64,000 nt of DNA, from NCBI GenBank assembly GCA_021018995.1, contig CM037592.1, positions 75,023,301-75,087,300 on the forward strand, written 5' to 3'. Position 1 is the first letter of the stretch. Every line of letters begins with the position of its first letter. Positions 1-64,000 of this stretch are shown one piece after another. The notes below the pieces were generated by a model. That model ran no database searches. It was not told the origin of the DNA and was given only the letters and a program-made list of their open reading frames with translations. The translations under genes and the position numbers were made by a program. This DNA comes from Chloranthus sessilifolius (Eukaryota; Streptophyta; Magnoliopsida; Chloranthales; Chloranthaceae).

Positions 1-394
1 TGATGAACCAAAGAATGTGTGTACCATATGTATTGATTGTGTGTTTTGTTTTGTTTTGTTTTGTGTTGCTTTAGAGTGATGCTTTGATTGTTTGTTTGAT
101 TGTGTTTTATTCATTTTTGTTTTGAGTACATGTGCATATCTGTCATCTGAATTCAATGTTCATATCTTTTGCTAATAATTGAGATGCTCTCACAATAATT
201 GTCATGAATTTGATTTGAAAGAGTATCTTTAAAATTTTGAGTTTTCGAGGTTTAAAGGTTGATAAAGGGTAGCCAAATTGCCATGATGAAGTGGAGCACA
301 TGTCTAGGAGTTAGTGCTGATGAACATTAAATTGGTGCATGACATTGTACATGCACAGGTCAGGGCACCAGTTTCGAGGAATGGGTTAAGTTTT
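1..394 (+). other. Post-pol spacer of element A
   Basis: No coding potential. A GTTTT microsatellite lies at 44-62, followed by AT-rich sequence. The GCATGACA..ACATGCACAGG segment at about 335-368 is conserved in element C, which shows this is element sequence between pol and ORF3 and not host DNA. Confidence 0.6.
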
Positions 395-803
395 GCTCTC
401 TCGCGCAACTAAATGGCCTAAATTTCAAGCTCGGGAGCCACCTGAAGCTTTCTCGCTGAGTTCTTACGGATATTTTGTACCGCACAAGAACTTCATGAGA
501 AAAAGGACATTTGCTATAGCCTGATAGTGAGCCCCGTGAGGTGCTTGAGACTCACATTTTAATACTCACAAGGCTTCGCTACTCTAGCCGCTCGAGAGAT
601 GAGCAACTGCTTCGCACGCCTGGGCCTGAATTTAACTCTGCGAAGAGCCTTGTGAGGCACTTGAAGTTTTTAAATCTGAACTCGTGAGGCTCTACTTTTC
701 TTCACAATAGAACCACTCATTTGGTTAGTTGTGTACTGCGCAAGGAATGCAGTTCGCGAGAACCTGGTGACAATTGCGCGAGGCACGAGTTAAGCCCTAT
801 AAA
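395..803 (+). promoter_or_regulatory. Internal motif array and TATA box upstream of ORF3 (element A)
   Basis: From about 395 to 790 there are about ten CGCG/TGCG words (CTCGCGCAAC, TTCGCGAGAA, TTGCGCGAGG and related) in otherwise AT-rich DNA. TATAAA follows at 798-803 in the context GCCCTATAAACCC. A pyrimidine-rich leader runs about 811-960, a donor-like GTAAGATT lies at 1022, and the ORF3 start codon is at 1165. The same motif type fills the U3 of this element's LTR (5645-6255). Elements C and I have the same order of array, TATA-like box and ORF3. I infer an internal ORF3 promoter. Confidence 0.5.
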
Positions 804-1164
804 CCCTGCGAATTTCTCCCTTTTCTTCATTCTATCTCTTTGCCCTAACTTTCCCCTGTGCCTTTACGAGCTCTCGCTTCTCTTCTTTCTTTTATACTAC
901 CTTTTCCACTCAATCTCAGCTAATTTCCTCAGCTCCCCATCACCTCTTGGTCACTTGAGCTAGGTTTGGGGGGATTTGAACATCTGTGCAACGTGTGAAG
1001 TGAAATCCTAGCTGTCATTTGGTAAGATTTCTCACTCTCTCAATTTATTTAATTGGACATTACTCTAATGTAAGAAGAGAGCAATTGGGGTCTATTTTAT
1101 TTATGAAAGAGTGCATTACAATTGCTGGGATTTTGAAACCCTAATTTGAAGACATTGAATAGCT

Positions 1165-3376
1165 ATGGCCATGGGTTCGAAATTCACAGATGCCTTGTCT
1201 GCTTTGGTAGCCCTACCACCTGCTGGGAGCCCTGTGGCCACTCAAAAATCTGTAAGGATTGCAAAGGCCTCCAATGTGGAGATCCCTGTGGTAACTGCAG
1301 CCACTGAGGAGCCCCAAATTGAGAAAACTGTGAAGAAAGGAAAGGGCATGACCTCTAATGCCCAAGGTATCAAAAAGAAATATGCTCCTAAGAAGAGAGC
1401 CAGAGTGTGCCCACCATCTAAAAGCTCTGAGACGTCAAAGAAGAAACAGAAAATGGGCAAGGATGTTGCCCCTGAGGCCCTTGAGGATGAAGAGGAAGAA
1501 GATAATGAATACCTCAGGGTCCCATCTGAATTTATTGCAGCAATTAAGCTGGAATCTGAGATAATTTTTGAGAAGGCTTTCTTTGAGGAGCTATCTGAAA
1601 CAGCTGCCTCCATGGAATCCTCACAAATGCCACATTGATGCCCCTACTGAGGCCCCCGATGCAACTAGTCTTCCCTAGACTAGTGCAATTATTTTACCAA
1701 AATATCATAATAAAAACTAGGGATGATGGGAACCCAGCATTGCTAGTGTTGATAGACAAATTTGAGATGTTGTTCAATCAGGCAGCAATTGCTAGAATTC
1801 ATAAGATATTAGCTAGGTATAGCCCTGAATGTGGCTTGGGTCCCCCTTTGACAGCCACCATCCCAGAGATAGCCAGGGAGTTGACTAGAGGGATCACTAC
1901 ATCAGGGGTATCAATCAGGAAGAGAGATCTGCACCCCCACCTCAGATTTATGGATGGGGTGCTAAGGAAAAATGTTTTTTACTCTAGACATGAGCAGGAG
2001 AGGAGATCTCCTATTGCTGATGCACTCTTCTCCTTTCACAAGAACCATTACTTGGATGCTGCCAAGCTAATTTTCAAGGGGATGACGGACATTGTGGAGA
2101 AGGTGAAAACCAAGAAGAAACCCCATTCTCTTCCATACTATAGGCTTATTACAGCCTTACTGAAGCTTGGAGGGTATCCATTTCAAATGAAGGAAGAAAC
2201 CATTGCCCTGAACCGCAGAAATTATGGAAAGAAGCAATGGGGGATCAGTGGCACTCTCATTGAGAAGAAGAAGAAGGCAGATGTACCAGCAATCTCTGAT
2301 GTTGCTGCCTTTGTTGCTCCACCCTCTGCGGCCCTCTCTCATGCAGCCCATTCATTTGTGCCAGCCAGCACCACCCCCGTATCTGAATCCATTATCCTAC
2401 CAGCCACTACTCCATCAACCCAAGCCTCATAGCCTCCCATAGTCTCATTACCCTCACACCAGCCCATTTTTCCCACTACCACAGCCACCCTAACCTCTTT
2501 ACCCCTATCTGTACCCTTACCTACTTACCCAATTCACCCTAGCCCACCTGTGAGGGCCACCTATAAGAAGAAAAGGAAATTAACCAAGGCCCACACAAAA
2601 CCCTAACCCACCTATATCTCCTAAACCATCCCAATCCCTAAACCAGAACCTGAACTTATCCCTATCCAGTTACCCATTATCCCCGCACTTGATATCCCAC
2701 CTACTGTAGATACCTCTGATGCTGCAACAGATGTGGAGGACTTAATACCCACCTCCTCAACACCATTCCAAATAGAACCAGAGCCTGAACCTGCAGTCCA
2801 TCATCCTTTACCTTCCATATTCACCTAATCCAACCCCTCTCCCTTGCTGGCTAGCCCTTCTTCAAGGAATCAGCAGCACCTACTACCTGCCTCATCCTTC
2901 TCCCTACCTCCATACTCCACTCTCATCCATGCCATGCAAGAGAACCCATACCTGAGGAATGAAGTCATTAAAGGCATGGCTACCAACAGAACTTCCATCA
3001 GACAACCCTATGAGGAGAAAATCAGTCAGATGGAGTTCGACCACAGGGTTCAACTACTGGGAATATCAAAGGGGTGGGGTAGGATTTTTGTTCTATATCA
3101 AGCTGAAAAGAATATTGCGGCAAAGGAGAAGATGAGAGCTGATGGCCTAGAGAAAAGATTAGCTGCCGCACAAGATGCCACAAAGGTCGTCGGGGACCTC
3201 TATGAAACTAGAGTTCAGCTTACTGAGACAAAGGCAACAATCCTTGAAAGGAACTTGCTGCACTAATTGGCACAGCTCCTCCACAGGCAGCTAAGCCTGC
3301 CCCTCCTGCTACTTCCTCTGCTACTACTAAAGAAAAAGGCAAACGACCCCAAGTCAAAACTAAGCCAACAGATAAT
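1165..3376 (+). pseudogene. ORF3 of Athila-like element A (frame-broken)
   Basis: It occupies the post-pol slot where Athila elements carry their third, often env-like ORF. The first frame (1165-1638) gives about 157 residues: a Lys-rich segment with an NLS-like cluster KKKYAPKKRARV, then an acidic run EDEEEEDNE. After a frame break near 1638 a second frame (1635-2432) carries the most ordered part, about residues 30-220, including RDLHPHLRFMDGVLRKN, DALFSFHKNHYLDAAKL and LPYYRLITALLKLGG. A Pro/Thr-rich linker with stops follows to about 2840. Then 2844-3266 encodes a Glu/Lys/Ala-rich probable coiled coil, and a basic tail ends near 3376. I see no signal peptide or membrane segment, so an envelope role is not supported. 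A nuclear protein is more likely from the NLS-like cluster. The domain family is not recognised with certainty. Confidence 0.6.
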
Positions 3377-3629
3377 TAGGATGATTAACTATATACCTGT
3401 ACTTAGTTAGGATATACATTTTATAGTTCTTTTTCCTTACATTGTACAAATTTTTTATTTTATAAGTGAAATTTCTTTTTCTTATGTTTTGCTTGCTTTC
3501 CATTTTCGCTTCATAACTAGTTTGTTTGTTTTAGTTGTTTGTGTGTGCCTTCTTTCCTGCATTTATTTACTTTACTTAGTATCAATTTTGTCTATGTTCC
3601 CTGCTGCACATGTCCTCTTAGCTTTGAAT

Positions 3630-3643
3630 CAATGAGGACATTG
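3630..3643 (+). other. Stem-loop SL1, CAATG-AGGA-CATTG
   Basis: Five-bp stem with loop AGGA. The same element in C (24720-24733, minus strand) reads CAGTG-AGGA-CACTG, a paired change that keeps the stem. In F (15272-15285) it reads CAATG-AGGA-CATTA. Each copy lies downstream of the last ORF and is followed within tens of bases by a G-rich tract. Confidence 0.5.
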
Positions 3644-5191
3644 CTCCTAATAGGTTTAGGTGGCAAGGATTGTCAATGATTTAATTAACCTAAGTGCAAT
3701 AGTCTTAAATAAGTGAGAAATAAATAGAATGAATTTCACCTAAGCAATGTTGAAAGTGAGGAAATTTAAACATTGAGCAAACCTTTTTAACACTAAAATT
3801 ATTTGAAAATCAATACTTCTATGAGGTAAATATCAAGAAATTTTTTATAAATAGTAGTTAGTGAATCAGTAAAGAGAGAAATAGGTGAAAGCATACCCCT
3901 TTGAGTTCAACTGAAGACCATGCCGAGTGAACTTTGAGCCTATAAATTTTTTTTTTTTTGGGAATGTCTGTGAAAAAAAAATTTCTAGTTCTAAGGACTG
4001 ACTGAGTCAAGCCCTTTTCACTAGAAGTTAGACCCCAAGTTGAAGTTGTTTGACAGTAATCATGACACTAAGGAAATGATCAAGGCCTTTATTTGGACAG
4101 TTTGAGCCTAAAAGATAAAACCTGTGAAACTACCCTTGTGCATACACTTGTTGAGCCTTAAAGCCCCATTTTTTTTCAACAAATACCAAAGTACTTGAAT
4201 CTGAACCTCTTAACCTGATTCGGCCCTACCCTCACTCCGAGAATTCAGAAGGTAAAGGAGAGGATGTTGAAGATAAGCGAGAAAAGTTTAACAATTTGTG
4301 AAAGAAAAAGAAGAGAAGGAGATTTGCAAATATTAGTGTAGCAGTTGTAGATGTGTGACAACCATCATAAAAAAATATATAAATACAAGAAACAAAAAGA
4401 TAAAAAATAGAAAAAAAAAAGAAAGAGAAGTCAAAAGAAGAATTTCATTGGAAATGTTGAGAAGAAGAGAAGAAGTTGGCCACTTTAGCTCTGAAATTTT
4501 AAAAGAAGATGAAGTTGTGCTGAAATGAAGAAGGTGAAGTCATGAATCATCTCCTACCGGTACTGATTTCTCAATTTTGAATCCCTCTTTACCCCTTTTA
4601 TTCTTTACAACCCTCACCAATAAGCCATATTACAATCCTTGAAAAACCCTTGTTGATCCAAAGTCAAATGAACTGTCATGTGAAGATAAAGGAATGTCTA
4701 ATCCATGGTGAGAGTACTTTATGATGTCAGAAATTAGAAGAGCTGTCTATGCTCATGCTTGCAAACCCATTTGGGGTATGTAACTGCTCTTGAGCTTATA
4801 TGAAATGATACACCCTTAAATTCATTTATGAGAGGCAACCCTGGTAAGCATTGGGTCAGAGATTGAAATCATTGGGGTATTGTTTGAACCTAAATTTAGA
4901 TGTATTGGTAAGCTTGGTACTATTTTACACATTGTTTTCTTGTTGTCAGCTGATTAGATGTGATGAGCATACATGCATGACTGCGGTATTAAATTGTTTG
5001 CATACACTACTTTGGAACTCCTTTAATTTTGACAGAGCAAGGGTGAAATAAATTGTATTTATTTCAAACTGATTAACCACTATGTGCACTTTTGTTAACT
5101 GTTTCATTGAGAAGTTTGTGGGTACCTTCACTAAAAACCCTCAGGAGACTTCAAACCTCTAGTAGGGATCACCTAGGGGTTTAAAAGGCTT

Positions 5192-5212
5192 GATGCATAA
5201 GCTAAATGCATC
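5192..5212 (+). other. Stem-loop SL2 before the polypurine tract (element A)
   Basis: Stem GATGCAT/ATGCATC with loop AAGCTAA, 113 bp before the LTR start. In F (44208-44228) the stem is ATTGCAT/ATGCAAT, perfectly paired with two compensatory pair changes, 115 bp before its LTR. In C (23131-23151, minus) one pair is broken. Confidence 0.55.
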
Positions 5213-5288
5213 TGTGCTTCCTACGAAAGTAGCATTTACATTCTTAGAGTAGCTGTTTAAATTTTGCTTTGCTCAGGGACTAGCAAAG

Positions 5289-5304
5289 ATTAGGTTTAGG
5301 GGTG
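5289..5304 (+). other. Polypurine tract of element A
   Basis: Purine-rich TTAGGTTTAGGGGTG lies directly against the LTR start TGTTATTCA. This is the expected plus-strand priming site. Element C has the same boundary in reverse at 23037/23038. Confidence 0.75.
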
Positions 5305-5644
5305 TGTTATTCATTGAAAAGTACCACTTTTCACCTCTTAACCTAGCCTTTGTTGAACCTTAAAGCTGAATAATAACTCCTTTTTGGCTTGTTTTGTAGT
5401 TAGTAATAAATTGTGCAGCTTAATACAAAGTCTAAGCTTTTGGTTCCAAGAAGAGAGAGAATTCAAGCAAAAGATGACAGCTGAACCAGAAAGTGATAAA
5501 ACACCATGGTGGTATGCACCATAGTGACTATTTTGCATATCATAATAGACCAAGGAAGTCCAGCAGAAGAAAGAAGTATAGGTGAAGAGTGCAGGAAGCT
5601 ACAACAAAAGCATGTGCCTAGCAGCAATGGAGCCAATGATCTAT

Positions 5645-6255
5645 TTCGCACAGCTGAGGTGCTGCCTCACACTGTTCAATTCACTGGCAAAGTTCCCTCG
5701 CGCAGCTAAGACATGTAGCATAATAGAGCTTCCAAAGAAGTCGTGCAGCTCAATGAAGGGGTTATCACAAAGCAGCCTCTCGCGCAACAGTCACGCACTT
5801 CATCTGTAATCAACATATGAAGAAACTCACAGAGCTTTCGCGCACTAAACCTCCATAAATACAACTTGCGAAGTTCTCACGAGGATCAAGCCTTAATACA
5901 GCCGTGCGCACTACCTCATGAGACCAATTGATGCGAACAACAGTAAAGACCTCGTGAAGTTCTCGCATGGCCCTAGAAGTGAGAGACTTCCAAAAGTTCT
6001 CTAGCACAAATCTCGTGCGCCTTGAAGTTTAACCTTGAACCAAGCGAGATGCAAAGGCATCTACGCAAGTACCTCATGAAAGAAAACTTCTGAAGCTCTA
6101 CTGCACGAGTGCATTTAAAGTAAAAGCAACTGCGTGATCACCCAAAGTCCTACTGTGCGAGACAGCAACATTCAAAGCCAAACTCTACCTTGCAAAAACT
6201 CTGTAGCTGCGTGACAAAAGTGATATGCAGGAGCCAGCCTTGCGAAGGTCGGGCC
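5645..6255 (+). promoter_or_regulatory. CGCG motif array in U3 of LTR A
   Basis: About 15 variants of TCGCGCAG / GCGAAGTTCTC / TCGCGCAAC occur between 180 and 790 bp upstream of the TATA box at 6433. Full units approach an inverted repeat, TCGCGcAGCT..CGCGA. Many copies show CG to TG or CA changes, as expected if methylated. Confidence 0.5.
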
Positions 6256-6432
6256 CTCCACTTATCAATCTTAACTTAAGGACCTTTTGGAGATTTCCCC
6301 AGGTCTAGAGCATGCAATCCGAGGCACGAATCCTGATGTATGCATCCCAAGACATCTCAAGGTTGTAATAGTGCCACATCTGCTTGAAAAATTAAGCTTT
6401 ACTCTCCTCTCAGCCACAACATTAGGATTAAG

Positions 6433-6439
6433 TATATAA
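6433..6439 (+). promoter_or_regulatory. TATA box of LTR A
   Basis: TATATAA in context AAGTATATAAGTTG. It is at the same relative place as TATA boxes at 30827 (solo LTR), 48402 (G), 52406 (I) and 36293 (C). Confidence 0.6.
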
Positions 6440-6551
6440 GTTGTGCTTGTAACTTAGCATTTCATCAATAACTCTTTCCTTCAACCTCTGTTGGTTGAGA
6501 GCTCAAGTTGATTAGGGTTTGATCACTTCTTTTTCCATTTTTTCTTCTCTC

Positions 6552-6574
6552 TTAGCCCAGCACTTACTGGCTAA
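6552..6574 (+). other. Leader hairpin of Athila-group LTR (copy in A)
   Basis: TTAG, bulge C, CCAGCA, loop CT, TACTGG, CTAA. It lies about 115 bp downstream of the TATA box. Four other LTRs have a hairpin at the same place (36152-36174, 30968-30992, 48259-48283, 52543-52567), with paired changes in the outer stem. Confidence 0.55.
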
Positions 6575-7963
6575 ATCTTTGGTAAGCAACTAGGTGAAGT
6601 TGTATTTGGTTTTGTAATAGGTCATTTAAACATTGGGATATTTTGGGAAGAGCTGTTGTGCACAAGGCTGCTGCCTTGAGAAATTTCATTGTTGGTACTT
6701 AGAGCAATAGAATTTGTTCTTTAATTGAATTTTAATCTATTATTTTTCTATTTGCCCATAGTTTTGTTCAGGCTACAACATACATTTAGGATTTGAGCTT
6801 TTTGAAAGGCCCATGGAAGCTTGAGCATGTAGCCCTGGGACCATGGTGGTAGCAGCAGTTTATATGTTCTATCTCACCATTCGTAGGTAAGGGAGCCTCT
6901 GTGGATAGCCTGTGACTATTAGAGTGGACAGACTATAGCCCTAGGACAATCTTGGTCACAGATCTGAGATGGATTCTTTTTCTCTGTACTTGAGCTTGTA
7001 GCCTAGTGAGAGATTGTGCAGGAATAGGCTCTCCTTTGTTTCACTTGACCACTATCAGATTTTAGATCTGGCTTCTCTGTAGTGATTACAGAATTGGGGG
7101 CTGAGTCATTGCTAGCCTTTTATAGCAATGATCAGATGTGTTTAAGTCCCTATTCAACCTGTTGCTTTTCCTATGTGTTAGCTCATTATGCTGATGGCCT
7201 TTGATAAACACATAGGAATTTAGGGGTTGGAACTCCTATGAATGTCTGCCAGATCTGTAAGCAGATCTGGGGAGCTTGTAGCCTGACAAACATAGTGTCT
7301 GCAGTGGTATTCATGGCCTGATTTGATTCATTGGATTAGGTTAGATCAGCCCACTCCTTTTGATTAGGTTAGCTTTTCTGACTCAATTAATGGGATTTAA
7401 CAGACTCTATTAGATAGTCTGTGCCCATTTAAGTGGATAGATTATAGCCTTAAGAGCACCCCAAATGACATGGGTTAAGTTGGATTCTTCTACCTTGCTG
7501 AGGTTATTGATAGCACTTCAATAAGGATTTGCTGCAGAGAAAACCCTAAATCTGAGTTACATAACTAAATGAACTTTAACCTAAACTACTTACTTTCCTT
7601 CATTTTTTATTTATTTTAACACACCATCACCACCTTCTTCATAACCCTTTCTTAGGATAGGACTGCACTTTATTTTTATTTTTTTTAATAGGTAATTAGT
7701 GTCATTGTGACACCCAACTCCCTTTCTTTAGGATTGTCAGATCTGTAGCCAGATCTGGAGGCTTACTATTATAGCTCATTTTGAGTTCTAGATCAATTTC
7801 TCTGTGGGATAAACTCTTACTTATCAAAACTTTCTATAATAGCCATTTATCTTGCAGGCTTATGATTATTTTAGTTGTGCTATTTCAATCTTTTATTTTA
7901 CTTTGATTTTTAATTTGTTCTCACCACATAATAAAATCAGTACACTGGATAAACAGATCAACA

Positions 7964-8320
7964 TGGATCTCATTTTCTCCAGGTACATTGTTGTTTGTAT
8001 TAATAAGAATTTCTTTCGATTCCGTGACGAATCCATCTCTACTTGGGGTGTCTCTTATATTGATGGTCCTTGGTCTTCCCCGTCGAGGCGGTATGTTGAC
8101 CTGTCACGGCCATACAACTCTAAGTTAGATCGATTCAAAGACTAGAGTCTCAGTTTCGATCCTAGCATTATTACCTTTACTTATGCTATAGCTCTACTTA
8201 CAGAACATTAGTCTTACGAGAAATCACACAAGGTCTCTATTATTCCGAGTGAGACATGGTGTCATATCAGACCCGCCGTGCCATAGTACGTGGACTCTAG
8301 TACTTGGCTTTAATACCACC
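7964..8320 (-). other. 5' leader and primer-binding site of element E
   Basis: On the minus strand the LTR end TGTCACA at 8321 is followed by GGTGGTATTAAAGCC (8306-8320). This resembles the TGGTATCAGAGC primer site complementary to initiator Met-tRNA in plant chromoviruses. The rest is untranslated leader; no gag is visible before the sequence meets LTR A at 7963. Confidence 0.6.
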
Positions 8321-10766
8321 TGTGACAACACGGGATTTCCTTACCCAAAATCTGATCCGTCGGATCTCGCAATCTGCTCCAAATACAACAACTCAATTCC
8401 CCAGAGTTAAAAGGTTGGAAGAACCGAGCCATTAGTATAAGGGTAAGCATGCATACAATCTAAAATCAAAGTGCACAAGCGAATGGCAAAGCGGAAAGCA
8501 GGCAAGCTAATACTAACTATTCACACGACATCAAGCTTAACTATTCACACAAGGTTTACAAAATAATTAACCATTCACATGTCCCATCATCACACAAAAT
8601 ACCAAAAATATCCATCGGTGAAGGCCGTCCTTCACCTAAATAGTGGATCCACACACATACCATTGTATTCTTTTATCCCAAATATCTTACCTTACAAAAT
8701 CCCAAAATATTTCATGCTCACACTCCCCTCAGCTAAGAACAATGCTCCTCTAGCTAATCCTCCTCTTCTCCAATGGTATTATGAGGATCCTCCTCCTGCT
8801 CCGGATCTTGCAGAGGGCCAGCTCCTGCAGCTGTGACATATAGTCGAGGAATGAGCTTCATCTAAGCTCAGTAGGGACATAAACAATGCAAAATGATATA
8901 ATATCATTCTAACTGATGGCATAGATGCATATATAGAACAATGTGGCAATTTCATATGACATCAAAAGTATGCGAGCATATGTAAGTTCCTGAAAACATG
9001 CGTTCATAAATATGCCATGTCATGATGCAAGAAAGTGTATGAATTCATGTCAATAATCGAGACAAGGAAATTAGAACTGACTTTCATATCAAGTTGGGAA
9101 GACGAGTTGTACAAGATGGACATATAGGATCACAACATTGAGCAGAGCATATCACATCGAGTAATCGAGTCACATAATATTAGCGTGAGCATCTCGTAGC
9201 GGGAATAGAGCAGTCCATAGCAGGCACTAGGTTAAAACCCTGAGGACTCCACCCCTCCCTTGAAGATTCCACTCCACTCACAACTAATCACAAGAACGAG
9301 AGTAGACTTGTGGCAATTGCATCCCGTAGCGGAAACTAAGCAGTCCGTAGCGAATACAAGGTTATTACCCCCGGGACTCCACCCCTCCCATGGAGGCTCC
9401 ACTCCTCAGTTGCACACAATCACATGCATAGCATATACACATGAATAATATCGGACAAGAGTTGGTTCTTACACATACACGTTCACACGAATAAGTTTGG
9501 ACACGAATAATATCACAAAACAGATTTGGATTTCTCAATCGATCAGTGCAAGCAAGATGTCAAGTAAATCATGCAATTTCATGTATAGAAACAATCTTAA
9601 ATCATATGCATGGCTTTCATTGATCAAGTAAGTGACGAAACTATGTGAATCAAGTACTCGCAAATCATTTATGTTATCCCATGATTAAAGTCAAGCATAG
9701 ATCTTTGCATTCCAAATTTCCCTATGTTAAATCAAGTCGAGCACACGTGTAGATTCTATAAGTTCAAATCGAGACGTTTTCCCATGCTTTTTTCCTAATT
9801 CACAAGGCCAAACACTTGTATTTGTCATTAACAGCTCAATACATTCACGCGGTCATGGTTCACAAGCATGGAAGTCAAATCAGGCCCAAAATAGAGTTTC
9901 CCACTCGAGCATGGTACATTCCTGCTCAAGCGATTCCCAGTGGTACCTACAATCATGCTCAAGCAGTTTTGACCCGAGCCGATTTAGCCTATGAATCCTG
10001 CTCGAGCATAGGCTTCAGGTGATTTCTCGCTCGAGCGGTTCCAATCACGCTAGAGCATAGTCTTAGTATAAACCAACACATCACACTCGAGCAAAACTGA
10101 CCCGAGCATTTTTTGCCTATGATTCTCACTCGAGCATAGGCTTCAAGTGATTTTACGCTCGAGCGACCCCAATCATGCTCGAGCGGTTTTTCCAATACAA
10201 CCCTTTATATCACGCTCAAGCGGAATTGATCCGAACGAAATTAGACTATGAATCCTGCTCGAGCGTAGGGCTTCAGGTGATTTTTCGCTCGTGCGGCTCT
10301 AAATCACACTCGAGCATACTCCTCAGACCTATCCTCATTTACAGCTGATACCTCTACTCGAGCTTACCTTTAAGGCCTCTCAACAGCACCTCAATCACAC
10401 CTTATACGAGTCGTCACTTGCTTACAAGATCCTCCCTTTAAAATACATCAAAATGCACATCACATTCTCATGCTTTTACTAGTTTTAACACCCGCTATTT
10501 ATCCCCAAATTTTGAAGCACATGATCCAGCGATCGAAGCAAGAAGCATCAATTCTCGCAATTCTCACGCGTTTCAATTTGTGGAATCATTGCATGCGGCC
10601 TCGAGTATTGACAATCGACAGTGAGACTCAAATTCGAAAACAAATTGCATGTGTTACGAGGGTTACCTTTAATAGTTTCCACGCATGGGGAGATCTACGA
10701 CTCGCCGACGTCTCATTAACACCGTCGAAGCGCCAATATTCTGATTGTTTAACACTCTTCGCCTTG
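8321..10766 (-). repeat. LTR of element E, segment 1 (3' part of the LTR)
   Basis: Minus-strand LTR beside the Met-type primer site. It ends on this strand with CGTGTTGTCACA. It is interrupted at 10766 by element F (target duplication CCTTG at 10762-10766 and 45802-45806) and resumes at 45807. The 5' end of the LTR, TGTGACACCCTG, is at 49905. Removing insertions gives an LTR of about 3.1 kb. The CTCGAG array lies in this segment. Confidence 0.7.
9902..10315 (-). repeat. GCTCGAGC array with 128-bp higher-order period in LTR E
   Basis: CTCGAG or one-step variants start at about 9904, 9925, 9958, 9973 | 10001, 10030, 10050, 10086, 10101 | 10129, 10158, 10178, 10215, 10231 | 10258, 10287, 10309. 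Equivalent positions recur every 128-129 bp, so this is a tandem array of about 3.5 units with up to five motif slots per unit. Spacer words such as CATAGGCTTCAGGTGATTT also recur. Confidence 0.8.
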
Positions 10767-10970
10767 TGATCAGTCACAAAATTTATCATTTTATCACCCT
10801 TAACATAGTGATGCTAGGCCATATTTTGTTACTAACAAGTTGATGATGTGCAGATATTAGAGATAAATAGTAAAATAGAGTAAAAGTGTTAAAATTCATA
10901 AAAATGAACGCAAAAAGCAATACGAAAGACAATTGAACAAAAAAGACATTTTCTACCTACTGAAAGCCAG

Positions 10971-11137
10971 AGAATCGTAATTTACAATTCTGTAAAAAGA
11001 GATTAAAAGAAGAAAAGTGAAAAATCATAATTCAGAGAATTGTCAACTAAGAATGCTATGAAAGATAGAAAATTATGATTAACGATTTTCTAAGTAAAAG
11101 AAGAAAATGAGAAATTGTGATTTACGATTTCCTAGAA
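10971..11137 (+). promoter_or_regulatory. AATCGT..ACGATT motif array in U3 of LTR F
   Basis: Four near-palindromic copies (AATCGTAATTTACAATTC, AATCATAATTCAGAGAATT, AATTATGATTAACGATT, AATTGTGATTTACGATT) start at 10973, 11023, 11071 and 11113. They lie 300-470 bp upstream of the TATA box. The same set is present in the 3' LTR (about 44525-44690). Two related copies occur in internal F sequence at about 43408 and 43655. Confidence 0.55.
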
Positions 11138-11439
11138 AAGAAGCTTTTCTACTATTGTTGTTGCTATTGCTGTTGATCATGTGCATATTACACCACCATG
11201 AACATAATTAGAAGATATATGAGATTAGAAGTCTGGTGAGTCACGGATCAAAGAAGATTGATGAAGATAAGCTTTAGGAAATCTCGGTTACTGAATTAAA
11301 GGAGAACAATCCAGAAGCACATTTACCGTCTGAGCAAGGAAAGAAAAAATTAGGAATTAGAGTTTTATTAGGAATCTTTTATTTTTATTAGTTTCTTTTA
11401 TTAGAATTAGAAGTCTTTATAAACCGACTCCTTATGAAC

Positions 11440-11447
11440 TATAAATA
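11440..11447 (+). promoter_or_regulatory. TATA box of LTR F
   Basis: TATAAATA. The 3' LTR has the same box at 44990-44997. Confidence 0.6.
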
Positions 11448-12256
11448 AGATAATTTTGTATAGGAATAAGCATCGAAGAATTTCAGCATCAATTGACGCA
11501 TGTGGTTGGATTTTCTTTCGATAAAAGTAGTGTATAGTAGTTAATGTAGATTAGATATCAGAAGTTTCTCAAGAGCAATTGACGACTGCAATTGAGTGCT
11601 GAAGATTACTGTACATGTCCTAGTTTCTCAGGAGCAATTGACGACTGCGGCTGAGGGGTGAAATGTATATTTATTTGCTTTCTAGTTTAGATTTTATTTT
11701 CTTTTATTTACAGCTTTGTAAGCATCTCCAAGTTTTAATTTGAATTGACAACTGAAGTTAGAATTTACAGATTAGTGTAATGATTTTTACTTTTCCATCT
11801 TCAGTTTTCTAAGGTTTGATTGATGCCCAAATTTTAGGAAGTTGTTGATTTGATTAAATCTGTATTGATAGGATCTTAGACTTGATTGACGACCAATGTT
11901 AAGAAACTAGAGCTATGGTGTAACGGTACAGTTTATTTTCATAAATATCCGATAGCTGAAGATTGGGATTGACGACCTCAATCTGAAGAAGGAAGATTTA
12001 GGATTTATTTTATGGACATTAGATTAGAAACCATTCGATTATTCATATTTCTTTAATAGATTAGATCTTAAAGGTAAATAGAAGTTTTTAAGATAAGAAT
12101 TAAATAAAAGATATAGATAAGAAGTAATTAGAGAAATAAACTTCCTCGTTGGAACGATCCTATGCTAGTACTATGATTTTCATTGTGCGCTTGCAATAGG
12201 TTAAGACTTGAGTTTAAACATAATTTTAATATACATAACAAGATCGACCAAGTTTT

Positions 12257-12274
12257 TAGCGCCGCTGCTAGGGA
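12257..12274 (+). other. Primer-binding site of element F
   Basis: AGTTTTTAGCGCCGCTGCTAG follows the LTR end at 12250. It matches the Athila/Tat-type site TGGCGCCGCTGCCGGG (tRNA-Asp-like as I recall it) with G-to-A and C-to-T changes, so it is decayed. Confidence 0.65.
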
Positions 12275-12558
12275 AGCGGAATTTAGCTTTATTTCTATTT
12301 CTATCTAATATTTTTATTCTTTTAAAAACCAATATTTATCTTTCTCTTTTATATTTCTTTATATTTTTATTCTTCTTTGATCACTTCTTAATCTTTTGCA
12401 GGTTTATTCAGTGCGGCGAATCAAAAGTTTCCAACTTCTGTTGGCCACGGAATTTAAAAACTCATATTTGTTTCTTTCTTTGCTTTCTAGAATAATAATC
12501 ATATAAACCTGAACAAAAACTAGGCATTCTGTATTCTAGCCAACCTGCCTCAATCTAA

Positions 12559-13701
12559 ACCAATATAGATCTGGCAGGAGTAAATCAAAGTAAGGCTAGA
12601 ACAATCGGGGAATACTATGCATTAACACCTCTTACACTACCCCCATGTGTTCGCAACCCTATTGCCAATTATGAGGGTTTTGAAATCATGCCAAATGTGC
12701 TTCAAATACTTCTCACTTTTCACGAACTGATTGAGGAAGACCCCCAATGGCATTTAAATAATTTTATAGAAATGTGTAACATTATTTGAATCAAAGAACT
12801 GACAGAAGTATCTGTTCATTTAAGATTGTTCTCATATTCTCTTAAGGATGAGGCAAAGCAGTGGTTAGACTCTTTACCCGGACATTCGATTGCTGATTGG
12901 GAAGGACTGAAATGTGAATTCCTCATGAAGTACTTCCCAAGGAGCAAAATGAATAGAATCTGACATCTTATTTTAACATTCCATCAATTTCCACATGAAC
13001 CTCTTCAAGAGAGTTGGAGTAGCCTCGAGGATCTTCTCTATATGTGCCCTCATCATGGAGTCGCGAAATGGCAAATAGTGCTCACTTTCTATGATGGATT
13101 AAATAACCAAATTAGGCATATGATTGATGCTGCCTATGGTGGTCTGTTTCATAATTTAACAGCAGTGGATGCTTAGGAACTCTTTGAGACCCTTAGCGAG
13201 GAAACAGTGCAACACTATGCACCGGATGAGATTGATTCAGAGAAATCCAGGAATATACCCCCTATGCAAGGAGGATTATATAAATTAAAGTTAATGACGA
13301 AAGGTCTTCCGAAGTTGATGCTTTGGAAGGGAAAAATTCAATCTCTGGTGGGTATAAAATCGCACCCAACATTTGGACAAGGTAAAGCTTGAGGTCCTAA
13401 CCATAGCCCAACTCAAGTAGCCCCAAAGCGTCCTACTGCTCCTTTTGGCCCCACAGCAGCCCAATACCACACTGCTAGTGAGGATGCGCTATTGCAAATA
13501 GCGGACAACTAGGTGCAATATAGTCGCATCCAGACAAAGTTACTCAATCACCTGCGACAATCTATTATAAGGCTGAAAACTCAAATTGAGCAACGAAACC
13601 TGATGGGAGGAGAGAGTAACGTGTCACCTTCACATATAGTTTGTATGTCTAAAGGATGTATATCTATGGGAGGCACATCAACTCCCACTATTTTTAAATA
13701 G
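12559..13701 (+). pseudogene. gag of element F (five in-frame stops)
   Basis: One reading frame runs the whole length without frameshift. The central retrotransposon gag domain is clear: HLRLFSYSLKDEAKQWLDSLP, then WEGLKCEFLMKYFPRSK, then FHQFPHEPLQESWSSLEDLL and MCPHHGVAKW. In-frame stops are TGA 12787, TGA 12961, TAG 13174, TGA 13390 and TAG 13510. Each is explainable as CGA, CAG or TGG with one C:G to T:A change. Gag packages the genomic RNA in the virus-like particle. No zinc knuckle is visible. Confidence 0.75.
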
Positions 13702-15374
13702 GTCCCTTTAAAACCTGTCGAGCTACCCACTCACTCGTAGCAAAATTCTGTAACATATGTATATCAACATTATTATTCTTTTTTTAGGAGAATTCCATAC
13801 GATTCACAATGTGTAAAATACACCCAATCGTATGAATATCTCTCTTTCTGTTTATAACTATTTGAATGTATGGATTTACGAGCAACAATGCTGAATCATA
13901 GCGAATACGATTCAACTGTATAGCCTTCTCAGCGGTTCACTTATAGCTAGAATTGTAAACGATAATTCTACGAAACAGGCAATTCCAATGGTTTGTCTTA
14001 TCAGTTACATTGGAATACGAACGCAATTATTTCATATGGGAAATAAACAACTTTTGCATTTAAGACTACCACTTCCCAACCACCCTAGCCTAGGAACCTA
14101 CACAGAGACATTTATTCGAAGTGACGGTTCAAAGCCAAGCCCCTTCCCTATAAATCCATACCTGTCCATAGACTAAAACCAGTTCATAACCTTTCTTCTT
14201 CCTCTGTCCTTAACCCTAAACCCTATGACGGAAGAGCATAACCAGAATGATTTCAGTAAGCAACTTGATAAAATTCTTGAAATATATAGAGTTGAGCTCT
14301 TGGCTGCATAAAAGAAAGTAAAAGATCTGAAGCATTGGCAACCTACTCGAGATGCTAAATCGTCAACTAGAACTACCCTTGACCCTAAACTTAACCCAAA
14401 TTCGAAACCATATACCACGAACCCATCTCCCCCCACTTCCTAACCTTTACACCATCACAACCCACCCTGAATGCAAACTCCCATATGTTGATGGTGGGTT
14501 GAACCATCCCTCACCACCCTTCTCCATTGCTTACCTTCTCCCTTTGCTAGTGCTACATTCCCTTCACATAGTTTTCGCAAGAGAGCTGTATAAGCAAAAG
14601 ATGAATCAGAGAGTTGTTCGCTTCCCACTCTTCAAAAGACTTCCACAACAGGATTGCATTTCTTCTGCAGAAGGAACGAAATGTACCTCTATTCCGTTGT
14701 GCAAGGATGACGATGTGTCAACTTCCATCTCCTTGACTTCTTCAATCAACTACACTGAGGGTGCAATTGATGAATCATAAGAGATGCGAGATGCACCTTT
14801 TTGGGGAAGTAAGATAAACAAGGGCACAGTGGGAAGTGTTCTGCAGCTTTAGGGGAGGCGACCCTGCAAAGGTGTGGATATGCGTTTGGTGGGAAGGAAT
14901 GAGAGACTTTAATTAAAGCGTAGTTAAAATCCAGAGGACCGATCTTCATTGAAGATTTCTCTTGGACGTTGCTGCCGGTGTCTTAGTTTACTGTGTGTCT
15001 AGATTTTTCCTAGGATTTTGTTGATGTAATTAATTTTCTTTCCATATTTTTGTAAATAGTTCATATATATATATTAAAAAGTTTTTTTTTTCTCTGCTGT
15101 TTTTCACTAATTTGCTAACAGTGTTACTAACATCTAACATTTTCTATTCAAACCAATAGTATTTTTCTCCTAAGTTTGGGGGGAAGATTTTTTATTCCTT
15201 TTACAGATTATAAACCCGGTGTCTAACCCAGTAATAGGTAATATTTTTTTTTATATGTCCCCTGTTTTGCACAATGAGGACATTATCCTATCTAAGTTTG
15301 AAGGGGGGATATACATATCATTTTTGAAAATATAATATATTAGTATAGTTTTTTTTTTGAGTTTTTAGTTAATC
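13702..15374 (+). other. Downstream internal region of element F
   Basis: An open stretch of 142 codons at 14352-14780 has no family I recognise; it is Pro/Leu-rich at first and then Ser/Thr-rich. The rest is AT-rich and includes a G-run (AAGTTTGGGGGG, about 15173-15184) and SL1 at 15272-15285 followed by another G-rich tract. Protease, RT and integrase motifs are absent. Confidence 0.5.
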
Positions 15375-18309
15375 TGTGATAGCCCGATTTTTCCCAAGGC
15401 ATAAATCCTGTACAATATTATTTTTTTCCTTCTTACATCATAAACTGAAGGAAGACTGGACCGTCGGATCACACTTCATAATCCAAATACAGAAATACTT
15501 GGTATTATCCACGTATAAACATGGAAGTCAAAGCAGATATCACATATGCATGAAAATTGAAATTTAGATATCACCAGGCAGATCTAAAAACTTTCTACAT
15601 TATACATTTCATCTAAACAACAAAGGATCCAAAGGAAAACCACCGGTGATGGCCATCCATCACCTAAACAGTGGCTTCCCAACATACTTACAAAACAATC
15701 TTAACACTGTGTTAAATCTCAATACATATCAAGTCCAAAGATTGAAAGCCCCAAAATCACAATACGAACCCAAAGTGCCTAGTCCAAGTCCTCACCTAGG
15801 GTAGAATTCCCCAAACAGGAGATCCCAAGCCTTTCTCCAATACCAAATTCCGATCATGATCTACACCTGTACCTGTGACGTATAATCGAGGGATGAGCTA
15901 ACATCCAAACTCAGTAGAGAAAACATCAATAGAATGCATATATTTCACATCACGCACATATTTCATGACATAACTCAAAGAATATTTGACTTGATGAAAA
16001 TCACAAAATTATAAGCATTTCAAAGGACAGAAAGAATAACTAATGCACGTTTCAGAGTCACATTTATCATAATTAAAAATGCTAATTCTTAATTCAAAAA
16101 ACTTAAAACAATTACCTAAATAGTCCGTTGAAAATCTACAGCATCGAGCCCCTGATGGAATACCCACTATCGTCGTTCACATGAACCATTTACACACCCT
16201 GAACTTCGTTAACAGGCTCACTTGACTCACATTGACCATTCTCGGTCCACATGTCACCTAAAGTTGTACGGATATCACATCGTACCGGTCACCGATATCC
16301 CATCGTGTCGGTCACGGGTATCCCGCCGTTGTCAGTTGGTTATCCACACATAAACCTTAAATCAACGTGCTAAATCTAATTATAGTTATTGATCATGAGT
16401 TTGTGATACTTATAATAACTCAAAGTTTCCAAAGGTTTCACACACATATTTATTCACATTCTTTTGATGTCTCACACATAATTACATCCTCCTGATGTCA
16501 CATACACTTTTCACATGGCGCATACACACATATATCTTTTCTATTTAGTGCACATATGTATGAAGTTCACATATTCAAAAGCTTATGAATAAAACTCATG
16601 CTGTTACGAAGACGAATCGGAAAACACGCCCATATTATTATCACAACACTACGCACATGCTTGTTGTAGTCAGATACACATGTTAAGGTGTTTTCCCTAC
16701 CTTCAGTTTGGAGCCATTCAAAGCGACACCAAAATCCTTATCGACGCCCCCTTGCTCTCAATCTACATTATAAATATGATGATGTATTAATAACTTATTC
16801 TAATTACTACTAAATTTAGTGCATTTATATGATTTCTTAAAACCGAAGCGAAAATGGGCAATTTCGGGCTAACTTTAAATTTCACCCAACTTCTCATAAA
16901 ATTTTTACCATTAAAACTATTAATTCACGAGTTGGTTAATTCATAAAAGTTGTAGATATCGTTGTCCTCTTTCCAACGCCATAATAATCACATCAATTGG
17001 AGTTTGGAGTAAAAGGTTACGGCTGAAATACTGAGGCATTATTGGCAAGCTCAGTCAAAATCAACTGGTCGATTTCAAATTCGATCAGTCGGTTTTCAAA
17101 AATGATCAGTCGATTTCCAAATCGACCGATCAATTTCTCCAGCACTAGATTTACATTCTCACTGTTTTACATAAATCGACCGGTCATGCTAATTTCGACC
17201 GATCGATTTTCAAAATCGACTGATCGAATTTATTTCGATCGGTCAGTTTTGCTCATAATCCTTCAAATTTATAGCCTAACAAAATTGATCGGTCGATTTT
17301 CAAATCGACTGGTCGGTTTTGTCAGATTTCACCCAAACTCGGGTTTGAACTTCTCCAACCCATTTTTCTTCAAATATTAAGTCATTTCTTCAAATTCTTC
17401 ACACAATAAGCTAGGGTTTCTTAATTGAAATTTAGTCGATTCTTCTTACAATTGTGTTAAAACGGAACCCCGACAATTCTGCTCCTATTCACATGCCACT
17501 CTTCACTCTCTTGATCGTTTATGGCATGATCGCATGATCGAATCACAAGGTAAAGGGATAGAGAGAAGGAAATTTGAAATCTTGGGAAACTCGTTGACTC
17601 GAACTCCTCGAACTCCACATCGAGCTTCAACCTTTGACACACTCACGCACGAATTTAAAAGTCCCTTTCCTTCTCTCTTTCTCTCTCTAGAACCGAAAAT
17701 CCCCAAAATTTACAACCGGGTATAGCTTCCTAAAGGATGCTTGTGTTTTATTTTCATAACTAAAGGGATTAGTTCCCTTATAAAACATTTACACACAACA
17801 TGTGTGTATAAGTTCTTATCCAAAGAACTAGATTTCGTGCGAAACGGACATACCTAAGTAAGGTATAAACCATTATACAAATAATCTCTAGGTTCGGTAT
17901 GAGTCCTGCACACCCAAACCATGTATCTATCTAATCCAGTGTTGAGCCGATACACCACACCTAGGTGTATACAAATACATCTAAAGGCCCATGATCTAAA
18001 TCGACCATTTTTCACCCAACACATAAGCCAACCATAACTTACTTAAGTATCTTTATGATATCAGGTATGTGACTCGTCGGGCGTGCTCACCGAGGTGTAC
18101 TATCCGAAGGTCAAAATTTTCGAGACATTACAGTTGGCCCATAAGGTCAGCCCAAATTAATCGGTCCAATCTCTACCGATTTGTTTTAACTCATTACTAA
18201 ACCTTCATTAATAGTCCATGTTGCTTCAAAGTTGCACACGAACACAAAGTGTTACCACAAGCACGCTCACTTAGTCAGTTCATGCGGTTCAAAATTTATT
18301 GATGTTATA
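15375..18309 (-). repeat. 3' LTR of element D (2935 bp)
   Basis: Homologous to 38289-42693. Its outer end reads TATAACATC, where the 5' LTR has TGTAACATC, so the terminal TG has mutated. It carries ten copies of the CGACCGGTCG palindrome at 17050-17320. Confidence 0.88.
17050..17320 (-). repeat. AAATCGACC|GGTCGATTT palindrome array in LTR D (3' copy)
   Basis: Ten palindromes have centres at 17066, 17086, 17107, 17127, then 17181, 17200, 17221, 17240, then 17290 and 17310. Spacing within groups is 19-21 bp, about two helical turns. Homologous arrays lie at about 39970-40240 and 41380-41640 in the 5' LTR. Confidence 0.8.
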
Positions 18310-18346
18310 TTCTTTCCTCCTTATAAAATTTTCATCCTCGAAATTT
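18310..18346 (-). other. Polypurine tract and pol-end signature of element D
   Basis: Minus strand reads AATTTCGAGGATGAAAATTT, then TATAAGGAGGAAAGAA, then the LTR. This matches the usual end of chromovirus pol (codons Asn-Phe-Glu-Asp-Glu) followed by the PPT. Confidence 0.7.
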
Positions 18347-21300
18347 GATTAGCTCCTCTGGTTTGATAGTAGGTCATTACTCCATATGAAGTTGAGCATA
18401 CACAACTAAAAGATACTTAACAAAAATAAAAATCTTTCCCCTTTAAGAGAATCCAACCCTTTAACGAGGTCTTAATAAATTCCTATCTTATTAAAAGTGT
18501 CCAGTCAAAATGGGATCACCCCCGATCAAAAATCTTTCCCCTTTAATACAAGTTCAACTGTTTCCATTCCTTACCCGAACACTCGTAGACATATCCACGA
18601 TTTATTTTCACATCCAATGATTGTGGAACTAGCCATAGCGAAGGTGAATATTGCAAGAAAAGTCCATCTACAATACACCCATACACAGTTCTATAGTCTA
18701 TAAATCTCCATACTTACCTGCATAAAACCCATACATCTTTCCATTGAAAACCCACACATCAAAAACCTACTTAAATGAGTACAAATTCCATTCTCTAATG
18801 GCCAAAAGCCCTTCACATTCCATCTTTAGAATTATCTAAGACCAGCCATATTGAAAATTTTAACCCTTCAAATATCTATGTTTTAATTCAAAACTATGGA
18901 CATCCAAAAGTTATCATAATCCAAAAGTTATAATATCAAAATTTGAAATATCCAATCTATCTCAAAATCATTCCAAGGTCAGCAGCTATCTCTTGGCTCC
19001 ACCCATCTGGGTATCCTCATCAAGATTCAACATCCTCTAAATCTGAGCTATCACAATCTCCTCATCTTAAAGGAATTTTCGTCCTCGAAATTGCCCTAAA
19101 GGTACCCTGAGTGCAAACTCAATTGTTAATACCTTCTACGCACACATGCATATCCATTATCTGTGGAAATAGCGACAGCTACACAACCACAATTTATGTG
19201 TACTCATCCCCTTCAGTCCACATAGTGACACAAGTCTCACTCGTACTTGTATGAAGACACATCCACAATCTACACAATCATATCCATATTCCAATCAGTG
19301 TCTCCCAAAATCAGCATATCAACACAACCACCTGAACGAAAAATGTAACTCTTCCTCCACACAGTCACAACCAGCCTTTAAATCCATTCCAAATCCACCG
19401 AAAAGGTGTACAACGCATCCCATGTACAGCGTGTCCCATATCACACACCCATCAAATAAAACCATTGAAATACAATCGGACTTCAGGTCAAATGCAATAA
19501 TTTTCTCATTTTCCATAAAATTTTTAAGTTCCCATAACCCACAAGGTACTCGGCAACCCATTCGTAACAACAATGGAAAAAAACTCTTGGATTTCGTCTC
19601 CAACTCAACAATTGGTCAATTTGACTCTAGGGTCCTTATCTACACAAAAAACAATTTCCACAATCGACGTATTCACATGCGAAACATAACTGAAACCATA
19701 ATAACCAAGTAAAATCTTAAGCATATTTATATGTTAATTCAAAATCATATACAACCAGCATCGACGATTATCCCACAAGTTATCATTTTTCACAAGTTAT
19801 AATTTTTTTATTTTATTTTTCAAAATTTGAAACATACAATTTTTTTTCAATTATCTCAAAATCAACCCAAAGGCTCTTGGCCCACTCATCTGGTTATCCT
19901 ATATAGTAATCATTTGTTAAACTCAAATTACACACATCGAATGTTGCAACGAATTGGAATTATACATATGGTCAAAGCCTCAAAATTTAATGGAGATTGG
20001 TTACAACACACTGACTGCAAATCGACCACACACTGGTAAAAGCCTATCTTTTGAGCTTTACACTAAGGATGTTCATCTCTCACTAACCGAATTGGTACTC
20101 ACTCAGGAGTCGAAGGGATAGATAAGTAAACTCGCTCACAGGTAATTATGAAACGCCACTTTCACAACTTATCAAAGTGTCTCTCCTTTTAGTTGGTAAG
20201 GACATATCCACAAAGAAGGATATATTTACCTTGAGATTAAAGCCATTAATCTAGAACTGTAACCATAAATAGGATCAACCATACCATCAATCTCTTACAA
20301 ATTTACTATTAACTCATTATGTCATCCCTACAAAGATGTTAACCATTAGTGACCCCTCCAGATTTCGGATAATACTTATCGAGTACAGTCGACCACCTAA
20401 GAAATTTACACTATTAATCAGAGAAAATTTTGATTCATCCAATGGTTAACACAGTGCCCAACTAGTACAATAAAATTTTAACCATAATACAGTACAAGTT
20501 TAAACTATCTATGAATAAAATTTCACACTGCCCAACTAGTCATTACCATAGATAACTTGATACCTTTACGCAACCCATGATAAAAACGCATCCACAACAC
20601 TGAGTATGTACTCAAGTGAAAATAGGAATTCCGTCAACCATTAACGAGCACTTCTAATACAACTGTACAATCAATATAATCGCCAAGATTTTGACCATGA
20701 ACGAATAATCGCCAATATTTTAACCACGAACGAATAATCATAATCATTAGTCTTAAGGTGCGACGCCCACAAAATTTCCAAAATTATCGATCGAATACAC
20801 TAATTTCATCGAGGAAAATTGTTTAAGATATCAACTGCAAGCATACCAACATTCACCATCACCTACATCCATAAAGATATATAGTCATTACTCGAAATGA
20901 GGATATTTGAAACCTACCACAATGATCTTGTAACTTTTAAAATTTATGCATTTAATCATTCCTGTAACACTCAAATCTGATTTTGATTATAAAAAGGACA
21001 ATCTATTAAAATGCGTCCCATCTTTTATTCAAGAAGATGATTGGAAATGGCTATTCCCAATGACATACCACTTAGGTGCACAAGAGTAAGGTCGGACATG
21101 CATGTTAGGTCAAAATTAATCGTCTCTTCATGTGCAAAATCTTCAATACAATTCATATAGCAACTAAGTATGAATGTTGTCCCTATGGATCCACAACCGT
21201 AAATTTTGGTTTACATTGGAACTGCGCAATCCATAACAGCTATGTCTGACTTATGTCAACTACCGATATTATTATTTTAAATTTCCCGAAATCCCTAAGT

Positions 21301-21685
21301 ATTTTCACATAAAACTATAGAGATTAACAACCACACTCAAGGTTGGAATGAGTGCTTCCGAATACTAATAACTCATGACCTATTAGGCTGAATTAAGAAC
21401 ATCGCAATTAGGTATGTTAAGTGTAAATTTATTTACAAATCCTAGTTCATTTCTCACAAGTGTTAACTTAATTTCAGATTTACTAAACAACCTATCCTTA
21501 AGTAATTACACCCTAACTGTCACGATTGATTCAAGTCTGTCATCATAATTGTCACGTACATAGCATTCTTCTGAATTTGAAATTATTTATGTCATTCAGG
21601 TTATTTAAATCTGATGCACATACGATGGTGTCGTGATATTCCTTAAGTGTCAAAAGCAAACACAACTTCTAAGGGCATTCTTCAT
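18347..21685 (-). other. Internal remnant of element D, no recognisable pol
   Basis: 3.3 kb of AT-rich sequence with no readable RT, RNase H or integrase motif on either strand. It contains two diverged copies of one segment (about 18840-19050 and 19690-19930), and small direct repeats such as CGAACGAATAATC near 20700-20745. A second pol-end signature and a possible LTR start lie at 19055-19095. It is probably a mix of pol debris and fragments of related elements. Confidence 0.4.
19055..19095 (-). other. Second PPT-like and LTR-start-like junction
   Basis: Minus strand reads AATTTCGAGGACGAAAATTC, then CTTTAAGATGAGGAGAT, then TGTGATAGCTCAGATTTAG. This is the pol-end signature, a purine tract and a plausible LTR start. 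It suggests a fragment of another chromovirus copy within D. Confidence 0.4.
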
Positions 21686-23037
21686 AGAGTTTGTCCCACA
21701 GAGAAATTGATCTAGAACCCAAAAATAGCTATTATAGTAGGCTTCCAGATCTGGCTATAGATCTGACAATCCTAAAGAAAGGGAGTTGGGTGTCACGACT
21801 ACTCTAAATTAACCTTAACAAAAGATAAATAAAGTGCAGCCCTATCCTAAAGAAAGGGTTAAGAAGAAGATGGGGATGGTGTGTGCCAAAATAAAATATA
21901 CAAATGATGGGAAGTCAGCAGGTTAAGCTAGAGTTAATGCCGTAATGTAACTCAGATTTAGACTGTCTCTGCAGTGATCCTTGCTGAGATGCTATTACTA
22001 ACAGTGGTGGAGCCACGTTGTTCAATGGGGGGTCCCGGGATCCCCCATCCCAAGTTTTTTTTCTTTAAAGTCTCTTTAAGTTCCATCTTTTTAGGGGCAA
22101 TATCTTTTAATAAGGATCCCCCAAATCCCAAAACTTCTTAAATATTTTAAAAACTTACTTTTTATCCACAAATTTTTTAACACAAATAGACTCCCAAAAT
22201 TCTCTTTCTCTCTCTCTCTTCCCAAATATTACTCCCAAAATTCTCTCTCTCTCAAGAGTCTCTCTCCCTCCACTCCCAAGTCCCAATATCTTTCTGTCTT
22301 CTCTCTCTCCTCTCTCCCTCTCTAAAATATTAGCCACTCATCTCTTTTTATGACATCTCATTCACTCTTCGATCCTGCGCTCGCATAGTAATTGGTTAGG
22401 CTTTAGAGTGCGCGAGAGCTGTGCAAGGAAAATTCTGAGTGTCTCTCTCTTCCAGGGCTTCACGTGAACTCTGCGGGGTGACAAATTGTTCTTTATGCAT
22501 ATGGACTCGCTATGTTTTACGCACGGGCTGCTTTAAGGCTCGATCTTCATGAGAGTTTCACGAGCACAAATTCTGAGAGTTTTAAGACATGAGATCTTCA
22601 TGATGTCTTTACTGCTCTCCTCCTAACTGTGTGTCCCATCTGTGCGAGGGCAGCTTCCACTACATCCTTAGCTCCGTGAGGGAGCTCTACAACTCTGTGA
22701 GATGATTCTTTTGATCCTCTGATGCCTTGCACTTGCTGCTGTTGCAGCTTCCTCCATTCTCAGCTAACTTCATTCATCTGCTAGACTTTTGGTCAATGAT
22801 GACTAGAAAATGAGTCACCATGGTGAGCACTACCAGGGTGTTCATTAGGCTTTGGATCAACTATCATCTTTGCATATTTTCTTTCTCTTCTTTGGACCAA
22901 TAAGCAGTGATTGTGTATTAAGCTGCATAGTTTATTGCTAACTACAAAACACACTTAACAAATGATTATTAGTGGGCTTCAAGGTTCAACAAAGGAAAGG
23001 TTAAGAAGTGAAAAGTGGTACTTTTCTGTGAATAACA
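21686..23037 (-). repeat. 3' LTR of element C, rearranged
   Basis: Starts (minus) TGTTATTCAC at 23037. Compared with the 5' LTR it lacks the terminal 157 bp (the part matching 34688-34844). The part matching about 35170-36690 is replaced by a 370-bp foreign segment. Confidence 0.8.
22003..22372. mobile_element. 370-bp foreign segment inside LTR C
   Basis: Begins AGTGGTGGAGCCACG and has a near-palindrome at about 22027-22050 with the core TCCCGGGA flanked by GGGGG/CCCCC. Then come two copies of ACTCCCAAAATTCTCT followed by CT-rich microsatellite. The LTR sequence that should lie here (about 1.5 kb in the other LTR) is absent. It could be filler captured at a break, or a fragment of an unrecognised transposon. 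Confidence 0.45.
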
Positions 23038-25118
23038 CACCCCTAAACCTAATCTTTGCTAGTCCCTGAGCAAAGGAGAAATTAAAATAACTAATTGAAG
23101 AATTTAAATGCCACTTCTGTAGGGAACACAGATCCATTTAGCTTATGCATCAAGCCTTTTAAACCCCTAGGTGATCCCTAGTGGAGGAGTGAAGTCTCCA
23201 GAGGGTTTTCAATGAAGATACCCATAAACTTCTCAATAAAACAGTTAGCAAAAGTGCAATATTATCAAGTCAGCTATCAAGAAACAGAGCATCAGTTCAC
23301 CTTTAATTCAATAGAAAAAATGTGAGGAATTTGAACATATGATATGCACAGACATTTAATCACTACAACTTTTACATAGATGCACATCATTTCCAATTAG
23401 CTCACAACAAGGAAAAACATCACATGTAAGTCAGTACTGAGCTCATCATTAATTCAAAAATTAGGTTATAGGTCATGCCCAATACACTCAACATCAAACC
23501 CAATGCTCACCAGGGCAGGCTCCCACATGGAACTTTAAGGGTTTCCATTTTCTCTGAAGCTCAAGAGCAGTTACAGGCCCCAAATGGGTCTATAAGCATT
23601 AGCATAGGCAAAGCATATAAGTTCTGGCATCATTGGCTAATCCTCACCTTAGATTGGACAACTCTTTGTCTCTGCATGACAGCTCATTCAACTTTGGATC
23701 ACAGGGTCTTTTGGCTGGGTTGTAATGTGGCTTATGGGATAGGTTATAAAGAATGGAAGGTTAAAAAAGGATTCAAAATTGAGAAATCAGTAGGTGAAGG
23801 AGGTGATTCATGACTTCACCTTCTTAGTTCAACACCTTTCATTTTCTTTAAAATTCTTCAGACTTAAAGTGGCCAGCTTCTCCTCTTGTTTTCAATTTTT
23901 CCAATGAACTTTTCCTCTTGACCCCTCTCTTGTTCCTCTTCATTATTGTTTTTCTTTCTTTTTGATGTATTTTTCTTTTTATTTTATTTTTGAATTACCA
24001 CCTCTCTCTCAGCTGCTATACTACTAAGCTTTAGGTATCTCTTCTCCATTCACCCAATGTTGACCCTATCTTGTCCATCTTTAGCTCCTTCACCTTTACC
24101 TTCTGAATTCTCAGAGTGAGGGTAGGTTTGAATCGGGTCCAGAGGTTCAGGAATAAGTACTCAAGTATATTTTGAAGAAAAATTGAAATTAAGGCTCAAA
24201 AGGTGTGTCCACAAGGGCTGTTGATTAGGGTTTGGTCTGTTTAAGCTTAATCTGTCCAAGAGAAGGCCTTGATCCTTTCCTAGGTGTCATGAGTGCTATC
24301 GGTTGTTTCAACTTAGAGGTGCCTAACTTTTAGTGAGGGCATTGACTCAGCCAGTCCTTAGAGCTGAAAGAATTGCCTCAGTCATTCCTCAAAGGAAGGA
24401 AAAACTTTTGTAGGCCCAAATCTCACTAGTTATGGTCTTCCATTAAACTCTTAGGCATGTCCTTACCTTTTTCTTTCTTTAATGATTCACTAAGTACTAA
24501 TATAAGTGAGTTTTTTTGGTGTTCACATCATGGAAATGCCAAGATTTAAAAGCTTATAATGCCTAAAGGTCTACAAAATTTTTAAAATTTTAAATTTCTC
24601 ATTTTTTATGATTCTTAAGTGAACATGGCTCCATTTCTATCTTACTCACTTTATTTCTGCTACACTTAGGTTAACTATTTCATTGGCAGGTCGTGCCACA
24701 CCCCCAAACTTATGAGGAGCAGTGTCCTCACTGTTTCAAAGGTAGATGTGGATGTGCAGCAAGCCCAAGACAGAGATATTAAAAGAAAAGAAACAGCAGG
24801 AAAGAAAACAATAGGAAAGAAAACACACAACACAAAACAAACAACACATAAATAAAGAAAAATAAAGAAAGACAGTGAACAAATCAAAATATAACAAAAG
24901 GAAGTTTCTATTAAGATGCAAATTGATTACCACAAGGTGTTACAAAGAGATCCTTACTATGTACATAAAAAGTATAAACTCCAGAACAATCTAGACACAC
25001 ATTAGCAAAACATCCTTTCAAAAATAAAAAGTATCATCCTCCTCGCTCCGGGATATCCTCAACGTGCTGCTTGTGGAAGAGGAACTGCAAGCCAAGAGAG
25101 GGGGAGGGAGAACAGGGA
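23038..25118 (-). other. PPT and 3' UTR of element C
   Basis: Minus strand has TTAGGTTTAGGGGTG directly before the LTR. The pre-PPT block with SL2 at 23131-23151 (one mismatch) is shared with A and F. SL1 with compensated stem CAGTG/CACTG lies at 24720-24733, next to AAGTTTGGGGGTG. The rest is AT-rich and non-coding. Confidence 0.7.
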
Positions 25119-25367
25119 TCAAGGAGAAGGAGGTTGAGCAGGTGGCGGAGGGATTGAAGGGAATGGGAGAGAAGATATAGGTGGTTCTATCTTCTGTTTC
25201 TTCTCCTTTCGCTTGTTCTTTTTCTTTTCCTCCTTGGCCAAGATTCTTTGGACCTCCTCGTATTCATCCCATAATAATTGTAATGGGCCAGGTTCTGGTG
25301 GTGGCAGTGGAACCCCCCAAACTGGTTCAAATTTGATTGAAAACTCAAAGGGTTTGTCACTCGCCAT
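25119..25367 (-). CDS. Truncated ORF3 of element C (82 codons)
   Basis: Starts MASDKPFEFSIKFEP and contains a Lys/Glu-rich helix (AKEEKKKNKRKEKKQK), then a Pro-rich tail. It is in the same slot as the longer ORF3 of A but has a different start and lacks the central region. Upstream come a CGCG array (about 25695-26060) and a TATA-like TTTAAATAAAAGG (about 25432-25444). Function is unknown. The basic cluster could act as a nuclear signal. Confidence 0.45.
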   Translation of the reverse strand: MASDKPFEFSIKFEPVWGVPLPPPEPGPLQLLWDEYEEVQRILAKEEKKKNKRKEKKQKIEPPISSLPFPSIPPPPAQPPSP

Positions 25368-25431
25368 TGGTTTTATAGGGACGAACTGCGGAGGTTAAAG
25401 GAGAATAAATGTGAAGAAGACGAACTACCCT

Positions 25432-26060
25432 TTTATTTAAAGTACTTGGGCAGTGGAATATGAATTGGCATATTAAATTTCGCCTCTTCCCAAGCTTAAT
25501 TATCATAAAGAAATATAAGAAGGATAGTTGGCAATAAATTGTGATTATTATTGGGAATGGTAAATCGCACAATTCTTTATGGGAATGAAATTGTATAGTA
25601 AATGTTGCTCTACTTTTAGCATTGAGAGTTAAAGCAGAGGGATAGGAAATGAAGAAATCGAAGAAATCGATTAATGTTAAAAAGGGCCAATCCCGTGCTT
25701 CGCGCAGCTATCCACAGGGGCTCGCGGAGTAGATTTTGCATGCAGTACAGATGTAAATTTGCGAGAAGGATAATCATGCAGAAGAACGTAGCTCCGTTAA
25801 AATAGAACCAGATGCTTTATGTGCTTCGTGAAGTTACTTCATGGAGTTGACGTTGGGACTAAGTGTGCAAAGCCATTTCACATTTCTCATACTGCTTAAC
25901 TGGTTATCTCCACGAATAACAACCATTTTGGAGTTTCCAAGACCTCGCACAATAAAATATATTGAATTCTTCATTTCGCGCCCTCAAGACTCTGCGAGAA
26001 AACCTTGAAATGGCTCACAATTGTGAAAATTAGGCCATTTAACCCCGCGAGAAAGCAACA
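25432..26060 (-). promoter_or_regulatory. Internal CGCG array and TATA-like box upstream of ORF3 (element C)
   Basis: Reading the minus strand, CGCG words (GCGCAG, CTCGCGGAG, CTCGCGGGG) cluster at 26060-25695. A TAAATAAAAGG box follows near 25440, and the ORF3 ATG is at 25367. This is the same layout as in A (395-1165) and I (56205-56690). Confidence 0.45.
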
Positions 26061-26302
26061 CCTAACCCCTTTTCTCAATTTGTGCCCTGGCCTGTGCATG
26101 TATAGTGTCATGCACCCATTCAGTGGCCATTAGCACAACCCTTTTACATGTGCTCCATTCTCTAATGAAACTATCCTCCCCCATACCAGCTCATGCATAT
26201 CAAAAATTTAGAACGATAAAAGATTTTTATGGAAGCAAATTCTTGAGAATTACAGTGCCAGAACTTCAATCACCTAACAGCAATAGGCATGCATCTCTCA
26301 TG

Positions 26303-27426
26303 CTAATGACAGATATGAAAACAAAAAAACAAATCTCCCTGAAGAAAAATAAAGGATATATTCTTAGGCAATTTCCTATGAGCACCAGCAGAAGTTAGGT
26401 CCAAATTCATTACTTTGATAGCCCAATAGAATTTGTGCTCTAACTCCACTGGTAGGTGGCAGGTCTTGCCATATAGCAGCCTAAATGGAGACATGCCAAT
26501 AGGGGTCTTGTAGGCAGTCCTATAAGCCCACAAAGCATCATTCAGTTTTTGTGCCCAATCCTTTCTATTAGCCCTCACAGTCATCTCCAGAATATGCTTA
26601 ATCTCCCTATTGAAAATTTCAACTTGCCCACTGGTCTGTGGGTGATAGGGAGTTGCAATTCTATGTGTAACAGAATACTTTTTGAGCAGGTTCTCAAAAG
26701 GTCTGTTATAGAAATGGCTCCCCCTATCATTGATGATAACTCTAGGGATGCTAAATCTTGAGAAAATATTGTCCTTCAAGAATTTAAGGATAACAGTGTA
26801 GTCATTGGTCCTTATGGCATTGGCTTCCACCCATTTGGACACTTAGTCCACTACCACAAGTATGAAATTCAATCTGATAGATGTAGGAAAGGGACCCATA
26901 AAATCAATGCCCAAATGTCAAAAAGTTCTATTACTAGGATGGGCTGCAATGGCATGGAATCTCTCTTGGAAATACCTTCCATCCTTTGACATCTCTCACG
27001 GGCCTTGTAATGTAAGTAGGCATCTCTGAACAAAGAAGGCCAATACAAGCCACATTGGAGCACTTTTGCTGTAGTCTTTTTACCACTGAAATGACCTCCA
27101 TAGGCTTGCTCATGGCACATTGAAAGAATATTGTGAAAGTCACTTGCAGGCACACATCTCCTAATAACCTGGTCTGTACAATGCTTGTATAGGCATGGAT
27201 CCTCTCACAGAAAATGCTCAACCTGAGAGAAGAACAGGTCTTTGTCTATCTTAGAGCAGTGTGGAAGGATCCTACCAGCAGCAAGAAAGTTAACAATGTG
27301 TGCAAACCAGGGCACACTAGACTGCAAAGCAAAAAGCTGCTCATTAGGGAACAACTCATTAACAGGTGTTACTGCACATTCTTTCAAAATAATTCTAGAG
27401 AGGTAGTCAGCCACCACATTCTCCAC
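26303..27426 (-). pseudogene. Integrase region of element C pol
   Basis: Follows RNase H on the minus strand. The N-terminal zinc-binding region CHEQAYGGHFSG..KARERCQR keeps the His pair, but the first Cys of the CxxC pair is Arg. The core domain (26842-26303) keeps [16 protein letters not shown] (second catalytic Asp), then [18 protein letters not shown] (catalytic Glu), then [19 protein letters not shown]. In-frame stops and frame changes interrupt it near 26860-26900. Integrase would insert the cDNA; this copy cannot. Confidence 0.85.
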
Positions 27427-28975
27427 TCCCTTCTTGTCTTTGATCTCAATATCAAACTCCTGTAAGAGGAGGATCTATCTGATCAACCTTGGCTTTAGAT
27501 TCTTCTTAGCCAATAGGTATTTCAGGGCTGAGTGATCTGTAAAAACTATAATATTAGACCCCAACAAGTAGGGTCTGAACTAGTGCACAACAAACACTAT
27601 AGCAAGCAGCTCCTTCTCAGTTGTGGTGTAATAAAGCTAAGCTTCAACTAGTGTTTTGTTGGCATAATAGATCACTGCAGGTAGCTTATCTTTCTACTGC
27701 CCTAAGATAGCACCTATGGCCAAGTCTGATGCATCACACATCAGCTCCAAGGGGAGTGAGTAATTTGGGGACTGGATTACAGGGGCAGTTGTAAGGCACT
27801 CTTTTAAGGTCTCAAAGGCCTTAAGGCACTCAACAGAAAAAAAGGTAAATGGCACATCCTGGCAAAGCAAGTGGCATAATGGTTTGGCAATCTTGCGGAA
27901 GTCTTTGATGAACCTCCTGTAAAATCCAACATGTCCTAAAAATGATCTGATTTGCTTGACAGTCTTGGGTGGGGGCAGATGTGAAATCAAGTCTACTTTA
28001 GCCTTGTCATCCTTAATTCCCTTGTGAGAGACCACATGGCCTAGTACAATCCCTTGTGTCACCATAAAGTGACTCTTTTCCTAGCTTAGGACCAAATTCG
28101 TCTCCTCACATCTTTGTAAAACCATATCAAGGTGTCTCAGACACTGGCTAAAGCTGTCCCCATACACTGAAAAATCATCCATAAAGATTTCTAAGAATTT
28201 GTCAATCATATCAGAAAAAATTATGTACATGCACCTTTGAAAAGTGGTTGGGGCATTGCACAGTCCGAAAGGCATCCTTCTGTAAGCAAAGGTGCCAAAG
28301 GGAAATGTGAAAGTAGTTTTCTCCTAATCTTGAGGATCCATAGGGATTTGGTTATACCCTGAGTATCCATCAAGGAAATAGTAAAATGCCTTCCCAGCCA
28401 ACTTATCTAGAATTTGGTCAATAAAAGGGAGGGGGAAATGATCCTTTCTAGTTTTGGAGTTGAGTTTTCGATAGTCAATGCAAACCCTCCAGCCAGTGGT
28501 CTCTCTGGCTAGAATCAACTCCCTAGAATCCATAGTGATAACTGTGATCCCTGAGTTTTTAGGTACCACCTGGATAGGTGACACCCATTCAGAATAAAAA
28601 ATGGGATAAATCACCCCTGCATCCAATAATTTCACTATTTCCTTGAGAACCAACTCCTGCATGTGAGGATTTAATTTCCTCTGCATCTCCCTTCAGGGTT
28701 CGGCGCCCTCATCCAGATAAATTCTGTGTATGCAAACTGAGGCATCAATGCCTCCAGGGTCAGCTATTGTCCACCTAATTGCTTTCTTATACTTCTTGAG
28801 AACATTCAGTAATTCCTCCTCCTACTCACTAGTGAGAGAGGAGGAGATAGTCATGGGAAGCGTGTTGTCCTGCCCCAAGAAGGCATATTTTAATGTGGCT
28901 GGGAGCTGCTTCAGCTCCAACTCAGGGGGACTTTCAATTGAAGGCAACATAGGTGCCTTAGTAGTTTGAGAAAGG
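27427..28975 (-). pseudogene. Reverse transcriptase and RNase H of element C pol
   Basis: Minus strand. The linker LELKQLPATLKYAFLG leads into the RT: VVPKN, WRVCIDYRKLN, FPLPFIDQIL, FLDGYSGYNQIPM, MPFGLCNAPTTFQRCM and the catalytic FMDDFSVYGD (28200-28170 region). A connection with LGHVVSHKGI..FLGHVGFYRRFIKDF follows. RNase H has ELMCDASDLAIGAILGQ (catalytic Asp), then VENVVADYLSRI. Stops fall at PQD*EKTTF (near 28323), VLS*EKSHF (near 28081) and LGQ*K (near 27694). In each case the family has Gln, Trp or Arg, so one C:G to T:A change explains it. Confidence 0.9.
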
Positions 28976-29175
28976 GGCAATAATATATTATTTCAATTGG
29001 AATGCTGCTCAAGGCCCAGAGAAGACTCTGTTATGGTATTGTCTTTTGTCGTGAAAACTTGGGCCTTCTTCTTAAACAAACTCTAAATGTATGTAAGGTC
29101 ATCAGCAACATTATCCCAATCCAGTAGATTGGATAAATCCTCTTCCACTAAGCCATCTAATACATCTACTGCCCA

Positions 29176-29734
29176 TCAATCCTCAATGTCAGTATGAGGT
29201 ACTGTAGTAGCATGGTACACATTCAAATGGGCCTTCATATTCCCAAAAGTAACCTCCATTACCCCTGACTTGCATTGTATGCATGCATTTGCAGTAGCCA
29301 AGAATGGCCTGCCAAGGATAACAGGAATTGGGGTTTTACTTTTACAAGGGTCCATGTCCAAAACAAGGAAATCAGCTAGATAATAGAATTTGTCCACCCC
29401 CACATAGACATCCTCTACCACACCCACAGGTCTCCTCTCAGACCTGTCAGGAAGTTTTAGTACAACTGAGGTAGGTTTAAGCTCCCCCAAACTTAGCTCC
29501 TCATACACTAAATAAGGAAGCAAGTTCACACTGGCCGCTAAGTCCAAGAGGGCTTTTCCAATGGTGTGGTTCCCAATTATGCAGGGGATAGTAGGTACCC
29601 CTGGGTTTTGTAATTTTTCTGGTGTGGTAATAGATAGGACTGACTCAATATGCTCAACAGTAAAAACTCTTTTAGACAACTGCACCTTTGCTTTCCTCCT
29701 TTGTGTGTAGACATCCTTCAAAAACTTAGCATAG
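29176..29734 (-). pseudogene. Aspartic protease of element C (first copy of a duplicated segment)
   Basis: Minus-strand frame of 187 codons. The active-site region reads KALLDLAASVN where the family has DLGAS, so the Gly after the catalytic Asp is Ala. Also seen: GELKPTSVVLKLPDRS, GVVEDVYVGVDKFYY, FLVLD and PVILGRPFLATANA. It would process Gag-Pol. A second copy of 29461-29734 follows at 29735-32500. Confidence 0.8.
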
Positions 29735-29826
29735 TACAACTGAGGTAGGTTTAAGCTCCCCCAAACCTAGCACCTCATACACTGAATAGGGAAGCAAGTT
29801 CATACTGGCCCCTAAGTCCAAGAGGG

Positions 29827-32314
29827 TGTTAAGACCTGAAAAGTACCATTTTTCACCCCTTAACTTAATCTCTGTTAGGCCCTTAATCATTTAATAAATG
29901 TGTTTTAAGTCTACTCTATAGGTAATAAGCAGCAGCTGCAAATAAACCCCTAACCATGCCAAGAAGCTCACTGTTGCCCCAAAACTACCTCAGCAGAATG
30001 AAAGATGAACCCAGACAGAGAGTTGGCTGAAGCATAAGCACATCAAAATAGAAATAAACCAAGAAGGATGCCTCGTGCAAATGTCGTAGGGTTCAATTGA
30101 ACCAGAGATAATGCCTTCGAGCAGTTGTCGCGGGCTTCTGGAGGAAGCGCAACAACTGGTCGTGCAGTCCTCACGCTGCTCTTACGTGGTTTGATGAGAG
30201 AAAGAAATGTAAATCAGTCTTCGCACAGTTCTCGCGAAGCTCAGCCATAAGTGAGTGAAGCATTTGCGCAGTCTCGCACAGCTCAAAAGAGGAGTCGTTA
30301 AGCTTCGTGTGGTTCACTCAGAAGTGAGAGCTCCAGGTATTCCTACGCGTAGCTGTCGCACAGTGGCCGCGAGATACAGACCTCCAGGGAAATGCTCGTG
30401 CGACCCAGAAACTCATGAACACTGCTTCTTCGTGTAGATCTGTCATGAGATTCACCAAGGGATGAACCGTTCGAGCAATCCCCACGCCATTCAAAGCTGA
30501 AAGAGCAATCTCGCGACAACCATTAGTATCCCGCGATGATAAAAATGTCAATCCTGCGACTGCATGAACTTCAAGTCAATTCAACCCCGCGACGCCAATT
30601 TCACCATGCGGAAGGATCTGAAATCTTTTCTACCCAGCGAGGATTGGGTTCTAAACTTCTCTCCACTTCTGTAAGGGCAATCTGCGGACTTCCAGCAATT
30701 AGGGCACGCACTCTAATGCTCTAATCTCTATGCACACGCCTCGAGGCATCCAAGGGACAGGAATGGGCTGCAATCACATTGATAAATTAGGGTTTTCATA
30801 ACCCTAATGGAGGGGAAGCCTACTGCTATATAAGCCTAAGCCTAGCTTAGGTTTAAGATATCTCCTTTGGGACTTAACTTCTGTGCTTCTTCTCGAAACC
30901 AACTGTAGAATTACAGTAGGCTAAGGTTAGGGTTTAGGAGTTTTTCTTTTTCCTTTTTCTTTCTCTCCATAGTCCAGCACTTGTTGGCTATGTCTTTTAT
31001 ATGATTATATGGTATAGATTGTAATGGAGTTTGGTAACAGGATTCATTGCATAAATGGGATGATGTTTTTATTATGAGTTGTTCTGTACAAGGCTGCTGC
31101 CTTGAGATCCTCCATTGCTATGTTGTATCGTAAGCAATGGAGGATTGTTTTTAAGGTTTTATTTAGATCCAAGTGACCTGTGTGTCCAAGGTAGGCACAT
31201 TGCAGGCCTTCCCCCACCACAGGATCCATTAAATCTGAATCCCCATGGGAGTTTGAGCTGGCAGCCTTGAGAAATGATGGTGATAGCAATGATCTTGTTC
31301 TGTCTTAGACCTCTGTGAGGAGGATAGCCTCTGTGGATAGTCTGTGACCATTCAAGTGGACAGGTTATAGCCCTAGGGTGAAGCCAATCCATGGACCTAA
31401 TACAGATTCTTCTTCTCTGCGCTTGTGCTTGTAGCCTTGTGAGAGATTGTGCACAAACAGACTCTCCTATATTTGTATAGATCCATCATCAGATTGCAGA
31501 TCTGATTTGGCTGCAGAGATTGTAGGCTTATGACTGGATCACTACAGTCTTACTAAAGCACTGAACAGCCATACTTGAAAGCTAGTACTCAAACTCTTGC
31601 TGGTCCTGTGTGTCCAGGCTTGTGCACTTTGTAGGCGTAGCCCCACACAGAGAAATTTAGAGGATGAGGTTCCTATGGATTCTTGAGCTTGTAGCCTGGA
31701 TGAAGTAGTGCCTACAAAGGTAAGCTTGTTCTGACCAATCTTTGGATTGTGGTTCCCCTATTGGATAGTCTATGACCATTCAAGTGGATAGGTTATAGCC
31801 ATAAGGGATTGGATCAAGGCACAGGGGCGAGTTGGATTCTTTCTCCTCTTTGGTGATAATGTAGCCATTGGATAGGATTTCTATAGCAACAGATCTAAGT
31901 CTCAGTTACAAGACTCATCGGATCTGTACCTAATAACATACTTCTCACTATTTTATATTTATTTTCTCACTCCACCATTCCTCTTAACCCTTTCTGTAAT
32001 CTAGACATTAAGTTGCCTTAGGATTTAGATTATAGTGACTTTAAATCCCCTTCCATTTAGGATTGCCAGATCTGTAGTAAGATCTGGAGAGCCTACTAAA
32101 GATAGCTCCCTAGGAGCTTTAGATCAACTTCCTTGTGGGACAAACTCTTACTTATCAAAACTTGCTACAACAGTCCCTATATCTTGCAGGACTGTGCATA
32201 TTTTAGGCTTGCTGCACTGTAATCCTCACTCTACCTTTCATTCATTTTCATTCACCCCATTCTTATCACTGTCTTCAATAAAGTTAGTAGCAAGCACTTA
32301 AAATAAGACCAACA
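29827..32314 (+). mobile_element. Solo LTR (Athila group, TGTTAAGACC subfamily) in element C
   Basis: Starts TGTTAAGACCTGAAAAG and ends ACCAACA. The flanks GAGGG (29822-29826) and AAGGG (32315-32319) form a 5-bp target duplication with one difference. It is homologous to LTR G and to the 5' LTR of I. It contains a CGCG array (about 30065-30600), TATATAAG (30827-30834) and the leader hairpin (30968-30992). No internal sequence is present, as expected after LTR-LTR recombination. Confidence 0.9.
30968..30992 (+). other. Leader hairpin in the solo LTR
   Basis: CATAG, bulge T, CCAGCA, loop CT, TGTTGG, CTATG: 11 pairs with one G-T pair. It lies about 140 bp downstream of the TATA box at 30827. 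Confidence 0.6.
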
Positions 32315-32500
32315 AAGGGCTTTTCCAATGGTGTGATTTCCACTTATGTAGGGGATAGTAGGTACCCCTAGGTCTTGTAATTTTTCTGCTGTGGTAATAG
32401 ACAGGACTGACTCAATATGCTCAACAGTAAAAACTCTTTTAGACAACTGCACCCTTGCTTTCCTCCTTTGTGTGCAGACGTCCTTCAAAAAGTTAGCATA

Positions 32501-34362
32501 AGCTGGGACTTATTTTATGGCACCAAGCAAGGGCAAATTGATCCTAACCTACTTTAAAGTCTCCAGCATTTCCTCCATTTGAGCATTCCCTTTATCAAGA
32601 GGGGCTGGGACGGCTAGTGCTTGAGGAAATGGCAGCTGTGGCACTGCTAGTGCCACTGCTGCATACCTATTAACATCATGGTCATATTTTTTCTTTTTCT
32701 TTTATCTTCATTTATTATTTGTGTTGGAGCTCAATATTAGCCCCATTATTTTGCCCTAACTGATCCACAACAGAGGGTAGAATCCTTGGCTCTTCAACAC
32801 TAATAATTCTTTTATTTTTATTTTCATTTTCCGTGACCTCCTTAGTTACCTTGCCCACACGATTATCAACCACTCTCCCACTCCTAAGGGTAGTGATAAC
32901 GTTAACATCCTTATTGGTAGAGGTTGCTTCTTCAATCATATACTTCCCTTTGGGGTTGCTCAAGGGCTGACTAAGCAATTTACCCTTCCCTCTTCTGTTC
33001 AAAGCATTGCCGATTTGACCAAGTTGATCCTTAATTTTCTCAATGCTTTACCTATGGGAGTTGATAGTCTGCACCAAGTTCCCCAAATTTTGTATTGAAG
33101 CTAACATCTGCTCTTAAAATGAAGAGGATCTGGACTGTTGTGGGGGCAAGGACAACTGGTTAGACTGTGGGGCAGGTAACAAAAAAATTTTCCTTGGTGG
33201 AAAACCTTGATTAAACTGGTGCTGGGGCCTGTAAGGAGCTACCGCTTGTTGCTGCTGGGGTTGATGATATGAATCTTGTCTCCACCTCAGGTATGGGTGG
33301 TTCCTCCAAGAATACCCAGCAGGCTGCTGCCCAAAAATTTGAGCAACATTGGCATGCTCCATAACAAAATAAAGAAACTGGTTGACAAATGGACAATCAT
33401 GAATAGAATGTGTGGGAGATTGGCATATCAGACATGCTTCCTCCACCTGTGCAACCATCCGAGGCTGCATCACATTCATTAATTTATCAAATTTTAAGGA
33501 CAAATTATCTACCTTCCTCTCCAAATCACCTCGTACCTTTACTTCATATATTCCACTTCTAGGGGTGGCCTCTTTCACCATCTTAGCTGGGGTCTGGCTA
33601 TCATTATGTGATAGAGTCTCCTCCTGTATGAAATTTTCCCCTATTATGTCAAACAGCTCCTAAGTTCCTCAGCTGTCTTGTGGAGGTAGCTACCACCACA
33701 GGAAGCATCTCCATATCCCTGCTCTTGGAATTAATTCCTTGGTAGAATACTTGCACTAGTTGCCACATTGGAATTTAGTGGTGGGGGCATTGTTTTAACA
33801 TCTCCTGAAATCTTTTCCAAGCCTCATAAAAATCTTTAGTTGAGGATAGAGTAAATGACGGAATACTTGTCCTCATCTAGCTAGTTGTGTTCATGGGAAA
33901 GAATTTGGCAAGGAATTTGATTTAAAAGTCACTCCATGACTGTATGCTATTGGCTGGGAGCTTTAATAGCCATGTGTTGGCTTTGTCCTTTAGTAAGAAA
34001 GGAAAAAGCTTGAGTTTAGTGGTCTCAGGTCCCAAACCAGCAATATTGAAAGTAGTGCAAAGTGCCAAAAATTAGTTGATATGCTTGTAGGGATCTTCTT
34101 TACTAAGCCCATGAAACGAAGGCAGCATATTAATGGTGGAGGTTTTAATTTCATAATTCCCCTCAACAGGCGAGAATTGAATGCAGAAGGGAGAGGTGTA
34201 CTCCCCAGGTGCATTGTACTCCATTAATGTTCTCTGCCTCTCAGCCATGATAGCTGGTTCAGTTTCAAAAGCAGGGCCCTGTGTGGGGTGTCTAGGTCTA
34301 AGGATCCTTTCAACCTCTAGATTTGGACGTTCTAACTCAGGGTTTAAGGACCTTCTGCCATG
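32501..34362 (-). pseudogene. gag of element C
   Basis: The minus-strand reading starts near GRRSLNPELERPNLEVER. It includes YEIKTSTINMLPSFHGLSKEDPYKHIN (broken here by a stop), the core LFPFLLKDKANTWL, and a CX2CX4HX4C zinc knuckle CLICQSPTHSIHDC (about 33440-33395). A Gln-rich stretch follows, then KGKLLSQPLSNPKGKYMI and TLRSGRVVDN. At least five stops or frame changes are visible. The gag of element I is closely similar. Confidence 0.8.
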
Positions 34363-34662
34363 CATATACACGCACTGACAAGCACACACAAAAGAATTTC
34401 AAACAAAAATTAACAACTACATAGATTTATACCAAACAAATAATAGGGAATTAAATATAAATGGACTGAGATTTAGGGGAAAGGAAGTGCAAACAGAGCT
34501 AGCTACACTCCAGCTGCAACTCTAGCTTTTTCCTTCTTCTGCTGTCCATTTATGCAAAATTCTAAAAAATATCAGTAGTACTTTATTCTAGATTAGGCAT
34601 AACTATAAAGAATTTGGAAGTCTAAATTATAGTACAATTCAGGTTTACTAAAAGGATCAATA

Positions 34663-34681
34663 TTCCCCGACAGCGACGCCA
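34663..34681 (-). other. Primer-binding site of element C
   Basis: Minus strand has AGTTTT then TGGCGTCGCTGTCGGGGA after the LTR end at 34688. It matches the Athila site TGGCGCCGTTGCCGGGGA apart from transitions, several of them at CpG. Confidence 0.75.
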
Positions 34682-34687
34682 AAAACT

Positions 34688-37335
34688 TGTTGTTTATTCC
34701 GGATTGTGTTAATTTATTATGTAGTGTTGGAAGAAAATTAACATCAAAGTGAAATAGAGGATAAAGATATGATGAAAACAATAATCCTAAAACATCCTAG
34801 CCCTGCAAGATACAGGGCCTATTATAGCAAGTTTTGATAAGTAAGAGTTTGTCCTACTCTTACTTATACAGAGAAATTGATCTAGAATCCAAAATGAGTT
34901 ATAATAGTAAGCCTCCAGATCTGACAATCCTAAAGAAAGGGAGTTGGGTGTCACGACTACACTAAATTAATCTTAACTAAAGAGAAATAAAGTACAACCC
35001 TATCCTAAAGAAAGGGCTAAGAAGAAGATGGGGATGGTGCGTGCCAAAATAAAATATACAAATGATGGGAAGTAAGAAGGTTAAGCTAGAGTTAATGCAG
35101 TAATATAACTCAGATTTAGACTCTCTTTGCAGTGATCCTTGTTGAGATGCTATTACTAACCTCAACAAGGTAGAAATATCTAACTTAACCCATGCCATTT
35201 GGGGTGCTCTTAAGGCTATAGGTTGTCCACACAAATGGCCACATCCTTTCCTATAGAGTCTGTCAAATCCCATTGATCATGCCAGAAGTTGCTAATCTAA
35301 TCCAGAGGAGTGGACTGATCATTTCCCCAACCACTGGACTAGAGCAGGCCATGAATACTATTGCAGACACTATTTAATGTCAGTGCTACAAGCTCCCTAG
35401 ATCTGTGTATAGATCTGACTGACATCCATAGGTATTCCTATCGATAAAGTCCTAAGTGCTTTGCCAAGGCCAACGGCTCACTGTGCCCATAAAAAGCACC
35501 AGCAATAGGTTGAATAAAGATTTAGATTCCATTGGTCATTGCTATAAAAGGCCTGCAATGACTCAGCCTTAAGCTGTAACTATTACAGAGGAATCAAATC
35601 TAACATATGATATTGGTTAAGTAAAACAAAGGGGAGCCAGTTCCTGTACAAACCTCCTCACAAGGCTCTAGAAGCTCATGTGCAGAGGAAAATAATCCTT
35701 CTCAGACATGTGGCTAGACACCACCTTAGGTTTATACTATGTCCACTCAAATAGCCATAGGTATCCGATAGGTCTGTCCATTCCACAAAGATCTGAGAAA
35801 GAACATATAAACTACTACTGCCACCATGGAGTCCCAGGGCTACGAGCTCTCCAGATCTGGCTTGCTATCCATGGGGCTATCAAATCCAAAAAAATTAGAT
35901 GGTAAATAATAGATCTACTAGAAATTGAATGGGCTAGTCCCAAAACATGGGTCCTATAGACATCTAAGGAAACTACAAGATCTATTGATTCAACTAGTTA
36001 TTAAAACAACAATCGATTGATAAAAGAAAAACTTATAATGAACTGTCTCAAGGTTGGAGTCTGTACACAACTGCTCATCCAAAAGATCCCAATGTATACA
36101 AGGCCTATTACAAAACTAAAATAAAACTAAACCTAGTTGCTTATAGAAGGATTAGCCAGTCAATGCTGGATTAAGAGAGAAGAAAAATAAGAAAAAGAGA
36201 TGATCAAATCCTAACCCTAGCCTGCTAAAATTCTCTACCGACAGAGGATGAAGAAAAGATGAAAATACTAAGCTCTAAGTACAGCTTATATACTCTGTCC
36301 ATAAGGCCTTGGTTCAAAAGAGATTAACCCTAATTTTTCTAGCAGATGTGGCACTGTTATAACCATTGAATGCTTTCAGATGTGTGTCTAAAAATACATG
36401 CCTCGAGAAGTGTGCCCTAGCCTTAGGAAATTCCAAAAAGGTCCTTAACTTAGGGTTGAGAAGTGGAGAACCCGAGCTTCATGGGGCTGGCATCTACATT
36501 AATTTACTCACGCAGTTGTTTTACCTTCATGGAGGAGTGTTCGGCTTAGGAGGTTTGTTCACTCACGCAGAAGATCCTCAGTTGATCGCGCAGTTGCTTG
36601 GCGCTGCAATGCTGTGCAAAGGTGATTTGGAATGCCTGGAATTTCTTGCGTAGTAGAGCTTCCGAAGTTCTCTCTCACTGGATACTCACGCAGGTAGGCT
36701 TCTGCGCTTGCATAGTAACTGGTTAGGCTCCAGAGTGCGTGAGAGCTATGCGAGGAAAATTTTTGGTGTCTCTCTCTTCCAGGGCTTCATGAGAACTCCG
36801 CGAGGTGATAAATTATTCTTTATGCATATGGACTTGCTATGTTCTGCGCGCGACTGCTTTCAGGCTCGATCTCCGCGTGAGCTTTGCGAGCACAAATTCT
36901 GAGGGTTTTAAGACGCGAGATCTTCGTGATGTCTTTACTGCTCTCCTCTTGACTACACGTCCTATCTGCATGAGGGCAGCTTCCACTGCATCCTTAGCTC
37001 CGTGAGGGAGCTCCGCAACTCTGTGAGATGATTCTCTTGATCTAGCTTCCTCCATTCTCAGCCAACTTCATTCACTGCTAGACTTTTGGTCAATGATGAC
37101 CAGCAAATGAGTCACCATAGTGAGCACTACCAGGGTGTTCCATTAGGCTTTGGCTCAGCTGTCATCTTTTCATGTTTTCTTTCTCTTCTTTGGACCAATA
37201 AGCAAGGATTTTGTATTAAGCTGCATAATTTATTGCTCACTATAAAACACACTTAACAAATAATTATTAGTAGCCTTCAATGTCCAGCAAAGGCTAGGTT
37301 AAGAGGTGAAAAGTGATACTTTTCAGTGAATAACA
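34688..37335 (-). repeat. 5' LTR of element C (2648 bp)
   Basis: Minus strand starts TGTTATTCACTG at 37335 and ends AAACAACA at 34688. It has a CGCG array (about 37025-36395), GTATATAAG (36293-36285) and the leader hairpin (36174-36152). Confidence 0.88.
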
Positions 37336-37959
37336 TTGGGTATCTCGTGTTGATGCGTCACTGATGCAACCCTGAGTTGTAGGGAGAATTGTTCCCGGAG
37401 TAGACATCAATGTTATTTGCCCTTGATGTTTATTGGGACATTTCTTCACCAGATGTCCCACCTGACCACATCGGAAGCATGCACCCAAGGTTGCCCTACA
37501 CTTCTCTGTTTTATGATGTTTCACACATCGCGCGCATGTATCTATTGGAGTAGGGTCCAAAGAGTGAGAGGGAACATGGACAATCCCTCTGGCTATTAGA
37601 TCATTCTGTGCAGAGATGACAAGTGCACGATCCTATATGGTAGACCGACAGGTATTCTGAGTTGTTGTTGAAGTTGTTGCCCTCTTCCTTAATGTTGGAC
37701 AATGTTTTATCAGGTGTCCCAATTGCCCACACTTGAAAAACACACTTGTGGCCCATCTACAGTCCTGCGTTCTATGCCATTTTCCACACCTTGAGTATGA
37801 CTCAATTGATGTGGATGGACTGGTGTGAGCCGTGTCTCTTAACAAGGCAGTAAGTAATGCAGTCTGCTGAGCCATTGTGTTGATCATTGTTTCCAGCAAC
37901 TGCCTATTTTGCTCACCTTCTCCGGTGCATACAATCTTTGCTCTTTTTTGTGCTGCCAT
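37336..37959 (-). pseudogene. gag zinc-knuckle remains of element D
   Basis: Two minus-strand frames. 37959-37633 starts MAAQKRAKIVCTG and has a degenerate knuckle CGKWHRTQDC, then CX2CX4HX4C-like FKCGQLGHLIKHCP. 37560-37336 has CARCVKHHKTEKC (one residue short) and the intact CFRCGQVGHLVKKC. These paired knuckles are typical of the C-terminus of chromovirus gag. The capsid core expected upstream is missing, so this is an internally deleted gag with a frame break between the two pairs. It is cut at 37336 by the LTR of C. Confidence 0.7.
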
Positions 37960-38274
37960 TTTAATCTATCAACATGACATAAGGTTCCAATTTATAATGA
38001 TTGTGATCACTATAGCCCTATGTTTCAACAAAATCTAAGACTTATTTTGTCTACTAGCCATACTTTTATCACAATCATCAAATATCTCCACTATAAGTGA
38101 TCGTGAAGCTCCACAACCCATGTTCTAAACAGAACCTACTGCCACAACTTTGAGTCTTCTAGAAAACCTAAAGCACAAAGTTTCACAAACTATGACAGAG
38201 TCTTATTTGGATCTTCTATGCCCTAATAGAATCTAATGCCATAGTCTTGGGTCCCAACAAGACCTAATGCTTAA

Positions 38275-38287
38275 GCTTTGATACCAA
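38275..38287 (-). other. Primer-binding site of element D
   Basis: Minus strand TTGGTATCAAAGC lies one base from the LTR end. It is close to the initiator Met-tRNA complement TGGTATCAGAGC. Confidence 0.75.
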
Positions 38288-38288
38288 C

Positions 38289-41200
38289 TGTGGCAGCCCG
38301 ATTTTCCCCGAGCCACAAAATCCTGTACAATAATTTTTTTTTTCTTTCTTATATCATAAACTCAGGGAAGACCAAACCGTCGGATCGCACTTCATAATCC
38401 GAATACAGAAATACTTGGTATTATCCTAATATAAACGTGGAAGTCAAAGCAGATATCATATATGCATGAAAATGGAAATTTAGATATCACCAGGCAAATC
38501 TAAAAACTGTATACATTATACATTTCATCTAAACAACAAGGGTCCAAAACAAAACCACTGGGGATGGCCACCCATCACCAAAATAGTGACTTCCCAACAT
38601 ACTTACAAAATAATCTTAACACTGTGTTAAATCTCAATACATTTCAAGTCCAAAGATTGAAAGCCCCAAAATCACCATACGAACCCAAAGTGCCTAGTCC
38701 AAGTCCTCAGCTAGGGTAGAATTTCTCAAATGGGAGATCCCAAGCCTTTCTCCAATACTTGATCTTGATCCTGATCTACACATGTACTTGTGACGTATAA
38801 TCTAGGGATGAGCTAACATCCAAGCTCAATAGAGAAAACATCAATACTATGCATATATTTCACATCATGCACATATTTCATGGCATAACTCAAAGAATAT
38901 TTGACTTGATGAAAATCACAAAGTTATAAGCATTTAAAATGATAGAAAGATTAACTGATGCACGTTTTAGAGTAACATTTATCATAATTTCAAATGTTTG
39001 TTCTTATTTCACAAAACTTAAAACAATCACTTAAATAGTCCCTCAAAAATCTATAGCATCGAGCCCTCGATGGAATACCCACCATCGTCGTTCATATGAA
39101 CCATTTACGCACCTTGAACTCCGTTACTAGGGTCACTTGACTCACATTGACCATTCTCGGACCACACGTCACGCAAAGTTGTACGGATATCCCACCGTAC
39201 CGATCATGGATATCCCACCGTGTCAGTCATAGATATCCCGCCGTGTCAGTTGGGTATTCACACAAACCTTAAATCAACATGCTAAATCTACATATAGTTA
39301 TTCATCATGAGTTTATGATACTTATAATAACTCAAAGTTTCCAAAGGTTTCGCACACATATTTATTCACATTCTTTTGATGTCTCACACATAATTGCATC
39401 CTCCTGATGTCACATACACTTTTCACATGGCGCATGCGCACACATATCTTTTCTATTTAGTGCACGTACGTATGAAGTTTACATATTTGAAAGCTTATAA
39501 ATGAAACTCATGCTGTAATGAAAACGAATCGGAATACACACAAATATTATTATCACATCACTATGCACATGCTTGTTGAAGTCAGATACACATGTTAAGG
39601 AGTTTTCCCTACCTTAAGTTCGAAGCCATTTAAAGTGACACCAAAATCCTTATTGACTGTCCCCCTGTTCTCAATCTACATTATACATATGATGATGCAT
39701 TAATAATTTATTCTAATTACTACTAAATTTGGTGCATTTATATGATTTCTGAAAATCGAAGCAGAAATGGGCAAGTTCGTGCTAACTCAGAATTTGATCT
39801 AACTTCACATAATATTTTGACCTCTAAAGTGGTTAATTCACGAGTTGGTCAATCCATAAACATTGTAGAGATCGTTGTCCTCTTTCCAACACTGTAAGAA
39901 TCATATAAATCAGAGTTCGGAGTAAAAGGTTACGGCCAAAATACCGAGGCAGTATCGGCTAGCCCAGTCAGAATCGATCGGTCGATTTCAAATTCGACCG
40001 GTCGGTTTTCAAAAATGATCGGTCGATTTCCAAATCGACCGGTCGATTTCTTTGGCACCAGATTTACACTCTCACTATTTTTCATAAATCGACTGGTCAG
40101 GCTAATTTCGACCGATCGATTTTCAAAAATGACCGATCGAATTTATTTCGATTGGTCGGTTTCACTTAGAATTCTTCAAATTTATAGCCTGACAAAATCG
40201 AACGGTCGATTTTCAAATCGACCGATCGATTTTGTCAGATTTCACTGAAACTTGGGTTTGAATTTCTCCAACTCAATTTTCTTCAAATCTTGACTCATTT
40301 CTTCTAATTCTTCACCCATAAATATGAATCAAACTAACTCAACTATAAATCATAATTTAGCGCAATTTCCATACTTCAAATTGCTCAATTCCTCGATACA
40401 CGCGTTCACACAACAAGCTAGATTTTCTTAGTTGAAATTTAGTCAATTCTTCTTGCAATTGAGTTAAAACGGAACCCATGACAACTCTGCTCTTGTTCAC
40501 ATGCCACTCTTCACTCTCTTGATCGTTTATGGCACCATCACACGTTCGAATCACAAGGTAAAGGGATAGGGAGAAGGGAATTTGAAATCTTGGGAAACTC
40601 GTTGACTCGAATTCCTCAAACTCCACATCGAGCTTCAACCTTTGACACACTCACGCACGAATTTCAAGCTCCCTTCCCATCTCTCTCTCTCCCTAGAACC
40701 CAAAATCCCCAAAATTTGCAACCGGGTATAGCTTCTTAAAGGAAGCTTCCAAAGGTTTCGCACACATATTTATTCACATTCTTTTGATGTCTCACACATA
40801 ATTACATCCTCCTAATGTCACATACACTTTTCACATGGCGCATGTGCACACATATCTTTTCTATTTAGTGCACGTACATATGAAGTTTACATATTCGAAA
40901 GCTTATGAATGAAACTCATGCTGTAATGAAGACGAATCGGAATACACACACACATTATTATCACATCACTATGAACATGCTTGTTGAAGTCAGATACACA
41001 TGTTAAGGAGTTTTCCCTACCTTAAGTTCGCAGCCGTTTAAAGTGACACCAAAATCCTTTTCGAAGGCCCCCCGTTCTCAATCTACATTATACATATGAT
41101 GATGTATTAATAATTTATTCTAATTACTACTAAATTTGGTGCATTTATATGATTTCTGAAAATCGAAGCGAAAATGGGCAAGTTCGTGCTAACTCAGAAT

Positions 41201-42693
41201 TTAATCTAACTTCACACAACATTTTGACCTCTAAAATGGTTGATTCACGAGTTGGTCAATTCATAAACATTGTAGAGATCGTTGTCCTCTTTCCGACATT
41301 GTAAGAATCATATCAATCAAAGTTCCGAGTAAAAGGTTGCGGCCAAAATACCGAGGCAGTATCGGCTAGCCCAATCAGAATAGATCGGTCGATTTCAAAT
41401 TCGACTGGTCAGTTTTCAAAAATGATTGGTCGATTTCCAAATTGACTGGTCGATTTATCTAGCACTAGATTTACACTCTCACTATTTTTCATAAATCGAC
41501 TGGTCATGATAATTTTGACCGATCGACTTTCAAAATCTACCGATCGAATTTATTTCGATTGGTCGATTTCACTTAGAATTCTTCAAATTTATAGCCTGAC
41601 AAAATCGACCGGTCAATTTTCAAATCGACCGATCGATTTTGTCAGATTTCATCGAAACTTGGGTTTGAACTTCTCCAACCCAATTTTCATCAAATCTTAA
41701 CTCATTTCTTCAAATTCTTCACCCATAAACATAAATCAAACTAACTCAACTATAAATCATAATTTAGCACAATTTCCATACCTCAAATTGCTCGATTCCT
41801 TGATCCACGCATTCACACAACAAGCTAGAGTTTCTTAGTTGAAATTTAGTCAATTCTTCTTTCAGTTGAGTTAAAATGAAACCCATGACAACTCTGGTCT
41901 TGTTCACATGCCACTCTTCACTCTCTTGATCGTTTATGGCACGATCACACGTTTGAATCACAAGGTAAAGGGATAGGGAGAAGGAAATTTGAAATCTTGG
42001 GAAACTCGTTGACTCGAATTCCTTGAACTCCACATCGAGCTTCAACCTTTGACACACTCATGCACGAATTTAAAGCTCCCTTTCCATCTCTCTCTCTCCC
42101 TAGAACCCATAATCCCCACAATTTGCAACCGGGTTTAGCTTCCTAAAGGAAGCTTGTGTTTTATTTTTATAACTAAAAGGATTAGTTCCCTTATAAAATA
42201 TATACACACAACATGTGTGTCTCAGTTCTTATCCAAAGAACTAGATTCTGCGTGAAACGGACATACCTAAGTTAGGTATAAACCATTATACAAATAATCT
42301 CTTAGTTCGGTATGGGGCCTGCACACCCAAACCACCTATCTATCTGATCTGGTGTTGTGCCGATACACCACACCTAGGGATATACAAATTCATCTAAAGG
42401 CCCTTTTTAAGCCAACCATAACTTACTTAAGTATCCATATGATATTAGGTATGTGACCAGTCAGGCACACACAGCAAGTTGTACTATCTAAAGGTTAAAA
42501 TTTTCGGGACATTACAGTTGGCCCATTAGGTCAGCCTAAATTAATTGGTCCAATCTCAAACAATATGTTTTAACTTAATACTAAACCTTCATTAACAATC
42601 TAGTTTGCTTCTAAGTTGTACACGAACACAAAGTGTCACCACAGGCAAGCTCACTTAGTCAGTTCAAGCAGTTCAAAATTTAGGGATGTTACA
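38289..42693 (-). repeat. 5' LTR of element D with internal 1.4-kb tandem duplication (4405 bp)
   Basis: Minus strand starts TGTAACATCCC at 42693. Units 39339-40746 and 40747 to about 42150 are tandem copies joined at GGAAGCTT|CCAAAGG, where the ends share a short TTCCAAAGG homology. The 3' LTR (2935 bp) has one unit, so the duplication arose after insertion. Palindrome arrays lie at about 39970-40240 and 41380-41640. Confidence 0.85.
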
Positions 42694-42698
42694 TAATC

Positions 42699-44322
42699 AT
42701 TATATGAGATTTATAAAGAAAATATGACAATCTAAAATTCTTAGTAATCCATCAAAGTAGTAGTTCAAAATCAAAATTGAAATAGTTACAATTCAGAAAA
42801 AAAAAATCTCTCGAAAACCGTATTAGGAGAATGTTTGAAATTATATGATTGATCTGAACTACATATATTTTAGATTATAGTTTCAAAATCATATAACTAG
42901 TGAGCTATAGAGCCTATTTCCTCTTTTGGGAAGAGTGACTGTTTTATTTATGTTAAATTTCCTTGAACTTCTCTACTATTACTCTCATATTGTTGAACCT
43001 TGAATCAAGATATTCTATAAATATGATGATTTATTTATTTAGAACTGTCTAATGAATATATCAAAGCAATAAGAGACATCCATATTAGTAAATCGTGAAA
43101 ATGACCAAACGTCATCTTTTGTTAAATCAGAGACAAAAAAGCCAAAAATCCCATAACATTTCTTCCATTGAACCCATATTCGAAGTTTGAAATCGAATTT
43201 TTTTGTACCAAAATTTTATAAACCTTTAACCATATGTACTACCTAAAGCTTTCTATCCTTTGACCCTTACAATTTCTAAGAGTTTAGAACATAAAAAGAA
43301 GGAAAGAAGAAGGAGTGAAAGGAGTATATGCGTAACAAATAAGGGATCTACTGAAAAAGGGTACAAGTAATAAGAAATACAATTGCATAAAAATATGGGA
43401 AAGGAAAAAGAAATCGTAAAAGACGATTCTATGAAAAAAAAAAAGAGAAGCAAAAACTTTCCAGCTAGAAAATAAGATTTATACTAGAAAAGAACTGGGA
43501 AGAAGTCATCCAAACTAAGGATACTTACTGAAGCTAAATAGAAGAAGAAGAGAAAGAAGAGCTAAATTCTTAGAAATAATTTGAATCCTCTTTACCTTTT
43601 TCTTTGAAACCTTCTAAAAACCCAAAGCCCTGTTACAAGCTGAAAAAAAGACTTTTGTGATTTACGATTTGTAAAAATATGAGTCTACTAGAGATAAATA
43701 AAATAGATACTATGAATAAATAAAGAAATTATATGAACATAATTGATTATCCTTATCATGAGATTCATCTTCTTAGTTAATTGTCCGATAAAATTTTCAT
43801 ATATATCTATAATATTATGAGAACCCAAGATTTCGATATTTTTGAGAGTACGCCAATAAGTGAGTTTGGATAAAAATATTTTCTAAAAATTACAGTTTAG
43901 AAAAATCTATGATGAATAAATTTTTCACTGATATGCACACATTCCACGCTATACCGAATTGAAATTATTGAGTTATGATAGAGGATGATTACAATGATGG
44001 AAAGTTAAGGGTAAAAGATTGGAAGATTTTTGGAAAGATAATGAACATATAATGATTAATAGTATATAAAATCTATATTTTATTTTTGAAAAGAATTTGG
44101 TATTTTGAAAAATCCAAAAATATTTGGAAGTTTGTAGGTAACTTTACTGAAAACCTTCAGGAGACTACAACTCCTCCACTAGGGATCACCTAGGGGATTA
44201 AAGGCTTATTGCATCCGCTAAATGCAATTGTGCTCACTATGAAAATGCCAGTTAAATTCGTAGTTTTGATATTTTATGTTTTCTTGTTTGCTAGGGTCTA
44301 GCAAAACTTAAGTTTGGGGGTG
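42699..44322 (+). other. 3' internal region and PPT of element F
   Basis: AT-rich and non-coding. Two AATCGT..ACGATT motif copies lie near 43408 and 43655. The last 200 bp carry the pre-PPT block shared with A and C (GGAGACT..TAGGGATCACCTAGGGG), with SL2 at 44208-44228 and the PPT AAGTTTGGGGGTG. Confidence 0.7.
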
Positions 44323-45801
44323 TGATCGGTCACATAATTTACCATTTAATCACCCTTAACTTACTAATTCTAGGCCATAGTTTGTTACTAACAAGTTGAT
44401 GTTATATAGATATTAGAGATAACCAGCAAAATAGAGTAAAACTATTAATATTCATTAAAATGAACTCAAAAGGCAATAAGAAAGACGATTGAACGAAAAA
44501 CATATTTTCCGCATACTGAAAGCTAGAAAATCATAATTTATGATTCTACAAAAAGAGATAAAAAGAAGAAAAGCGAAAAATCGTAATTCAAATAATCATC
44601 AACTAAGGAAGCTATGAAATATAGAAAATTATGATTAACAATTTTCTAAGAAAGAGAAGAAAATGAGAAATTGTGATTTGCGATTTCCCAAAAAAGAAGT
44701 TTTCCTACTGTTGTTGTTGCTGTTGATCACATGCATATTATACCTCCATGAACAGAATTAAAAGATATATGAGATTAGAAGTCTGGTGAATCACGTATCA
44801 GAGAAGATTGATGAAGATAAGCTTTAGAAAATCTCGGTTGCTGAAATAAAGGAGAACAATCCAGAAGCACATCTACCGTCTGAGCAAGGAAAGATAAAAT
44901 TAGGAATTAGAGTTTTATTAAGAATCTTTTATTTTTAGTAGTTTCTTTTATTAGAATTAGAAGTCTTTGTAAACTGAATCCTTATTATCTATAAATAAGA
45001 GAGCTTGGTATAGGAATAACCATCAAAGAATTTTAGCATCAATTGACGACTGAGTATGGATTTTCTTTCGATCAAAGTAGTGTATAATAGTTAGAGTAGA
45101 TTAGATATCAGAAGTTTCTCAAGAGCAATTGACGACTGCAATTGATTGCTGAAGATTGGTGTACATATCTTAGTTTCTCAGGAGCAATTAACGACTGCGG
45201 CTAAGGGGTGAAAAATATATTTATTTGCTTTCTAGTTTAGATTTTATTTTCTTTTATTTATAGCTTTGGAAACATCTCCAAGTTTTAATTTGAATTGACG
45301 ACTCAGGTTAGAATTTGCAGATTAGTATAATGGTTTTTACTTTTTCATCTTCAGTTTTCTAAGGTTTGATTGATGCCCAAATTTTAGGAAGTTGTTGATT
45401 AGATTAAATCGGTATTGATAGGATCTTAGACTTGATTGATGACCAATGCTAAGAAACTAGAGATATGGTGTAACGGTACTATTTATTTTCATAAATATCC
45501 AATAGCTAAAGATTGGGATTGACGACCTCAATCTGAAGAAGGAAGATTTAGGATTTATTTTATGCACTTTAGATTAGAAACTACTTTTTTATTCATATTT
45601 CTACAGTAGATTAGATCTTAAAGGTAAATAGAAGTTTTTAAGATAAGAATTTAAATAGAAGATATGTATAAGAAGTAATTAGATAAATAAACTTCCTCAT
45701 GGGAACGATCCTATGATAGTACTATGATTTCCATTGTGCGCTTGCAAGAGGTTAAGACTTGAGTTTAAACATAATTTTAATATTCATAACTAGATCGACC
45801 A
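44323..45801 (+). repeat. 3' LTR of element F (1479 bp)
   Basis: Starts TGATCGGTCACA after the PPT and ends AGATCGACCA, followed by target duplication CCTTG. Confidence 0.9.
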
Positions 45802-45806
45802 CCTTG

Positions 45807-46012
45807 GTCGAAGGAACCATGGAATTTGGGGTGCTCAAATGCTATAGAGATCGATTCCTTTTTGAAGCAAAGAGGGTTTCGGGAGGGATCTAAGGGTTGG
45901 GTTTACTAAGAAATAGGCAAGGAGAAGGCTATGGCTTCTCTTTCTCTCTTGTTTCTCCTCGAGTTGCAGCAGCCGGCTCCTCACAATGCAATGATTTGCA
46001 TGGATGCGTGCG
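45807..46012 (-). repeat. LTR of element E, segment 2
   Basis: Lies between the right target duplication of F and the left end of G. It continues the E LTR broken at 10766. No gene is seen. Confidence 0.6.
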
Positions 46013-49000
46013 TGTTATTGATCTCAAGTGTGCTTCGCTTATTGGTTGCTGTTGAAAGTTATTTAAAAATCAAAAACAGAATAAAACAGGGGATGAATCA
46101 GCACAACTCGGAAATCCTAGACCTGCAAGATACAGGGTCCTTTGTAGCAAGTTTTGATAAGTAAGAGTTTGTCCCACAGGGAAAGGTGATCTAAGGCTCC
46201 AAGGGAGCCGTCTCTAGTAGTCCCTCCAGATTTGTCTTCAGATCTGGCAGTCCTAAAAGGAGGGGAGTTTAAGGTCACTTATTCTAAGTATTCTAATAAC
46301 TAAATTACAGAAAGGATTGAGAGGATGGATGGAGTGTGGAAAATATTTATAAAAAGGTGAGAAATATGTTATTGAGCCAAGGTCAGAGGAGTTTTTGTAA
46401 CTCAAATTTAGATCTGATGTTATAGAAATCCTGTCAAGAGGCTACATTATCAACTCTGAGGAGAAAGGATCCAACCCATCTCTACTGCCATGACTCCACC
46501 CTTAGGGCTATAACCTATCCACTTGAATGGTCACAGACTATCCCAGAGGGGAGCCACTATCCAGGGATGGGTCAGAACATAACAAATAAATCATTGTAGG
46601 CACTATTTCATTCAGGCTACCAGCTCAGGAATCCATAGGGAACCTCAACCTCTAAAGTTTCATATGTGGGGCTAAGGCTGGAAAACCATGATAGCCCAGA
46701 CACATAGAACCAGCAAACGATTGAGTACAACCTTCGATCCAGCTGTCCATTGCTTGAGAGAGGCTACAATGGTCCAGTCACCAGCCTATAATTTCTATAT
46801 CCAGATCAGATCTATACAAATATGGGGGAGTCTGCCTCTGTACAATCCCTCACCAGGCTTCTACAAGCTCAAGTGAAAAGAAGAAGGATCCATCTTGGAT
46901 CGGTGGATCAGAATCACCCTAAGGCTATAATCTGTCCACTTAAATGGTCACAGACTATCCCAGAGGTTATCCTCCTCACGGAGCCCAAAACAAAACAAGA
47001 TTATCGCTGCTACCACCATGTTCACTAGGCTACCAGCTGAAGCTCCCATGGGGATTTCAGATCTAGTAGGTCCTGTGGTGGGGCTAAGGCTGTAGGACCA
47101 CCATGTTCACTAGGCTATCCCAGAGGTTATCCTCCTCATGGAGCCCAAAATAAAACAAGATTATCGCTGTTACCACCATGTTCACTAAGCTACCAGCTCA
47201 AGCTCCCATGGGGATTTCAGATCTAGTAGGTCCTGTGGTGGGGCTAAGGCTGGAAGACCATGATAGCCCAGACACACAGGTTACTTGGATCTGAGTAGCC
47301 CTTAAAATCAGTCCTCCATTGCTTTGAAACACAGCCAAGGCAATGGGGGATCACAAGGCAGCAGCCTTGCACAAAGCATCTCACATATAAACTACAATCC
47401 CACAAAGTATAAATCCTATTGCAAAACTTCCATTAATCTAACTGCCATGACTCCACCCTTAGGGCTATAACCTGTCCAATTGAATGGTCACAGACTATCC
47501 CAGAGGGGAGCCACTATCCAGGGATGGGTCAGAACATAACAAATAAATCATTGCAGGCACTATTTCATCCAGGCTACCAGCTCAGGAATCCATAGGGAAC
47601 CTCAACCTGTAAAGTTCCATATGTGGGGCTAAGGCTGGAAAACCATGATAGCCCAGACACATAGAACCAGCAAACGATTGAGTACAACCTTCGATCCAGC
47701 TGTCCATTGCTTGAGAGAGGCTACAATGGTCCAGTCACCAGCCTACAATTTCTATATCCAGATCAGATCTATACAAATATGGGGGAGTCTGCCTCTGTAC
47801 AATCCCTCACCAGGCTTCTACAAGCTCAAGTGAAAAGAAGAAGGATCCATCTTGGATCGGTGGATCAGAATCACCCTAAGGCTATAATCTGTCCACTTAA
47901 ATGGTCACAGACTATCCCAGAGGTTATCCTCCTCACGGAGCCCAAAACAAAACAAGATTATCGCTGCTATCACCATGTTCTCCAGGCTACCAGCTCAAGC
48001 TCCCATGGGGATTTCAGATCTAGTAGGTCCTGTAGTGGGGCTAAGGCTGGAAGACCATGATAGCCCAGACACACAGGTTACTTGGATCTGAGTGGCCCTT
48101 AAAATCTGTCCTCCATTGCTTTAAAACACAGCCAAGGCAATGGAGGATCACAAGGCAGTAGCCTTGAACAGAGCATCTCACATATAAACAACAATCCCAC
48201 AAAGTATAAATCCTATTGCAAAACTTCCATTAATCTAACTCAAATACATATACAAATTCATAGCCAGCAATTGCTGGACTATGGAGAGAAGAAAAGAAAA
48301 AGAAAAAGAAAAACTACCTACTGCTAAAAAGAAAGAGAAAAGAAAAGCGATCTGAGATAGGTTCCCAGATACCTAAACCTAAGCTAGGCCTGGGTATATA
48401 TAGCAGTGGGGTGGCGGCGCATTAGGGTTAGGAAACCCTAATTTTAATGATGCCATGTGGCCTTATACTGATCCTTGGATGCCTCGGGGCATGTTCACGG
48501 AGATTTGAGCATGGGAATGCGTGCCCTAATCACTGGAAATTTCCAGAATGCCCTCTGCTGAAGAGATGGAAGTTTAGGTTTAGAGCCTTGCTAGGTAGCT
48601 GTAGTTTCCCAGACTTCTCACGTGGTAGCTCATTGCTCTTCGCTAGGATGATTTGACACTATAGCTTTAGCCGTCGCGAGGTTGCCTTGGTTTGCTCTTT
48701 AGGCAGTCGCGCGGTAGAGAGTTGAGCTCTCGCTGGGTTGGAGTTCGCGAGGTTGAATAGAAAATACTGTCTCAAGCGTCGCGAGGTTGCAATTCAAGCG
48801 ATCAGTAGATTAGTCTTATTTGGCGGCGTACGAAGCTATAAGCTCTTCTCTTTACTTGGACTTCGAGAGTTGCCTCGCGAGATTCTTTTAAGTTCTGAAC
48901 TGTGCGAGGTTCTTTGTCTCACTCAATCTTCGCGAGCTTGGCTTTGCCTTCGCCAGGATGCTTTCTTTCTTGAATGGCGTGCCAATTGCGCGAGACATTC

Positions 49001-49445
49001 TTCTTCTGAGAATTGTACCCCGCGGTTACTGTGCGACAGCTGCGCGAGACATCTTCTGAAGCTCTCTCTCCTCAGCTGTCTTAAGCGACCTTCGTGAAAT
49101 TTAAGGAGGTCTACTTTGAACTGCGCGACACTGAGCACTGTGTTCTACTCTTGAGCTTCGTGAGAGCTGCGCAAAGTTGAGTTTCTGAAGCTCCTCAGTC
49201 ATTCATCTGCGCGAGAGGTTGTTTGTAAACCTTTGGGAAGCTCAGCTGATCTGTGCGAGGCTTCAAGGTTCATTCTTGTTGAGGGGCATCTGGTGCCAAA
49301 GCAGGCTCCATAACAGGATTCTTGGCCTTATTTCACTGCTGATTATTTCCTAAACAAAACACTTAAGACGAGTTTATTACGTGGTTAAGGGTCTAATCAA
49401 AGGTTAAGTTAAGGGGTGAAAAGTGGTACTTTTTAGGTCTTAACA
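46013..49445 (-). mobile_element. Element G: solo LTR of the TGTTAAGACC subfamily, internally duplicated
   Basis: Minus strand starts TGTTAAGACCTAAAAAG at 49445 and ends GATCAATAACA at 46013. Flanks GTGCG/GTGAG give a target duplication with one difference. It is 3433 bp, against about 2450 bp in relatives, because a 957-bp unit is tandemly repeated (46484 and 47441 start equivalent copies). A 163-bp unit is repeated within the first copy (46959 and 47122). The CGCG array is at 49265-48655, the TATA box at 48402-48395 and the leader hairpin at 48283-48259. Confidence 0.85.
48259..48283 (-). other. Leader hairpin in LTR G
   Basis: CATAG, bulge T, CCAGCA, loop AT, TGCTGG, CTATG: eleven perfect pairs around one bulged base. 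Confidence 0.6.
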
Positions 49446-49905
49446 GTGAGCTGGTGGCTAAATAGAAGGTAATTTAGGTTAGGTGTATAGCTCCTATACA
49501 CTAAGACTATATCTATACACTCATCACTTGGCTCTTACTAAATGGACTCAAGTACCCACCTTTACATGGGTTTGACTCATCCAATTTCTAGACAGGTATC
49601 AATGGAAAGTAGGCTCTAATGGATCTTAAGTGGCTAGTCTCCACTAGCATTTGCCTTCCAAGTGGCCCAAAGGAACCTCAACTCCTAATTAGACCCAATA
49701 TGGGTTTGGTTTCCAAAAAGGGTCTTATGGGTCTGGGTTCACATTGATCTCAATTGACCTAATCCACCTGTGGGCTTTAAATGAACTGTCCTCCTACGGG
49801 TCTCTAGCCGTCAATTTCTAAGTTCGTTTCTCCAGCTAAAGGTCCAGCCATGATTTTCCTGCCGCGTGTTTCGGTTACACGTGTGTGACTTTACAGGGTG
49901 TCACA
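49446..49905 (-). repeat. LTR of element E, segment 3 (5' end)
   Basis: Minus strand begins TGTGACACCCTGTAAAG at 49905, a typical chromovirus-type LTR start, and runs to the right target duplication of G. Confidence 0.6.
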
Positions 49906-50265
49906 CTGGTGGTGTATCTTTGCTCGCTATCCACTTCATTGTCGCCACTGTGATTTGTATTTTTAGGAGCAAAGGGGTATTTTCACTTTCACTAATCATA
50001 TTAACTTAGGTACGACATTGGGTTGTCCATGGGGACGACCTAATGTTAAACTTGGGATCGCTATATGAGCCCCACGAGGGTGGGTCAATATCATTAAAGT
50101 TTAATTTTCTGATCCCTGACATTTAAAGATAATTTTTTCTTTTTTTTTTGAAAAGCGGAGTATACAGTGTGAGTGTGTGCAAATAAAAAATGAAAATAAA
50201 GTGAATAAAAATCAACTAATTTAACTGGGATAACCTTAGCGAAAATATGTCCCAACATGATTGCC
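49906..50265 (-). other. Leader of element H with primer-like site
   Basis: Minus strand has CATACCAACA, then GTTTGGCAATCATGTTGGGA at about 50266-50245. This resembles the Tat-type layout (LTR end, then TGGCGACTCTGCTGGGGA), but at only about 11 of 18 positions. Poly-pyrimidine leader follows. No gene is seen. Confidence 0.4.
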
Positions 50266-50987
50266 AAACTGTTGGTATGCACTTTTTCTAGGACCCTTTC
50301 GGTCCCAAGAAGAAGTGACCCAATTTGGTCCTCGTGGACTCTGGCGGAAGGTGATAGAATAATAAACTATAAAATATTAAATGTGGAAAGGAAAAGGATA
50401 ATATCAAATGAAGAATACTTATGTTGATGCGATATTTATCGACGCTGCAACACGTCATTGATCACGCACGGGGAGATGCAAGCTGACTCCTTTACTGAAT
50501 GTCAACCGATCGACTCCAGCAACTATGTGTTGCCTAGGATCTAACTAGTTTGTTTTCCTACTCCTACTAGGAATCTACTTCTAAAAAGGGGGTTTTTGTC
50601 CACTATGCTGACGAGGATCGGCCCCGTTCTCGGGTACCCTCCGTAAGCTCCCTTGGGTGAATCAAGTAGCTAAGGCTTAAAACCAAAAGGGGGACAGGGA
50701 CCTAATTGGCTCTTGGCTAAGAATTTGGGTAGCGGTTTCCTAAGGGATCTAAGGTTAAGGGCACTTATTCCTCTTGTACTCCTTCGAGAGTCAGGGCTAG
50801 CTAGTCAGTGTCGCTAGCCTGACTACCTTGGGATCCTAAAACAGAGTTTGTGATTCTAGAAGCCTAGCAAAGTAGCTCAACTCCTTTCTTTGGGATCCTC
50901 AGAGAGAACCTCAAAATTTCTAAGAAGAAGCTCAGAAGAGATGAGAGATTATTGGGAAAATTATTTTGAATGCCTATGTGGTAGGGG

Positions 50988-50998
50988 CCTTTTTATAG
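50988..50998 (-). promoter_or_regulatory. TATA box of LTR H
   Basis: CTATAAAAAGG followed by C-rich sequence, 15-430 bp downstream of the motif array. It fixes the transcription direction as minus. Confidence 0.55.
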
Positions 50999-51009
50999 AT
51001 GCACGGGTG

Positions 51010-51434
51010 ATTACGCGCCCTGAGGCCGGTGCATAATTATCACGTCGGTTTCATTTGTGTGCCCTGTCTGGGACGTGTAATCGAATTGCGCCCTGTCTGG
51101 GGCGCTTAATCTAGTTTGAGTCAATCACGACTGAGTGAGTGACCGGCTGACAAGCTCAATAGTAGAGTTCTAGTTTCAACTCTCTTGGGACTAATTGCGC
51201 GCCCTGTGGGTGGTGTGTAATAGGGGAATACAGGCGATCTAAGTATTTAGAGGATAAGTCCAGTTGGGAACAGATTTCACGTTGGTGATGGGGCATGCAA
51301 TCGATTGTGTGTCCTGCTACAGGCATGTAATTGGGTCTTCAAGTGGTCTAAGGAAGGTGGAAGACTGGTCCAAGTGGGATCAATGGCATGCCGATGTTTG
51401 GATGTGCAATCTGATTGCGGGCCATACCGGGGCA
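51010..51434 (-). repeat. TTGCGCCC..GGGGCG array in LTR H
   Basis: Inverted-repeat motifs of the form ATTGCGCCCTG / GGGGCGCTTAAT. GCCCTG or its variants start at 51017, 51061, 51090, 51201, 51311 and 51421; the last four are 110-111 bp apart. The spacers differ. Confidence 0.65.
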
Positions 51435-53881
51435 TGTTAAGACCTGAAAAGTACCACTTTTCACCCCTTAAGTCAGCCTTTGATTAGACCCTTAGCCATC
51501 TAATAAATGCCTGTTAAGTGTTTTCTATAGGTAATAAACAGCAGGGCAATAAGGCCATAAATCCTGCTAAGGAGCCTGTGTTGGCACCAGAAGCCCCTAA
51601 GAAGAATGAACCATGAATCCAAACCTTAGAAGAGCCTCGCACAGCTGACAAAGCTCTAGAGGATTCAGAAAAATACACTTCGTGCAGTCCTCGCGAAGTC
51701 CCAAGACTTTACAAGCAAGTTCTCGCACAGTAGAGTGACAGAAGAGCTTCAAAAGCCTTGAGTCGCACAGCTCTCGCGAAGATTAGAAGTTCAAGGTCGC
51801 ACAGCTCACACGCAGTTCAAGAAGACCCCTCTCACCCTCACGTGGTTCGCTCAGAACAGCTGAGGAGAGAGAGCTTCAAAATCCTGCCTCGCGCAGCTGT
51901 CGCGCAATAGCCACGAGATGCAAATATCAAGAGAACCTGTCGCGCAGTTCTTGCACTGTTCAAAAAGGAAGAAGTCTCGCGAAAGCTAGAATTAGACTCG
52001 CGAAGTGAAATGGAATGCTCGCGTAGTTCCCGCGCTATTCACTCTTATCAATCCAACTGCGCGAAGCCCAACCCAGCGAGAGCTCAACTGTCTACCTCGC
52101 GACTACTCAAGGCATCAAGAAGCTACAACCACGCGACGTCTGAAGCTCTAATGTTGAATTCAACCACGCGAAGACCAGAGCTACCATGCGACAAGTCTGG
52201 GAATCGACTACAACCTAGCAAAGCTCTGAACTCTAACTTCCATCATTCTGTAGAGGACTTTCTAGGGATTTCCAGCGATTAGGGCACGCACTCCCACGGT
52301 CAAATCTCTATGCACGTGCTCTGAGGTATCCAAGGATCACTATTCGGCCACGTGGTATCCTTAAAATTAGGGTTTCCTAACCCTAATGCGCCGCCACCCC
52401 ACTGCTATAAAAACCCAAACTTAGTTTAGGTTTAGGCATAGAATTTATCATAGAATATATCTTGGAAATTAATATAGACTTGGTCGGAGATCGTTTTTTC
52501 TTTTCCTATAAGTAGTTTTCTTTTTCTTCTTTTTCTTCTCTCCATGGCCCAGCATTTGCTGGCCATGCCTTTGTACGTCTATTGAAATTAAATTAATGGA
52601 GTTTTTGTGATAGGACTTTTACTTTTATGGGAATTGTGTACTCATGAGCTGTTATGTGGAAGGCTGCTGCCTTGTGATCCGCCATTGCTTTGGTTGTGTT
52701 TCAAAGCAATGGAGGACTGATTCTAAGGATCCACTCAGATTCAAGTGACCTGTGTGTCTGGGCTATCATGGTCCTTTACAGCCTCAGCCCCACCACATGA
52801 TCCACTAGATCTGAAATTCTCATGTGAGCCTGAGCTTGTAGCCTTGTGACCATGGTGGTAGCAGCAGTTGACTTGTTTTGTCTTGGGCTCCGTGAGGAGG
52901 ATAGCCTCTGGGATAGTCTGTGACCATTCAAGTGGACAGGTTATATCCTTAGGGTGAATCCAATCTGTCGATCCAAGATGGATCCTTCTTCCCCGAGCCT
53001 GAGCTGTTAAGCCTGGTAGGAGATTGTGCAGAGACAGACTCCCCATATATCTGTATAGATCCACCATCAAATGTTAGATCTGATATGGTCATGGAGATTA
53101 TAGGCTTGTGACTAGACCATTGCAGCCCCACTGAAGCAATGGACAGGTAGATCTAAGGTGGTACTCAATCTCTTGCTGGTTCTATGTGTCTGGGCTATCA
53201 TGGTCCCATACAGCCTTAGCCCCACACATAGAGCATTAGAGGTTGAGGTTCCCTATGGATTCCTGAGCTTTTGTAGCCTGGATGAAGTAGTGCCTACAAT
53301 GATTATTTTATTTTGACCCATCTCTGGTCTGTGGTTCCCCTATGGGATAGTCTGTGACCATTTAAGTGGACAGATTATAACCTTAAGGGATTGGATCATG
53401 ACACGGGGATGAGTTGGATTCTTTCTCCTCTTTGGTGATAATGTAGCCATTGGATAGGATTTCTATAACATCAGATCTGAATCTGAGTTACAAAACTCCA
53501 CTGACCTAAACTCAATAACATACTTCTCACCCTTTTATATTTATTTTCCACACTCCATCCATCTTCTCAACCCTTTCTATATTTAACTCATTAGGTTACC
53601 TTAGAATACTTAGAATAAGTGACCTTAAACTCCCCTCCTTTTAGGACTGCCAGATTTGTAGTCAGATCTGGAGGGACTACTAGAGATAGCTCCCTTGGAG
53701 CTGTAGATCACCTTTCCCTATGGGACAAACTCTTATAAAAACATGCTACAAATGGACCTTGTCTCTTGCAGGTCTAGGATTTCTCAGCTGTGCTAATTTC
53801 ATCCCCTGTTTTACTCTTTCTTTGATTTTAAATTTTTTTTATCACCAACCAATAAAGCAAGCACACTCAGAATCCGCAACA
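51435..53881 (+). repeat. 5' LTR of element I (2447 bp)
   Basis: Starts TGTTAAGACCTGAAAAG, ends AATCCGCAACA. It has a CGCG array (about 51645-52215), TATAAAAA (52406-52413) and the leader hairpin (52543-52567). Two diverged copies of the TAGCCC..GATAGTCTGTGACC segment lie at about 52730-52950 and 53180-53390. Confidence 0.88.
52543..52567 (+). other. Leader hairpin in LTR I
   Basis: CATGG, bulge C, CCAGCA, loop TT, TGCTGG, CCATG: eleven perfect pairs around one bulged base. The outer pairs differ from LTR G and the solo LTR by a compensated change (CATAG/CTATG there). Confidence 0.6.
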
Positions 53882-53887
53882 AGTTTT

Positions 53888-53905
53888 TGGCGCCACTGCC
53901 GGGCA
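53888..53905 (+). other. Primer-binding site of element I
   Basis: AGTTTT then TGGCGCCACTGCCGGGC after the LTR. Athila-type, nearly intact. Confidence 0.8.
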
Positions 53906-54245
53906 CATATGATCTATTAGCAGCCCTTAGTTTTTGTATTTTTAGTATTCTTCGTAAATGCGAATAATTGATACTGCTGATATAATTTTGAATCTTTCTT
54001 GCAGATCTAGACAACAGTAGAGAAGGACATAGGACAGCATTTGGAGATTAGCTACCTCTGTTTGCAATTCTCTAACCTTTAACACTTAGTCTAGTTTTCA
54101 TTGAAAATTATATAGCAGTTGTTTAATATAGTTGTAAATGTATGTCTTTTTAAACTAGCTGTAAATTGGTTAAAAAAAATAAAAAATTCTTTGATTCAAG
54201 TGCAATGTGCCTGCAAGGAGTTGTCCCTGCTAGTGGTGTGTTTGC

Positions 54246-55793
54246 TTGCTAGGTAGGAGGTCTCTTAGTCCTACTTTAGAGCCTTTCAACCCTGAGATAG
54301 AAAGGGGTAGAAGACTTGGCAAGAACAGACACATCACAGTAGAGCCCCCAACTGAATTTGAGACAGTAATCATGGGTGAAGAACAACCCAGAACTCCCAA
54401 GGAGTTGAATGCTCTGGATGACTATAACTCTCCATTCAGCATTCAATTCCCTGATGTTCAAGGGAATTATGAGATCAAAACTTCAATCATCCAGATGTTG
54501 CCCTCTTTCCATGGGCTCAGCAAGGAGGACCCTTATAAGCATATTGACCAATTTTTAGCCTTGTGCACCACTTTCAATATCGCTGGTTTGGGACCTGAAG
54601 CTACTAGGCACAGGCTCTTTCCCTTCTCTCTGAAGGATAGGGCTAGTACCTGGTTGGCTACTCTTCCCAACAATGGAATCACTACATGGAAAGACCTGCA
54701 GACCAAGTTCCTGATAAAGTTCTTCCCTAAGACCAAAACTAGCCAGTTGAGGAAGGAGATTCTTGCTTTTGCTCAATCCCCAACTGAAGATTTTAATCAA
54801 GCCTGGGATAGGTTTAAGGAAATGCTCAAATAATGCCCCCACCACAAGATCCCAGACTGGCAGCTTGTATAAAGCCTCTACAATGGGATTGATGAGAAAA
54901 ATAGAGATATGGTGGATGCCTCTTGTGGTGGAACCTACATGCACAAGACTGCTGATGAGGCATGGGAATTGTTTGAGGTGATTAGTAAAAATTCTTTTCA
55001 AAAACCATCCCTAGCAAGAACTAGTCAGGAGTCTGAGTCAAAAGTGGGGCTTGCTGCCACATCAAGAGGAAAAGTTTATGAGGTGTCTGGGAATAATGAC
55101 CTGCAGCTGCAGATGGCAAACCTCTCAGGGAAGTTTGACAAATTATTGACTGTGATGCAACCCAGAAGGGCTGCTCAAGTGGTGGAGGCATGTCTGATAT
55201 GCCAGTCCCCATAGCACACAATAGAGGAATGTCCATCTGCAGGGCAATATCCTGAATTGGTTTTGGAACATGCTGCTGCTACTCAATCGTATGGCCAGCA
55301 ACAATCTGGGGGTTACAATAGACAGCCATATGAATACCAGCACCAAAATGCTGGTTACCAATGGAGAGACCACCCAAATTTAAGGTGGAGGTAAGACAAT
55401 TACATGCAGCCCCAGCAGATGTTGGCCTTACCTCAAAGGCCACAGCAGCAGTTCAACTAAGGATATGCCCCTAGGTCTAATTTCCAACACCAACAGCAGC
55501 CCCATCAGCAACAAAATCAATTGGTCTTACCCTCATCTCAGCCCAGGAATACTTCTTTCGAGGACCAGGTCTTGACCTCACTACAAAACCTGGGGACTTT
55601 GGCTCAGACTATGAATTCTCATGGTCAGAGCATAAAGAAGTTGGAAGAGCAGCTAGGCCAATTATCGAATGCCTTAGCCAAAAGAGAAGAGGGGAGGTTG
55701 CCCAGCCAGCCAGTGGAAAATCCTAAGGGCCAATTTTTGATTGGTGAAGGATCCTCAAACCCTGAGGGGCAGGGGGATCTTTCATTAAATTGA
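54246..55793 (+). pseudogene. gag of element I (one frame, five Gln-type stops)
   Basis: 516 codons in one frame. Domains: N-terminal arm GRRSLSPTLEPFNPEIERG; YEIKTSIIQMLPSFHGLSKE; capsid-like core LFPFSLKDRASTWLATLP..FLIKFFPKTKTSQLR..FNQAWDRFKEML; zinc knuckle CLICQSP*HTIEEC; Gln-rich region; C-terminal coil SIKKLEEQLGQLSNALAKRE. Stops: TAA 54831, TAA 54870, TAG 55212, TAA 55392, TAA 55458. All are TAA or TAG, most easily from CAA or CAG. There is no frameshift, which suggests a fairly young copy. The frame ends 15 codons after NPKGQFLIGEG, where pol should continue. Confidence 0.88.
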
Positions 55794-56689
55794 TTCACAA
55801 ATCTGTGCATGGTGTATGTTATGTATTTTAGTATGGTTTGTTCTTTTTACTGTTTTTAGGAATTTGTAGTGAACTTGTCAGAGTTTGAATGTATATGACC
55901 TGAACAATTTGTCTGCCTGCTTTGCTTCTGGTCCCCTTTGGATTGATACTTGTGATTGAATGAATGATCGTTAGATTGTGTGATTATGAGAATGTTTTTT
56001 TTTTTTTTTATTGTTGGATGTGAGGTTGTGATTTGATGCTTTATGAGAGCAATTGCTTGATTAATTATCGGGGAAGCATAGAGAGTCCTGTGGTGAATGA
56101 ATAAGGGTGCCCCTGGACGAGAGCCTATGAGAGAATCCACCCACAAAGCTAAGGTCAAAGGCTGACTGGTGGGTGTGTGTAGTTTTAACTCTGTTTAAGC
56201 CATCGCGCGGTTATGAGAATGTGGCTTGGCTCCCTCTCGCGCAGATCATAAGGAACTGCTATGCTGTCGCGCGTTTCAAACGCTGTTGTGTGAATTCCTC
56301 GCGCTGTTTGGATGACCATCCAACCTCGCGACCCACTCACTTCTATCCAGCGAGCAGATCATTTCAAAGCGCACCGAGCCTCACAATTTATTTAAAGCCA
56401 ACCCCGCGTTGCTTTCCTCTTATGTTTTCTCTTTCTTCTCCAGCCAACAAAACCCTAGCTCTGACTCCCATTAATCTCCCTCCTCCAGCATCCAGTTTAC
56501 AATCCATCATTCACCTTCTCATTCTGGGGATTTGTTCCTAAAGCATCTTTCACCAGTTGCCCCCTGCTAAGAGCTCTCACGGTCTCTTACGCATCAGATT
56601 AAACAGAACCCTAACTTTTAGGGTAAGCCTCAGCTCTCAACCTTTACTTTTCATTTTGCCAACAACACACTCACAGAGGAGAGGTTCCA
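55794..56689 (+). promoter_or_regulatory. Post-pol spacer and internal promoter region of element I
   Basis: AT-rich spacer, then a CGCG array at about 56205-56345 (ATCGCGCGG, CTCGCGCAG, GTCGCGCG, CTCGCGCTG, CTCGCGACC). A TATA-like ATTTATTTAAAG box at about 56387 and a pyrimidine-rich leader follow, leading to the ATG at 56690. Confidence 0.45.
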
Positions 56690-56886
56690 TGGCCCCTAAG
56701 AGTGCACCTGTGAAAAGAGCAAGGGATAAGGAAGGTGAGATAGCCCAAGGCACTCCAAGTCGGCGAGGTCACTCTCATCCAAGCTCCCAAACCAGGCTAT
56801 TAGAAATTTGGGCCCCAGGCCCAAGGAAGGGGGCAAATTGGCTACAGGCCCTCCACGTAAGGGAGGGTTACAAAGTGGGTCCATGA
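56690..56886 (+). pseudogene. Start of ORF3 of element I, running into element J
   Basis: MAPKSAPVKRARDKEGEIAQG is basic at the start, like the N-termini of the other ORF3 copies. From about codon 35 the reading passes into sequence belonging to J and ends at 56886. It is a chimeric frame with no supported function. Confidence 0.4.
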
Positions 56887-57052
56887 ACGTATAAAGATTT
56901 TCTGAGAAGACAAAAATTGATGTATGGTGATGGACCCACCTTGGAAAAGCAAGAACAAAAAGAACCGGTCAAATGGGCCAAGACAAACAAAAAAGAAGTG
57001 ATTTTTGGACTAACTTGGATATATAAGGACCCACTACTTCCCAGGTTAAACA

Positions 57053-57218
57053 GGGCGCAATTATTAGTTTCGCCAGTGTTTTCAGCCCCAGGTTGAGCCT
57101 GGCGCAACTATTAGTTGCACCAACACATTTTTGTCCCCATTTATGCCTGGCACAACAAATAGTTGCGCTAGTACATATTTTATGGGATTTCAACCTGGCG
57201 CAACTAATAGTTGCGCCA
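57053..57218 (+). repeat. Palindrome array J1 (four copies, 48-bp period)
   Basis: Copies start at 57053, 57100, 57148 and 57196. Each is the half-site GGCGCAACTA, one central A or T, and the reverse complement, with 0-4 changes. Spacers of about 25 bp differ. TATATAA at 57020-57026 lies just upstream. The array is downstream of the PMD gene. Confidence 0.85.
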
Positions 57219-57789
57219 CAATACACTCCCCCCTCTTCAGCCATCCCGAGACCCAGCTGTGGGGACTTACACCCCTTTTGTTTTTTCACAGACCTCGTTT
57301 CATTAACAGTTTGGCAATTATTTTGTTTATTCATATGCAGGACTGATCCTACATCAAAGCATACGCCCAAGGAGTCGCTTTCTGAGAACATTTTGGGCAA
57401 ACACATCCTGCAGAGAAATAGGTCCGATGCAAAGAGATCATGGCATAAAATCAAAGCATAAATTCTAAAAATATTTTCCAAAAATAATGATCCAAAGTAT
57501 CACATCAACCATCTCCAAAATGATTAAACAAATTCAAATTGAATTCCAAAGAGTACTGAGTTTTCAAAACAAAAACTAAAAGCCTATTCCTTGCTGGTGC
57601 CCTTTGATTTCATGGGATGGCAAGAGGAGCTCTGGAAGGTCCAAATGTCCCCCACCCTGGACCACGCCTACGAGATCCTACTGAGTAAAGAATGTGACTC
57701 CTTAGCACGAGCAAAGTCAAGAATCAGGATCAGTTAAGGGACAAATGATAATGAAATCAATGAGAGGAGTAGAGCAGCAAGGTACTCAC
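57219..57789 (-). other. 3' flank of the PMD gene
   Basis: A further exon may begin at about 57695 on the minus strand (acceptor TTTACTCAG). The short frame there is not recognisable. The rest is AT-rich and non-coding. Confidence 0.3.
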
Positions 57790-60019
57790 TGTCTCCACCT
57801 CCCTAAGCTCTGCAAGATGGCGATGATACTTTGCATATTCCATGGCCGAATTGAAGTCCTACGTTCAGAACAATATAACATAAATTATCAGGGCAATCTT
57901 AAAGCATGTGCAATAGGAGGCTGAAACGGAAAGAGATTGGGCCATCAGCAGACTTACCCCTAGAACCACATAAGGAGGAGGGACACGGGCCGCCTCAGCA
58001 GAAAGCCACGCTTGTCGATCCACATCCACGCAGTGGTCCGAAAGGAAGCTGTCATCCAGGCGCTGGAAGGTCCTATAGACCACGGGCGGATCGCCACCAG
58101 GGATACCAGCATGAGAGGTACCTGACGGACCAACACTCGAAGAGCCTTCGCCCGAGGGACCCACACAAGAAGGGCCAGCACCGAAGGGATCTTCCTCTGA
58201 CATATCTGCTGCACTCGTCCTGCCTTCACCATCCGAATCATCCCCTGGAGCAAACTGTGAACAAAATAAAGATCCGCTTAGAATGAATGAAGGACCGAAC
58301 TAAAGCATAAAGGGAACTAATCCAAGCTAAGAAGAATTACTTGACCAAGTGGGCGGTCGAACGCAAGAAAGTTGGCGCTAGGTACAAAGTGCGACAAGAT
58401 ATATCAGTACGACAGACACTCGTACCAAATATGATAGTCCCTAGGCACATGGAGAGCATGGATGGAAAGCCCATTGTTGAAGAAGGTCGTGGTAAGCTCC
58501 TTGATACTGCCAATGGGATACCAAACATCCATCGGAGGGTCCACCGGTATGGCATAATAACCCTGGAATTGGTGCACCACTCGCTCTCTCAGATAATAGA
58601 ATTTGGCCCATGCTCCATAGAAGAAAACGACGCGGCGATTGTTAAATAGGCGGGAAGCACCTACAGCTGCTAGGTCCTAGAAGGGGGATGCAAGGTACGG
58701 GTCAGGGAGGATCTGCCCAAGTAAAAAGAAAAGAGAATCCAAGCAGTTAGCACATCAGTAAAAGGAGATTCCCGAGCTAAGAACAAACAAAGTTGAAAGA
58801 GAGTTTTACCTGCACAGGAACCATCAAGTCGAGTTGGGACCTTAGACCCGTCTCCAAGTGCTTTAAACCTACATCGCGGTGTCAGGCCTGATTCCAGTTG
58901 CTGAGGAGGGGATAGGTGAGCACCTCCGAGAAAAGAAGCGGTGCCAGGGGTGAAAGTGATGGAATCCCCATACCTGAAAGGGGGGCATTGCACAAGACCG
59001 GGTTAGTAGCGTATATGGATCATTTAAAAAATATGGCAAAGGCAAAGGAATGAGGAATTACCTCTAGGGCGATCCAAAATTTAACAACAAACTTTGAATC
59101 CCTGGTCATGACTCGAGACAAATTGTACATCAACCATGCATACCCTACCCCTCCCCAGTCATACCTGTGGACGTCACCCCAGTTGTCCATCACACTCAAC
59201 AGGGCTAGGCTGACTCGGCCACCGCTCGCATTGGGGAAAAGGGTCTTACCAAGCTGGATCAGGGGAGTAATGCGGGCTAGGATGATTGCCCGCTCTGGCG
59301 TGATGTAGAGCACCCTGTCTGGCTAACCCAGCTCCACTAACTCATCAGGTGTATAAAAGGAGGTCAGCCAAGGCATCTTGACCTCGGTGCCATGTGTCTG
59401 CCCATGAGGAGGATAGGCCCCAATCAATCGAATGATGTCCTCTCGACTTGGCACCATGAGATCAGATATCGGTATCCCCTCTATCCTGATGCCGATAATA
59501 ATGGCCCAGTTGACGGGCATCAAAGTCATCTCTGCATACGACATGTGAAAGGTAATCGTCTCGGGGCGAAACCGTTCAATCAGGGCTTTCAGATAGGCAG
59601 TGTTGGCCTTCATGGCAGGGCAAGATAGAAATTCTCTGAAGCCCACGTGTGCCAGAAGGACCTTTACTATGGAAGGGACGTAGAGGAAGAATTCATGGAA
59701 GTCAAGCCACCTGCCACAGAATACAATGTTGGGAAGGTCCTGTACCCAAGAAAATGCGCATAAGATCACAAGGGCAAAGCAAAAATTGCATAATGGAAAT
59801 GAATTGAACCTCTCTTTTACCTTGCCTGCTATCCCAAAGTTTGAAATGTGGGTATGTTGTTGGTGAAGGAGGCTGACTCGGGTGACCTCACCTTGCATCT
59901 TGAGCCACTGGCCAGCTCTCCGATCTACCCAGATGAACTACTCCCCCCGCGAGCCGTATACAATCTCGGGCCCCTCCTCGTGGCCCTCCTCGGGAATATG
60001 CTCACCCTCACCCTACATT
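57790..60019 (-). pseudogene. Plant mobile domain (PMD) gene, multi-exon, four in-frame stops
   Basis: Minus strand. Exons inferred from GT..AG sites and reading: 60019-59821, 59739-59062, 58973-58810, 58712-58341, 58254-57958, 57858-57790. Exon 2 carries the PMD signature LKALIERFRPETITFHMSYAEM then GIRIEGIPI, and after a stop SVMDNWGDVHRYDWGG then YNLSR. Exons 3-4 continue with LRSQLDLMVP and RVVFFYGAWAKFYYLRERVV then HIWYECLSY. Exon 5 is acidic and Gly/Ser-rich (GDDSDGEG). Stops: TAG 59325-59323, TGA 58884-58882, TAG 58680-58678, TGA 58406-58404. The exon 2-3 junction seems to need a one-base phase shift, so a small indel is possible. PMD proteins (Arabidopsis MAIN/MAIL1 group) act in nuclear gene regulation and transposon silencing, and PMD is common in transposons. 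Confidence 0.75.
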
Positions 60020-61007
60020 CTGGGGCAACAAAAAGTAATCACATCAGAGCAGATCAATGATAAAGAGCCATGATATTCTATGCTGTAAACGGGAGGTAAG
60101 TATGCTCACCCTTCCCATTTCTTTTCACATATTTTCATAAATGAGAGATACGGATGCCTAAACGAAAAAAAGAGATCCCTTTTAGGTTGAAAATGCAAAA
60201 AAATCTTTTCTTCAAAAAATGACAAAAAAATAAAATCCCCCCTTCCTGTATTTGAAAATAAAGCAAGTTAGAATCAAATAAAATCATTTATGTTTCTAAA
60301 GAAATAATAAAAAAGGGCCCTTCTTTCACACTTAGAAAAATAAAAAAATCCTCCCTTTATGTCTTGGAAAATAAAAGCAAAAAAATAGAGAGAAAGAAAT
60401 CACCATCACGCTTCTAAACAAAAAAATCTTTCTCTTCTCCTTAGGTCCCATGGAAAAAATAAGCAGCCATTTCTTTGTGTTCCTAAAAATAAAAAAAACC
60501 GAAAACAAAAAATTTTTCCTTTACCTTATTCACAAAAGTAAACAAAATTATTATTAAAATAATAATCCTTTACTTTGTTTGTCAAAATAAAAAGTAAAAA
60601 CCAAAAACAAAAAAATTCTCTTCACTTTACTTTGCAAATATAAAAATAAAAACAAACAAATCCTTTACTTACAAAAATAAAAAAATCAATCAACCAAAAA
60701 ATCAAACAAAAAAAAAATCCTTTGCTTTATTTTAATAAAAACAAAAACAAAAATTTTCTTTGCAAAAAATATAAACCAAAAAATCCCTTTCCATATACAC
60801 AAATAAAAACAACAAAATATATATATTAGGCACTAATAAATCCATGAAATAATAAAATAGGGCATTGTTCATGAAGAATCATCCACACTTCATCAATAAA
60901 CATACACACCATATAAATAAACCATTACTCATCAAAGAATATAAGATCATGATCAAATCTACAAGAAAAAGCAAGAAAAATCAAAGAAAATAGGTTTTAA
61001 TGATTAC
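60020..61007 (-). other. Large first intron of the PMD gene
   Basis: Donor AAAG|GTAATCA at 61008/61007 and acceptor TTGCCCCAG near 60020. The coding strand is T-rich, as in plant introns, and holds A/T homopolymers. No gene is seen. Confidence 0.5.
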
Positions 61008-61200
61008 CTTTAGAGAGAAAAAGGGTCTTTGATCTAAGTGTGAGCCGACGATCGATCCACACAAGCAAAGCAATGGCAATGAGGCACGGGTAGAGGCAAT
61101 GTAAAGGAACCCTAGGAGGGGGGCGGTTTTCAGTTTCAAAGAGGAAGGAGGGGGAGAAAAATTTGAAATAAAGCCCCCTAGCCCGAACTCGGGCTGTTTA
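61008..61200 (-). promoter_or_regulatory. Promoter and 5' leader of the PMD gene
   Basis: Minus strand: palindrome array J2, then a weak TATA-like AATTTAAACAG (about 61203-61190), then pyrimidine-rich CCCCCTCCTTCCTC leader, then the splice donor at 61008. The transcription start is inferred. Confidence 0.4.
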
Positions 61201-61219
61201 AATTCCCCTCAGCCATGCT

Positions 61220-61338
61220 TGGCGCAACTAATAGTAGCGCCAGGTAAAATGTTTCCCACCTATTGCTTGGCGCAACTATTAGTGGCGCCAGGCTATTTTG
61301 AGGCCCCTAATGGCCTGGTGCAACTAATAGCTGCTCCA
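61220..61338 (+). repeat. Palindrome array J2 (three copies, 48-bp period)
   Basis: Copies start at 61220, 61268 and 61316, exactly 48 bp apart, with unrelated spacers. It lies just upstream of the PMD leader. Confidence 0.85.
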
Positions 61339-62986
61339 GGCACTTAGGCCGGGTCTTGGGCCTGGTACGAGCCAGATGGGAAGACCGGTCCCCCACTCTT
61401 TTTGTTTGTTCCGTCGCTCCCGGCAGATGCACACGTTCCCAAGGCGGCATTTCGATCATCCTTCGACTTACTAAGAGAGCCATGCTAAAATAAAAGCAGA
61501 TCGAGATCAAAGAGCACCCCGGTCCTACACAGGAAAATATAAAGAAAAATACAAACAAAATCCCCACAGAGAAGCTGGAAGTATTCACAAGAAAAATACA
61601 CAAAATAAAAGCTTCAAAATTCCAAAAAAAATCACATAAAATAATAACTTTGAAACTCCAAAAAAATCACATAAAACAATAGTTGATTTTTTTTTAAAAA
61701 TTGCATAAAATGATAGAAAAATCAAAAACAGGTTTGTATTCCCCACAGAGACGCACAACCATAAGGCGGTAAAACGTTAATATTTTATCTACAATGCAGT
61801 TGTGTCATACTAAAGTCATGAGTCGGAGGTTCACCTCGGATTTTTAGATCCTACTTTAAGGAAGGAGCAACAGTGTCGGTCTTGGTCAAACAGTCAATGC
61901 TTCAATCGAGTCGACTCCATGGCTAAATCTTTGCGATGAGCGTTCTATTTGGATTCATGTGAACTTAAGTGTCTTATGCTTTAGATTCTCCATTGGAAAG
62001 GTTAAATCATTGGTTGAGACCAACCTGTTGAGAATGAGATTACATGTCAATCAAACTATGTGAAACCATGCATTCAGAAGGGTTCATTTCCCATTTTTAT
62101 TTTCTGCAGGCTTAAAACCTGTATGGGCAGCGGTATCCCTATAAAGTGTACACCATGCATCTGAGTATCCATATGATGGTCATTTATCCCTGTATATTGT
62201 ACTCGGGCCGGTCCGTGTTGGGGCTTCCATCGCCTTTGCTGTTGCTTATTGCCCCTGATGGGTGCATGATTATGCATAGTTAATTGATGTTTATGATCAT
62301 TGTCAGTAGAGACCAGGATTGGATGTCCCTTCATGGAGATACCTTAATATTTGGTTGGATCTGTTCAAGGTAATCAAAGCTGGATGCTCTAAGCCATGTT
62401 AATCTAAGGCAAGGTTTTAAAAATGGCACGCACTGCCAAAAAGTGTTGTGGCATCTATTCACTTTGCTCGGGCAGTCATGCTAAATAAACTTCGGGGTCG
62501 ATGGGTTCATCCAAAGACCTCAACCCCTACTTTCAGTAGGGGCACCTACGAACTGTCAGATGGGGCCATCAAATGCCTCGTAGGATTGAACATAAACTAT
62601 GGAGCCTTGCGTACGCTTACTTCGCGCCTATCTTTGAATGTGAGTCGGTCACCCCCCCTTTTTACTCACGAAGTTGTTGCATTTAGAATGAATTTTAAAC
62701 ATTAAATACCTTCAAAATCATCCTGAGAAGTGAATATCATTCCCAACTCTAGGGAGTTCGCAACTCATTCCACCTCGGTTATGCCCAGTAATGTCGCTAA
62801 GCACTTTGGAACCGATTACCTTGAGAAATAAATGTTTAGCCTGGCGTCTCAGGGCTTTTGTTTTCTCACTGTGTTACTCATTTGATATTTTAAGTTCGTT
62901 TTGAATGTAGTGGACCCATTAGTAATGCCTTGGGCCTCTTCAAATGTCTCTTTTTCTCTGGCATTCGATCATTAGTGATCGAATAT
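61339..62986 (+). other. Spacer between the PMD gene and 3' LTR of element J
   Basis: No recognisable gene. Minus-strand GTGCGTCTCTGTGGGGAA at about 61755-61738 is faintly like a Tat primer site, and a similar TTCTCTGTGGGGATTTT lies at about 61567-61551. Short open frames at 62448-62705 and 61603-61307 match nothing I know. Confidence 0.35.
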
Positions 62987-63000
62987 TAAAGAGGGGCATA
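62987..63000 (+). other. Polypurine tract of element J
   Basis: AAAGAGGGGCATA lies directly before TGTAGAGACTC, the LTR start. Confidence 0.6.
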
Positions 63001-63420
63001 TGTAGAGACTCAAATTTGGCCTATGGCCTGATCGAAACACCTTTCGAGAGAGGTGCAATTCTGAGCTTTTTGATGACATGTATGGAACCTTTAGGAATCC
63101 CCCTAGAATCCTTAGAAACCTTTCCAAACCCTTAGAAATCACCCTAGATCCCTTAGGAACCTGACTCGAACCTTTAGAAATCAATCTGGACCCTTGAAAC
63201 CCGTTCTGAACCTAACCTTATCAAGCAAATGATTGAGGAGGGGTGCACCAGAACTACCTACAACCCTCTACTATAATCAAATTTCATACCATTGAAAAGT
63301 AGAGGTCGTTAGCTTTTCAACGATCCAAGAATCAGCCCAATCAGAGGTATATATAAAAAGATACGGCAAACCAAGCCCGGAGGGCATAAGTGTAAATTCA
63401 TGTGGGTCCCCCTAGGGATT

Positions 63421-63625
63421 TGGCGCAACTAATAGTTGCGCCAGTTATAAATTTGCCTGGCAAAAGTATTAGTTGTGCCAGGCCAATTCTCCTAGATTTT
63501 AAGCCTGGAGCAACTATTAGTTGCGCCAAGGTTAAAGGTGGGGCCCACCCTTGCTAACGAACTTTCAGGCACTGCTTAGAACTATTTTATTGTACATTTG
63601 CCTGGTGCAACTATTAGTTGCGCCA
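63421..63625 (+). repeat. Palindrome array J3 in LTR U3 (four copies)
   Basis: Copies start at 63421, 63458, 63506 and 63603. Intervals are 37, 48 and 97 bp, the last being two 48-bp steps with one slot empty. It lies 283-487 bp upstream of the TATA box at 63908. Confidence 0.8.
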
Positions 63626-63907
63626 GACATATAAACAATAACCTCTAAATTTTGCCCTAAAAATCATGATTGGGATTTGACTTGTTGACCACCTTGACCT
63701 TTGGGGTGTGTTTTGCTAGTTCTATTGCACTCATTTCCTACCTATTTGCAACCCTTCAAGTGGCCTAAGGCCTCACCCCATCATCAACGATTGGAGGACC
63801 TTCTCACACATCTCAAGGCTCCAAAAACCCTAGGAATCCTTAGATGTGAAATCACCTAATTGGTCACCCGTTTAGCTCCTAAGTGATCTCCTAATCCACC
63901 CATTTCC

Positions 63908-63915
63908 TATAAATA
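63908..63915 (+). promoter_or_regulatory. TATA box of LTR J
   Basis: TATAAATA in context TTTCCTATAAATAGAGACCCCC, a strong plant promoter context. Confidence 0.65.
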
Positions 63916-64000
63916 GAGACCCCCACCCCTTAGCTTAGGGGTTGAGAAATTTGCTTAAGAGAGAAAGAGCTCAAAGTGAGAAGTTCTTCCTCCCATTTGT

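Follow-up and report, generated by a model that had tools for sequence, protein, structure and literature searches.

Reiterated motifs in six LTR families

The window, the whole 64,000-nucleotide stretch analysed here, holds LTR elements of six families (A, D, E, F, H, and J). The reiterated short motifs that an initial annotation had placed in the LTRs lie at the stated places, with statistical support that differs between families. Shuffle tests covered 12 regions (500 dinucleotide shuffles each) and 425 windows, each 300 bp long and shuffled 40 times, and a degenerate matrix was used for the A motif.

The A arrays repeat a near-palindromic motif of about YYTCGCGMAGNTC. On the forward strand, LTR arrays of this motif lie at 5645-6255 in A1 (LTR start 5305, TATA word 6433; 13 sites against 1.4 in shuffles, matrix from A4 and A5), at 30065-30600 in A3 (29827 and 30827; 10 against 1.7), and at 51633-52215 in A4 (51435 and 52406; 17 against 1.6, matrix from A1-A3). 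On the minus strand, they lie at 36395-37025 in the 5' LTR of A2 (37335 and 36292; 9 against 1.3) and at 48655-49265 in A5 (49445 and 48402; 15 against 1.7, matrix from A1-A3). A remnant of the A2 3' LTR array at 22375-22740 on the minus strand (LTR start 23037, remainder rearranged) retains 5 sites against 0.5. Across the five LTR arrays, 9-17 sites were thus counted against shuffle means of 1.3-1.7, and the count was reached in 0 of 200 shuffles; these out-of-sample counts, with matrices trained on other A arrays, are the reliable ones. The sites run both ways, with 4 of 9 to 12 of 17 in the sense orientation. Among exact 6-mers, CGCGAG occurred seven times in A4 (p 0.004) and eight times in A5 (p 0.002), and TCGCGA five times in each (p 0.004). 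The exact 6-mer count reached p 0.012 in A2 and was not significant in A1 (p 0.82) and A3 (p 0.46). Palindrome totals were rejected as evidence for the A group, as they were mostly at chance except for the 6-bp palindromes of A5 (p 0.010).

On the minus strand of A2, reverse transcriptase (below the Pfam cut-off), RNase H, and integrase follow in this order, which shows the A elements to be of Ty3/gypsy type. No pol was identified in the window for the other families. A profile search matched gag in A4, and primer-site and polypurine-like words adjoin the A and F LTRs. We provisionally take both families to be Athila-like, given the primer-site type, the A4 gag match, and the label in the initial annotation.

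The D motif, AAATCGACCGGTCGATTT-like, is repeated ten times at 17050-17320 in D1, and D2 carries two copies of its array at 39960-40240 and 41370-41650 within a 1.41-kb tandem duplication, all on the minus strand and with steps of mostly 19-21 bp. The best windows of the three copies gave direct z of 12.8, 17.8, and 15.6 and inverted z of 15.0, 17.2, and 16.5. In E, which like H is represented by one element within the window, a CGCTCGAGCG-like motif occurs 15 times at 9902-10365 on the minus strand, in four-site units of about 128 bp; CTCGAG occurs nine times (p 0.002), and z reached 38 for direct and 22 for inverted repeats. The arrays of these two families had been set apart as lying deeper in the LTR and not upstream of a TATA box. 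This contrast is not clear for D: in each of the three copies, one TATA-like word lies within the array and a further one some 220 bp downstream of it. In E, TATA-like words lie only inside the array and more than 1 kb further on. CCHC pieces adjoin D2, and from primer-site-like words at their LTR ends, D and E may be Tekay-like chromoviruses.

The J motif is a 21-bp palindrome, GGCGCAACTAWTAGTTGCGCC, to which the initial annotation gave no coordinates. It was located in three arrays with 11 sites: at 57049-57220 (minus strand, four sites, minus-strand TATA word at 57025), at 61217-61341 (minus strand, three sites, no nearby TATA word), and in the LTR at 63418-63628 (plus strand, four sites, LTR start near 63001, TATA words at 63348, 63446, 63630, and 63908). 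Their inverted-repeat z values were 18, 11, and 6, and six of the eight intervals between sites measure 47-48 bp. Scans of viral contigs with the J palindrome, an integrase piece, and a reverse transcriptase piece returned no loci.

Evidence for the F and H arrays is weak. AATCGT..ACGATT palindromes occur in F at 10971-11137 in the 5' LTR (10767-12250) and at 44525-44690 in the 3' LTR (44323-45801), both on the plus strand, and CCTTG on both sides of the element forms a target-site duplication. The inverted z of 5.8 belongs to the 5' LTR alone, since the array of the 3' LTR did not pass, and it is not exceptional because windows with no named array (17551, 40501, and 49951) reach 5.1-6.9; exact 6-mer counts were not significant (p 0.29 and 0.14). 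The H array, at 51010-51434 on the minus strand (TATA word 50997), consists of degraded GCGCCC..GGGGCG palindromes truncated by the A4 LTR start. It gave a direct z of 6.1 and an exact 6-mer count that was not significant (p 0.11). A 26-wide matrix built from this one array overfitted, with 51 matches outside against 24 inside, and was discarded.

The description of the motifs as mostly palindromic and mostly CpG-bearing was borne out in part. Palindromes are clear in D, E, and J and weaker in F and H, while the A motif is only near-palindromic. CpG exceeds the flanks in A, D, F, and H, is close to them in E (1.10 in the array against 0.95), and is mixed in J (0.69/0.36, 0.47/0.70, and 0.49/0.30). 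In the A LTRs, CpG observed/expected was 1.40 in cores, 0.39 in array spacers, and 0.15 in the rest, figures that are partly circular since the cores were defined by a CG-bearing motif, with an earlier matrix trained on the arrays it scanned.

The six motifs have no core in common, and the CGG-CCG core is missing. In a cross-table of 20 arrays, the D and J motifs did not occur in arrays of other families, the A arrays contained the E motif three times and the H motif once, and the D arrays contained the F motif twice. Outside all arrays, the D, E, H, and J motifs occurred at 0.00-0.11 per kb and the F motif at 0.90 per kb; the A motif reached about 26 per kb within A arrays against 1.92 per kb outside all arrays. 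The arrays are real, and their codes are nearly private to each family among the copies within the window.

Second arrays inside the elements

All three A elements with identified internal sequence carry the A motif in another array inside, with a count that was reached in 0 of 200 shuffles. In A1 it covers 393-815 on the plus strand (10 sites against 1.1), where the last strong site ends at 789 and is followed by a TATA word at 798 and an ATG at 1165 that opens 157 codons. In A2 it covers 25692-26060 on the minus strand (6 against 0.6), followed by a TATA word at 25377, just 10 bp ahead of an ATG at 25367 (82 codons). In A4 it covers 56195-56415 on the plus strand (5 against 1.0, highest shuffle 4); no word fitting the TATA pattern used was found in this internal region, which has TATTTAAAG at 56389 instead, and an ATG at 56689 opens 65 codons. 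The open frames behind these arrays are short and broken, and TATA placement is irregular. A further A1 frame at 1599-2429 on the plus strand matched PF20167 (Transposase_32) below threshold (E 1.2e-10, 42 bits against a curated cut-off of 45). Internal and LTR arrays of A gave no similarity match at E 0.01, even unmasked; the masked half of this comparison has little power, as motif masking left little similarity even between arrays of known homology, and the sites were called with the earlier matrix trained on the arrays it scanned.

In J, the arrays outside the LTR lie on both sides of an antisense gene with a plant mobile domain (PMD; PF10536), whose frame at 59326-59937 on the minus strand scored E 1.5e-9 and 38.0 bits against a cut-off of 34.9. 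The array at 61 kb lies upstream of this exon on the minus strand. The Tat/Ogre label of J rests on the PMD frame and the LTR start.

The internal cluster of F at 13780-13980 on the plus strand is weaker than those of A. Its four sites include AATCGTA at 13798, 13826, and 13906, and a TATA word follows at 14149; the ATG downstream at 14225 opens just 28 codons. A second site pair lies at 43400-43690 on the plus strand, near the 3' end of the internal region. Eight of the 18 AATCGT words outside the F LTRs fell in the 7.8% assigned to the F internal region (binomial 3e-5), although two of the eight are halves of one palindrome. The cluster was identified by the words AATCGT and AATCGTA and a one-mismatch count, all chosen after the LTR motif had been seen, and a half-site matrix did not single it out. 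For D, no site outside the LTR arrays passed the scan threshold used. The internal arrays of A and F were absent from the initial annotation.

Conservation of cores and spacers

Whether motif cores outlast their spacers, the check proposed for the arrays, gave different answers by family among the copies within the window. Across the three J arrays, identity was 0.79-0.81 in cores, 0.45-0.48 in spacers, and 0.28 in shuffled spacers. The J cores thus show constraint. The spacers retain a trace of common origin in an old 48-bp unit, and the J arrays are therefore not independent of one another; the statement from masked BLAST that they share only cores was dropped on this finer comparison.

The A cores also appear constrained, less firmly than those of J. 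Between elements they are at least as well conserved as spacers (log odds of divergence of -0.02 to -0.43, each difference small taken singly), while inside one element cores decay about twice as fast (+0.92). This contrast gave z of 2.7-3.7 and is based on one within-element pair and six non-independent comparisons, with alignments that favour motif-to-motif matches and with the earlier matrix. Between the 128-bp units of E, cores were not clearly better kept. In D, cores were less well kept than spacers in all three comparisons (0.88, 0.83, and 0.78 against 0.96, 0.90, and 0.89). Since they diverge at least as fast as spacers, the outcome named beforehand as telling against binding sites, D speaks against constraint on its cores.

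Candidate function and known systems

The arrays, their near-privacy, and their internal recurrence with little other similarity were observed directly, as was core constraint in J and, less firmly, in A. Most likely the arrays serve in promoters as targets of a DNA-binding protein specific to the family. Each family's array would hold putative sites for one sequence-specific, probably dimeric protein. The arrays lie upstream of the LTR promoter, and A, J, and perhaps F have them again upstream of a putative second promoter inside the element. TATA-like words there would drive the open frames that follow, binding would activate or protect transcription, and a single factor could then switch the two units together. 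We assign this reading a probability of about 0.62. The earlier proposal of family-specific binding-site arrays fits best in A and J, with near-private codes, core conservation, and a second internal place, and fits poorly in D.

Two narrower forms of this reading differ in the source of the protein. It is quite possible, if short of even odds, that each family formed an enhancer by capturing and multiplying sites for a host factor that differs from family to family, the internal copy answering to the same host signal. Among the cis-boxes of LTRs, sites for stress-related factors are common, and in PLACE most matches of the Sirevirus motifs were to stress sites (PMC2829016). The two orientations of A sites point the same way, but a 21-bp palindrome in J and a different code in each family are unlike the output of few shared host factors.

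A more tentative source is the element itself, whose PF20167-like (A1) or PMD (J) protein would bind its own array and prevent silencing as VANC does. The second arrays adjoin open frames in A and the PMD gene in J, and D has no sites outside its LTR arrays at the scan threshold. Sirevirus linker copies are present in nine elements with ENV and absent in four without it (PMC2829016), VANC motifs occur as tandemly arrayed repeats outside coding sequence (PMC5735166, PMC10398659), and host PMD mutants misregulate genes with a common promoter motif (PMC7156037, PMC9899485). Against this, direct PMD-DNA binding is a hypothesis in the latter two papers, the frames in A are both short and broken, and the F start codon opens no sizeable frame. 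In addition, the extra-ORF pieces that were scanned showed no recognised DNA-binding domain, the A1 and PMD frames gave no relatives in protein searches, and two extra-ORF queries had none in the PDB.

It is unlikely that slippage and unequal exchange built functionless tandem arrays. The E units, the regular D steps, the core decay in D, the E cores, and the old 48-bp unit common to the J arrays would all suit such an origin, but the J cores are kept where spacers are mostly lost, the A cores appear constrained, and the same code recurs at a second place.

Palindromes that fold when transcribed, feeding small-RNA silencing or being kept for RNA structure, are a still less probable explanation. 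Predicted folding was strong in J (z -6.9, -4.6, and -7.1), D1 (-9.1), D2a (-7.9), and E (-5.2; 40 shuffles each), with three control stretches at -1.4 to +1.5, and small RNAs are drawn to maize Sirevirus palindromes. In the A arrays, however, predicted folding was scarcely stronger than in shuffles (A4 -1.6, A5 -2.2, internal -2.7 and -1.0). Compensatory arm changes were not in excess (J 1, D1 0, D2a 0, E 2), which fits two half-sites mutating independently and gives no support to RNA structure as the selected feature. Targets of host silencing, for example by REM proteins recruiting Pol IV to repeated motifs, are very improbable: REM-bound motifs in Arabidopsis are likewise closely spaced repeats, but the window's motifs are unlike the reported TTTTGCTTAT and AAGCGGAT, and elements would be expected to lose such sites.

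The role of extra and envelope-like ORFs in plant retrotransposons is a long-standing open question, and a code common to the LTR and the extra-gene side makes it possible to ask directly whether the extra protein binds that code. If it does, the most abundant elements in plant genomes would join DNA transposons in encoding their own anti-silencing or self-activation; if the binder is a host factor, the arrays would show families partitioning host regulators. Such ORFs in copia and gypsy elements alike may encode family-specific regulators that bind a private array at both promoters, as a code of self-recognition, and counter silencing like VANC, which we regard as doubtful. A PMD was reported for 57% of Ogre elements and ATHILA ORF-1 for 16% of Athila elements, and the portion of that report on extra ORFs consulted here does not mention motif arrays (PMC6317226).

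VANDAL transposons had been named as the known parallel. They likewise have family-specific short motifs, dense in non-coding DNA and built up through tandem repeats (PMC5735166, PMC10398659). VANDALs, however, are DNA transposons, and VANC21 motifs run in one orientation with demonstrated binding, whereas the arrays here are known from sequence. The F LTR pair with its target-site duplication and the primer-site and polypurine-like words of A and F do not fit VANDAL membership, and a scan of 16 of the 40 long frames gave no Mutator-type or VANC Pfam match. The PMD gene between the J arrays recalls host PMD proteins and the DOWN motif (CATGCAGTTT in MORC1), which is not the J palindrome (PMC7156037, PMC9899485).

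The closer published match is the Sirevirus group, in which arrays of palindromes were reported in 2010 ahead of both the LTR TATA box and ENV (BMC Genomics, PMC2829016). Their element-specific RM boxes occur in at least eight copies, mostly start 200-400 bp into the LTR, and are associated with CpG islands and a TATA box. The J LTR (four sites) and D1 (ten sites) likewise carry palindrome arrays upstream of an LTR TATA word, and the A arrays are near-palindromic. Sireviruses are Ty1/copia elements, most with a common CGG-CCG core, whereas the motifs here have no common core, the A elements have the order reverse transcriptase, RNase H, integrase, and the second arrays have short open frames or an antisense PMD gene as neighbours. 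A layout known from Ty1/copia elements is thus found here in elements of Ty3/gypsy type, by gene order in A and presumably in F and J.

Motif arrays in the LTR families

The plant-like DNA of the window consists mostly of nested, decayed LTR retrotransposons, which were delimited by self-comparison and inspection of LTR ends. Five A-type (Athila-like) LTRs, each beginning with TGTTA, start at 5305 (+), 37335 (-), 29827 (+), 51435 (+) and 49445 (-), and self-comparison and end inspection also placed a damaged 3' LTR of element A2 at 23037 (-). The 1.48-kb F LTRs (10767-12250 and 44323-45801) are 90% identical and flanked by CCTTG on both outer sides, with other elements nested within F. The D LTRs occupy ~15377-18310 and 38291-42694 (-); in the second, D2, a 1.41-kb tandem duplication at 39335-42155 doubles the motif array (copies 94% alike), and elsewhere in both a 23-bp unit forms short tandem repeats (16268-16324 and 39186-39250). 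The E LTR (-) ends at 8321 and is cut by F, H is cut by A4 at 51434, and the J LTR (+) begins near 63001 and extends past the window end. Several tandem duplications, one with 160-bp units 89-98% alike, occur in the A5 LTR (46484-48240). F and A1/A2 have in common a ~240-bp block, ending close to the polypurine tract, that is ~75% alike (5106-5345, 23000-23238 (-), 44122-44363); their LTRs do not match each other.

Pfam searches covered ten frames and afterwards six more, the latter without any family at or near cut-off. A Retrotrans_gag piece was found in A4. In A2 an RT piece (24.5 bits, under its 29.6 cut-off) is followed by an RNase H-like match and then by an integrase core. CCHC knuckles adjoin D2, an A1 frame matched Transposase_32 under cut-off, and the J region matched the plant mobile domain over cut-off. 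The clade names of the families are those we take from primer-site types and Pfam pieces, not phylogeny.

The initial annotation had assigned each LTR family an array of its own, mostly palindromic motif. Compared with dinucleotide shuffles, the E, D and J arrays were far above expectation, the H array showed a moderate excess by direct repeats, and the F array a weak one. By exact 6-mers, the A4, A5 and A2 arrays were significant and the A1 and A3 arrays were not. A degenerate A matrix, trained on A4 and A5 and tested on the other A arrays, and vice versa, found 9-17 sites per array in all five A LTRs versus shuffle means of 1.3-1.7, counts reached in 0 of 200 shuffles for every array. The arrays are a real and orderly feature. 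D, E and J motifs are strongly palindromic, those of F and H less so, and the A motif only partially.

When every family's motif was counted over 20 arrays, the J (up to five mismatches) and D motifs were restricted to their own arrays. The E motif occurred 13 times in its own array and 3 times in A arrays, the H motif 4 times and once in an A array, and the F motif 17 times in its own four arrays and twice in D. The A motif was counted 103 times in its own eight arrays, 6 times in E and twice in the J array at 57 kb, with a background of 1.92 per kb; these outside matches and the background arise because three mismatches were tolerated. GCAGTT, which forms the right half of the A motif (e.g., 51936), is similar to CATGCAGTTT, the DOWN motif associated with host plant mobile domain proteins, a likeness that may be chance.

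Conservation of motif cores and spacers

If the arrays are binding sites, as had been proposed, perhaps for anti-silencing, cores and spacers can be compared for constraint. In J, over six of eight intervals (those of 37 and 97 bp excluded), identity of the 21-bp cores was 0.81 within and 0.79 between arrays, and that of the 23 bases preceding the next core, 3 of which belong to a longer palindrome arm, 0.48 and 0.45 (shuffled 0.28). Mean identity over all 11 cores was 0.835. Since the spacers are more similar than in 300 of 300 shuffles and the cores higher still, the arrays have in common an old 48-bp unit whose core was kept.

Between A elements, core and spacer identities were 0.725/0.693 and 0.750/0.662 for A4 and A5, 0.628/0.555 for A3 to A4, 0.468/0.463 for A3 to A5, and 0.629/0.612 and 0.681/0.622 for A1 and A2. 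In the two A2 LTRs, where decay after insertion should be neutral, they were 0.802/0.911 and 0.811/0.898. The contrast of the between-element with these within-element values has z of 2.7 to 3.7. CpG observed/expected in A LTRs was 1.40 in cores, which partly follows from the motif definition, 0.39 in array spacers and 0.15 elsewhere; the low spacer value argues against shielding of the whole region from decay. The core comparison favours the proposal in J and, less firmly, between elements in A. The D cores were less conserved than spacers in three of three comparisons, so for one family at least the evidence is against constraint. E repeat units showed no clear core/spacer difference. Identity between the two F LTRs was 0.876 in cores, 0.848 in array spacers and 0.911 in the remainder, which is uninformative.

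A selected hairpin is one alternative; J, D and E are predicted to fold strongly if transcribed. Compensatory arm changes numbered 1 in J, 0 in D1, 0 in D2a (one copy of the duplicated D2 array) and 2 in E, about chance level. Short symmetric sites with independently changing halves point to a putative dimeric DNA-binding protein, of either the host or the element, rather than a hairpin. No DNA-binding domain was recognised in the sixteen frames scanned with Pfam, and protein and structure searches found no relatives or structures.

Second arrays inside the elements

All A elements with identified internal sequence (A1, A2 and A4; none was identified for A3 and A5) contain a second, internal array, at 393-815 (10 sites), 25692-26060 (6) and 56195-56415 (5) respectively, counts that 0 of 200 shuffles reached with the A matrix. 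Behind them lie frames of 157 codons (ATG 1165), 82 codons (ATG 25367) and 65 codons (ATG 56689). TATA-like words are irregularly placed: directly past the last strong site in A1 (798), 10 bases upstream of the ATG in A2 (25377), and only as TATTTAAAG at 56389 in A4. No internal array matched any LTR array by BLAST at E 0.01, unmasked or masked; only the unmasked result counts, because motif masking also erased most matches among homologous LTR arrays. Unmasked, the A1 and A2 internal arrays matched each other. An H-like word of the ATGCACAGG.CAGGGCAC type stands directly upstream of both (by eye at ~350-370 in A1; 26078 in A2).

F shows a weaker form of this pattern. Of nine AATCGTA words in 64 kb, the F LTRs hold three and the F interior five, with one elsewhere. 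Three of the internal five fall at 13798-13906; downstream of them stand a TATA word (14149) and an ATG (14225) opening just 28 codons. The sequence taken as F internal (7.8%) holds 8 of 18 non-LTR AATCGT words (binomial 3e-5). The frames behind the A and F internal arrays are short. In A4 (54234-56883) the internal array comes within ~400 bp after a gag frame, and no pol was seen separating the two; F (12251-15376) seems by eye to be laid out likewise. Both are possibly non-autonomous forms retaining the internal unit.

With up to six mismatches allowed, the window has 11 copies of the 21-bp J palindrome, all of them at 57.1, 61.2 or 63.5 kb. The 63.5-kb array is within the LTR, that at 61.2 kb lies upstream (minus strand) of the plant-mobile-domain frame, and that at 57.1 kb is on the opposite side of the frame, with a TATA word ~25 bp away. 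Two 200-bp bins of this region (61201-61400 and 62601-62800) hold three A-type sites each, with the A4+A5 matrix only. The same code in LTR and element interior suggests that two promoters would be jointly controlled.

Comparison with Sireviruses

No report of such a layout in Athila or Tat elements was among the matches listed from open-licence literature, a weak absence, and the text of PMC1142308 does not contain "palindrom". A 2010 paper on Sireviruses (PMC2829016) describes element-specific palindromes in at least 8 and up to 32 copies. They mostly begin 200-400 bp inside the LTR, and CpG islands and a TATA box follow. The nine elements with ENV have additional copies, 77 of 79 of them upstream of ENV, whereas the four lacking ENV have none. 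This layout, in copia elements, is close to that of the arrays in the window. A design known but unexplained in Ty1/copia is here extended to elements of Ty3/gypsy type, and the arrays offer a clean test of what the extra ORFs do.
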